Shown here one piece after another: positions 1 through 64,000 of a stretch of 64,000 bases of DNA. The notes under the pieces are model-generated. The model was not told the origin of the DNA. It searched no databases and saw only the letters and a list, made by a program, of their open reading frames with translations. The translations under genes were made by a program, and so were the position numbers. This DNA comes from Bolinopsis microptera (taxonomy: Eukaryota; Ctenophora; Tentaculata; Lobata; Bolinopsidae), in the NCBI RefSeq assembly GCF_026151205.1, contig NC_087076.1, positions 10,764,902-10,828,901 on the forward strand, given 5' to 3'. The number at the start of each line of letters is the position of its first letter. The stretch's first letter is position 1.

Positions 1-348
1 TGAAACCACAGATAATAATTGTGTTTTTCTTTTTAAAGATATATCTGGTTCCTTCTATTCTTGATTGTTTAAACTTCTTTCGAACATTCAAAAATTGAAG
101 TCTTTACAATACATTTATATTAGAAATCATGTTCTTTTTAAAACTTTCCTATCCAATTTTAAGACCTCAAAATGTCAAGCAGTTCTTCACCTCGAAGGGC
201 GTTTGTTCAATAAGGAACAAACCCGCTTGAAGAGAAAAGTTCACTGAAGATTCTTTACCTTTTTCACACTTTTACTACATCTTTTGGATGAAATCCAGAT
301 TACAGACCTGATCTGCTTTATACTGTACATTTACTATGCAAAATGATG

Positions 349-647
349 TAGTGGCGTAACGAAGGGCCTGCTGACCCTGCTGTGAGGGGGGCGCCCGTCT
401 TAGGGGGGCGCCAAATCGTCGTTTGAATTGGGGACAATTTCGGAAACTAACTAAAGTACTAGCAAAAAAACTGCGCGCTTTTGCTTAGATACACACTTTT
501 TTAAGAGTTTTACAGGCGTATCCTCTTTACGCCCTAATTTGTTCAATTTTCTGGGAGGGGGCGCACCAAAAGGAGAGGGGGGCAAACAGGGGGGGGGGGG
601 CGCCTTTTCGGCAGGGGGGCGCCAAAAGAAATCCGCTTACGTCACTG
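349..647. mobile_element. hAT-type MITE, copy 1
   Basis: Left end reads TAGTGGCGTAAC, right end GTCACTG, so both terminal repeats carry base changes. The right target duplicate is TGCAATTG (648-655) and the left is TGCAAAATG. This copy has the longest uninterrupted left arm G-runs. Confidence 0.8.
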
Positions 648-891
648 TGCAATTGTTCTATTTTTCTGCCACTTACCATGTGGTGTTTTTGGTTCCGATT
701 GTTAAATGATTGACCTTGAACTTTGGCCCCGGGTCATGTTATTTCGAGATAAAAGCGCACAACTCAATTTTGAGTAATTTTAGATGACTATCATCGTTAA
801 GTACTTCTCCAACTACATAATGTGATTGACTGATGGAATTAATTTAAATTATTTACATTTTTCCATCCTAAATTTACATTTTTCATCCTAA

Positions 892-1525
892 ATGTCTTGG
901 CAAGTCTGCACCAAGTGGACAGTGAACGGTGGGTTTGTCAGTAATGTAGGGATAATGTTGAGAAACTATGCAGTTAATTGATGCTCCGACGAGGGAAAAT
1001 GGATATCTGTTATAACGTCCCGTGTGTTGGAGTGTTGTGGGGATTAGGATAAGGCATTGGGTTGTGCATGGCAGTGAAGAATGGTTCCATGCCACCTTGG
1101 TTTGTTTATCAGTGAACGAGTCGCTGAGATGGATAATGAAGAGATATGGTTTTGTGTGATATTGTCAGCAGTGGATAGCAAACAAAATTTAATTGGGGCT
1201 CAATGGTTGTGAAGAGTTGATAGCTGAGAAAGTCCAAGTGTTTATCAAGGATGTGAAATGAGAAGAATCTTTTCTATTTCCAGAGGGTAAATCAGGTAGC
1301 GACTTAATAAAAGACTGGAATCGGCTATCCTCTTATTTACAGATGCTACCAAGTGGTAAGGCTATCGTTCGCTCTGGTTCATTTATTCTTGCCATTCATG
1401 TTGCATTAACGTCAAGCAAGTCAAAAGCAAGAGAACCATGTAACTTAATCTCACCAAGGTTTGGTAAATGGAAAATGGAGGACACTTGTCGATCTAATTC
1501 AATGTAAACGAAAGTTTTTCAATGA
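892..1525 (+). CDS. ORF1, PHD-finger protein, copy 1 (frame broken as written)
   Basis: Start placed at the ATG of ATGTCTTGGCAAG, end at the TGA of TTTTCAATGA. The cysteine cluster beginning TGTTATAAC lies at about 1008. Single-base deletions in the finger region and after it break the frame. Close alignment with the other copies is the only ground for calling it coding. Confidence 0.7.
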
Positions 1526-1912
1526 AACGAAAAGTTTTATTTTACATCCTTTTAATCATAATAAAATAAGAGCTTAAACCTCGTATTAGTTAGCTAGAAG
1601 TAAAACTTGAGGAAATATTTTGGCTGTTTGTATATATTATTTAAAAATCTTTATTTGGTTGTAGTATTTTTACTTATGGTAGTGGTTGAATTTTAGTGAG
1701 ACAAGGTCAGTTTCTATATTAATTTGAAAAATTTCTACTTTACGTAGGCAATGCTGAGCAATGGCAGGATTGAGGGACCAAAACGCTTGGGGCTTACAAT
1801 GGCCCCATTTACAAACACTTCGACAGGCAGTGATGTCATTTTGCTTAATTTCGTCTGAAATGACCCTACTGTACTTCTAACATTCTATAAAAATCTCTTC
1901 TAAAAAAGTATA

Positions 1913-4465
1913 ATGATGGAGTGCAAGAGTTTTCAGAAAGCATTGGTGCACGCTAAAAATATCAGCGTGGAATACTGGAAGAAGATTTTTTGACGACTAA
2001 TGCTTCTTGGGAAAGTTTTAAACCAGCCCCAAATTTGTTGACTGTTCCAATGATCCTTTGGAGTCTCACTGCCTAACAGCAAACATTAATACAGGTCCTG
2101 CTGGGAGAAACACCCTCCTGCTGTTAAAGAGATCCTGTTGGTCCTGCCACCCTCACAGTATCTCCAACCTAAAGGAGTGATATTGAGAGGGATTGACGCA
2201 GAGACGTCAAGAGGGCTTGTTTATATTTGGATGGATCCGGAGGACCCAACACTAACGGACTCAGATTTTGTGGAAAGCATATCATCTGCAGCAATTCATT
2301 TTGGCAAAGCTATCAGTGTCACTTGCTGAGTCACAATAGCAATTGTTGCAAGGGCCTTTGTAGAGAAGATATCCATCATAGCTGTCTGAAAGAGTTCACT
2401 GCTTGCAGGATTGAGCCTCTTGAAACAGGCCAGGTTTAAGAACGGGGAAACCTGGCGTAAGACCAATTGGAATCGGCGAGATATTTGCGCAGAATCTTGG
2501 GAAAAAGCAGTTTAATGTCTTTTCAATTATGATATACAATATGCTCGTGGCCCATGCAACCTGTGCAGGGCTCAAATCAGGAATAGAGGCTTCCATTCTG
2601 CAATGAGACAGATCTGGGAGGACAGTGGGTCACTGAGCAATTACTTACAGGTTGCGTTGATAATGCGTTAATCGTTTAATAGTGATGCTGCCCTCCATTG
2701 TTCATGAGATCTGTCCTCGGCTTATCGTTTTAAAGAAACCTCTACCAAAAGCCAGCAGACTCGATCATTATACTGACGAGGAGGACCACTCCAACTTAAG
2801 TCTGAGGAAGGGGGGGGTTTTCAACTCTGGGAGATGTAGCACATTGCATTTCTATGAGTTAGGGATCAAGCCTCTAGCTGATGACCTAGGCCAAGCCTCC
2901 AAGCCCGTGTTTGCAAACAATTCGTCGTATGCAGGACGACAGTAGTGTGGTTGGAAAGATTGAAGGTTATTAATATATCGGTGGGATACCTGTGGAGCAA
3001 GGACCAAGTATGGATATTTTCCCATAAGCCAGTAGACGTCCTGATTGTGATAGGATAGCGACGGACCTAGATCTTGCGCAGAAAGTATTCTCAGGCAACT
3101 GGTATTAAATTGAGGTCTGAAGGTGAACGCCAATTTGGTGCAGCATTGGCAGCCGTGCTTTAAGAACAAATATGTCTCGTTAAAGTCATAAATGGGACTG
3201 TGTCAGACATCAAGCTGTTGGCATCAATTGCTGTTGAGGAGCCCCAAGCTGCTTTGTCTGCATATTTCTAAGGGATTTTGTCACGCGTGGACGTTCATTC
3301 AGGAGGACCATTCCGGGTTTAAATCACTTGTTTCAACCATTGGAGGATTGCATCAGAACAGATTTTATTCCAGCATCTTGGGTAAGAACGTATCAGACTT
3401 GGTCCGTCATATTTGCATTGCCAAGTCAGACATGGTGGCCTAGGTAATCTCCACAACCCTTGTTGAAAACTGCAATAGTGAATTCACAGCCTCTGTCACC
3501 ATCACCAAAAGGACCTCACAGACCTGATTATCAACCAGCAAAACACCTTGACATTACACATGTCAATTCAAATGACACTATAAAAAGTCTACAGGCAATA
3601 AGGAGAAACTTATTTACGGTTAGCAAATCAATAGAGGACAGTGTAAGAATGATCCCAACATAATGAGTCTCTCGAGTTCATCAAGAGAAGGGTTCAGGAT
3701 AGTTGGCTTACTGCACTTCCATTGAAGAGATTTGGCTACTCCTGAACAGATTAGTTTCCGTGATGCTCTGTACTTGCGTTATGGTTGGGAGATCCCTAAC
3801 ACATTCCACTGTGCTTGTGCGAGAGAGAGAATATTGGAATCACACACACTTATAATATGAAGAAAGGTGGCTATGTTTATGAGACACAACAAACATCGCG
3901 ATCTAAATGGCAGAGCTTTGCAGCGTGAGTATGCGAGATGTTTTGTCTGAAGCAGCATTGAATACCCCTTGATAATGAAGAAATTGTTGGTACCAATGCT
4001 GTTAGAGCTGCACATCTGATGTATCCTCACGAGGTCTTGGAGCACATTTGAACGATCATTCTTTGATGTCTGTGTTACCACCCCATAACTCCACCCCACA
4101 TATGACAACAACAGATATGGAACAGATCTATAAGCTATGAAATGAGATGAAAATGAAAAAGTACAACAACAGAATCATCCAGGTGGATAAAGGCACCTTT
4201 ACCCCACTTATAATCAACAATGGCGGATGGGGTCACAAGCCTAAAGATCCACAAGAGACTCACTGAAAACACTTTTCACAGAAGAGAGAGAGAAGACTAT
4301 GCGGTTTTATGGTTACTTGCGCATCAAGGATTAGATTCTCAATTCTCAGGAGCACCCTGATAGCGGTTGGGGTGAGAGAGGGAGACGGGCAAGCGTAATA
4401 TTACATTGCCAGTCAGTTGTAACTTCGTTTAACTTGTACTGACACATGGTTCTGAATGTTTCTAG
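1913..4465 (+). CDS. ORF2, reverse transcriptase-endonuclease, copy 1 (frame broken as written)
   Basis: Starts at the double ATG after GTATA. The YADD codons are at about 2928-2940 with one inserted G. The frame from 2138 shows DAET...RGLVYIWMD, corresponding to the region before RT motif 1. The palm segment encoding PGVRPIGIGE is at about 2452-2481. Ends ATGTTTCTAG. Confidence 0.82.
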
Positions 4466-6250
4466 ACACTTTCCTTTTGATATTGAGTTATTGGTATCTA
4501 GATAAGTGTACACCGTTCTTTTTTTATTTTTTTATGGCACAGTTAATTTATTGACTCTCTTGTCAGCTTTAATTTTAATCTTGTTTCAGTCTTTTTATCT
4601 ATTCAACTTATTACATATTAGTGCTTGCTTTAGCAATCACTTGACTATTAAGTTCAGAGGCTTGACCTTATAGTCAGCCCAATTGGCCAATGCTATATTA
4701 TGGTATATTGTTTGAATATTCTTTTCTTCTGTAAAAAATAAAGTTAAAATGGGGGGGGGATATCAAAAATCTTATTAAATTTACATACTTTCCACTAGCT
4801 ATAATAAGTTGTAAAGCGTTTTTTAGCATATGAGGATTACACACCATGAATTCATTGAGTTCTCTTTAATAGTGCATAATTTAATCCATCATCTTTCCTA
4901 TTTTATATATTTCATCCGTAACATACCAAAAATAAAACTATTCATTTTTACAGATCCGTTTAAAATAGTTTTTTTAAAAAGGCCTTAATCTTATTTAAAA
5001 CTTAACACAGTCCACATTTTGACATCCGAGGGTAGTTTCGTTCAATTAACTATGGTCTCACCCTCTCAAGAGAAAAAGCAACTGTGGACTTTCTGCCATT
5101 TTTACTGCTACTTTTACTTTTATTTGACGGTTGTTCCTCGCCTAATATTTCTTTGAACGTAGCGCGACCGGTTTCTTCTCGTTGGGAGTGCTACGAAGTA
5201 GCGCGCGCGGGCCAGATCATCATAACAATGGTTTAAACTTTTACTGCATCTATGTTTAATACCACATTAAGACCAGATCTTCTCTACTGAACATAAACCA
5301 AGTCGTAGTTGGCCATAACAATTATCATTTTAAAAGATTCAATGTGGTACCCAACGTATTCGCTGCTCTGCCTAGCGTTATTATGTGGTGTCCACTCGAA
5401 AATGTATATGGAAGAGTACCATCTCGTCAATCAAGACAAAAGATGGGCAAAGGACAAAAAATATTGGGGCAAGATTTATTTAGGACTTATTAGGTTGTGT
5501 CCGATAGAGTTTAGTGAATTAATCAACATGGTGCATATTTATATCAAATCTTAATCAAAATCTTGTCAGTTGACTAGTACGTTGCATGCAATTTTCGCGG
5601 CGTGATATGGGATACGAACCATGTATTACTGTCATGTGTGTATGAACCCGCGCGCTCGAGTGCGCGTCCCCTGTTATCGTCAGGGATATAGTGAAAACGA
5701 CGTCGTGGGGGGTCACAAATTGATACAACACACAATAGAAAATACTATTTCTTCTGTCTTCATCATATCAAATTTAAAGGTAATAATTTATCAATTATTA
5801 ATCATGAAATAAAACAACATTTAAAGAAATGTATTTTAATTCATACTATACTTCCAGTTTGAAGTAAAGTTCATAAAACGTTTCTTGCTTACGTACATGA
5901 TAAGGATGAAACCACAGAATAATAATTGTGTTTTTCCTTATTAACTGATATAACTGGTACCTTCACTTCTTGTTAAAACTTCTTTTCGAAACATTCCAAA
6001 AATTGAAGTCATTTACAAACATTTTATTAGAAATCATGTATCTTTTTAAAACTTTCCTATCCAATTTTAAAGACTCAAAAACTGTCAACAGTTCTTCACC
6101 TCCGAAGGAGTTTGTTCAAATACGGATCAACCCGCTCTGGAGAAAAGAACACTGATGATTCTTTACCTTTATCACACTTTTACTACATCTAATGGATGAA
6201 ACTGATTAAGACCTGATATGCTTTACACTTTACATTTTACTATGCAAATG

Positions 6251-6540
6251 CTGTTGGCGTAACGAAGGCGCTGACCTGCTGTGCGGGGGGCGCCGTCTTA
6301 GGGGAGGCGCCAAATAGTCGTTTGATTGTGGGGACAGATTTCGAAAACTTAATAAAGGACTAGCTAAAATGCGCGTTTTGCTCTAGATACATCACTTTTT
6401 TTAGAGATTTACAGGCGTTTCCGCTTAACGCCTAATTTGTTCAATTTAGGGAGGGGCACCAAAAGGTGAGGGGGGCCATAAGGGGGGGGGGGGCCGCCTT
6501 TTTCGGCAGGGGGGCGCCAAAGGCAACGTTTTCGCACTTG
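6251..6540. mobile_element. hAT-type MITE, copy 2
   Basis: Left target duplicate TGCAAATG at 6243-6250 is perfect; the right one has lost an A (TGCAATG, 6541-6547). The right terminal repeat is disturbed (TTTTCGCACTTG). Confidence 0.82.
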
Positions 6541-6803
6541 TGCAATGTACTTATTTATGCCACTTACACTGTGGTGTACTTTTGGTTCGCATTGTAAAAG
6601 ATTGTCCTGCACTTTGCCCGGGTCATGATTTTCGAGAAAAAAAGCGGCACACTCTATTTTTGAGTAAATTTTGATGACTATCACATCCGTCAAGTACTTC
6701 TGCCAATTACATAATGTGATTTGGAACTGAATTAATAATATTTAAATTTTTACATTTTTCATCCTAATGTTTTTTTACCCCCAAGTTTTTTTTTCCATCC
6801 TAT

Positions 6804-7440
6804 ATGTCTTGGAAGTCTGCACCAGTGGACAGTGACGGTGGGGTTTGTAGAAATGTTAGGGAATATTGTAGAGAAACCAGCAGATCATTGTTGCTCCTGA
6901 CGAGGTAAAATGATATCTGTTATTACTGTCCCGTGTGTAGGAGTGGTGTGCGGGGATTCGGATAAGGAATTGGGTTGATGATGGCAGTGATGAATGGTTC
7001 CATGCACCTTGTTTGTTTATCAGTGAAACCGAGTACGCTTGAGATGGATAATGAGCAGATATGGTTTTGAGAATTGTCAAGCAGTGAATAGCAAACTAAA
7101 TTAATTGGGGGATCAATGGTTGGGGAAGAGTTGATAGCTGGAGAAAGTCCAGCTGTTTTCAAGAGATGGTGACATGGAGTAAAAGAATCTTTTCTTGTTC
7201 CCAGAGTAAATCAGGTAGGTCTTAATTAAAAGGAACGGACTCGGCTCATCTCTTATTTGCAGATTGTACAAGTGGGAAAGGTATCGTTCGCCACTGGTTA
7301 TATTCTTTGCCAATCATGTTGCAAAAACTCAAGCAAGTCTAAAGCAAGAGACCATGTAAATACTCACCAAGCGTTTGGTAATGGAAAAATGGAGAAAAAA
7401 ACCTTGACGATTAATCAATGAAACGAAAGGTTTTCAATGA
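6804..7440 (+). CDS. ORF1, PHD-finger protein, copy 2 (frame broken as written)
   Basis: The tandem repeat just upstream is disrupted here by T- and C-runs. The finger starts near 6918 with TGTTATTACTGT CCCGTGTGT. Several A-insertions near 7393 break the frame close to the C-terminus. Confidence 0.68.
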
Positions 7441-7830
7441 AACGAAAAGTTTTATTACATTCATTTAATCATAAATAAAATAAGAGCTTAAAACAACGAA
7501 TTAGTTAGATTAGAAGTAAACTTGAGGAAAATTTTTGGTGATTGTATATAATTATTTGAAAATCATTTATTTGGTTGTTAGTATTTTTTAACTATGGTAA
7601 GTGGTGAATTTTGTGAGACAAGGTCTGTTTCTCCTATTATCTTAGAATATTGCTACTTTACAGTAGGCAATTTGGTGGCCGGAATGAGGGACCAAAACGC
7701 TGGGCTTACAATGGCCCATTTACAAACCACTTCAGGACAGGCAGTGATGTAATTTATGCTTAATTAGTCTGAAACAGACCCTACTGCACCTTCTACATTC
7801 TATATAAATAGTTCTTAAATATGTTTACTG

Positions 7831-10380
7831 ATGGTGTGCAGGAGTATTCAGAAAAGCTTGGTGCAGCAACAAAAATTCAGCGAGGAATCAGGAAGAAGAG
7901 GTTCTGCGACTAATGTTCTGGGATAGTTAAACAAGGCACCAAAGTTGTTGCAGTTCCAATGACACTTAGGAGTTGTCCAGCCTAACAGCAAAATTAAAGG
8001 TCCTTCGGGGAGAAACACCCCCTCTGCTGTTAAAGAGATCAGTGATTCTGCACCCTCACAGTACTCATCCACCTCAGGAAGTGATAGTTGAGAGATTGCT
8101 GCAGAGACCGTCAAGAGGGCTTGTTTATATTTGGATGGATCAGGCGACCCCCCAACACTAACGGACTCAGATTTTGTGGAAGCTTTATATCATTGCAGCA
8201 AATCATTGGCTATGCATTCACAGTGACACTTGCTGAGTCAATAGCCATTGTTGCAAGGGCGCCTTTGTAGAGAAGTTATCCATCATAGCTGTCTGAAAGA
8301 GGTTCACTGCATGCAGATTCATCCCTCTTGATAAAGGCCAGGATAAGAACGGGAAACTGGCGTTAAGACCAATGGAATCGGCGAGATATTGGGCAGAATC
8401 ATTGGTAATGCATGTTATAATGTCTTTCAAAACTGATTATCATTATGCTGCTGGCCCACTGCAGACCTGTGCAGGGCTCAAATCAGGATTAGAGGCTTCC
8501 ATTCAATGCAATGTGACAGATCGGGAGACAGTGACACTGAAGCAAATATACATGGTTGACGCTTGATATGCGTTCAATCGTCTTAATTAGGTGAAGCAGC
8601 CTTCACAATGTTCATGAGATCTGTCCTACGCTTATCAGTATCTAAAGAACCAATACCAAAAGCTGCAGAACTGTCATTAATACTACCAGAGGAACACTTC
8701 CAACTTAGTCTGAGGAAGGTTCAACTCAGGGAGATGTAGCTGGCAATGGCATTCTATGCGTTAGGATCAAGCCTCTAGTAGATGACCTAGCACAGCTCCA
8801 AGCCCAGTGTTTGCAAAACAATCTTGGTATGCAGTACGACTGTAGTGTGGTGGAATCGATTGAGGTATTAATTAATGGTGGGTACGCTGTTGGAGCAAGG
8901 ACCTAAGTATGGATATTACCCTAAAGCAGTATGACCGTCTGATTTGTGATGAATAGCGAGGGACCTAGATCTTGAGCTGAAGTATTCTCAGGAACCTGGT
9001 ATTAAAATTGAGATGCTTGGAGTAGCTTTAGGTGCAGCAATTGGCAGCGAAGCTTTAGAACAATTATGTCTCAGATAAAGTCCATAATTGGTGTCAGGGA
9101 CATCAAGCTGTTGTCATCAATTGCTGGCTTGAGGAGCCCAAGCTGCTTTGGACTGCATATACTAAGGGTAATTTTGTCACCGGTGGACGTTCATTCAGAG
9201 GACCATCCCGGGTATAAGTCACTTGTTTAACCATTGGAGGATTGCATCTGAAAACTGATTTATTCCAGCAATCTTGGGTAAGAACGTATCGACTTGGACC
9301 GCTCCATATTTGCATTGCAGTCAGACCATGGTGGCTTGGTATCTCTCCAACCCTGTGAAAAACTGAATAGAGATATTGCCAGCCTCAGTCACCATCACCT
9401 AAAGAACTTCACAGACTGATTATCAACCAGCAAAACAACCTTGAACTTTACAAACATGTCAATTCAACATGACACTATAAAAAAGTCTCAACGGCAATTC
9501 AAGGAGAAACACTTATTTTACGGTTAGCAATCAATAGAGGACAGTGTAATGAGATCCCAACCTAAAGAGATCTCTCCAGGTCATCAACGAGAAAGTTCAG
9601 GATGTTGTGCTTACTGACTTCATTGAAGAGATTTGGTACTATCCTGAAAAAGATGAGTTCCGTGATGCTCTGTACTATGCGTTATGTTGGGAAATGATTT
9701 TTTTTCCCTAACACCCATTACACTGTGATTGTGGAGAGAAGATATAATGTGTACGCCACACACTATATGCAAGAAGGTGGCTATGTTTCTATGAGTCACA
9801 ACAACATCCGCGATTCAAAATGCAGAGCTGCAGCGTGTGAAGTATGCAGAGATGTGTGACTGAGCCAGCATTGATACCCCTTTGGTTAATGAAGAAATTG
9901 TTGTACTCAATGTGATTGAGCTTGCCAACTGATGTATCCTCACGAGGTATCTGGAGCACATTTGAACGAAACTTCTTTGATGTCTGTGTTACCTCACCAA
10001 CTCACCCACATATGACAAAAAGATATGGAACAGATCTATAAAGCTCATGAAATGAGGAAAATGTAAAAGTATCAACTACAGAATTCAGCCAGGTGGAAAA
10101 AGGCTCCTTTCCCCACTTATATATCAACATATGGCGGATGGGGTCCACATGCACATAGATACCACAAGAGACTCACTGAAAAAAAAAAACTATCCGATGA
10201 GAGGAAGAAGACTCTATGCGGCTTTATGTGTTACATGCGCACCAGGATTGATTCTCAATTCTCAGGAGCACCCTGTTAGCGTAAGGGGTGAAGGAGAGAG
10301 GGAGAGGCAAGCGTTATTCATTGCCGTCAGTGTACTTCGTTTAACTTGATACTGCCACATTGGGACTCTGATTGTTTCTG
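7831..10380 (+). CDS. ORF2, reverse transcriptase-endonuclease, copy 2 (frame broken as written)
   Basis: The first ATG of the double start is lost; the second is at 7831. The YADD codons at 8828-8840 contain an inserted T. A T-run near 9697 disrupts the segment just before the CCHC knuckle. The stop TAG has become TG at 10379-10380. Confidence 0.78.
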
Positions 10381-12158
10381 ACACTATCCTTTTTTGATAG
10401 TGAGTTTTGTATCTCTGATCACGTGTACACCGTTCCTCTTTTTTATTTTTTATGACTCAGTATTTATTGACACTTCATGTCAGCTATAATTTTAATCATT
10501 GAATCAGTATTTTTATCTATTAACATATTACATATTTGTGCCTCTGCTTTAGCTTCCACTTTGACTAGTAAAGTTTCAGGCCATGCCCTTATAGTCAGCA
10601 ATTGGCCATTGCTATATTATGTGTTTTTGTTTGATATTCTTTTTCTTCTGCTAAAAAAAATAAAGTTAAAATGAATCTAACTTTTACTTTATCTGTCCAA
10701 CTACTATATAAGTTGATAAGCGTTTTTTAGCCAACTTGTGGATTACACTCAAGATATTCATTGTGGCTTCCTTTATTTTGTAGCATTATTTAATCCATCT
10801 ATCTTTCCTTATAATATATATTTCATCGGAGCATACCAAAAATAACTATCTTTTATACAGATCCGTTTTAAAAATAGTTTTTTTAAAAAGCCTCTAATCT
10901 TATTTTTAAACTTAAACACAGTCCACAATTTTGACATCAGAGGAGTTTGTGCAATTAAAATGGTCTCACCCTCTCAGAGTAAAGAACTGTGGGACTTATT
11001 CATTTTACTGCCTACTTTTTAATTTTATTTGACGATGTTACTCGCCTAAATTTTCTTTGAAGTAGCGTGCACCGCTTTCTTCTCGATGGCAAAGTGCTAC
11101 GAGTAGCGCGCGCCGGGCCTGATCATCATTAACATGGTCAAAACTTATACGGCATCTATGTTTAATACCTCATTAAGACCTGATTTTCATTACTGAATAA
11201 CAAGACCTCCGTTAATTGGCCAATCACTTATCCTTTTAAAAGATTCAATGAGGTCCCACGTATTCGCTGCTCTGCCAGCGTTATTAAATAAAGGATGTCC
11301 ACTCGACAACTGTTTTATGGAGGTACCAATCTCGTCAATCAGACAAAGATGGGCTAAGACAAAGATACTGGCACAGATTTATTTCGAACTTTTTAGTTTT
11401 GTGAGATAGAGTTTAGTGAATTAATCAACTGGGCATAAATTTATATCAATCTAATCAAAACTTGTCATTTGACATAGTACGTTGCATGCACTTTTCGCGC
11501 GTGTTTGGGAACGAAACATGTATCAACTTGTCATGTGTTGTATGACCCGCCCGGGGCGTTGAGCACGAGTGGCGCGGCTCCCATGTATGTCAGGGCCTTT
11601 AGTGTAACGACGTCGTGGGGTCGCAAACTTGATTACACTCAATACATAGAAAAATAAACTATTTCTTCTGTCTTAATCATATCAAAATTAAAGGTAATAA
11701 TTTATCAATATTAATCATGAATAAAAACAACAATTTAAAAAAATGTAATTTATTATTTCTATATTCCCAGTGAAGTTATAGATTCATAAAAAACGTTTAT
11801 TGCTTAGTTCATGATAGGATGAAACCACAGATAATTTTGTGTTTTTCCTTATTACTGATATAAATGGTACCTTCAATTCTTGTTAACTTCTTTCGAAACA
11901 TTCAAAATTGAAGTCATTTACAATACATGTATATTAGTAATCATGTTCTTTTTAAAACTTTCCAATCAATTTTAGACTCAAAACTGTCCAGCAGTTCTTC
12001 ACCTCCGATGGGAGTTTGTTCCAATATAGGAAAACCCGCTATGGAAGAAAAGAACATGAAGATTCTTTACCTTTATCACACTTTTTACTACATCTATTGG
12101 ATTGAAAACCAGATTAAGACCTGATCTGCTTTACTACTTTACATTTACTATGCAAATG

Positions 12159-12455
12159 CAGTGGCGTAAGAAGGGCTGCTGACCCTGCTGTTGCAGGGGG
12201 GGCGCCCGTCTTAGGGGGCGCCAAATCGTCGTTGAATGTGGGGGACAATTTCAAAAATCTAACTAAAGTACTAGCTAAACTGCGCGTTTTGCTCTTGATA
12301 CACACTTTTTTTAGAGATTTTACAGGGTATCCCTCTTTAATCGCTAATTTGTTCAATTTTAGGGAGGGGCACCATAAAGGGAGAGGGAGGCCTAACAGGG
12401 GGGGGGGGGGCGCCTTTTCGGCAGGGGGGCGCCAACAGGCAACGTTACGCCACTG
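12159..12455. mobile_element. hAT-type MITE, copy 3 (perfect target duplication)
   Basis: TGCAAATG stands directly on both sides (12151-12158 and 12456-12463). Ends are CAGTGGCGTAAG and CGTTACGCCACTG. An 8-bp duplication plus a CAGTGGCG terminus is the hallmark of the hAT superfamily. No transposase frame fits in under 300 bp, so it is non-autonomous. Confidence 0.9.
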
Positions 12456-12710
12456 TGCAAATGACTATTTTTCTGCCACTTAACTGTCGGTGTTACTTTG
12501 TTCCGCATTGTTTAAAAAGATTGGACTTGCACTTTGCCCGGTCATGATATTTCGAGGAAAAAAGCGGCACCACTCTATTTTGAGGTAAATTTTGATGGTC
12601 TATCATCGTTAAAGACTTCTCACAGACCATAATGTGATTTGACTGAATGGAAACTTAATTCTAAAGTATTTACTTTTTTCCATCATAATTTTACATTTTT
12701 CCATCCTGAA

Positions 12711-13359
12711 ATGTCTTGGCAAGTCTGCCACCAGTGGACAGTGAACGGGGGGTTTGTCAGAAATGTAGGGATAATGTAGAGAACGCAGATCATTGATGCT
12801 CCTGAGAGGAAATGATATCTGTTTAATTGTCCGTGTGTAGAGTGTTGTGGGGAGATTCGGATAAAGGCATTGGGTTGTGATGGCAGTGAAGTGATAGTAT
12901 GGTTCCTTGCACATTGTTTGTTTGTCAGTGAAACCGGTCGCTGAGTTGGATATTGAAGTAGATATGTTTTTTGATTACTTGTCAAGCAAGTGAAAGCAAA
13001 CAATAATTATTTGGGGCTCAATGGTTGGTGAAGAGTTGCGAAGCTGAGAAAGTACATGCTGTTTTTCAAGAGGATGGTGACATTGGAGAAAGAATCTTTT
13101 CCTAGTCCCAGAGGTAATATCAGGTAGCGACTTAATAAGATGATCTGTTCGGCCTCTCCTCTTATATGCAGATGCTACCATGTGGGTCATGGCTATCGTA
13201 AGCACTGTTCATACCTTCTTGCAATAATGTTGCAAAAAACGTCATGCAAGTCAAAAGCAAGTGACCTTTGTAACTTATCTCTTCACCAAGCGAATTGTTA
13301 TTAATGGAAAAATGGAGAATTGACGATCTAATAATATGAAACGAAAAGTTTTCAATGGA
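12711..13359 (+). CDS. ORF1, PHD-finger protein, copy 3 (frame broken as written)
   Basis: The terminal TGA is interrupted by one extra G (CAATGGAAACG, near 13356). The finger segment around 12820 has lost two bases. The SKSKA-encoding stretch is still visible near 13245. Confidence 0.66.
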
Positions 13360-13757
13360 AACGAAAAGTTTTATTTTACATATCCTTTAATCTTAAATTA
13401 AATAGAGCTTAAACCACGAATTTAGTTAGTAGAAGGTAAAACTGAGGAAATATTTTTGGTGATTGTCTATATTTATTTAAAAAACTTTATTTGGTTGTTT
13501 GTATTTTTACTATGGGGTTAAGTGGTTGTATTTAGTGAGTACAAGGCAGTTTCTCTATTATCTTAGAATAAAAAACAATTTCTTATTTTACCAGTAGGAA
13601 ATGGAGTGGCAGGAATGGGGGCCAAAACGCTTGGGGCGTACAATGGCCCATTTACATCCACTTCAGACATGGCGTGATGTCATTTATGATTAATTCGTCT
13701 GAAATGACCTACTGCACTTCTAAAATTATATAAAAATCTCTTCTAATATAGGTTTTT

Positions 13758-16332
13758 ATGATGGAGTGCAGGAGTATTAGAAAAGGCATGGTGCAGCAAC
13801 AAAAATCAGCGAGGAAGGAATCCAGGAAGAAGAGTTTCTGCCGACTAATGCTTCTGGGAAGTTTAATACAGCCACCAAATTTGTTGACTGTTCCATTGAC
13901 ACTTAGGAGTTTCGCCATAACAGCGAAACATTAAACGGTCCGTGGGGAGAAAACACCATACTGCTGTTTTAAGCAGATCAGTAGTCTGCACCCTCACAGT
14001 ACTGTCCTCCACCTCAGGAAGTGATATTTGAGAGGATTGACCAGTAGACCGTCAAGTGGGCTTGTTTATTTGGATGGATCTGGCTGGACCAACAGCGCTA
14101 TCATCGCGTGAACCCTCAGATTTGTGGATGTAAGATATCATCTGCAGCAAATCATTTGGCAAAGCATAGTGACACTGCTTAGTCAATGCAATTGTTGCAA
14201 GGGCCTTTGTAGAGAAGATATCCTTCCTAGCTGTCTGAAAGAGTTCACGGCATGCAGATAATCCCTCTAGTAAAAGGCCAAGGATAAAGAACCGGGAAAC
14301 TGGCGTTAAGACCAATTGGAATCGGCGAGATATTGCGCAGAATCATTGGGATAAGCAGTTATAATGTCTTTCAAATCTGAATTACAATATTGCTGCTGGC
14401 CCACTGCCAGACCTGTGCAGGGCTCAATTCTGGAAATAGAGGGCTTCCATACATGCAATGTGACGATCTGGGAAGACAGTGACACGGAAGAAATACTTCA
14501 GGTTGACGTCTGATAATGCCGTTCTATCGTTCTTAATAGAGAGCAGCCCTGTCACAATGTTCTAATGAGATCGGTCCCTACGCTCTTTCAGTATCTAAAT
14601 ACACTACCCAAAAGCCAGCAGACTGATCATTAATACTACGAGTGACCATACCACTTAAGTCTGAGGAAGGTTCAACTCAGGGAGATGTAGCAGCAAATGG
14701 CATTCTATGCGTTAGGGATCAAGGCCTCTAGTAGATGACCTAGCCACAGCCTCCTAGACCAGTGTTTGCAACAATCTTGGTATGCAGACGACGATAGTGC
14801 TGGTGGAAAAGATTGAAGGTATTAATATATGGTGGGTACGCTGTTGGAGCAAGACAAGTATGGATAATTACCCAAAAGCCAGTAAGACCGTCCTGATTGT
14901 GAAGAATAGCGAGGCACCTAGATCTTGCGCAGAAAGCTTTTCTCAGGCACTGGTATTAAAATTGAGTCTGATGGAGAACGCATTTGTGTTGCAGCAATTG
15001 GCCAGCGAAGCTTTTAAGAACTATATGTCTCGATAAAGTCATTAAATGGTGTCAGTGACATCAAGCTGTTGTATCAACTTTGCTCTGTTGAGGAGCCCCA
15101 AGCAGCTTTGACTGCATATACTAAGGGAATTTGTCACCGGTGGACGTTCATTCAGAGGGACCATTTCCCGGGTATAAGTCTCTTGTTTCAACAATGGAGG
15201 ATTGCATCAGAACAGATTTTTTTCAGCAATCTTGGGTAAGAACGTATCAGACTTGGTCGCTCCATAATTTGATTGCCAGTCAGACATGGTTGGCCTAGGT
15301 ATCTCCATCCCAGTTTGATAACTGCAATAGAGAATTCACAGCCTCAGTCACCATCACAAAAGGACCTCACAGACCTGATTAACAACCAGCACAAAAACAC
15401 CCTTGAACATTACTACATGTCAATCAAAATGACACTATAAAAAAGTCTCAGGCAATTAAAGGTGAAAACACTTATTTCGGTTAGCAAATCATAGAGGCGA
15501 CAGGTATGAGGTCCCAAACCTTAAGAGCTCTATCCAGATCATCAAAGTGAAAGGGTTCAGGATGTTGGCTTACTGCACTTTCCATTGAGAGATTGCTACT
15601 ACCAGAACAAGATTGAGTTCGTGATGCTTGTACTGCGTTATGGTTGGGAGATATCTAACACCCATTTCACTGTGCTGTGGAGAGAGAAATAATTGTGGAT
15701 CCACCACCTCTATTATATGCTAGAAATCGGTGGCTTTTTCTATGAGACACAACAACATCGCGATCTAAATGCAGAGCTCGCTGCGTGAAGTATGCAGAGA
15801 TGTAGTGAACTGAGCCAAGCATTGATACCCCTTGATAATGATGAAATTGTTGGTAATCAATGCGGATAGAGCTTGCACCTGATGTATCCTCACGAGGTCT
15901 CTGGAAGCACATTTGAACGAACATTCTTTGAAGTCTGTGGTTACCCACCCCAACTCACCCACATCATGACAAAAAAGATATGGAACAGATTATAAAGCTC
16001 ATTGAAATGAGGAAATTGAAAAAAGTACAACAACAGAATCATCCAGGTGGGATAAAGAACCTTTTAACCCACTTATATACTAAACAAATGGCGGATGGGG
16101 TCCACAAAGCCACAGGATACCACAAGAGACTCATGAAAAAACTATCCAGAAGAGAGGAGAAGACTATGGGGGCTATTATGTGTTACATGACGACACCAGA
16201 TTAGATTCTCAATTTTCTCAGAGCACCCTGATAGCGGTCAGGGGTGAGAGTGGGTGTGGCAAGCGTTATACATTGCCAGTCAGTGTAACTTCGTTTAACT
16301 TGATACTGCCACATGGACTCTGAGTGTTTTAG
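13758..16332 (+). CDS. ORF2, reverse transcriptase-endonuclease, copy 3 (catalytic YADD intact)
   Basis: TGGTATGCAGACGAC at 14778-14792 encodes WYADD without error. From 14782 an 84-codon stretch in a shifted frame covers KASKTVLIVKNSE, the lysine-bearing motif after YADD. The endonuclease region near 15880-15930 is readable in nucleotides. Confidence 0.82.
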
Positions 16333-18125
16333 ACACTATCCTTTTGATATTGGATATTTTGGTATCTCAGATCCAAGTGTACACCGTTCATTTTTTTATT
16401 TTTTATGACTCAGTTATTTATTGACATCATGTCGCTTTAATTTTAATCCTTGAATCGTTATTTTTATCTATTAACTTATTACATATTTGTGCACTTGTTT
16501 TGCATCACTTGACTTTTATAGTTCAGACCATGACCTTATAGTCAGCCAATTGGGCCATTGCTATATTATGTGTATAATTGTTATGATATTCTCTTTCCTT
16601 CTGTAAAAAAATAAGTTAAAATGAATCTAATTTACATTCTTTCCACTACTATTAAGTTGAATTTAAAGGCGTTTTTTAGCAAAATGAGGTTTACACACAA
16701 GATATTATTGTGCTTTCTTTTTTTAGTTTGCATAATTTAATCAATCATACTTTCCTATTATATATATTTCATCCGAAAACATACAAAAATAACTATCATT
16801 TATACAGATCCGTTTAAATAGTTTTTTTAAAAAAAAGCCTTATATCTTATTTTAACACTTAACACAATGTCCCACAATTTTTGCATCCGAGGGAAGTTTG
16901 TTCCAATTAAATATGGTTTCACCCTATCCAAGAGAAAAGAACTGTGGACTTTCTTCATTTTACTGCTACTTTTACTTTTATTTGTCGGATGTACTCGCCT
17001 AAATTTCTTTGAAGTGCGCGCACCCGCTTTCTTCTCGATGGCAAGTGCTAGAAGTAGCGCCGCGACGGGCCAGATCATATTATCTAATGCGTCATCTTTT
17101 TCTGCATCTACTGTTTATTACCAATTATGTCCAGATCTTATCTTACTGTTCTAAAAAGCTCCGTAATTGGACCATAACCTATTATCATTTTAAAAGATTC
17201 TATGAGGTCCCCACGTATTCGCTGCTCTGCCAGCGTTATTTTATTAAGGATGTCCATCGACAACTGTTATATGGAAGGAGTACCCATCTCGTCAATCAGA
17301 CAAAAAGCTAAGTTGGGCGAAGAAAAAAGATATTGGGCAGATTTATTTACGACTTATTAGTTTTGTGTAACGATAGAGTTAGTGAATTATCAACCTGGTG
17401 CTTAATTTATATGTAATTCTAAGCAAAACTTGTCATTTGACATAGTACGTTGCACTGCCACTTTTCGCGCGTGATCTTGGGATACGAAAAATGTAATCAA
17501 CTTGTCATTGTTGTATGACCCGCCGCGCTCGAGTGCGCGGCTCCCCTTGTATCTCAGGGCTATAGTGAAACGAGTGTGGGTCACAACTTGATATCAACAC
17601 AAATAATAGAAAAATAACTAATTTCTTTCTGTCTTCTCATATCAATTTAAAGGTAATATTTATCAAATATTAATTAATGAATAAAAACAAATTTAAAAAA
17701 TTGTAATTTATTCATACTGTACTTCCAGTGAAGTAAAGATTCATAAAACGTTTCTTGCTACGTATGAATTAGGATGAACCAGATATTAATTGTGTTTTTC
17801 TTTTACTGATATACTGGTACCTTCAATTTCTTGTTTTTATACTTCTTTCGATATACATTCCATAAATTGAAGTCATTTACAATACATTATATTAGAAATC
17901 ATGTTCTTTTTATAACTTTCCAATCCAATTTTAGGACTCAAAACTGTAAAGCCCCAAAGTTTCTTCTCCTCCGAGGGGTTTGTACCATTAAGGAACATAC
18001 CCGCTCGGAAAAGAAAAGTAAACACTTGAAGATCTTTTCCTTTATTCAAACTTTACTAATCTTATTGGATGAAACAGATTAAGACTATGATCTGCTTTAC
18101 TACTTTACTTTTTACTTTGCAATGC

Positions 18126-18437
18126 CAGTGTGCCGTAACGAGGGCCCTGCTGACCCTGCGGTTGCAGGGGGGCTGCCGTCTTAGGGGGCGCCCAATCGTC
18201 GTTTGAAGGTGGGACAATTCACGAAAAACTTAACTATAAAAGTACTAGCCATATTCTGCGCGTTTTGCTCTAGTACACACTTTTTTTAGAGATTTTACCG
18301 GCGTATCCTCTTAAATCCCTAATTTCGTGCTTTTTAGGGAGGCGGCCACCAAAAGGAGAGGGGGGCAACAAGGCGGGGGGGGGGGGGGCGGCGCCTTTTT
18401 CGGCAGGGGGGCGCCAACAGGCAACGATTACGCCCTG
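18126..18437. mobile_element. hAT-type MITE, copy 4
   Basis: Ends CAGTGTGCCGTAACG and GATTACGCCCTG; flanks TGCAATG on both sides, each short by one A. The left limit is uncertain by one base because of an extra C at 18125. Confidence 0.8.
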
Positions 18438-18683
18438 TGCAATGTTACTATTTTTCTGCACATACTCTGTGGTGTACTTTGTTCCGCATTGTTAAAGATT
18501 GACCTTGCACTTTGGCCGGGTCATGACTATTTCGAGGAAAAAAGCCGGCACACCTATTTTTGAGTAATTTAGATGACTATCATCCGGTCAAGTAACTTCT
18601 CCAACTTCATTATGTGATTTGACTGAATGAATTAATTTAAATTATTTACATTTTGCCATCCGAATTACATTTTTCCATCCTAA

Positions 18684-19326
18684 ATGTCTTCTTGGCAAGT
18701 CTGCACAGTGGACAGTGAACGGTGGGTTTGTCAGAAATGTAGGGATAATGTGTAGTGAACCAGCAGATCATTGATGCTCTGTCGAGGTAACATGATTATC
18801 TGTTATTACTGTACACGTGTGGAGGAGTGTTGTGGGGGATTCGGTATGGATTTGGGTTGTGATGGCAGTGAAGAATGGTTCCATGCACCTTGTTTGTTTT
18901 ATCAGTGAAACCGAGTCGATGAGATGGATACTGAAGAGATATGGTTTTGTGATACTTGTAAAGCAGTGAAGCAAACAATATTAATTGGGGCTCAATGGTT
19001 GGTGAAGAGTTGATAGCTGAGAATGTCCATGCTGTTTATCAAGAGAATGGTGAATGGAGGAAAGAATCTTTTTCCTAGTGCACAGAGGTAAATCAGGTTA
19101 GCGACTAATAAAAGAATGACTCGGCTCTTCCTCTTATTTGCAGATGTACCAAGTGGGAAAGGGCTATTCGTTAGGCACTGGGTTCATTTCTTCTTGCCAA
19201 TCTGTGCTCAAAAACGTCAAGAAGTCAAAAGCAAGAGAACATTGTTACATCATCTCTCAAGGTTTGGTTTAAATGAAAATTGGAGAACTTGTCGATCCTA
19301 ATCAATGAACGAAAAGTTTTCAATGA
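18684..19326 (+). CDS. ORF1, PHD-finger protein, copy 4 (frame broken as written)
   Basis: An extra CTT follows the start (ATGTCTTCTTGG). The region coding LLFAD is readable from about 19116, and the C-terminal DDLINE region near 19285 is shifted by a missing base. Confidence 0.68.
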
Positions 19327-19715
19327 AACGAAATGTTTTATTTTTACATTCTTTATCATAATAAATAAGAGATTAAACCACGAATAGTTAGCTAAACGTA
19401 AACTTGAGGTAATATTTTTGGAGATGTATATAATTATTTAATATTCTTTATTGGTTGTTTAGTATTTTTTACTTTGGTAATGGTGAATTTAGTGAGACAA
19501 GGTCTCGTTTCTCTATTTTTATTAGAAAATAAATTTCTACTTTAAAGTAGGCAATGCTGAGTGCAGGAATGAGGGACAAAACGCCTTGTAGGGCTTACAT
19601 GCCATTTACAAACCACTTCAGACATGCTGTGTTGTCTTTATGCTTAATTAGTCTGAAAACGGACCCTTCTGCACTTCTAACATTTCTATAAAAAATCTCT
19701 TCTAAAATAGGTATA

Positions 19716-22238
19716 ATGATGGAGTTGCCGGAGTATTCAGAAGCATTGGTGCAGCATCAATAAATCAGCGAGGAAATCCAGGTAGAAGAGTTTGCGACTA
19801 ATGCTCTTGGGAAGTTAAATAGCCACAATTTGTTGCAGTTCAATGACACTCTAGGAGTTCACAGCCTTACAGCAAACATTTAAACAGGTCCTTGGGGAGA
19901 AACACACCTCATGCGGTTAAGGATCAGTTGTTCTGCACCCTCACAGTACTCCTCCACCTCAGCGTAGTATATTTGAGAGGGATTGACGGCAGAGACCGTT
20001 CTAAGAGGGCTTGTTTATTTTTGATGGGATCAGGCGGCCCAACACTAACGATAAGATTTGTGGAAGCTTATCATCTGCAGCAAATCATTTGGCAAGCTTC
20101 AGTGATCACTTGCTGGTCAATTGCAATTGTTGCAAGGCGCATTGTAGAGAAGATATCCGATCATAAGCTGTTGAACGAGTTCACTGCATGCCGATTAATC
20201 CCTCTTGATAAGCAGGATAAGAAGGGTAAACCTGGCGTAAAGGACCAATTGGAATCGGCGATTTATGCGCAGATTCATTGGAAATACAAGCAGTTATAAT
20301 GTCTTTCAAAACTGATATACAATATGATGCTGGCCCACGCAGACCGTGCAGAGGCTTTAAATAAGGAATAGAGGCTTCCATTATGCAACGGAGGTAGATT
20401 GGGAAAGACAGTGACACTGTGCAATACTCAGTGTTGACGCTGATAATGCGTTCAATAGTCTTAATAGAGATGCAGCCCTTCTCAATGTTCATGAGGATCT
20501 GTCTCCGCTTCTATCAGTATCTAAAGAAAACCACTACAAAAAAGCCAGCAAGACCTGATCATTAATACTACCGTGGACCACTACCTACTAAGTCTGAGGA
20601 AGGTTCAACTCAGGGAGATGTAGCAGCAATGGCTTTCTATGGTAGGGATTCAAGCTCTAGTAGATGACATAGCACAGCCCCAAGCCCAGTGTTGCAAACC
20701 ATCTTGGTTGCCGACGAATGTTAGTGCTGGTGGAACGATTGAAGTATTATTATATGGTGGGGGTTCGCTGTTGGAGCAAGGAACAAAGTCATGGATATTA
20801 CCAAAGACAGTAAGGAAGTCCTGACTTGTGATGAATAGCGAGATGGACCTTGATCTTGCGCTGAAAGTATTTCTCAGGCACTGGTATTAAAATTTGAGTC
20901 TGAAGGAGAAACGCCATTGGTGCGCCATTTGGCAGCGAAGATTTTAGAACAAATTTGTCTCAGATAAAGTCCTTAAAATGGTGTCAGGACATCAAGCTGT
21001 TGTCTTCAATTGCTGTTTGAGGATGCCCAAGCTGCTTTGCTGCATATAATGGGAATTTGTCACGGTGGACGTTCCATTCAGAGGACATACGGGTTTAAGT
21101 CATTGTTTCAACCATTGGGGATTGCATCAGAAACAGATTTTATTCCGCACTTGGGTAAGGAACGTACAGGACTTGGGAGCTCCATATTTGCATTGCCAGT
21201 CAGACATGGTGGCTAGGTATCTCACCAACAGTTGAAAACTGCAATAGAGAATTCACGGCCTCAGTCACCATCACAAAGACTCACAGACCGATTATCATCA
21301 GCAAAAAAAACACCCTTGAACATACAACTTGTCAAATAAAAATTGACACTATAAAAGTTCATGGCAATCAAGGAGAAACAATTATTTACGTTAGCAAATC
21401 AATAGAGGAGAGTGTAAGAGATCCCAACCTAAAGAGATCTCTCCAGTTCATCAAGAGAAAGGTTCAGGAATGTTGGCTTATGCACTTCATTGAAGAGATT
21501 TGGATACTCCTGAAACAAGATTGAGTTCAGTGATGCTCTTTACTTGCGTTATGGTTGGGAGGATCCCTAACCACCCATTTCACTGTGGCTTGTGGAGAGG
21601 AGATATATTGTGAATATCAAACACTTATATGCATGAAAGCGTGGCTTTGTTCTATGAGACACAACAACATCCGCGATCTAAATGAGAGCTGCAGGCCGTG
21701 AAGTATGCAGAGATTTAGTGACTGAGCAAGCATTTTTACCCTTGATATGAAGAAATGGTTGGTACCAATGTGTTAGAGCTGCACCTGATGTATCCTCACG
21801 AAGGTTTCTGGAGCAATTTGAACGAATCATTCTTTGATGTCTGTGTTACCCACCCCAACTCCCACATATGACAAAAAAGATATGGAAAGATCTATAAAGA
21901 TTCATGAAATGAGGAATTGAAAAAAGTATCATCAACAGAATCTTCCAGGTGGATTAAGGCACCTTTTACCCCACTTATATACTCTACAAATGGCAGGATG
22001 GGTCCACAGCCACAAGGATACCACAAGAGACTCACTGAAAACTATCCAGATGATGGAGAACAGACTATGCGGCTATTATGTGTTTATGCGCACAAGGATT
22101 GAGATTCTCAATTCTCAGGTGGGCACCCTGATAGCGGTCTGGGGTGAGAGAGGGAGACGGCAAGAGTATACATAGCCAGTCCGTTGTAACTTCGTTTAAC
22201 TTGATACCTGCTCACCATGTATCTCTGATTGTTTCTAG
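19716..22238 (+). CDS. ORF2, reverse transcriptase-endonuclease, copy 4 (shortest, many deletions)
   Basis: At 2523 bp this copy is the shortest. An open stretch 19892-20299 holds STACR-like FTACRLIPLDK, which precedes RT motif 1 in the family. The YADD region at about 20708-20716 is compressed by deletions. Confidence 0.78.
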
Positions 22239-24014
22239 ACACTATCTTTTATATTGAGATATTGGTATCTCAGATCACGTAGTACAAACCGTTCTTTTTT
22301 TATTTTTTATGACACTGTAATTATTGACACTCATGTCAGCTATAATTTGAAATCATTGAATCAGTATTTTTATCTATTAACTTATTACATATTTGTGCTC
22401 TGCTTTAGCATCATTGATATTAAAGTTCAGGCATGACCTTTTAGTCGGCCAATTGGCCATGCTAGATTATGTGATATATTGTTTGATATATTCTTTTCTT
22501 CTGGTAAAAAAATAAAGTTAAGAAATGAATTAATTTACATACTTTTACATACTATATAAGTTGATTAAAGCGTTTTTTAGCAACATGAGGATTACACACA
22601 AGATATCCATTGTTTCTTCTCTTTATTAGTAGGCATAATTTTAATCCATCAATCTTTCCTATTTTATATATTTCATACCGAAACATACCAAAAATTAACT
22701 ATCATTTATACAGAATCCGTTCTAAATTTAGTTTTTTTAAAAAGCTCTAATTTATTTTAAAACTTAACACAGTCCCACAATTTTTGGACATAGAGGGAAG
22801 TTTGTTCCAATTAAATATGGTCTCCCTCTCCAGAGAAAGAACTTTGGACATTCTTCATTTTAAATGCTACTTTTACTTTTTATTTTGTGGATGTTTCTCG
22901 CTAAATTTCTTTGATGTAGCGCGCACGCTTTCCTTTCTTCTCGATGGCAAGTGCTACGAAGTAGCGCGCGCCGGGGCCAGAGCATCATAAAATGGTCAAC
23001 TTTTACTGCATCTACTGTTAATACAACATTTAAGACAGATCTTCTATATGAACTAACATGCTCCGTAATTGCCCAAACCACTTATCATTTTAAAAGATTC
23101 AATGAGGGTCCCAGTATTCGCTGCTCTGCAGCGTTATTAATTAAGGATGTCCACGCGACAACTGTTTATGGAAGGTACCCATCTCGTCAATCAGACAAAA
23201 GAGGGCAAAGACAATAGATATTGGGCAGAGTTATTTACGTCATATTTTTTTTGTGTCCACCGATAGAGTTAGTGATTAATCAACTGGTGATATTTATATC
23301 AATTCTAATAAAACTTGTCATTTGAATAGTACGTTGCATGCCACCTTTTTCGCGCGTGATATTGGGATACGAAACATGTATCAACTTGTTCTTGTGTTGT
23401 ATGACCCGCGGCGCACGAGTGCGCGGTCCCTGTATCGTCAGGGTATAGTGAATCCGACGTCGTGGGGGTCACTCTTGTTACAACATCCTACTTGGAAAAT
23501 AAACTATTTCTTCTGTATTCATAATTTCAAATTTAAAGGTAATAATTTATCAAATATTAAGCATGAATAAAACAACATTAAAAAATGTAATTTATTCATA
23601 CTATACTTCCCAGTGTAAGTAAAGATTCATAAAACGTTTCTTGCCACGTACATGATAAGGATTTGAAACCACAGATAATAATTGTGTTTTTCTTATTTAC
23701 TGATATAATGGTACCTTCAATTTCTCATTGTTAAATAAATTCTTTCGAAAAATCAAAAATTGAAGTCTTTACAAATACTTTATATTTTGTAATCATGTCT
23801 GTTTTTAAAACTTTCCATGTCCAATTTTATGAATCAAAAACTCGTCAGGCAGTTCTTCACCTCACCGATGGGAGTTTGTTCCAATAAGGAACAACCCGCT
23901 CTGGAAAGAAAGACCCTGTAAGTCTTTACATTTATCACACTTTACTATATCTATGGATGAAAACCAGATTAATGACTGATCTGCATGTATCTACTTACAT
24001 TTAATATGCATATG

Positions 24015-24326
24015 CTGTGGCGTGATCGAAGGGGCCTGCTGACCCTGCTGTGCAGGGGGGCCGTTCTTAGGGGGGCGCCAAATCGTCGTTTGAATGTGGG
24101 ATTAAATTTCGAACAACTTAAACCTAAAGTACTAGCAAATCTGGCGTTTTGCTCTAGATACACACTTTTTTTAGAGATATTTCTTTACTGGGTCGTATCC
24201 TCTTTAAATCGCCTTAATTTGTTCAATTTTAGGGAGGGGCACCCAAAGGAGAGGGGGCGGGCCATACAGGGGGGGGGGGGCGCCTTTTCGGCAGGGGGGC
24301 GCCAACAGGCAAACGTTACGCCACTG
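24015..24326. mobile_element. hAT-type MITE, copy 5
   Basis: Left flank TGCATATG, right end CGTTACGCCACTG followed by one extra T and TGCAAATG (24328-24335). Confidence 0.83.
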
Positions 24327-24595
24327 TTGCAAATGTACTATTTTTCTGCTCACCTTACACTGTGGTTTTACTTTTTTTTTTTTTTTGGTTCCGCATTGTT
24401 AAAGGATTTGACCTTGCACTTTGCCCGGGTCAGATACTTCGAGAAGGGAAAAAGGCGGCAACACTCTATTTTGAGTAAATTTAGATGACTATCATCCGTC
24501 AAGTTACTTCTCCAACTACATAATGTGATTTGACTGAATGAATTAATTTAAAATTATTTACATTTTTCCATCCTAATTACATTTTTCCATCCTAA

Positions 24596-25251
24596 ATGTC
24601 TGGCAACGGTCTGCACCATGTGGACAGAGAACGGAGGGAGTGTTTGTCAGAAATGTAGGGATATGTAGAGAACCAGCAGATCATTGATGTCCTGACGAGG
24701 AAAAGGAAAATGATATCTGGTTATTACTGTCCCGTGTGGTAGGATGGTTGTGGGGGATTCGGAAAGGCATGGGTTGTGATGGCCAGTGAAGAATGGTTCC
24801 ATGCACCTTGTTTGTTTATCAGTTGAAACGATGTACGCTGTGATGGCTAATGAAGAGATATGGTTTTGTGATACTTGTCCAATGCGTGAAAAGCAAAACA
24901 AAATTAATTGGGCTCAAATGAGTTGGTGAAGATGTGTAGCGAGAAAGTCCAAGCTTTTATCAAGAGATGGTGACATGAGAAGAATCTTTTCCTAGTTCCC
25001 GAGGTAAATCAGGTAGCGACTTAATAAAAGAACTGAATCGCTCCACATCTTATTTGCAGATGCTACCAAAGTGGGAAAGGCTATCGTTTGGCACTGGTTC
25101 TATCTTCTTGCCATCATGTTGGACCAAAAATCCGTTCAAGCAAGTCAAAAGCAAGAGACCATTTGTAATACAGATCTCACCAAGCGTTTGGTTAAATGGA
25201 AAATTGGGAGAACTTGACGATCTAATCAATGAAACGAAAAGTTTTCAATGA
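24596..25251 (+). CDS. ORF1, PHD-finger protein, copy 5 (intact C-terminal end)
   Basis: From 25054 to the TGA at 25249-25251 the frame is open over 65 codons. It reads KWERLSF near its start and ELDDLINETKSFQ at the stop, which fixes the C-terminus of ORF1. The intervening SKSKARDHV segment is altered by compensating indels. The N-terminal finger is frame-shifted. Confidence 0.74.
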
Positions 25252-25264
25252 AACGAAGTGTTTT
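25227..25264 (+). repeat. 19-bp direct repeat spanning the ORF1 stop (copy 5)
   Basis: TCAATGAAACGAAAAGTTT and its near-copy TCAATGAAACGAAGTGTTT stand head to tail. The TGA stop of ORF1 lies in the second copy. The period is not a multiple of three, so the duplication itself places the stop. Confidence 0.7.
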
Positions 25265-25642
25265 ATTTTACATTCCTTTAATCTTAATTAAAATAGAGCT
25301 TAAACCTCGAATTTGTTAGACTAGAAGTAAAATGAGGAAATATTTTTGGTGAATTGTATATAATTATTTAAAAAACTTTTTTTGTTTTGTTGTTAGTAGT
25401 TTTACTATGGTAAGTGGTTGATTTAGTTGAGACAAGGTCAGTTTCTCATATTATCTTGTGAAAAATTTACACTTTCAGTAGCAATGCTGAGTGGCAGGAA
25501 TGAGGACAAAAAACGTTGGGGCGTACAATGGCCCATTTACAAACCCACTTAGAATGGCAGTGATGATTTTATGCTTAATTCGTTCTGGAAAGACCCTACT
25601 GCACTTCTAACATTCTATTAATCTTCTTCTAAAATAGGTATA

Positions 25643-28186
25643 ATGATGGCGTGCAGGTGTATTCAGAAAGCATTGTTGCAGCAACAACAAAAATCAGCGA
25701 GAATCCATGAAAGAAGAGTTCTGCCCGACTAATGCCTTCTTGGGAAGTTAAACAAGCCACCAAAATTTGTTGACAGTGCCAATGACACCTTGGGTTCACA
25801 AGCCTACAGCAAACATTAAACAGGGCATTGGGAGTAACACCCTCCTGATGTTAAAGCAGATCCAGTTGTTCTGCAACCTACCAGTACTCTCACCTCAGGA
25901 GTGATATTTGAGAGTGATTGACGCAAGAGACCGTCAGAGGGCTTGTTTATTATTTGATGGATCAGGCGGCCCAACACTAACGGACTCAGATTTGTGAGCA
26001 TATCTCTTGCAGCAAATCATTTGGCAAAGCATCAGTGACACTTGCTGAGTCAATAGATTGGTTGCAGGCGCCTTTGTAAGAGAAGATATCATCCATAGCT
26101 GTTGATAAGAGTTCACTCCCGCATGTAGATTAATCCCTCTTGTTAAAGGCCAGGAATGAACCGGGAAAACCTGGGTAAGACCAATTGGAATCGGCGAGAT
26201 ATTGCGCAGAAGAATCATTGGAAAAAGCGTTATTTTGTCTTTCAATACTGATATACTATATGATGCTGGCCAATGCAGACCTGTGTGGGCTCAAATCAGG
26301 AATAGAGGCTTCCATTCATGCATGAGACAGATACTGGGATGACAGTGTCAACTGATGCACATCTACAGGTTGACGCTGATTATGCCGTTACAATGTATTA
26401 ATAGTGAAGAAACCCTTCACATGTTCATGAGATCTGTACTCCGCTCTATCAGTATCTAAAGAACAACTACCGAAAGACAGCAGACTGATCATTTAATACT
26501 ACGAGGACCACTACCATTAAGGTCTGAGGAAGCGTTCAACTCAGGGTGTTGTAGCAGCTATGGCATTCTATGCGTTAGGGATCAAGCCTCTAGAGTTGAC
26601 CTAGCCACAGCTCCAAGCCCAGTGTTTTGCAAACAATCTTGGTTATGCAGAGACAGAATAGTGATGGTGGAAAGATTGGAAGGTTTTTAATATATGGTGG
26701 GATTCGCTGTGAGCAAGGACCAAGTATGGATATTACCAGAAAGCCAGTAAGAACGTCCGATTGTGAAGAATAGCGAGGTCCAAGATCTTGCGCAGAAAGT
26801 ATTCTCAGGCACTGGTATTAAAATGAGTCTGAAGGTGAACGCCATTTTGGGTGCAGCAATTGGCAGCGAAGCTTTTATGAACAATTATGTCTCAGATAAA
26901 GTCCATAATTGGTGTCAGGCATCAAGCTGTGGTCATCAATGCTGTTGAGGAAGCCCCAAGCTGCTTTGATGATTATACTAAGGGAATTGTCACCGGTGGT
27001 CGTTCATTCAGAGACCATTCCGGGTATAAGTCACTTGTTTCAACAATTGGAGGGATTGCACAGGAACAGATTTTTTCCTGCAATCTTGGTAAGACGTTAT
27101 TCAGACTTGACCGCTCCATATTTGGACATTGCAGTTCAGACATGGTGGCCTAGGTATCTCCACCCAGTTGAAAAATGCAATAGAGAATTCACAGCCTCAG
27201 TCTCCATCACAAAGACCTCACAGCCTGTTTATCAACCAGCAAAAAACACCTTGAACTTTTACAACATGTCAATTCAAAATGACACTATAAAAGTTCTCAA
27301 GGCCAATCAAGGAGAAAACACTTATTCGGTTAGAAATCCAATAGAGGACGTGTAAGAGATCCCAACCTAAAAGAGATCTCTCCAGTTCATCAAAGAGAAA
27401 GGTTCAGGATGTTGGCTCTTACTGCACTTCCATTGAGAGATTTGTCTACCTCCATGAACAAGATGAGTTTCCGTGGATGTCTGTACTTGCGTTATGGTTG
27501 GGAGATCACTTATACACCCCCAATTTTCACTGTGCTTGTGGAGAGAGAATAATGTGAATCACACACTTATATGCAAGAAAGGTGTATGTTTCTATGGAGA
27601 CACAGCCAAACATCCAGCGATCTAAAGGCTAGAGCTGCCAGCAGTGAAGTATGCAGAGATGTATTGACTGATGCAGCATTGATACCCCCTTGATAATGAA
27701 GAATTTGTTGGTACCAATGCTGATAGAGCTGCTCCTGATGTATCCTCACGAGGTATCTGGAGCACATTTGAACGAACATTCTTTTGATGTCTGTGTTACC
27801 CAACCCCAACTTCACCCACATATGACAAAAAAGATATGAACAGATCTATAAAGGCTCATGAATTGAGGAGGAAATGAATAATGTACTATCAACAGAATCA
27901 TCAGGTGGAGAAAAGGACCTTTACCCACTTATATACTCAACAAATGGCGGATGGGGTCCACAAGGCCACAAAGATACCACAAGAGATCTCACTGAAAAAC
28001 TATCCAGCAAAGTGAGGAGAAGGAATGCGGCTATTTTGTGTTACATGCGCACAGGATTAGATTCTCAATCTCAGGAGCAACCTGTTAGCGGTCAGGGGGT
28101 GAGAGAGGAGACGGGCACGCGTATCATTGCCAGTCGTGTATCTTCGTTTTAAATTGATACTGCCACCTTGGCTCTGATGTTTCTAG
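25643..28186 (+). CDS. ORF2, reverse transcriptase-endonuclease, copy 5 (longest open stretch in thumb region)
   Basis: A 148-codon stretch 26909-27355 shows TIPGISHLFQ, REFTASVSITK and YNMSIQNDTIK, the region between the RT palm and the CCHC knuckle. The YADD codons at about 26644-26655 carry an extra base. The stop TTCTAG is intact. Confidence 0.82.
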
Positions 28187-29976
28187 ACAATTATCTTTTG
28201 ATATGAGATATTGGTATCTCAGATCACGTGTACAACGTTCCTATTTTTATTTTTTATGACACAGTAATTTATTGACACTCATGTCAGCTATTAATTTTAA
28301 ATCATTGAATCAGTATTTTTATCTATTTACTTATTACATATTTGTGCTCTGCTTTAGCATCACTTGACTATTAAAGTTCAGGCCATGACTTCTATATAGT
28401 CAGACAATTGGCCATTTGCTATATCTATGGTATATTGTTGAATATTCTTTTCTTCTGTAAAAAAAATAAAGTTAAATGAATCTAATTTACATACTTTCCA
28501 CTCATATAAGTTGAATAAAGCGTTTTTTAGCTACATGAGGATTACAAACAAGGATATTATTGTGCTTCTCTTTATTTGTTAGCATTATTTTATCCATCTT
28601 TCTTTACTATTATATATATTTCATCCGTAACATACCAAAAAATAACTATAATTTATACAGAATCCGTTAAATTAGTTTTTTTAAAAAGCCTCTATCTTTT
28701 TTAAACTTAACACATGTTCCCACAATTTTTGGACATCCGAGGGAAAGTTTGTTCAATTAATATGGTCTCACCCTCTCCCCCGCGAGAAAAGAACTGTGGA
28801 CTTTCTTCATTTTACTGCTACTTTTACTTTTATTTGTCGGATGTTACTCGCCTAAATTTCTTTGTAGTTCGCGCACCGCTTTCTTCTCGAGGCAAGTGGC
28901 TACGAAGTACGCGCGCGCCGGGCCAGTCATCATTAACAATGGTCATATACTTTTATTGCATCTTCTGTTTAATACCACATTAAGACCATGATCTTTTCCA
29001 TATAGAACTAAACAAGCCCGTAATTGGCCAAAACATTATCAGTTTAAAAGGTTCAATGAGGTCCCCACGTATCGCTGCTCTGCGCGTTATTAAATTTAAG
29101 GATGTCCACTAGAAAACTGTAATATGGAAGAGTACCCATCTCGTCAATCTGACAAAAGTGGGCAAAGTCAAACGATATTGGGCAAGTTTTATTTACGATT
29201 ATTAGTTTTGTGTTCCGATAGAGTAGTTTTAGTGTATTATTCTCCTGGTGCATAATTTATATCAAATCTAATCAAAACTTGTCATTTGACATAGTACGTT
29301 GCATGCCACTTTTCTGCGCCGTGTTATTGGGAATTCGTAAAGGTATCATCTTGTCATGTGTGTATTTGACCCGCCGCGCACGAGTGTGCGCGGCTCCCTG
29401 TATCGTCAGGGCTATAGTGAAACGACGTCGTCGGGGGGTCACATCTTGATTACAAAACACACTTCATATGGAAAAAAATAACTATTTTCTTTGTCTTCAT
29501 CATATCAAATTTAATGGTAATAATTTATCAAATATTAATCATGAATTAAATACAACTTTTAAAATGTATTTTATTCCCATACTATATTACAGTGAAAGTA
29601 AAGATTCATAATATCGTTTCTTGCTACGTACATGATAAGGATTGAAACCACAGATAATAATATTGTGTTTTTCCTTATTACTGATATAAATGGTTCCTCA
29701 ATTCTTGTTAAAACTTCTTTCGTAACTTTCAAAATTGAAGTCATTTACATACATTTTATTAGAAAAATTCATGTTCTTTTTAAAACTTTCATCCAATTTT
29801 AAGACTCAATCTGTCACGCAGTTATTAACTCCGAAGGAGTTTGTTCCAATATGGAACAACCCGCTCTGGAGAAAAGACACTGAAGATTCTTTACCTTTAT
29901 CACAGTTTACTACATTATTGGATGAAACCAGATTAAGACTGATATGCTTTACTTCTATACATTTACTATGCAAATG

Positions 29977-30269
29977 AAGTGGCGTAAAGAAGGGACATGT
30001 GACCTGCTGTGCAGGGGCGGGACGTCTTAGGGGGCGCCAAAATTCGTCGTTGAATGTGGGACAATTTCGAAAACTTACTCATAGTACTTGCAAAACTGGG
30101 CGTTTGTGCTCTAAGGTTACAACTTTTTTAGTGATTTTAACGGCGTATCCTCTTAAAATCGCCTAGTGTGTTCAATTTTTAGGGAGGGGACCAAAAGGAG
30201 AGGGGGGCAAACAAGGGGGGGGGGCGACTTTTCGGAGGGGGCCGCCAAAATGGCAACGTTACGCCACTG
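29977..30269. mobile_element. hAT-type MITE, copy 6
   Basis: Left end AAGTGGCGTAAAG has the terminal C changed to A; right end is CGTTACGCCACTG. Left flank TGCAAATG (29969-29976), right TGCAATG. The poly-G tract is shorter here (about nine G). Confidence 0.82.
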
Positions 30270-30525
30270 TGCAATGTTAATTATTTTTCGGCCACTTACA
30301 ATATGTGGTTGTACTTTGGTTCCGCATTGTTAACAAGATTGACCTTGCTCTTTGCCGGGTCATGATTTTTCGTGAAAAAAGCGGGGTCACCACTCTATTT
30401 TGAGTAAATTTAGATGGACTATCATCCGTCAAGTACTTCTCCAACTACTAATGTGATTTGACTGAATGAATTAATTTAAAATTATTTACATTTTTCCCAT
30501 CCTAAATTTACATTTTTCATCCTAA

Positions 30526-31176
30526 ATGTCTTGGCAATAGTCTGCACCTGGGGACATGTGAACGGTGGGTTTGTCAGAAATGTAGGGATAATGTAGTGGA
30601 ATCCAGGCAGACTCATTGATGCTCTGACGAGGAAAATGTATATGTTTTAAACTGTCCGTGTGTTAGGTGTTGTTGTGGGGTTTCGGATAAGGCAATTGGG
30701 TTGTGATGGCAGTGAAGAATGGTTTCCTTTTTGCTCCGTGTTTGTTTATCATTGAAAAACGAGTACGCTGAGTTGGATAATGATGAGAGAGATATGGTTT
30801 TGTGATACTTGTCAAGCAGTGAAGCAAACAGAATTATTTGGCGGTCAATGGTTGGTGAAGAGTGATAGCTGTGAAAGTCCAAGAGTTTATCAAGAGATGG
30901 TGCATGGAGAAAGAATCTTTTCTAGTTCCCAGAGGTAATCAGGTAGCGACTTTATAATAGGAACTGATCGGCTCAATCCTCTTATTTGCAGATGCTACCA
31001 TGTGGGAATGGGCTATGTTCGCACTTGGTTCAATATCTTCTGCCAATCAGGTTTGCAAAAAAACCGTCAAGCAAGTCAAAAGCAAGAGACCATGTAACAT
31101 ATCTCACCAAGGTTTGGTTAAATGGAAAAATGGAGAACTTGGACGATCTAATCAATGAAACGAAAAGTTTTAATGA
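30526..31176 (+). CDS. ORF1, PHD-finger protein, copy 6 (C-terminal half readable)
   Basis: An open stretch from 30986 preserves SKSKARDHVTYLTK and LDDLINETKSF in one frame. The CA of TTTTCAATGA is lost just before the stop, so the frame runs on to 31213. The finger near 30645 is degraded (GTATATGTTTTAAACTGT). Confidence 0.72.
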
Positions 31177-31563
31177 ACGAAGTTTTATTTTACATTCCTT
31201 TAATCATAAATAAAATAAAGCTTAAACACGAATTAGTTAGCTAGAAAAGAAACTTGAGGAATATTTTTGGTGATTGTATATAATTATTTAAAAATCTTTA
31301 TTTGGTTGTTAGTATTTTTCCTATGGTAAGTGGATTGAATTAAGTGAGACAAGGTCTGGTTCCTCTATTATCTTAGAAAAATTTTACTTTACTGTAGGCA
31401 ATGCTGAGTGGCAGGAATGAGGGACCAAATACGCTTGGGGCTTTCATTGGCCATTTACAAACCACTTCAGACAATGGCATGATGTCATTTATGCTTATTT
31501 TCGTCTGAACTGACCCTACTGCACTTCTAACATTTCTATAAAAATCTTTCTATATTAGGTATA

Positions 31564-34143
31564 ATGATGGAGGGCTGGAGTATCAGAAAAGATTGGTGCA
31601 GCAACAAAAAATCAGCGAGGGAATCAGGAAGAGAGTTTCTGCCGACTAATGCTTCTTGGGAAAGTTATAACAAGCCACTCAAATTTGTTGACAGTTCAAT
31701 GAACCTTAGGAGTTCACAGCCTAACAGAAAACATTATTTAGACTGGTCCTTGGGGAGAAACACCCTCCTGCTGTTAATAGCTGATCAGTGGTTCTGCCTC
31801 CTTCACAAGTACTCTCCACCTCAGGAAGTGATAGTGAGAGGATGACGCGAGACCGTCAAGAGGGCTTGTTTAATTTTGGATGGATTCAGGGCGCCCAACA
31901 CTACGGACTCAGTTTTTGAAGTCATATCTTCTGCAGCAATAATTTGGCAAAAAGCATCCGTGACACTTGCTGAGTCATTAGCAATTTGTTGCTGGCGCCT
32001 TTGTAGAGAAGATAATCACATCATAGCTGTCTGTAAAGTAGTTCACTGCATGCAGATTCAATCCCTCTTGAATAAAGGCCAGGATAAGGACGGGAATACC
32101 TGGCGTATGACCAATTGGAATCGGCGAGATATTGCGCAGAATCATTGTAAAAGCAGTTATTGATGGTCTTTCAAAAACTGATATACTATATGTGCTGGGC
32201 CACTGCAGACCTGTGCAGGGCTCTAATCAGGAATAGTGGTTCCATTCTTGCAATGAGGTCAGTCTGGAAGACAGTGACACTGAGCAATACTACAGGTTGA
32301 CGCTGATAATGCGTTCATCGTCTTAATAGAGAAGCAGACATTTCCACACTGTTCATGAGATCTGTCCTCCGCTCATATCAGTATCTATAAGACCCACTAC
32401 CATAAAGCCTGCAGACCTGATCATTAATACTACGAGGACCACTTCCAACTTAAGTCTGAGGAAGTTCCTTCTCAGGGAGATGTAGCAGCAATGGCATTCT
32501 ATGCGTTAGGGATCTAGCTCTAGTAGATGACCTAGCCACAGCCTCCAAGCAGTGTTTGCAAACAATCTTGGTATGCAGACGACAGTTAGTGCTGGTGGGA
32601 AAGATTGAAGTGATTTATATATGGTGGGATACGCTGTTGGAGAATGGACCTAAGTATGGATATTACCAAAAGCCAGTAAGACCGTCCTGATTGTGAAGTA
32701 TAGAGTGGGACCTAGATCTTGATGCAGAAAGTATTCTCAGGCAACTGGGTATTAAAATTGAAGTATGAAGGAGATCGCCAATTTGGTGCAGCAATGGCAG
32801 CGAAGCTTTAAGAAAATTTTTGTCTCAGATAAAGTCCATAAATGTGGTCAGGGGACATTTCAAGCTGTTGTTCATCTATTGCTGTTCGAGGAGCAGCCCC
32901 AAGCTGCTTTGACTGCAATACTAAGGGAAATTTGTCACCGGTGGACGTTTCATTCAGAGGACATCCGGGTTATATGTCACTTGTTTCAACATTGGAGGAT
33001 TGCATATCAGAACAGATTTTATTCAGCTATCTTGGGTAAGATATGTATCAGACTTGGACGCTCCATATTTGCCTTTTGCAGTCAGAACATGGTGGCCTAG
33101 TATATCCAACCATTTGAAAACTGCAATAGAGAATTCACAGCCTCAGTCACCATCACAAAAGACCTCACAGACCTGATTATCAAACAGCAAAACACCCTTG
33201 AAACATTACAACATGTCAATTCAAAATGACTACTATAAAATAGTCTAAGGCAATCAAGAGAAACACTTATTTACGGTTAGCAATTCAATAGAGGGACAGG
33301 GGTGGTTGAGATCCCACTAAAAGAATCACTCCAGTCATCAAAGAGAAAGGTTCAGGTATGTTGGCTTTCTGTTTACATTCTCCTTTGATGAGATTTGTCT
33401 ACTCCTGAACAAGATTGAGTTCAGTGATGCTCTGTACTTGGTATGGTTGGGAGATCCCTAACACCCATTTCACTGTGCTTGTGGGAGAGTGAAATAATGT
33501 GAATCACACACTTATTTGCAAGAAAGGAGGCTATGTTTCTATGAGAACACAAACAACATCCCCCCCCGCGATCTAATGCAGAGCTGCAGCCGTGAAGTTT
33601 GCAGAGATGTAGAGACTGAGTCCAGCTTGATTACCCTTGATAATGAAGATATTGTATCGGTACCAATGCCTGATAGAGCTTGCCACCGATCGTTTCTACG
33701 TGAGTCTCTGGTGCAACATTTGAACGAACATTTTTGATGTCTGTGTTAACCACCCAACTCCCCAACTTATGACAAAAAAGATATGGAACTGGAATCTATA
33801 GCTCATGAATTGAGGAAAATGAAAAAGTACAACAACAGAATCATCCAGGTGGAAAAGCACCTTTACCCACTTATATTACTCAACAAAATGGCGGATGGGG
33901 TCACACAAGCCACAGATACCACAAGAAGAATGAGACTCACTGAAAAACTATCAGAAGAGAGGAGAAGACTATGCGCTATTATGTGTTACATAGCGCTCCA
34001 GGATTTAGATTCTCAATTCTCAGGAGCTCCCTGATAGCGGTAAGGGTGATGAGAGGGAGACGGCAAGGCGTTATTCACATTTGCCAGTCAGTTTTAACTT
34101 CGTTTAACTTGATACCTGCCACCATGGACTCTGAATGTTCTAG
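31564..34143 (+). CDS. ORF2, reverse transcriptase-endonuclease, copy 6 (YADD intact)
   Basis: YADD is error-free at 32572-32583. A frame from 33783 shows KYNNRIIQVEK, which follows the endonuclease aspartates. A C-run near 33557 lies between the knuckle and the RHNNIRDL segment. Confidence 0.81.
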
Positions 34144-35921
34144 ACACTATTCCTTTTGTTATTGAGATATTGGATCTCAGATTACGTGTACTTCGTCCTT
34201 TTTTTATTTTTTGTGACACAGTATTTATTGACACTCATGTCAGTCTATAATTTTATTCATGAATCAGTATTTTTTCTATTAACTTATTACTTATTTGTGC
34301 TCTGCTTTAGCAACACTTGTCTATTAAAGTTCAGGCCAGACCTTTAGTCAGCCTATTGCCATTGCTATCTTATGTGTATATTGTTGAATATTCTTTTCTT
34401 CTGTAAAAAAAAATTATGTTTTAAATGAATCTTTATTACTTACTCTTCACTAACTATATATAGTTCTGATTTAGAGTTTGTTGCAACTGTGGATTACAAC
34501 ACAAGATATTCATTGTGCTTCTCCTTATTAGTTGCATTATTTATTCCATCATCTTTCCTATTATATATATTTCATCCGAATCTTACCAAAAATATCTATC
34601 ATTTATACAGATCGTTTAAAATAGTTTTTTAAAAGCGATAATCTTTTTTTAAAACTTAACCAGTCCCACAATTTTTGGACATCCGAGGGTAGTTTTTTCA
34701 AAATTAAATATGGTCTCACCCTCTCCAAGAGAAAGAACTGTGGACTTTCTTCATTTTTATGCTTCTTTTACTTTTATTTGACGGATGTTACTCGCCTAAA
34801 TTTCTTTGAAGTAGCGCGACACCGCTTTCTTCTCGATGGCAAGTGTACGAAGTAGCGCCGCGCCGGGCAGCTTCATCATTAACAATGGTAACTTTTACTG
34901 CATCTACTGGTTAATACCACATTATGACCTGATCTTCTCATTCTGAAACTAACAAGCTCCGTAATTGGCCAAAACCCTCTTATATTTTAAAAGATTCAAT
35001 GAGGTCCCCACGTCTTCGCTGCTTGCCAGCCGTTATTAAATTATGGCATGTCCACTCGAAAACTGTTTTTGGAAGCTTACCCATCTCGTCAAATCAGGAC
35101 AAAAAGATGGCAAGCAAAAGATATTGGGCACGATTTATTTACGACTTATTAGTTTGTGTCACGATAGAGTTTAGTGAATTAATCCATATGGTGCATAATA
35201 TATATCAATATCTATTCAATACTTGTCATTTGACATAGTACGTTGCATGCCACTTTTCGCGGTGATCTTGGATACGAATCATGTATCAAATTGTCATGCG
35301 TTGTATGAACCGCGCGCACGACGTGCGCGGCTCCCCTGTTTCGTCAGGGCTATAGGATACGTGTCGTTGGGGGTTCACAATTGATACAAACAACTACATA
35401 GAAAAATAACTATTTCTTCTGTCTTCATCATATCTAATTTAAGGTATTAATTTTTCAATATTAATCTTGTATAAAAAACAACATTTATAAATGTAAATTT
35501 ATTTCATACTATACTTCCCTTGTGAAGTAAAGATTCATATAACGTTTATTGCTTCGTTACATGATACGGGATGAAACCACAGATAATAATTGTAGTTTTT
35601 CCTTATTACTTGATATAACTGGTACCTTCAATTCTTGTGAAAATTAAACTTCTTTCGAATCATTCCAAAATTGAAGTCATTTCAATACATCTTTATTTTA
35701 GAATTAAAGTTCTTTTAAAATTTCCAATCCAATTTTAGATCAAATCTGTCAAGCAGTTCTTTCTCTCCGAAGGGAAGGGAGTTTGTTCTATAAGGAAACA
35801 ACCCGCTCTGCGAAGAAAAGGAAACTGAATATTCTTTACCTTTATCACTCTTTTACTACATCTATGGATGATCCAGATTATAGACCTCGTCTGATTTATA
35901 CTTTACATTTACTATGAAATG

Positions 35922-36215
35922 CAGTGGCGTTAACTACGAAGGGCCCTGATGACCCTGCTGTTGTGCTGGGGGCGCCGTCTTAGGGGGGCGCTAAATCGTC
36001 GTTTGAAGGTGGGGACAATTTCGAACTTAATAAAGTTCTAGCAAATGGGCGTTTTGCTCTAGTACACACTTTTTTTAGAGATTTTACCGGCCGTATCCTT
36101 TTCAATCGACTTATTGTACAATTTTAGGGAGGGGCACCAAAAGGAGAGGGGGGCAACTGGGGGGGGGGGGCGCCTTTTCGGCAGGGGGGCAGCCAACAGC
36201 AACGTTACGCCACTG
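35922..36215. mobile_element. hAT-type MITE, copy 7
   Basis: Left end CAGTGGCGTTAAC, right end CGTTACGCCACTG. Flanks TGAAATG and TGCAATTG, the latter after one extra T. Confidence 0.82.
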
Positions 36216-36466
36216 TTGCAATTGTTACTATTTTTCTGCCACTTACACTTGTGGTGTTACTTTGTTCGCATTTGTTAAAAGATTGACTTGCACTTTGCCC
36301 CGGGTCATGATATTTCGAGAAAAAAGCGCACCTCTATTTTGAGAAATTTAGATGACATTATCATCCGTCAAGTACTTCTCCAACTACATAATGTTGATTT
36401 GACTGAATTGAATTAGATTTAAATTATTTACATTTTTCCATCTAAATTTACATTTTTCATCCTGAA

Positions 36467-37128
36467 ATGTCTTGGCAAGTCTGACTACAGTGGACAGTTG
36501 AACGGTTGGGTTTGTCAGAAATTGTAGGGGACTATTGTGTGAACCAGCAGATCATGATGCTATGAACGAGGAAATGATATCTGTTATAACTGTCCTCGTG
36601 TAGGAGTGTTTGGTGGGGGATATCGGATAAGGCATTGGTTGTGATGGCAGTGAAGAATGGTTCATGCTCCTTGTTTGTTTATCAGTGGAAACCGAGTACG
36701 CTGTGATGGATAATGAAGAGATATGTTTTGTGATATTGTCAAGCAGTGAAAGCAAATCAAAATTCATATGGTTTTTATTGCGGCTCACAATGGTTGGTGA
36801 ATGAGTTGATAGCTGAGAAAGTCTAGACTGTTTATCAAGAGTGGTGACATGGAGAAGAATCTTTTTCTTAGTTACCAGAGGTAAATCAGGTAGGTCTTAA
36901 TAAAGAACTGACTCGCTCATCCTCTATTTGCAGATGCTTCCAATGTGGGAATAAGGCTATCTGTTCGCACTGGTTCATATCTTCTTGCCAATCATGTTGC
37001 AAAAACCGTCAAGCAAGTCAAAAAAGCAAGAGACCATGTATACATAATTCTCACAAGCGTTTGGTTAAATGGAAACAATGGAGAGAACTTGACGAATCTA
37101 ATCAATGAAACGAAAAGTTTTCACATGA
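36467..37128 (+). CDS. ORF1, PHD-finger protein, copy 7 (frame broken as written)
   Basis: The frame from 36945 carries VWLNGN, then LINETKSF before running past the altered stop (TCACATGAAAC). PHD-region codons for FCD follow ATATGTTTTGTGAT near 36720 after a lost G. Confidence 0.7.
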
Positions 37129-37518
37129 AACTGTAAAGTGTTATTTTACATTCCTTTAATCATAAATAAAATAAGAGCTTAAACCACGAATTTGTTTAGC
37201 TGAAGTAACTTGAGGAAAATATTTTGGTGTCTGTATATATTTATTTAATTAATTTATTTGGTTGTTAGTATTTTTACTTATGGTAAGTGGTTGAATTTGT
37301 GAGTCAAGGTCAGTTTCTATTTTTTTTAGAAAAATTTCTACTTAACAGTAGCAATGCTGAGTGGCAGGAATGAGGGACCCAAAACGCTTGGGGCTATTAC
37401 AATGGCCCATTTACAACCACTTCAGAATTGCAAGTGATGTCATTTTTGCTTTATTTCCGTCTGAATCTGACCTATGCACTTCTACCGTTCTATAAATAAT
37501 CTCTTCTAAATAGGTCTT

Positions 37519-40059
37519 ATGATGGTGTGCAGATTATTCAGAAAGCTTGTGGTGCAGCAACAAAAAATCAGCGAGGAATCCAGGAAGAAGGTTTCTGACG
37601 ACTAATGCTTCTTTGAGGAAAGTTCAGACAAGCCACAAAATTGTTGACAGTTCCAATGACACTTTAGGAGTTCACAGCCTAACAGCAAATTAAACAGGTC
37701 CTTGGGTGAGATCAACCTCCTGCAGTTAAAGCAGATCCAGTTGTTCTGCACCCTCAAGTACTCCTCACTCCAGGAAGTGATTATTTGAGAGGATTGAGCA
37801 GAGACCGTCAGAGGGCTTGTGTATATTTGGATGGATCAGGCGGCCAACACTATCGGACTAGATAGATTTGTGGATGCATATCTTCTGCAGCAAATCATTT
37901 GCAAAAGGATCTGTGACACTTGCTGGTCAATAGCATTTGTTGCAAGGCGCCTTTGTAGAGATGATATCCATATAGCTGTCGAAAAGAGTTCACTGCATGC
38001 GATTAATCCATCTGATTAAAGGCCAGATAAAGAAGGGAAACCTGCGTAAGTCAATTGGAATCGGGCGAGATATTGCGCAGATTCATTGGGGAGAAAAGCG
38101 TTATTAATGTCTTTCAATACTGGTATTACAATATGGGTGCTGGCCCTATGCAGACTGTGCAGGGCTCAAATCAGGATTAGAGGCTTCCATTCATGCAATG
38201 AGACAGATCTGGATGACAGGACACTGATAGCAATACTTACAGGTGGACGCTGATAATGAGTTCAATCGTCTTATTAGAGACAAGCAGCCCTTCACAACTG
38301 TTCATGAGATCTGTCTCCTCCGCTCTATCTGTATCTAAAGAACCTCTAACCAAAAGCCAGCCTGTCTGATATTATACTCCGAGGACCAATACCACTAAGT
38401 CTGAGTAGGTTCAACTCAGGGAGATTGTAGCAGCAAGGCACATTCTATGCGTTAGGGCATAAAGCCTCTGTTGACTGACCTTGCCACAGCCTCCATGCCC
38501 AGTGTTTGCAAACATCTTGGTATGCGACGACTGTTGTGCTGGTGGAAAGATTGAAGGTTTAATTTATGGTGGGATACGCTAGTTGGAGCAAGGAACAAAG
38601 TATGGTTATTTCCCAATGCCAGTAAGGACCGTCCTGATTGTGAAGAATAGCGAGGACCTAGATCTTGCGCAGAATGTATTCTCAGGCAACTGGTATTAAA
38701 TTTGAGTCTGAGGAGAACGCCATTTGGGTTTGAAGCAATTGGCCCAGCAGAAAGGCTTTTAAGAACAAATATGTCTCAGATAAAGTCCATAAATGGTGTC
38801 AGGACATCAAGTGCTGTCATCAATTGCGGTTGAGGAGACCCATGCTGCTTTGACTGAATATTCTAAGGGAATTTGTCACCGGTGGACGTTCTATTCTGAT
38901 GGACAATCCGGGTTTAAGTCACTTGTTTCAACCATTGGAGGATTGCATCAGATACTGATTTTATTCCAGCAATCTTGGGTAGTTACGTATCAGACTGGGA
39001 CAGCCTCATATTTGCATTGCCAGCAGACTGGTGGCCTAGGTATCTCCAACCCAGTTGAACTGCCAATAGAGAATTCACAGCTCTCTGTCACCATCACAAT
39101 AAGAACTCACAGACCTGAGTATCATCCAGCAAAAACACCCTTGAACATTACAACATGTCAATCAAAATGGTCACTATAAAAAGTCTTCAAGGCAATAAAG
39201 GAGACAATTATTTACGGTTAGCATATCAATAGGTGGACAGTGTAAGAGATACCTACCTAAAGAGATCTCTACAGTTCAATCAAAGAGAAGGGTTCAGGAT
39301 GTTGGCTTACTGCACTTCATTGAAGAGATTTGGCTACTTCACTGACAGATTGAGTTCCGTGATGCTCTGTACTTGCGTTTGGTTGGGCAGATCCCTAACA
39401 CCCATTTACTGTGCTTGTGGAGAGAGATAATTGTGAATCCACACACTTATATGCGAGAAAAGGTGGCTATGTTTCTTGAGACACAACAACATCCGCGATA
39501 TAAATGCAGAGCTGCAGCGTTGAAGTATGCAGAGTTTGTAAGTGACTGAGCCAGCATTGTACCCTTGATAATGAAGAAATTGTTGGTACATGATGATAGA
39601 GCTGAACATGTTGTATCCTATCGAGGTCTTGGAGCACATTTGAACGAAACATTCTTTGTGTCTGTGTTACCCACCCCAACTCACCCCATATGACAAAAAA
39701 GATATGGAAACAGGATTCTATAAAGGCTCATGAATGAGGAAAATGAAAAGTACAACAAACAGAATATCCAGGTGGAAAAGGACCTTTACCCCACTTATAT
39801 TCTCAACAATTCGGCGGTTGGGGTCCAAAGCCACAAGATACCACTTGTGATCTCAGAAAAACTATCCCTGAAGAGAGGAGAAGACCTTGCGGCTATTATT
39901 GTGTACATGAGTGCACCAGCGATTTAGAATTCTCTATTACTCAGGAGCACCTGATTGCGGTCTGGGGTGAGGAGTGGGAGACGGCAAGCGTATACATTGC
40001 CAGTCAGTGTAACTTCGTTTAACTTGATACCTGCCACCATGGACTCTGAATGTTTCTAG
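37519..40059 (+). CDS. ORF2, reverse transcriptase-endonuclease, copy 7 (frame broken as written)
   Basis: The frame from 37819 has ARRLCRDDIH; a 128-codon stretch 38793-39179 shows the KGICHRWTF segment and then GFKSLVSTIGGL in a shifted frame. YADD at 38521-38531 has lost one base. Confidence 0.8.
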
Positions 40060-41843
40060 ACACTATACTTTTGATATTGAGATATTGGTTTCTCAGATCA
40101 CGTGTAAAAGTTCCTTTTTTTATTTTTTATGAGACAGTATTTATTGACACTCATGTCAGCTATATTTTAATCATTGATTCAGTATTTTTTATCTTTTAAC
40201 TTATTACATATTTGTTCTCTGCTTTAGCATCATTGACTATAAAGTTCAGGCCATGATTATTGTCAGGCCAATTGCCATGCTAATATTTTGTGTATATTGT
40301 TTGAATATCTTATCTTCTGTAAAAAAATAAAGGTTTTAAATGATCTAATTTTCCAGACTTTCCACTTACTATATATGTTGTTAAGCGGTTTTTTTCAGCA
40401 ACATGAGGATTACACACAAGATATTCATTGTGTTCTCTATATTAGTTGCATAATTTAAATCCATCAATCTTTCATTTTTATATTATTTCATCCGAAACTT
40501 ACCAAAAATAACTAGAATTTATACAGATCCGTTTAAATAGTTTTTTAATAAGCCTCTAATCTTATTTAAAACTTATCACAGTCCCACAATTTTGACATCC
40601 GAGGGAAGTTTGTTCCATTTAAATATGGTCTCACCTTCCAAGAGAAAGAACTGTGGACTTTCTTCATTTTACTGCTACTTTTCTTTTATTTGACGGATGT
40701 TACTCGCCTAATGTCTTTTTGAAGTAGCGCGCACGCTTTCGTCTCGATGGCAAGTGCTACGAAGTAGCGCGCGCCGGGCCAGTTCATCATTAAACATTGG
40801 TCAACTTTTACTGCATCTACGTTTTAATACCACATTTAAGACTCAGATTTTCTTCTCATACTGAACTAACTAGATCCGTATATTGCCAAACCTTTATCTT
40901 TTTAAAAAGATTCAATGAGGTCCCAGTATTCGCTGCTTGCCAGCGAGTTATTAAATTAAGGATGTTCACTCGGGACAACTGTATATGGAAGAGTCCCATC
41001 TCGTCAATCAGACTTAAGATGGGCAAAGACAAAAGATATTGGGCAGATTTATTTAGTACGACTTATTTGTTTTGTGTCACGATAGTAGAGTTTAGTGAAT
41101 TATATCATCCTGGTTGAATAATTTATATCTAAATTAATCAAAATTGTCATTTGCATTAGTACGTTGCATGCACTTTTCGCGCGTGATATTTGGGATACGT
41201 ATCATGTTTATCAACTTGTCATGTGTTGTATGACCCGCCGACGACGATGTGCGCGGCTCACTGTATCGACTGCGGCTTAGATGAAAGACCGTCGTGGGTG
41301 GGTCACAACTTGATACAACAACTACATTGAAAAATAACTATTTCTCTGTCTTCAACATTTCAAATTTAAAGGTATTAATTTATCTAATATTATCTTGAAT
41401 AAAAAACTACATTTAAAAATTGTAAATTTATTATTACTAGATTCCCAGTGAAGTAAAGATTCATTAAAAACGATTTCTTGCTACCGTACATGATAAGATG
41501 AAACCACAGATTATAATTGTGTTTTTCCTTATTTACTGTTATAACTGGTACCTTCAATTCTTGTTTTTAAACTTCTTTCGAACATTCCAAAAATTGAAGT
41601 CATTTACAATACATTTATATTAGAAATATTGTTCTTTTTATAACTTTCCATTCCAATTTTAAGACTCAAACTGTCAAGCAGTTCTTCACCTCCGGAAGGG
41701 TGTTTGTTCAATATTGGAACAACCCGCTCGGACAGAAACAGAACACTGATGATTCTTACCTTTTCACTCTTTTATACATCTTTTGGATGAAACCCAGATT
41801 AAAGTACTGATCTGCTTACTACTTTACTTTTACTATGCAAATG

Positions 41844-42140
41844 CAGTGGCGTAACGATGGGGCCCTGCTGACCCTGCTGTGCCGGGGCGCGCCGTCTTTA
41901 AAGGGGGCGCCAAATCGTAGTTTGAATGTGGGACAATTCGAAATACTTACTAAAGTACTGCAAAACTGCGCGTTTTGCTCTAGTTACTCACTTTTTTTAG
42001 AGATTTACCGGCGTATACTCTTAATCGCACTATTTGTTTCAATTTTTTGGGAGGGGCACCAAAAGGTGAGGGGGGCAACAGGGGGCGGGGGGGAGACCTT
42101 TTCGGCAGGGGGGCGCCATACAGGCAACGTTACGCCACTG
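41844..42140. mobile_element. hAT-type MITE, copy 8
   Basis: Both 13-bp terminal repeats are perfect (CAGTGGCGTAACG and CGTTACGCCACTG). Left duplicate TGCAAATG 41836-41843; right TGCAATTG 42141-42148 differs at one base. Confidence 0.88.
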
Positions 42141-42383
42141 TGCAATTGTACTATTTTTTGCCACTTCACTGTGGTTACTTTGGTTCCGCATTGTTAAAAG
42201 ATGACCTTGCACTTTGCCGGGTCATGATATATGTTCGAGAAAAAAGCGGCACACTCTATTTTGAGTAAATGTAGTTGCTATCATCCGTCAAGTACTTCTC
42301 CAACTTCATAATGTGATTTGGAATCGAATGATTTAATTTAAATTATTTACAATTTTCTCCTAAATTTACATTTTTCATCCTAA

Positions 42384-43030
42384 ATGTCTTGGCAAGTCTG
42401 CACAGTGGACTGTGAAACGGTGGGTTTGTCAGAAATGTAGGGATAATGTAGAGAACCAGCAGAATCATTGATGATCTGACGAGGATAATGATATCTGTTA
42501 TAACTGTCCGTGTGTAGAGTGTTGTGGGGGATTCGGATAAGGCATTGGTTGTGATGGCAGTGAAGAATGGGTCCATGCACCTTGTTGTTTTTCAGTGAAA
42601 CGAGTACGCTGAGTTGGATAAATCGAAGAGATATGGGTTTTGTTCGATTACTTGTCAAGCAGTGAAGCAACAAAAGTTAATTGGTGTCAATGGTTGGTGA
42701 AGAGTTGATAGCCTGAGAATAGTCCAAGCTGTTTTATCAGAGATGGTGACATGGAGAAAGATTTCTTGTCCTAGTTCCCAGAGTATATCACTAGGTAGCG
42801 TAATTATATAAACGAACTGACTCGGCTCTTCCTCTTATTTGCATGATGCTACCAAGTGGGATAGGCTATCGTTCGCATGGTTCATATCTTCTTGCCAAAT
42901 ATGTTGCAAAACCGTCATGCAAGTCAAAAGCAAGAGACCATGTAAAACATATATCACATGCGGTTTGGGTTAAATGGAAAACATGGAGAACTTGACGATC
43001 TATCAATGAAAACGAAAAAGTTTTCAATGA
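42384..43030 (+). CDS. ORF1, PHD-finger protein, copy 8 (frame broken as written)
   Basis: The cysteine-rich segment is mostly legible from 42440 (TGTCAGAAATGTAGGGAT) through the CDGSEEW region near 42550. Missing C residues in doublets shift the frame at several points. Confidence 0.7.
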
Positions 43031-43439
43031 AAGAAAAGTTTTAATTTACATTCCTTTAATCATTAAATAAAAATAAGAGCTTAACACGAAATTAGTTAAG
43101 CTAGAAAGTAATCTTGAGAAATATTTTTGGTGATTGTTTATTTATATTTATTAAAAACTTATTTGGTTGTTAGTATTTTTACGATGGTAATAGTGGTTGA
43201 ATTTAGTGAGGTAAGGTCAGTTTCTTATTTATTAGAAAATTTTACTTTACAGTATGCAATGCTGAGTGGCAAGGGGAATTTTTTTTGCAAGGGACCCTAA
43301 TCGCTTGGGGCTTACAATTGGGCCATTTACAAACCACTTCAGACATTGGCTGTGGGTTGTCATTATGCTTAATTCGTCTGAAACTGACCTACTGCCACTT
43401 CTACTTCTATAAAAATCTTTCTAAAAATAGGTTATTATA

Positions 43440-46001
43440 ATGTTGGAGTGCTAGGAGTATTCAGAAAGCATTGGTGCAGAAACAAAAATCAGCGAGGAAT
43501 CCAGGATGAAGAAGAGTTTTCTCCGACTAGGCTTCTTGGGAAAGTTAAACAAAGGCCACCAAATTTTGTTGAACAGTTCCAATGACACCTTAGGAGATCA
43601 CAGCTAACAGCAACATTAGAACAGGGTCCTTGGGGGAGAAACCCCTCTGTGTTTAAGCGATCCATGTTGTTTGCACCCTCACAGTACTCCTCCACCTCAG
43701 GAAGTGATTTTTGAGAGGATTGACGCAGTGACCGTCAAGAGGGATTGTTTTATTTGGATGGATTCAAGGCGGCCCATAACTTACGGTATCTGATTTGTGG
43801 AAGCAATTCTTCTTGCAGCAAATCATTTGGCAAAGCATCAGTTTGACCACCCTTGCTGAGTTCAATAGCAATTGTTGGCAAGGCGCCTTGAGAGAAGTTA
43901 TCCATCATAGCTGTCTGAAAGGTTCACTGCATGCTGTTTATCCCTCTTGTTAAGGCCAGATCAAGACGGGTAACATGGAGTATGACCAGATTGGAATCGG
44001 CGGAGATATTGCGCAGAATCTTTGGAAATGTTAGTTATATTGTCTTTCAAAAGGATATACATTTGCTGTGGCCCACTGCTGACTGTGCAGGGCTCAAATC
44101 TGGAATAATAGAGGGTTCCATCCATGCAATGTGACAGATACTTGGGAATACAGTGTACACTGAAGCTTATAATACAGGTTGACGCTGATAATGCTTCAAA
44201 TCGTCGTAATAGAGAAGCAGCCTTCACAATGTTCATGAGATCTCCTCGCTCTATCAGAATCTTAAAGTACCACTACCAAAGACAGCAGACCTGATCATTA
44301 ATATACCGAGGACACTACCAACTTAAGTCTGAGGGAGGTTCAACTCAGGGAGATGTTGCAGGCTATGTGCATTCTATACGTTAGGGATCAAAGCCCCCCC
44401 CTTTTCTAGTCAGATGACCTAGCACTGCCTCCAAGCCCAGTGTTTGCAAACAATTTGGTTTGCAGACGACAGTCGTGCTGGTGGATGATTGAAGGGTATT
44501 TATATATGGTGGGATACGTGTTGGAGCAAGGACCAAATGTATGGATATTACCCTATAAGCCAGTAAGGGCCCGTCTTGATTGTGAAGAATAGCGAGGAAC
44601 TAGATCTTGCGCAAGAAGAGAGTATTGCAGGCATGGTATTAAAATTGAGTCTGAAGGAGAACGCCATTTGGGTGCGCAACTTGGCAGCGAAGTGTTCAGA
44701 ACAATTCATTCTCAGATTAAAGTACATTAAATGGTTTGTAAGGACATCAAGCTGTTGTCATCAATTGCTGTGTGGAGCCCCAACGCTGCTTTGACTGCAT
44801 ATACTAAGGGAATTTGCACCGGTGGACGTTCATTCAGAGGACCATCGGGTATAAGTCAATTGTTTAAACCCATTGGAGGATTGCCATCAGAACAGGATTT
44901 TATTCCAGCAATCTTGGGTAAGAAACGTATAGACTTGGAGCTCATATTTGCTTTGCCTGTTCAGACATGGTGGCCTTGGTTCTCCAACCCAGGTTGAAAA
45001 ACTGCAATAGAGGAATTTCACAGCCTCAGTCACCTTCTACCAAATAGACTCACAGACCTGATTATCATCCAGCAAAACAACCCTTGAACATTACAAACAT
45101 GTCATATTCAAATGACACTATAAAAAAGTTCAAGGCAAACAAGGAGAAACATTATTTTCGGTTAGCAAATCAATACGAGGACAGTGTAAGAGAGCCCAAA
45201 CCTAAAGAGATCCTCCAGTTCATTCAAGAGAAGGTTCAGGTGTTGGCTTACTGCACTTCCATTGAAGATTGGTTCTCCATGAACAAGATTGAGTTCCGTG
45301 GATGCTCTGTACTTGCGTTAGGTTGGGAGATCCTATAACCCCATTTCACTGTGCTTGTGGATGAGAGAAATAATGTGAATCACACACTTATATGAAAGAA
45401 AGGTGGCTATGTTTCTATGAGACACAACTTACATCAGCGATCTATTGTGTGCCTGCAGCGTGATAGTTTGCAGTGATGTCGTACTGTGCAGCAATGATAC
45501 CCTGGATAATGATGAAATTGTTGGTACCAATGCTGATAGAAGCTGACCTGATGTATCCTCAGAGAGTCTCTGGAGCAATTTGAACGAACATCTTTGATGT
45601 CTGTGTTACCCACCCAACTCACCCATTATGACAAAAAAGATATGGAACAGATCTATAAAGCTCATGAATGAGGTTAATGAAAAGTACAACAACAGAATAT
45701 TCCAGGTTGGAAAAAGGCACCATTTACCCCACTTATATATCTCACAAATGGAGGTTGGGGGGTCCACAAGCCACAAGATACCACAAGAGACTCACTGAAA
45801 TTACTATCCCAGAAGAGAGGAGAAGACTATGCGGCTATTATGTGTTACATGCGCACAGGATTATTAGATTCTCAATTTTCAGGAGCACCCTGATAGCGGT
45901 CAGGGGTAGAGAGAGGGAGACCGGCTAGCGTTTTACATTGCCAGTCAGTGATATACTTCGTTTAACTTGTTAACCTGCCACCATGGACTTGACTGTTCTA
46001 G
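43440..46001 (+). CDS. ORF2, reverse transcriptase-endonuclease, copy 8 (frame broken as written)
   Basis: The second ATG reads TTG. The palm segment from 44576 shows IVKNSEELDLAQ. The YADD codons read TTTGCAGACGAC (FADD) at 44459-44470 through an apparent A-to-T change. NMSYSNDTIK is readable from 45084. A C-run near 44395 falls between motif B and YADD. Confidence 0.8.
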
Positions 46002-47199
46002 ACAACTATCCTTTTGATATTGAGTATTGGTATCGCAGATCACGGTGTACCACCGTTCCTTTTTTCTATTTTTTATGACTCAGTAAATTATTGCCACGCA
46101 TGTCAGCTATTAATTTTAGTTCTTGTATCAGTATTTTTATATATTAACGTATTCGTTTTGTGCTCTGCTTTAGCATTCACTTGACTATTAAAGTTCAGGC
46201 CATGACCACTATAGTCAGACAATTGACATTGCTATATTATGTGTATATTGTTTGAAGATTGTTCTTTTCTTCTGTAAAATAAATAAAGTTAAAATGATAT
46301 CTATATTTACATACTTTCACTACTATATAAGTTGATAAAGGCCAGTTTTTTAGCAAACATGAGGATTAACAACTAGATATTCTTTGTGCTTCTCTCTTAT
46401 AGTAGCTTAATTTAATCCATCATTCTTTACTTATTATCTATATTTCATCCGAATCATACCAAAAAATAAACTATCATTTTTAAGATCAGTTTAAAATAGT
46501 TTTTTTATAATCTCTAAATCTTATTTTAATTACTTAACACAGTCCACAATTTTGACATCCGAGGGAAGTTTGTTCAATTAAATATCGGTCTCTCCCTCTC
46601 CAAGAGAAATAGAACGGTGGACTTTCTTCATTGTACCTGTACTTTTACTTTTATTTGACGGATGTTACTCGCCTAAATTTTCTTTGAAGTGCGCGCACCG
46701 ACTTTCTTCTCGATGGCAAGTGCTAGAAGTAGCGCGCGCCGGGCCAGATCATCATTAACAATGGTCATCTTTTACTGCATCTACTGTTTATACCACATTA
46801 AGACCCAGATCTTCTCTAATGAACTAACAAGACTACGTAATTGGGCCAAAACCACTTATCATTTTAAATGATTCATGAGGTCCCCAGTATTCGTGCTTCT
46901 GCCGCGGTTTATTAAATTAAGGATGTCCACTGACAACTGTATATGGTAGACAAGGGTACCCATATCGTCATTCAGACAAAAGATGGGGCAAAGCAAAAGA
47001 TATTGGGGCAAGATTTATTTACGAATTATTAGTTTTGTCCGTTAGAGTTTTCGTGATATTAATACACACATGGTGCATAATTGATATCAATTCTAATCAT
47101 AAACTTGTCATTTGACATTGTACGTTGCATGACATATTTTCGCGCGTGTCTATTGGGATACGAATTCATGTATCAACTTGTCATGTGTTGTTTGGACCG

Positions 47200-47217
47200 C
47201 CGCGCACGAGTGCGCGG
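47200..47217. other. GC-rich perfect palindrome in leader (copy 9)
   Basis: CCGCGCACGAGTGCGCGG is an 8-bp perfect inverted repeat around a central GA, inside otherwise AT-rich sequence and followed by GGCTCCCCTGTATCG. It is recognisable in most units (for example near 11560, 29375, 35313 and 59095). About 50 bp further on, a second 10-bp palindrome ACGACGTCGT recurs (for example near 53216). It could fold in RNA as a leader hairpin or bind a dimeric protein; neither can be decided here. Confidence 0.6.
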
Positions 47218-47815
47218 CTCCCCTGTATCGTCCTGGGTTTAGTGATGAAACGAGTCGAGGGAGGTCAAAACTTGTTAACAACTCACTTCATAGAAAAATA
47301 ACTATTTTTATGTCTTCATCATATCAAAATTTATTAGGTTATAATTATCAAATATTAATCATGAATAAAAATCAACATTTAAAAAATGTAATTTATTCTT
47401 ACTATACTTCCCAGAGTGAAGTAAACGATCATTAAAACGTTTCTTGCTACGTACATGTAAGGATGAATCCACAGATAATAATGTGTTTTTCCTGTTACTG
47501 ATATAACTGGTACCTTCAATTATGTTAAAACTTCTTTCGAAACATTACCAAAATAATTGGAAAGTCATTTACCCAATACATTTATATTAGAAATTCTGTT
47601 CTTTTTATAACTTTCCCAATCCAATTTTAAGGACTCAAAACTGTCATGCAGATCTTAACCTCCGAAGGGAGTTTGTTCCAAATTAGGACACACCCGCTCT
47701 GGAAGAAAAGAACACTGAAGATTCTTTACCTTTATCACACTTTTACTACAATCTTTTGGATGAAACCAGATTAAGACATGATCTGCTTTACTACTTTTAC
47801 ATTTATATGCAAATG

Positions 47816-48117
47816 CAGTGGCGTAACGAAGGCCCTGCTGACCTGCTGTGCAGGGGGGCGCCGTCTTAGGCGGGGGCGCCAAATCGTCGTGTGAATGTGG
47901 GACTATTTTCGAAAATTAACTAAAGTACTAGCAAAACTGCGCGTCTTTGCTCTAGATTCACACTTTTTTTTTAGGATTTTACACGGCGTATCTCTTAAAT
48001 CGCCTCCTAATTTGTTCAATTTTAGGGGAGGGGCACCAAAAGGGAAGAGGGGGGCCAACAGGGGGGGGGGGGAGCCTTTTCGGCAGGGGGGCGCATCAGG
48101 CATAAGTTTACGCTCTG
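47816..48117. mobile_element. hAT-type MITE, copy 9
   Basis: Perfect left end (CAGTGGCGTAACG) with left duplicate TGCAAATG 47808-47815. The right end is altered (TTTACGCTCTG) and is followed by TGCAATATG. Confidence 0.82.
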
Positions 48118-48337
48118 TGCAATATGTATATTTTTCGGCCCACTTACATCTGTGGTGTACCTTTGGTCCGCATTGTATAAGATTATTTGACCTTTGCCTT
48201 TGCCCAGGGTCATGATATTCGATGAAAAAAAAGCGGCACACTCTATTTTGAGTAAATTTTGATGACTATAATCACAGTCAAGTACTTCTCCAACTACATA
48301 ATGTGATTTGACCTGTATCGAATTAATTTTAAAATTA

Positions 48338-48379
48338 TTTACATTTTTCCATCCTAAATTTACATTTTTCCATCCTAAA
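48338..48379 (+). repeat. Two tandem copies of a 21-bp unit at the ORF1 start (copy 9)
   Basis: The unit TTTACATTTTTCCATCCTAA plus A occurs twice in a row, ending on the A of the proposed ORF1 ATG. It is 21 bp long, hence seven codons in phase with the finger frame (FTFFHPK twice). Both copies are seen in most units, with indels. Confidence 0.8.
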
Positions 48380-49029
48380 TGTCTTGGGCAAGTCTGCACC
48401 AGTGGGACAGTGAACGGAGGGTTGTCAGAAATGTAGGGATCAATGTAGAGAACCAGCCAGATCATTGTTTGCTTCTGACGAGGAAAATGATTTATCTGTT
48501 AGAACTGTTCACGTGTGTAGGAGTGTTGTGGAGGATTCGGATAAGGCATTGGGTTGTGATGGCAGTGAAGAATGGTTCCATGCACCCTTGTTTGTTTCAT
48601 CAGTGAATACGAGTACGTGAGATGAGATAATGAAGGAGATATGGTTTTGTGATATTGTCAAGCAGTTGAAAGCAAACAAAATTAATTGGGGACTCAATGG
48701 TTGGTGCAGAGTTGATAGCTGGAAAGTCCAAGCTTGTTTATCAAGTGATGGTGACATGGAGAAAGAATCTTTTCTAGTTCCAGAGGTAAATCACGGTAGC
48801 GACTTAATAAAAGAAATGACTCGGGCTCATCACTCTTATTTGCAGATGCTACCAAGTGGGAAAGGCTATCGTTTCGGCCATGTTCATATTCTTCTTGCCA
48901 TTCATGTTGCAAAAACCGTTCAAGCAAGTCAAAAGCAAGAGACCATGTAACATATCTCACAAGCGTTTGGTTAAATGGAAAAATGGAGAACTTGACGATC
49001 TAATCCAATGAAACGAAAGTTTTCAATGA
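48379..49029 (+). CDS. ORF1, PHD-finger protein, reference copy 9
   Basis: By-eye consensus of all copies gives about 215 codons. Residues 10-75 hold CQKC, CYNCPVC, LGCDGSEEWFHAPC and, after 18 residues, WFCDTC: a PHD-type zinc finger of the Cys4-His-Cys3 class. Next comes a region with WRKNLFLVPRGKSG and SDLIKELTRLI, then a basic stretch SKSKARDHVTYLTKRLVKW, ending DDLINETKSFQ and TGA. In homologues I recall, this second half is continuous with the RT polypeptide. In this copy the frame from 48630 shows EIWFCD, KANKINWG and SDLIKEMT together. PHD fingers bind histone tails in many proteins; a role in target choice is inference. One conserved finger cysteine is serine in all copies. The start is uncertain (see findings). 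Confidence 0.82.
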
Positions 49030-49425
49030 AACGTAAGTTTTATTTTAACATCCTTTTAATCATAAATAAAATAAGAAGTTTAAACACACGAATTAGTTAG
49101 CTAGAAGTAAACTTGGAGGAAAATATTTTTGGTGATTGTATATATTATTTTAAAAAACTTTTATTTTGGTTGTTAGTATTTTTACTATGGTAAGTGGTTG
49201 AATTTAGTGAGAAAGGTCAGTTTCTCTATTATCTTAGAAAAAATTTCTACTTTACAGTAGGCAATGCTGAGTGGCAGGAAGAGGGACCAAAACGTCTGGG
49301 GCTTTCAATGGCCATTTACATACCACTTAGTCATGGCAGTGATGTCATTTATGCTTAATTCGTCTGGAAACTGACCCTACTGCAACTTCTAACATTCTAT
49401 AAAAATCTCTTCTAAAATAGGTATA
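49030..49425 (+). other. Inter-ORF region (representative, copy 9)
   Basis: About 390 bp between the ORF1 TGA and the ORF2 ATGATG. It contains an exact splice-donor consensus GGTAAGT (49189-49195) and possible acceptors at TTTACAG (ends 49257) and TAAAATAG (ends 49420). A small frame of about 50 codons, starting ATGCTGAGTGGC near 49264, is open in the consensus and ends just before ORF2. Nothing in it resembles a known domain. Equivalent gaps: 1526-1912, 7441-7830, 13360-13757, 19327-19715, 25252-25642, 31177-31563, 37129-37518, 43031-43439, 54966-55371 and 60881-61287. Confidence 0.7.
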
Positions 49426-51991
49426 ATGATGGAGTGCAGGAGTATTCAGAAAGCATTGGTGCAGCAACAAAAAATCAGCGTGGAATCCTGGAAGAAGAGT
49501 TTTCTGCGATAATGCTTCTTGGGAAAGTAAACAAGCTCCAAATTTTTGGTTGTCAGTTCCATTGACACCTTTGGAGTTCTACAGCCTTACAGCAATCATT
49601 AAACAGTCCTGGGGAAGAAAACTCCCTCCTGCTGTTAATGCTGGATCCAGTTGTTGCTGCACCCTCACAGTATTCCTCCACCTAAGGAAGTGTTATTTGA
49701 GAGATTGAGCATGAGACGTCAAGAGGCTTGTTATATATTGGATGGATTCAGGGCGGCCCAACACTAACGGACTCAGATTTGTGGAAGCATTATCATCTGC
49801 CGCAAATCATTTGGCTAAGCTTCAGTGACACTTGCTGGTCATTAGCAATTGTTGCATGCGCCCTTTGTTAGAGAAGATATCATTCATAGCTGTCTGAAGA
49901 GTTCACTGCATTAGCAGATTATCCTCTTGAATAAGGCCAGGAATAAGAACGGGAAACCTGGCGTTAAGACACAATTGGAATCGGCGGAGATATGCGCAGA
50001 ATATTGGAAAAGCAGTTTTAATGTCTTTCAAAAACTGATATTACAATATGCTGCTGGCAAACTGAGACTGTGCTGGGCTCAAATCAGGAATAGTGGTTCC
50101 ATTAATGCAATGAGAAAGATTGGGAAGACAGTGACACTGAAGAATACTAACAGGTTGACGCATGATAATGCGTACAATCGTTCTTAATAGAGAAGCAGCC
50201 CTTCACAATGTTCTGAGATCTGTCCTACGCTCTATAGTATCTAGGAACCACTACCAAAAGACAGCTGACCTGATCATTAATACTACGAGGACCATCTACC
50301 AACTTAAGGTCTGAGGAAGGTTAAAATCAGGGAGATGTCAGCAGCAATGGCATTCTATGCGTTAGGGACAAGCCTCTTGTAGATGACCTAGCCCACAGCC
50401 TCCAAGCCATCTGTGTTGACCTAACAATCTTTGGTATGCAGTCGACAGTAGTGCTGGTGGACAAGATTGAAGGTATAAATATATGGTCGGGATACGATGT
50501 TTGTTGGAGCAAGGGACAAGTATGGATATTACCCAAAAGCAGTAAGGACCGTCCTGATTGTGAAGAAATAGCGAGGACTAGATCTTGCGCTGAAAGTATT
50601 CTCAGGCAATGGTATTAAAATTGAGTCTGAAGGAGAACCGCCTTTGGGTTGCAGCAATGGCAGCGAAGATTTTATGAACAAATAAGATGTCTCAGATTAA
50701 AAGTCCATAAATGGTGTAAGGACAATCAAGCTGTTGTCATCAATTGCATGTTGAGAAGCCCCAAGATGCTTTGGACTGCATATACTAAGGGAAATTTGTC
50801 ACCGGGGACGTTCATGTCAGAGTACCATCCCGGGTTATAAGTCAATTGTTTCAACCATTGGAAGGATTGCATCAGAACAGATTTTATGCCAGCAATCTTG
50901 GTGGTAAGAACGTATCAGACCATTGGACCGCTCCATATTTGCATTGCAGTCAGACAATGGTGGCTAGGTATCTCCAACCCAGTTGATGAAAACTGCCAAT
51001 TGAGATTTCACTGCCTAAGTCACCATCACAAATAGACCTCACAGACTGATTATCAACAGCAAACACCCTTGAACATTACAACATGTCTATTCTAAATTGA
51101 CACTATTAAAAAGTCTCAAGGCAATAAGGAGAAACACTTATTTACGGTTTGCAAATCAATAGAGGGACCAGTGTATAAGAAGATCCCAACCGAAGAGATC
51201 TCTCCAGTTCATCAAAAGTGAATGGTTCAGGCTTGTTGGCTTTACTGCAATTCATTGAAGAGTTTTGGCTAATCCCCACATGAACAAGATTGAGTTCCGT
51301 GATGCTCTGTACTTGCGTTATGGTTGGGAGATCCCTTACACCCCTTTTCACTGTGCTTGTGGACGAGAGAAATAATTGAATCACACACTTATATGCAAGA
51401 TAGGTGGCTTGTTTCCTTTGAGACACATCAACATCTTGCGATCTAATTGCAGAGTGCAGCGTGAAGTTTGCAGGGATGTAGTGACTGTAGCAGCATTGGA
51501 TACCCCTTGTTATGAAAGAAATTGTTGGTACCAATGCTGATGAGCTGCTACCTGTTGTATCATCACGAGGTCTTGGTGCACATTGAACGACTTTCTTTGA
51601 TGTCTGTGTTACACACCAACTCACCCACATTATGAAAAAGGATATGGAAACAGATCTATAAAAGCTCATGGAAATGAGGAAAATGAAATACACAACAGAA
51701 TCATCCAGTGGAAAAGGCACCTTTTACCCCACTTATATACCTCAACATAATGAGGATGGGGTCACAAGCCACAGATACCACATGAGGACTCACTGAAAAT
51801 CTATCCCAGAAGAGAGGAGATAGACTATGCGGTATTATGTGTTACATGAGCACCAGGTTTAGATTCTCATTTATCGGAGCACCTGATAGCGGTCAGGGGT
51901 GACGAGAGGGAGATGGCATGCGTAACATTGCCTGTCAGCTGTAACTTCTATTACTTGATACCTGCCACCATGGTCTCTGAAATGTTTCTAG
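49426..51991 (+). CDS. ORF2, reverse transcriptase-endonuclease, reference copy 9
   Basis: By-eye consensus gives about 850 codons: MMECRSIQKALVQQQ at the start; FTACRLIPLDK near residue 140; RPIGIGEILRRIIG (motifs 1-2); QVDADNAFNRLN (motif A); EGSTQGDVAAMAFYALG (motif B); WYADDSSAGG (motif C, 50435-50446 with an A-to-T change); KASKTVLIVK and HLGAAIGSEAF (motifs D-E); a thumb with RTIPGISHLFQPLED and LPVRHGGLGISNP. Near residue 650 comes CACGERNNVNHTLIC (C-x-C-x7-H-x4-C), then SMRHNNIRDL, and PDVSSRGLW with FFDVCVTHP, the spacing of a restriction-like endonuclease. It ends MDSECF and TAG. It should copy element RNA at a cut target. No APE-type endonuclease, RNase H or protease was seen. The frame is broken as written. 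Confidence 0.9.
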
Positions 51992-52279
51992 ACACTATCC
52001 TTTTGATATTGAGTTATTGGTATCTCAGATCTCGTGTACACGTTCTTTTTTTATTTTTTATGCACAGTAATTTTATTGACACTCATGGTATGCTATATTT
52101 TAATCATTGAATCAGTATTTTTATCTATTAACTTATTACATATTTGTGGCATCTGGCTTTAGCATCACGGACTATTAAAGTTCAGCCATGGGCCTTATTG
52201 TCAGCCAATGGCCATTGCTATATGATGTGTATATTGTTTGAAATATTCTTTTCTTCTGTAATAAAATAAAGTTAAAATG

Positions 52280-53327
52280 AAATCTAATTTACATTTTACT
52301 TTCCACTACTATATAAGTTGATAAAGCGTTTTTTAGCAAAGAGGATTACACACATGTATTTCATTGTGCTTTACTTTATTAGTAGCATAATTTAATCCAT
52401 CAATCTTTCCTATTATATATATTTCATCCGCAAAACATACAAAAATAACTTTCATTTATAAGATCCGTTTAAAATAGTTTTTTTAAAAAGCCTCTAATTT
52501 ATTTTAAAACTTATCACAGTCCACATTTTTTGACATCCGAGGGAGTTTGTTCCAATTAATTATGGTCTCACCTCTCAGAGAAAAGAACTGTGGACATTTC
52601 TTCATTTTACTGCTACTTTTACTTTTATTTGACGGATGTTGCTCGCCTAATTTCTTTGAAGTTGTAGCGTATGCACGCTTTCTTCTGATGGCATGTGCTA
52701 CGAAGTTGCGCGACGCCGGGCCGATCATCATTAACAATGGTCAACTTTTACTGCATAACTACTGTTTTTATACCTCATTAAGACCAGATATCTCATACTG
52801 AACTACAAGCTCGTACGTAATTGGCATCCACTTATCTTTTTAAAAGATTCAATAGGTCCCCACGTTTCGCTGCTCTGCCAGCGATATTAACTTAAGGATG
52901 TCCACTCGAAAGTATAGGAAAGAGTACCCTTTCGTCAATCAGTAAAAGATGGGCAAAGCAAAAGATATTGGGCAAAGATTTTATTTACGACTTATTAGTT
53001 TGGTCACGTATAGGTTTAGTAAATTAATCAACCTGGTGCATAATTTATAGCAATCTAATTCAAAACTTTCATTTGACATAGTACGTTGCATGCCACTTTT
53101 CGCGCGTGATATTGGGATACGAAACATGGATCAACTTGTCATGTGTTGTTATGACCCGCGCGCACGAAGTGGCGGCGGCTTCCCTGTAATCGTCACGGGA
53201 TATTGTGTAGTGAAACGACGTCGTGGGGGTCACAACTTATTCAAAACACTACATAGAAAAAATAAACTATTTTTTCTGTTTCATCATATCAAATTTAAAG
53301 GTAATAAATTATCAAATATTAATCATG
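52280..53327 (+). repeat. Leader monomer A (copy 10)
   Basis: Begins just after AATAAA and ends where monomer B restarts with ATGAATAAAA. Anchors shared with monomer B occur in the same order: an ATACTTTCC / ATACTTCCC start, CGAAACATACCAAAAAT, a TTTTAAAACTTA block, TCCGAGGGAAGTTTGTTCC, AGAGAAAAGAAC, CATCTACTG, ATTAAGACC then GATCT, and TTAAAAGATT. Relative to B it has an extra segment of about 125 bp that contains two copies of GAAGTAGCGCGC. After the last shared anchor it runs on through about 500 bp not matched in B, including the GC-rich palindrome. Confidence 0.75.
52309..52317 (+). promoter_or_regulatory. TATA-like box at start of unit (copy 10)
   Basis: CTATATAAG lies about 40 bp 3' of the previous copy's AATAAA (52265-52270). 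It is intact also at 10704-10712, 22552-22560, 46323-46331 and 58231-58239, and recognisable though altered in the other copies. A core promoter role is inferred from sequence and place only. Confidence 0.5.
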
Positions 53328-54250
53328 AATAAAAAAACATTTAAAAAATGTAATTTATTCCATTACTATACTTCCAGTGAAGTAAAGATTCAATAAAACG
53401 TTTCTTGACTACGTACATGATAAGGATGAAATCCACAGATATATAATTGTGTTATTCTTATTATCTGATATAACTGGTACCTTCAATTCTTGTTAAAACA
53501 TTCTTTCGAAACATTCCCAAAAAATTGAAGTCATTTACAATACATTTATAATTAGAAATCATGTTCTTTTTAAAAATCTTTCATCCAATTTTAGACTCAA
53601 AAAAACTGTCAAGCAGTTCTTCACCTCCGAAAGGTGGTTGTTCAATAAGAACAACCCGCTCTGGAAGAAGAACAATGAAGATCTTTACCCTTCTATCACA
53701 CTTTTACTACATCTATTGGTGTGAAACAAGATTAGACTGATATGCTTTAACTTTACATTTACTATGCAAATGCAGTGGCGTAACGAAGGCCCTGCTGACC
53801 CTGGAGGTGCAGGGGGGCGCCGTTTAGGAGGGCGCCAAATCGTCGTTTGAATGTGGCGACAATTCGAAAACTTAACTAATGTACTAGCAAAAATGCGCGT
53901 TTTTTGCTCTAGATACCACTTTTTTTAGAGGATTTTACGGCGTAATTCCTCTCTTAAATCGCTAAAATTTGTTCAATTTTAAAGGGAGGGGCTCCACTAA
54001 AGGAGAGGGGGGCCTAAAGGGGGGGGGGGGGGCGCATTTTCGGCAGGGGGGCGCAACAGGCACGTTACGCCAACTGTGCAAATGTACTATTTTTCTGCAC
54101 TTACACTGTGGTGTACTTTGTTCCGCATTGTTAAAAGATTGACCTTGCACTTTGCCCCGGTCATGTTATTTCGAGAAAAAGCAGGGCACCCATTCTATTT
54201 TGAGAAATTTAGTTGACTATCATCCTTCAAAGTTCTTCTCCAACTACTTA
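53328..54250 (+). repeat. Leader monomer B with MITE insertion (copy 10)
   Basis: Restarts the monomer A pattern: AATAAAAA, CATACTATACTTCCAG, CGAAACATTCCCAAAAAAT, a TTTTTAAAAATCTTTC block, TCCGAAAGG...GTTG, GGAAGAAGAAC, CATCTATTGG, then ATTAGACTGAT. The MITE sits inside it at 53773-54076, and similarity to A resumes weakly with TTAAAAGATTGACC. The 3' limit is approximate because the two monomers stop resembling each other before ORF1. Confidence 0.72.
53773..54076. mobile_element. hAT-type MITE, copy 10 (reference copy)
   Basis: Perfect 8-bp target duplication TGCAAATG at 53765-53772 and 54077-54084. Left terminal repeat CAGTGGCGTAACG; right CGTTACGCCAACTG with one extra A. Inside each end, GGGGGGCGCC blocks lie in direct, not inverted, orientation, and a run of about 14 G precedes the right one. 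The core is AT-rich with no coding potential. Relatives of this CAGTGGCG / G-run type are known hAT-derived MITEs; the autonomous parent is not in the window. Confidence 0.92.
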
Positions 54251-54326
54251 TTGTGTTTTGACTGAATAATTTAATTTTTGAATTATTTACATTTTTCCAT
54301 CCTATATTTTACATTTTCCTTCCTAT

Positions 54327-54965
54327 ATGTTTGGCAAGCTCTGCACCAGTGGGGACAGTGAACGGTGGGTTTGCCTGAAATGTAGGGATAATGTTAGAGA
54401 ACAGCAGATCGTTGATGCTTCCTGACGAGGAAAATGTTATCTGTTATAACTGTTCGTGTTGTAGGAGTGTTGTGGGGATTCGGATAAGGATGGTTGTGAT
54501 GGCAGTGAAGTCGGTTCCCTGCACCTTGTTTGTTTATTCAGTGAATACCGAGTACGCTGAGATGGATAATCGAAGAGATATGGTTTTGTGATACTTGTCA
54601 AGCAGTGAAAGCAAACAAAATTAATTGGGGCTCATGGTTGGTGAGAGTTGATAGCTGTGTAATTCCATGCTGTTTATCATAGAGATGGTGACATGGAGAA
54701 AGATTCTTTTCATCAGTTCCCTGAGGTAAATCAGGTAGCGACTTAACTTAATAGAACTGACTCGGCTATCCTCTATTTGCATGATGCTACCAAGTGGAAA
54801 GGCTATCGATCGCATGGTTCATATATTCTTGCCAATCATGTTGCAAAAACGTCAAGCAAGTCAATGCAAGAGACCATGTAACATATCTCACCAAGGTTTC
54901 TGTTAAAAATGGAAAAAATGGAGATGACGATCTTAATCAATGAATCGAATAAAGTTTTCACATGA
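54327..54965 (+). CDS. ORF1, PHD-finger protein, copy 10 (finger readable)
   Basis: The frame from 54391 reads PDEENVICYNC then CRSVVG, giving direct sight of the first half of the finger. A missing base afterwards shifts the CDGSEEW segment. The stop region is TTTTCACATGA. Confidence 0.74.
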
Positions 54966-55371
54966 AACGTAAAGTTTTTATTTTACATTCCTTTAATCAT
55001 AAATAAAAAAGTGCTAAACCACGAATTTAGTTTAGCTAGAAGGAAATTGAGGAAATATTTTTGGTGATTGTATATAATTATTTAAATAAAAACTTATTTG
55101 GTTGTTAGTAGTTACTATGGGTAAGTGTTGTAATTTAGTGAGACAAGGTCAGTTTCTTATTATCTTAGAAAAAATTTCTACTTTACAGTAGGCAATGCTG
55201 AGGTGGCAGGTATGAGGGACATAAAACGCTTGGGTGGCGTACATTGGCCCATTTACAAACGCACTTCAGACATGGCAGTGATGTTCATTTTATGCTTTAA
55301 TTCGTCCTGAATACTGACCCTACTGCTCTTCTAACATTCTATAAAAATCTCTTCTAAAATAGGTTTAATAG

Positions 55372-57926
55372 ATGGAGTGCAGGAGTTTTCAGAATGCATT
55401 GGTGCAGCATAACAATAATATCAGCGGAGGAATCAATGAAGAAGAGTGTCTGCCGACTAAGCTTATTGGGAAAGTTAAACAAGCCACCAAATTTGTTAGA
55501 CAGTTCCAATGACACTTTGGTGTTCAAAGCTACAGCAACATTAAATCAGGTATTGGGGAGAAAACACCTCCTGCGGTTTAAAGCAGATCCAGTTGTTCTG
55601 CACCTCCACAGTACTATCCAACTCTGGAAGATGATATTGAGAGGGTTGTCGCCAGAGACCGTCAAGAGGGCTTGTTTATACTTGGATGGATCAGGAGGCA
55701 CATAACACTATCGGACTCGATTTGTGGAAGCATATCATCTGCCAGGCAAATCATTGGCAAAGCATCAGTGCCATTGCTGAGCAATAGCATGTTGCAAGGC
55801 GCCTTTGTAGGAGATGGATATCCATAATAGCTGTTCTAAAGAGGTTCACTGCATGCAGATTAATCCCTCTTGATTAAGGCCAGGATAAGAACGGGAAACC
55901 TGGCGTAAGACAATTGGAATCGGCGTGATATTGCGCAGGAATCATGGAAAGCAGTTATAATGTCTTTCTAATACTGATATACAATATGCTGCTTGGCCCA
56001 ACTGCAGACTGTGCAGGGTTCAATTCAGGAATAGAGGCTCCATTCATGCAATGAGGACAGGATCTGGGAAGACAGTGCCACTGATGCATTACTCACAGGT
56101 TGACGCTGATAATGCGTTTCTAATCGTCTTAATAGAGATGCAGCCCTTCACAATGTTCATGAGATCTGTCCTCCGCTCTATCGTATCTAAGAACCATACC
56201 AAAAGCCAGCAGACCTGATCATTTAATAATACCGAGGACCATACAACGTAGTCTGAGGAAGGTGCAATCAGGGAGATGTAGCCAGCAATGGCATTCTATG
56301 CGTTAGGGATCAAGGCCTCTAGTAGATGACCTAGCCACAGCCTACCAAGCCCAGTGTTGCAAAACAATTTGGTATGCAGACGGACGTAGTGTGGAGGTAA
56401 GATTGAAGGTTTTTTGATATGGTGGGATACGGCTGTTGGAGCAAGGACAAAGTATGGATATTACCCAAAAGCCAGTAAGGACCGTCATGATTGTGGAGAA
56501 TTTCGCGGACCTAGATCTTGCGCAGAAAGTATCTCAGGCACTGGTTTTTAAAATTGAGTCTGAAGGAGAAACGCATTTGGGTGCAGCAATTGGCATCGAA
56601 GCTTTAGAACAAAATTTGTCTCAGTTAAAGTCCATAAATGGTTGTCAGGACATCAAGCTGTTGTCATCTATTTGCTGTTGAGGAGCCCAAAGATGCTTTG
56701 ACTGCTATACCACTAAGGGGTAATTTGTCACAGGTGGACGTTCATTCAGAGGACCATCCGGGGTATAAGTCAATTGTTTTCTACCATTGGAGGATTGCAT
56801 CAGAACAGATTTTATTCCAGCAATCCTTGGGTAAGAACGTATCAGACTTGGAGACCGCTCCATATTTGCATTGCCAGTCAGAACATGGTGGCCTAGGTAT
56901 CTCCAACCCAGTTGAGGTTGAAAACTGCAATAGAGAATTCACACCTCAGTCACCATCACAAAATACCACACAGACTGTTTATCAACCAGCAAAAAACACC
57001 CTTGACATTACACATGTCAATCAAAATGACACTATAAAAAGTTCAAGGCAATCAGGAGAACACTTATTACGGTTAGTAGCAAATTTCAAGTAGAGGACAG
57101 TGTAAGAATCCCAACCTAAGAGATCTCTCCAGTTCATCAAAGAGAAAAGGTTCAGGATGTGCTTACTGCACTGTCAGACATTGGAAGAAGATTTGGTACT
57201 CCCTTGAACCAGATTGAGTCCGTGATGCTCTGTACTTGCGTTATGGTTGGGAGATTCCCTAACACCCCATTTTCACTGTGCTTGTGGAGAGAGAAATAAT
57301 GTGTATCACACTTATATGCATGAAAAAAAATCTTATAAGGTGGCTATGTTTTTATGAGAACAACAACATCGCGATCTATATGCAGAGATGCAGAGTGAAG
57401 TATGCAGTGATGTAGTGACTTGTGCCAGCATTGTTACCCCTTGATATGAGAAATTGTTGGTACAATGCTGATAGAGATGCACCTGATGTATCCTCACGAG
57501 GTCTCTTGGAGCAACATTTGAACGTAATTCTTTGATGTCTGTGTTACCCAACCCAACTCACACATTGACAAAAAAAGATATGGAACAGATCTATAAAAGC
57601 TCATGAAATGAGGTAAATGAAAAAAGTACAAACTACCGAATCATCCAGGTGGAGGAAAGGCACTTTACCATTATACACTCAACAATGGCGGATGGGGTCC
57701 ACAAGCAACAATGATTCACAAGAGACTCCTGGAAAAACTATCCCAGCTGAGAGTAGAAGGATATGCGGGGCTATATGTGTTACATGCGCACAGATTGATT
57801 CTCAATTCTTCAGGAGCACAATGATAGCGGTCAGGGGAGAGAGAGGGAGACGGCTAGCGTATACATTGCCTGTCAGTGTAACTTCGTTTAACTTGATACT
57901 GCCACCATGGACTCTGTATGTTTTAG
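55372..57926 (+). CDS. ORF2, reverse transcriptase-endonuclease, copy 10 (long readable stretches)
   Basis: An open stretch 55394-55705 shows KKSVCRLSLLGK, DSSNDTL, ADPVVLH and ETVKRACLYLDGSG in one frame. A second (56638-57093) shows later thumb segments. The first ATG of the double start is lost. YADD at 56373-56385 has one extra G. The endonuclease aspartates lie in about 57457-57548 (CCTGATGTATCC and TTTGATGTCTGTGTTACC). Confidence 0.86.
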
Positions 57927-58190
57927 ACACTATCCTTTTGATATTGAGATATTGGACTCAGATCACGTTGTACACGTTCTTTTTTTATTTTTTATGACAC
58001 AGTAATTTATTGAACTCATGTCAGCTATCATTTTTATCATTGAATCAGTATTTTTATCTATTAATTTTACTTATTTGTGCTCTGCTTTAGCATCACATGA
58101 CTATTAATGTTCAGGCCATGACCTTATAGTCAGCCAATTGGCCATTGCTTTATTATGTGTAATAGTTGAATATTCTCTTTCTTCTGTAAA

Positions 58191-58196
58191 AATAAA
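58191..58196 (+). terminator. Polyadenylation signal AATAAA (copy 10)
   Basis: AATAAA follows TTCTTCTGTAAA about 265 bases after the ORF2 stop. The same signal stands at 4737-4742, 10659-10664, 22511-22516, 28465-28470, 40326-40331, 46282-46287 and 52265-52270, and is altered near 16610 and 34411. No variable poly-A tail separates it from the next unit. Confidence 0.6.
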
Positions 58197-59689
58197 GTTA
58201 AAATGATCTAATTTTACAACTTTCCACTTACTATATAAGTTGATTAAGCGTTTTTTTTAGCAACTGAGGATTACACAACAAGATATTCTTGTGATTCTCT
58301 TTATTAAGTAGGCATAATTTAATCCATCAATTTTTCCCGATTTATATATTTTCATCAGAAAATACCAAAAATAAATATCATTTATACAGATCCGTTAAAA
58401 TTAGTTTTTTTTAAAAAGCCTCTATCTTATTTAAAACTTAACTCAGTCCACAATTTTTGACATCCGAGGAAGTTTGTTCAATTAATATGGTCTCACCCTC
58501 TCCAAAGAAAAGAACTGTGGACTTTCTTCATTTTACTGCTACTTTTACTTTTATTTTTGACGGATGTTACTCGCTAAATTTCTTTGAAAGTAGCGCGCAC
58601 GCATTTCTTCTCGATGGCATGTGCTACGATGTAGCGCGCGCCGGGCAAGATCATCATTAACAATGGTCATCTTTTACTGCATCTTGTTAATAACTTTAAG
58701 ACTGGATCTCTCATTACTGGATACTAACAAGCTCCTAATTGGCCAAAACCCACTTATCATTTTAAAGATTCAATGAGGTCCACACGTATTCGCCTGCTCT
58801 GCCAGCCGTTATTATTTAAAGGATGTCCACTCGACAACTGTTTGGAAGAAGTACCCATCTCGTAAATCTGACAAAAGATGGGCAAAGGACAAAAGATTTG
58901 GGGCAAGATTTATTTACGACTATTAGTGTTGTGTCTCGATAGAGTTTAGTGAATTAATCACCTGTGCATTAATTTATATCAATCTAATCAAAACTTGTAA
59001 TTTGACATAGGTACTTGCATGCCACTTTTCGCGCGTGATATTGGGATACGAAACATGTATTCTACTTGTCATGTGTTGTATGACCCGACGCGCACGAACG
59101 TGCGCGGCTCCATGTATCTCAGGGCTTAGTGAAACGTCGTTCGTGGGGTCACAAATTGATACAACACACTACATTAGAATAATAACTATTTCTTATGTTT
59201 CAGCTTATCAAATTTTAGGTTAGATTTATCAAATATTAATCATGAATAATAAACAACATTTAATAAATGTAAATTTATTCATACTATACTTCTGTGAAGT
59301 AAGATTCATAAAAACGTTTATTGCTACGTACATGATAAGGATGAAACCACAGATATTAAATTGTGTTTTTCCTTATTTACTGATATACTGGTACCTTCAA
59401 TTCTTGTTTAAAACTTCTTTCGAAACATTCCAATAATTGAAGTCATTTACAATAACGTTTATTAGAATTCATGTTCTTTTTTAAAACTTTCCAATCCAAT
59501 TTTAAGACTCAAAATGTCAAAGCAGTTTCTTCACCTCGAAGGAGTTTGTTCAATAAGGAACAACCCGGCCCCTCTTGGAAGAAAGAACACTGGAGATTCT
59601 TTACCTTTATCAAACTTTTACTACATCAAATTGGATGAAACCAGATTAGACCTGTTTCTGCTTTACTCTTATACATTTACTATCAAATG

Positions 59690-59987
59690 CAGTGGCGTAA
59701 CGTAGGGCCATGGCTCGACCCTGCTGTGCAGGGCGGGCGCGTTCTTTGGGGGCGCCAAATCGTCGTTTGAATGTGGGACAATTTCGAAAAAACTTAACTA
59801 ATGTACTAGCAAAAACTGCCGCGTTTTGCTCTAGATACACAACTTTTTTTAGAGTTTTTACCGGGTATCCTCTGAATCGCCTATTTTGTTTCAATTTTAG
59901 AGGAGGGGCACCAAATAGGAGGGGGGGCCATCAGGGGGGGGGGGGCCTTTTCGGCAGGGGGGCGCCAAAGGCAACGTTACGCCACTG
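59690..59987. mobile_element. hAT-type MITE, copy 11
   Basis: Left end CAGTGGCGTAACG preceded by TCAAATG (one base lost); right end CGTTACGCCACTG followed by perfect TGCAAATG 59988-59995. Confidence 0.87.
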
Positions 59988-60232
59988 TGCAAATGTACTA
60001 TTTTTCTGCCACTTACACTGTGGTGTACTTGGTTCCGCATTGATTTAAAGAATTGACCTTGGCATTTGCCCCGGGTCATGATATTGAGAATAAAGCGGAC
60101 ACACTCTATTTTGAGTAAATTTAGATGGCTATCATTCCGGCAAGTATTCTCCAACTACATAATGTGATTTAATGAATGAATTTAATTAAATTATTTATTT
60201 TTCCATCCTAAATTTACATTTTTCCATCCTAA

Positions 60233-60880
60233 ATTGTCTTGGCAAGGTCTGCACAGTGGACAGTGAACGGTGGGTTTGTCAGAAATGTAGGGATAATGTA
60301 CGAGAACCTGATGGATCATTGATGCTCCTGACGAAGGAATATGATACTAGTTTTTATCTGTCCCGTGTGTAGGAGTGTTGTGGGGGATTCGGCATAAAGG
60401 CATTGGGTTGTGATGGCAGTGAAGAATGGTTTCCATGCACCTTGTTTGTTTACAGTGAAAACGAGTTCGCTGAGATGGATAATGAAGAGATATTGGTTTT
60501 GTGTTACTGTCAAGCAGTGAAAGCAATACAAAATTAATTGGGGCTCAATGGTTGGTGAAGAGTTGATTGCTGAGAAAGTCCAAGCTGTGTTTTCAAGAGA
60601 TGGTGGTCATTGGAGAAAGAATATTTTCCTAGTTCCAGTGGTAAATTCAGTAGCGACTTAATTAAAAGAACTGACTCGGATCATCCTCTTATTTGCCAGA
60701 TGCTACCAAGTGGAAAGGCTATCGTTCGCATGGTTCATATCTTCTTGCCCAATTTGTTGCAAAAAACCGTTCAAGCAGTCAAATGAAACAAGAGAACCAT
60801 GTAAAATTTCACCAAGCGTTGGTTAATGGAATATGGAAACTTGTCCGATATAATCTATGAAATCGTATAGTTTTCAATGA
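60233..60880 (+). CDS. ORF1, PHD-finger protein, copy 11 (frame broken as written)
   Basis: The proposed start ATG is split by an extra T (AAATTGTC). The finger is well preserved in nucleotides from 60280 to 60520, with GGTTGTGATGGCAGTGAAGA near 60405. The C-terminal DDLINE segment near 60845 is degraded. Confidence 0.72.
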
Positions 60881-61287
60881 AACGAAATGTTTTATTTTAA
60901 TTCCTATATCATAAATAAAATAGAGCTTATAACCACGAATTAGTTAGCTTAGAAGTAAACTGAGGAAATTATTTTTTGGTTGATTGTATATAAATTATTT
61001 TAAAAAAACTTTATTTGGTTGTTAGTATTTTTACTATGGTAAGTGGTTGAATTTAGTGAGACAAGGTAAGTTTCCTATTATCTTAGAAAAATTTCTACTT
61101 ACAGTAAGGCAAATGCTGAGTGGCAGGAATGAGAGACCAAAAACGCTTGGGGCTTTACAATGGCCCATTTTACAAATCCACTTCAGACATGGCTGTGAGT
61201 GGATGTCATTTATGCTTAATTCGTCTGAAACTGGTACCCTATACTGCACTTCTAACATTCTATAAAAATCTCTTCTAAAATAGTATA

Positions 61288-63867
61288 ATGATGGAGTGCC
61301 GGGAGTTTCAGAAAAGCATTGGTGCAGCAACAAAAAACTCAGCGAGGAATCCAGGGAATGAAGAGTTTCTGCCGACTAATGCTTCTTGGGAAAGTCTAAA
61401 CAATGCCACCAAAATTTGTTGACAGTTCCAATGACACCTTAGGAGTTCAAGGCATAACAGCACAAACATTAAACAGGTTCCTTGGGAGAAACACCCTCCT
61501 GCTTGTTAAAAGCATATCCAGTTGTTTCTGCTCCCTCACATTACTCCTTCCTCCTCAAGGAAGTGATATTTCGAGGGATTGAAGCAGAGACAGTCAAGAT
61601 GGATTGTTTTTATTTGGATGGAATTCAGGCGGCCCAACCCAAACTAACGGACTCAGATTTGTGGAGCATATCATCTGCAGCAATCATTTGGCAATGCATC
61701 AGTCGACACTTATGAGTCAATAGCAATTGTTGCATGGCGGCCTTTGTAGAGATGATATCAATCATTGCTGTCTGGAAAGAGTTCACTGATGCGAGATTAA
61801 TTCCCTCTTGATAATGGCAAGGATTAGAACGGGAAACCTGGCGTAAGTAACAATTGGAATCGGACGAGATATTGCGCAGAATCATTGAAAAGCTGTTATA
61901 ATGTCTTTCAAAACTGATATAAATATGCTGCTGTGCCCACTGCAGCACCTGTGCAGGGCTCAATCAGGAATAGTGGCTTCCATCATGAATGGACAGATCT
62001 GAGGAGACAGTGGTCACTGAAGCAATACTAAGGTTGTCGCTGATAATGCGTTCAATTCGGTCTTATTAGAGAGCAGCCCTCTCACAATGTTCATGAGATC
62101 CTGTCCTCGATCTTTCAGTATCTAAAGAACACTACCAAAAGCCAGCAGACCTGATCATTAATACTACGAGGACACTTCCAACTATAAGTATGAGGGTGGT
62201 TCAACTCAGGGAGATGTAGCATGCAATGGCATTCTATGCGTAGGGATCAAGCCTCTAGTAGATGACCTAGCCACAGCCTCCAAAGCCCATGTTTGCAAAC
62301 AATCTTGGTCATGCAGACGACAGTTAGTGCTGTGGAAGATTGTGGTATTAATACTAAGGTGGTTACGATGTCCTGGAGCACAAGGACCAAGTATGGATAT
62401 TACCAAAAGCCGTAAGACCGTCCTGATTGTGAAGATAGCGGAGGACTAGATCTTGCGCAGAAGAATGTATTTCAGGGCACTGAGTATTAAAATTGAGTCT
62501 GAAGGAGAAACGCCATTTGGGATTGCAGCAATTGGCAGCGAAGCTTTTAAGAAAAAAATATGTCTCTGATACAAGTCCATAAATGTGTCAGGACATCAAG
62601 CTGTTTTGTCTTCAATTGCTTGTTGGAGGAGCCCAAAGGCTGCTTTGTCTGATTACTAGGGGAATTTGTCCACGGTGGAGTTCTTTCTGTAGGACCATCC
62701 CGGGTTATAAGTCACTGTTTCAACCATAGAGAGGATTGCCATCTGAACAGATTTTATTCCAGCAATCTTGGGTAAGATCGTATCCAGACTTGAAAGCTCC
62801 ATATTCTGCATTGCTGTCTAGTCAGGGGGCCTAGGTATCTCCAACCAGTTGAAAACTGAAATAGAGAATTCACAGCACTCAGTCAACCATCACAAAAGGG
62901 ACCTCACTGACCTGTGTATCAAACAGCAAAACCACCCTTGAACATACAACATGTTCAAGTCAAAAATGACACTATAAAAACGTCTCATGGCTATCATGGA
63001 GAAACATTATTACGGTTTGAAATCAATAGAGGACAGTGTAAGAGACCCAACCTTAAAGAGATCTCTCAGTTTTCATCAATAGAGAAAGGTTCTGGATGTT
63101 GGCTTTACTGCACTTCCATTGAAGAGATTTGGATACTCCTGACAAGATTGAGTTCAGTGGTGCTATGTACTTGGTTATGGTTGGGAGATCCCTAACACAC
63201 CAGTTTCACTGTGCTTTGTGGAGAGAGAAATAATGTGAATCACACACTTATAATGCAAGAAAGGTGGCTATGTTTTTCTATGTGACACAACACATATCCC
63301 TACGATCTAAAATGCAGAGCTGCAGCGATGTGAAGTTTTGCAGAGATGTAGTGACTGAGCCTGCATTGATACCCCTTGATAATGAAGTAAAGTTGTTGGT
63401 ACCATTGCTGATGAGCTGCACTGATGTATCATCACGAGGTCTCTGGAGAACATTTGACGTACTTCTTTGTTGTCTGTGTTACCCACCCAACTCACCCACA
63501 TATGACAAAAAAGATATGGAAACAGATCTATAAAGTCTGAAATGAGGAAAATGAAAAAGTACAACAACAGAATCATCAGGTGGAAAAAGGGGCAACTTTA
63601 CCCCACTTTTATACTAAACAAATGGCGGGATGGGGTCCACAAGCACAAGATACCACTAGAGACTCACTGAAAAACTATCCAGTAGAGAGGAGAAGCTATG
63701 CGGCTATTATGTGTTACATGCGCACAGGATTTGTTCTCTATTCTAAGGAGCACCTGGATAGCGGTTCAGGGGTGAGAGAGGGATGACGGCTAGCGTATAC
63801 ATTGCCAGTTCAGTGTAACTTCGTTTAACTAGATACCTTCGCCACATGGACTCTGAATGTTTTCTAG
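61288..63867 (+). CDS. ORF2, reverse transcriptase-endonuclease, copy 11 (frame broken as written)
   Basis: Both start ATGs are intact (61288-61293). The frame from 61482 shows GIEAETVK. YADD at about 62309-62321 has TAT changed to TCAT. From 62914 the thumb-to-knuckle region is readable, and from 63580 the endonuclease tail. Ends TTTCTAG. Confidence 0.83.
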
Positions 63868-63885
63868 ACACTATCCTTTTGATAT

Positions 63886-63903
63886 TGAGATATTGGTATC
63901 TCA
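63886..63903 (+). other. 3' UTR hairpin (copy 11)
   Basis: TGAGATATTGGTATCTCA forms a perfect 7-bp stem with a TTGG loop, about 20 bases 3' of the ORF2 stop. It is also perfect at 28204-28221 and recognisable in the other copies. In R2-type elements the 3' UTR fold is recognised by the RT; a similar role here is inference. Confidence 0.55.
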
Positions 63904-64000
63904 GTTCACGTGATACACCGTTCCTTTTTTTAGTTTATTTGGACACAGTAGTAATTTATTGACACTCATGTCAGCATAATTTTTATCATTGAATCAGTAT

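What the first reader, a model, noticed from the sequence alone, without database searches (positions are those of the whole stretch)
1..64000. A homogeneous head-to-tail array of full-length non-LTR retrotransposons
Seen: eleven units in one orientation, equal in length within about 2 percent, with identical junctions and no 5' truncation or intervening host DNA. Known: RT-endonuclease non-LTR elements normally insert singly and are often 5'-truncated; head-to-tail chains are mainly known at specialised loci such as Drosophila telomeres. Inference: this is either a satellite-like locus formed from a retrotransposon by DNA amplification, or an extrachromosomal or rolling-circle concatemer.
Basis: partly seen in the sequence, partly recalled or inferred. 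Interest (0 to 1): 0.78.

Follow-up and report, generated by a model that had tools for sequence, protein, structure and literature searches.

The report
Recombined retrotransposon array, raw-read noise
A run of near-identical 5.9-kb repeats, each made of a broken retrotransposon plus neighbouring DNA and traceable to recombination between two nearby insertions, appears to have been pasted into this genome assembly as uncorrected sequencing data, so its letters and its position should not be trusted.

Summary
The head-to-tail array is there: 10 complete units of 5,900-5,998 bp plus two part-units fill the window, and the tract spans about 97.4 kb (C5:10733781-10831191). Three details of the finding are wrong. 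(1) The units are not full-length elements: each holds a copy 5'-truncated by 151 bp and split by a 418-bp dispersed repeat. (2) Each carries about 2.05 kb of flanking DNA. (3) The letters are mostly sequencing noise: units differ by 18% at every distance, about half of it short gaps, with A>T outnumbering T>A 11 to 1. A 17,879-bp piece recurs letter for letter, inverted, on another chromosome. I infer uncorrected long-read filler, probably misplaced at least once. Beneath the noise no substitution difference between units is detectable. Clean DNA 62 kb downstream keeps the likely seed: a 419-bp 3' fragment (A), the spacer, and a longer copy with its own 3' end (B). All 16 junctions tested fit B-left/A-right hybrids best, switching within about 33 bp. 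So the array arose by DNA recombination between two insertions (unequal crossover or circle excision), not serial retrotransposition. TE-derived satellites of this kind are known. Whether the array is chromosomal or extrachromosomal stays open.

The parts
1..64000 (+). Part of a 97.4-kb noisy tandem tract (C5:10733781-10831191, about 16.4 units); 10 complete units here
1..4298 (+). 3' part of a unit
   Evidence: tract coordinates minus 9901
4299..10215 (+). complete unit, 5917 bp
10216..16166 (+). complete unit, 5951 bp
16167..22066 (+). complete unit, 5900 bp
22067..28024 (+). complete unit, 5958 bp
28025..33970 (+). complete unit, 5946 bp (used for most of the anatomy rows below)
33971..39886 (+). 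complete unit, 5916 bp
39887..45828 (+). complete unit, 5942 bp
45829..51826 (+). complete unit, 5998 bp
51827..57764 (+). complete unit, 5938 bp
57765..63697 (+). complete unit, 5933 bp
63698..64000 (+). start of the next unit
26008..28456 (+). RT part and 3' end of a 5'-truncated retrotransposon copy (one example; recurs in each unit, running across the unit boundary as I drew it)
   Evidence: query 8-2456 + 26000; domains named on clean copies
28248..28282 (+). approximate crossover interval (positions 224-257 of the unit): B letters to the left, A letters to the right
   Evidence: window position approximate because of noise
28457..30509 (+). about 2.05-kb spacer: flanking DNA with pieces of other repeats, not part of the element
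30510..31152 (+). truncated 5' part of the element copy (PHD-finger region)
31153..31561 (+). nested dispersed repeat (418 bp with TAAT on both sides in the clean unit) interrupting the element
25339..43217 (+). 17,879 bp found letter for letter, inverted, at C12:13806542-13824420

Best explanation
Two same-orientation insertions of one non-LTR-type retrotransposon lay about 2 kb apart: a 419-bp 3' fragment (A) and a longer 5'-truncated copy, split by a 418-bp repeat, ending in 3' end B. Recombination between the 3' ends A and B created a 5.9-kb unit (A's right part, spacer, element, B's left part). Repeated unequal exchange, or excision as a circle followed by rolling-circle amplification, then made a near-identical tandem array. 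The assembly could not resolve it, and a gap on C5 was filled with a long uncorrected read (or same-strand reads) from such an array. Part of the same filler was also used on C12. Shown: noise signature, verbatim reuse, hybrid junctions, seed structure, no detectable substitution variation between units. Inferred: the filler step and tool, the single read, the route (crossover or circle), and the true location.
For: Noise: pairwise identity 81.6-82.2% at all 10 lags, flat with distance; 3.4% mismatch, 3.4% deletion, 4.3% insertion against a clean unit, mostly 1-bp indels; A>T 1202 vs T>A 105, C>A 447 vs G>T 63 over 12 units; A>T excess in 12 of 12 units and in 2 of 2 further units. Control: L002 differs from two other clean dispersed copies by 26 and 27 mismatches (18 and 17 of them transitions) and 3 and 6 gap openings in 3,438 bp. 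Verbatim reuse of 17,879 bp on C12. No substitution is shared by exactly 5 or 6 of 12 units, and substitution sharing by 2-4 units is near an independent-error simulation. Junctions: 16 of 16 score best as B-left/A-right; B's letters at three substitution sites are absent from 12 of 12 other clean loci (one best-aligned copy each), none of which has an aligned match to the middle base of A's 3-bp insert. Seed A-spacer-element-B in clean DNA at C5:10893892-10900210. Right flank clean from about 1.05 kb beyond the tract.
Against: No read data or depth, so 'raw read' and 'single read' are inferred. The left flank and the first 1.05 kb of the right flank could not be judged clean or noisy. Outside the junction the array differs from the clean seed by about 6 fixed substitutions and 2 indels per 5.9 kb, so the assembled seed is a close relative or an allele, not the exact parent. 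Variants in 1-3 of 12 units cannot be told from noise. Deletions are shared more often than independent error predicts (34 sites in 4 units against 5.6 simulated, 14 in 5 against 0.35, 6 in 6 against 0); 15 of the 20 sites in 5-6 units are a C in a run of 2-4 C, 3 more lie in a fixed indel. I read them as systematic miscalls, untested.
Confidence: 0.85

Rival explanations
1. An old chromosomal array whose units have diverged by 18% through ordinary mutation, part of it recently copied to C12.
For: The letters of the assembly taken at face value; identical block on C12.
Against: Divergence flat with distance; 11-fold A>T over T>A asymmetry and more indel bases than substitutions, unlike clean copies of the same element; no substitution shared by 5 or 6 of 12 units.
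Confidence: 0.03
2. Extrachromosomal circle or rolling-circle concatemer: the unit was excised by recombination between A and B, and the read is a concatemer of that circle, not a chromosomal array.
For: A circle excised between A and B carries exactly the B-left/A-right junction seen; no substitution variation between units detected; both ends of the C5 tract and of the C12 piece stop mid-unit, so nothing anchors it in the chromosome.
Against: A chromosomal array by unequal crossover predicts the same junction and similar homogeneity if young; no direct evidence of a circle.
Confidence: 0.27
3. Serial head-to-tail retrotransposition, as at Drosophila telomeres.
For: Head-to-tail order and one orientation.
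Against: The aligned units share the truncation point, nested repeat and 2.05-kb spacer and the same recombinant junction; independent insertions would not repeat these.
Confidence: 0.01
4. The whole repetition is an assembler or gap-closer artefact: a short real piece was looped many times.
For: The same noisy stretch is present on C5 and C12.
Against: Within the window no unit repeats another verbatim; each carries its own errors. All 14 units aligned show the same strand bias, unlikely if each came from a different random read.
Confidence: 0.08

Closest known systems
TE-derived satellite DNA formed from two nearby insertions by unequal exchange (McGurk and Barbash 2018, itself not opened; known here from passages of PMC12628747 and a citation in PMC9659126)
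   Same: Two same-family insertions serve as substrate; recombination between homologous parts makes a tandem unit; later exchange expands and homogenises it.
   Different: The recombining homology here is a 419-bp 3' end of a non-LTR-type element, not an LTR; the unit includes 2.05 kb of flanking DNA; the array is seen only in uncorrected sequence.
Gap filling with error-prone long reads (TGS-GapCloser PMC7476103, DENTIST PMC8848313; passages read; abstract openings)
   Same: Raw-read-quality sequence inside an otherwise clean assembly. [quoted passage not shown]
   Different: The tool used for this assembly is unknown; I saw no passage describing reuse of one read stretch on two chromosomes.
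Retrotransposon-derived tandem repeats in ultra-long nanopore reads (PMC7004042; abstract and outline seen)
   Same: Long arrays born from retrotransposons, studied in noisy long reads.
   Different: There the arrays came from short tandem arrays inside LTR retrotransposons; here from recombination between two insertions.
Drosophila telomeric HeT-A/TART arrays (recalled; the elements are mentioned in a passage of PMC9659126)
   Same: Head-to-tail non-LTR elements.
   Different: Those arise by repeated end-addition (recalled); here the units share one truncation, one nested insert and one spacer.

Membership tests
TE-derived tandem (satellite-like) array by double insertion and unequal exchange | Head-to-tail units of equal length | tested here: met
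   10 of 10 complete units in the window 5,900-5,998 bp
TE-derived tandem (satellite-like) array by double insertion and unequal exchange | Two neighbouring same-orientation insertions as seed | tested here: met
   A and B, 5,885 bp apart start to start in clean DNA (L001)
TE-derived tandem (satellite-like) array by double insertion and unequal exchange | Unit junctions are recombinants of the two insertions | tested here: met
   16 of 16 junctions scored fit B-left/A-right best; the 17th, at the left end of the tract, is cut off
TE-derived tandem (satellite-like) array by double insertion and unequal exchange | Units homogenised | tested here: met
   No substitution shared by 5 or 6 of 12 units; sharing by 2-4 near independent error; variants in 1-3 units undetectable; deletions over-shared, read as miscalls
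TE-derived tandem (satellite-like) array by double insertion and unequal exchange | Array anchored in the chromosome at both ends | tested here: inconclusive
   Both ends of the C5 tract and of the C12 piece stop mid-unit
Serial head-to-tail retrotransposition (HeT-A/TART type) | Each unit an independent insertion without common flanking DNA | tested here: not met
   Common spacer, nested repeat and truncation in the aligned units
Non-LTR retrotransposon (the element inside the unit) | Reverse transcriptase domain | tested here: met
   PF00078 30.0 bits vs cut-off 29.6, E 5.3e-7, in a 935-aa frame of a clean dispersed copy
Non-LTR retrotransposon (the element inside the unit) | Variable 5' truncation with common 3' end | tested here: met
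   6 of 10 dispersed loci share the 5' end of L002, 4 start further in; last matched base of L002 (reverse complement) between 4716 and 4723 in 10 of 10
Non-LTR retrotransposon (the element inside the unit) | No long terminal repeats | tested here: met
   Self-comparison of L002 shows no second match
Non-LTR retrotransposon (the element inside the unit) | Target-site duplication at insertion | not tested
   flanks were not compared for this
Non-LTR retrotransposon (the element inside the unit) | Endonuclease domain (APE or restriction-like) | tested here: inconclusive
   No Pfam or NCBIfam endonuclease match; the C-terminal part lies in a second, overlapping frame
Gap filled with uncorrected long-read sequence | Random, indel-rich, strand-asymmetric errors | tested here: met
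Gap filled with uncorrected long-read sequence | Tract bounded by clean DNA | tested here: inconclusive
   Right flank clean from about 1.05 kb beyond the end; left flank without close repeats to judge by; C12 flanks not tested
Gap filled with uncorrected long-read sequence | Presence in the raw reads / assembly log | not testable with these tools
   no reads held

The most novel reading that the evidence does not exclude
The unit exists as an extrachromosomal circle excised by recombination between the two 3' ends and is amplified as a long rolling-circle concatemer (at least 16 near-identical units, about 97 kb), so the organism carries a large circular or concatemeric derivative of a dead retrotransposon locus.
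Probability: 0.22. Interest if true: 0.5.

Novelty: new member of a known kind. Interest (0 to 1): 0.3.

Why it matters
It is a clear worked example of how a satellite-like array can start: the seed (two nearby insertions), the recombinant junction to within about 33 bp, and the near-identical product can all be seen. It is also a warning. A chromosome-scale assembly carries about 97 kb of raw-read-like sequence on one chromosome and 17.9 kb of the same letters on another, so repeat ages, gene counts or divergence estimates taken from such tracts would be wrong.

Tried and rejected
Rfam on the window gave nothing at gathering thresholds. Pfam on ten noisy window frames gave only two sub-threshold matches, Replitron_HUH and CD24, taken as chance and not pursued. 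One 6-kb piece of the window had no match in the phage collection in distant mode. For the clean 935-aa frame, the 60 of 70 solved-structure rows shown matched only within its first 200 residues, mostly PHD-finger chains (best: pygopus), and none over the RT; NCBIfam gave no match for that frame and two far-below-cut-off matches for the 206-aa one. So I did not place the element in a clade; a paper search on such elements was seen as a listing only. Old divergence was rejected on the flat distance and error spectrum. A tandem of independent insertions was rejected on the shared spacer and hybrid junction. I considered identifying the sequencing platform from the error spectrum and dropped it: the A>T and C>A bias is recorded, but no reference spectrum was read. 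Whether the left flank of the C5 tract is clean could not be tested, since it has no close repeats to compare. A paper search on raw-read gap fills in tandem repeats listed nothing I used.
Full report
What is in the window. The window lies at C5:10764902-10828901 of a 264.65-Mb, 232-contig assembly. Self-comparison gives direct matches at ten lags in steps of about 5.93 kb and no inverted match. Against a clean unit found elsewhere on C5, the window holds 10 complete units of 5,900-5,998 bp and a part-unit at each end. The tract extends beyond the window on both sides, from about C5:10733781 to C5:10831191, about 97.4 kb or 16.4 units. The spacer query found 17 spacers in it. Fifteen units are complete by position; 14 of these were read whole and aligned (12, 2), and the fifteenth spans 1 kb that I did not hold.

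The letters are noise. Units are 81.6-82.2% identical at every lag and equally alike at all 11 unit distances. Against the clean unit L001:892-6776, 12 units show 3.4% mismatches, 3.4% deleted and 4.3% inserted bases, mostly single-base indels. Substitutions are strongly strand-asymmetric: A>T 1202 against T>A 105, and C>A 447 against G>T 63. Bases called as in the clean unit are 97.6% for G, 96.6% for T, 89.9% for A and 89.1% for C. The A>T bias holds in 12 of 12 units and 2 of 2 more. As a control, clean dispersed copy L002 differs from L003 and L031 by 26 and 27 substitutions, about two thirds of them transitions, and 3 and 6 gap openings over 3,438 bp. The same noisy letters occur on another chromosome: 17,879 bp at C12:13806542-13824420 equal window 25339-43217 inverted, without one difference, and at one end abut a trinucleotide repeat. 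On C5 the right flank is clean from about 1.05 kb beyond the tract, where a repeat matches dispersed copies mostly at 97-98%; nearer than that, and on the left, it could not be judged, and the C12 flanks were not tested. I infer uncorrected long-read sequence used as filler, at one of the two places wrongly unless the array really was copied there. That each unit has its own errors while all 14 share one strand bias points to one read or few reads of one strand.

Under the noise. With 20 positions that carry one difference in at least 7 of 12 units set aside, no substitution is shared by 5 or 6 units, and sharing by 2, 3 and 4 units (291, 67 and 9 sites) is near a simulation of independent errors (278, 46 and 6). 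Deletions are over-shared: 34, 14 and 6 sites in 4, 5 and 6 units against 5.6, 0.35 and 0 simulated. Of the 20 sites in 5 or 6 units, 15 are a C in a run of 2-4 C and 3 lie in a fixed indel; I take the C deletions for systematic miscalls, which is not tested. Among insertions, one T is shared by 5 units and one 2-base insertion, beside the fixed indel, by 7; insertions were not simulated. So no substitution difference between units is detectable, although variants in one to three units could hide.

Anatomy. Dispersed clean copies (L002, L003, L029-L037) define an element of about 3.6 kb. Six of ten loci share the 5' end of L002, and four begin further in. L002 has a 935-aa frame with PHD-finger matches (PF00628 over its cut-off, two stretches) and a reverse transcriptase (PF00078, 30.0 bits against a cut-off of 29.6). 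The copy in the array unit starts 151 bp inside that 5' end and is split by a 418-bp dispersed repeat with TAAT on both sides; 40 of 40 scored matches to that repeat, the query's own place included, out of 366 candidates, are 97-100% identical. Between copies lie about 2.05 kb of spacer. Among 40 scored of 5,425 candidates its full-length or near full-length matches are one clean one (L001), 17 in the noisy tract and 3 on C12; the rest are embedded repeats. The units are therefore neither full-length elements nor free of other DNA.

Origin. The clean locus C5:10893892-10900210, about 62 kb downstream of the tract, reads: 3' fragment A (419 bp), spacer, element with the nested repeat, its 3' end B. 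A and B differ at several sites. In 12 array units the sites up to position 224 mostly carry B's letters (position 47 in 9, 96 in 10, 217 in 7 of 12; B's T-rich insert at 224 placed there by the aligner in 8 of 12), and from 257 on they carry A's (the 3 bases at 257-259 and the T at 312 in 12 of 12). Scored as whole stretches, 16 of 16 junctions fit a B-left/A-right hybrid better than A, B or the reverse hybrid. B's letters at 47, 96 and 217 were absent from 12 of 12 other clean loci, one best-aligned copy each, and the middle base of A's 3-bp insert had no aligned match in any of them. This is the product expected of recombination between A and B, by unequal crossover or by excision of a circle; both give the same junction. 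The array also differs from the clean seed by about six substitutions and two indels outside the junction, so the assembled seed may be the other allele or an edge unit. A collapsed array would leave A on the left and B on the right, just as seen, so the clean locus may be where the array belongs; this is inference.

Known kinds. Formation of tandem repeats and satellites from pairs of transposable elements by unequal exchange is described; I read passages of PMC12628747 and PMC9659126, which cite McGurk and Barbash 2018 (not opened), and the abstract and outline of PMC7004042. Filling gaps with error-prone reads and the resulting errors are described in passages of PMC7476103 and PMC8848313, the latter mentioning insertion of a solitary raw read. 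I make no claim that this particular locus is or is not in print.

Verdict. The repetition is very probably real in a molecule; its letters are not to be trusted and its placement probably not. The mechanism of origin, recombination between two neighbouring retrotransposon insertions, is well supported; chromosomal array against extrachromosomal concatemer is open.

Noticed in passing
C12:13806542-13824420 (L020, L023, L024): 17,879 bp identical, inverted, to window 25339-43217; both ends fall inside the nested 418-bp repeat of the unit and one abuts an (ACT)n-like repeat.
   Followed up: yes
G000 genome-wide: 150 scored reverse-transcriptase matches (of 6,513 candidates), all but four by my count without an internal stop and many in frames of about 1,000-1,180 aa with identical scores: several retrotransposon families look recently active, and those copies are cleanly assembled.
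   Followed up: no
L002:2114-4921 (-): Retrotransposon frame with PHD-finger matches (one close to pygopus in solved structures) ahead of the RT and no recognised endonuclease; its clade is not settled.
   Followed up: partly
L001:3988-4405: 418-bp dispersed repeat with TAAT on both sides, starting with two copies of a 19-bp motif and without obvious terminal inverted repeats by eye; 40 of 40 scored matches including itself are 97-100% identical, so probably recently active.
   Followed up: partly
L001:1-490 and L019:6194-6684: A 491-bp inverted repeat (99.4%) just upstream of the clean seed locus.
   Followed up: no
L001:7329-9309, L040, L041: Further partial copies of the same element close to the seed on C5 and close to the C12 filler.
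   Followed up: partly
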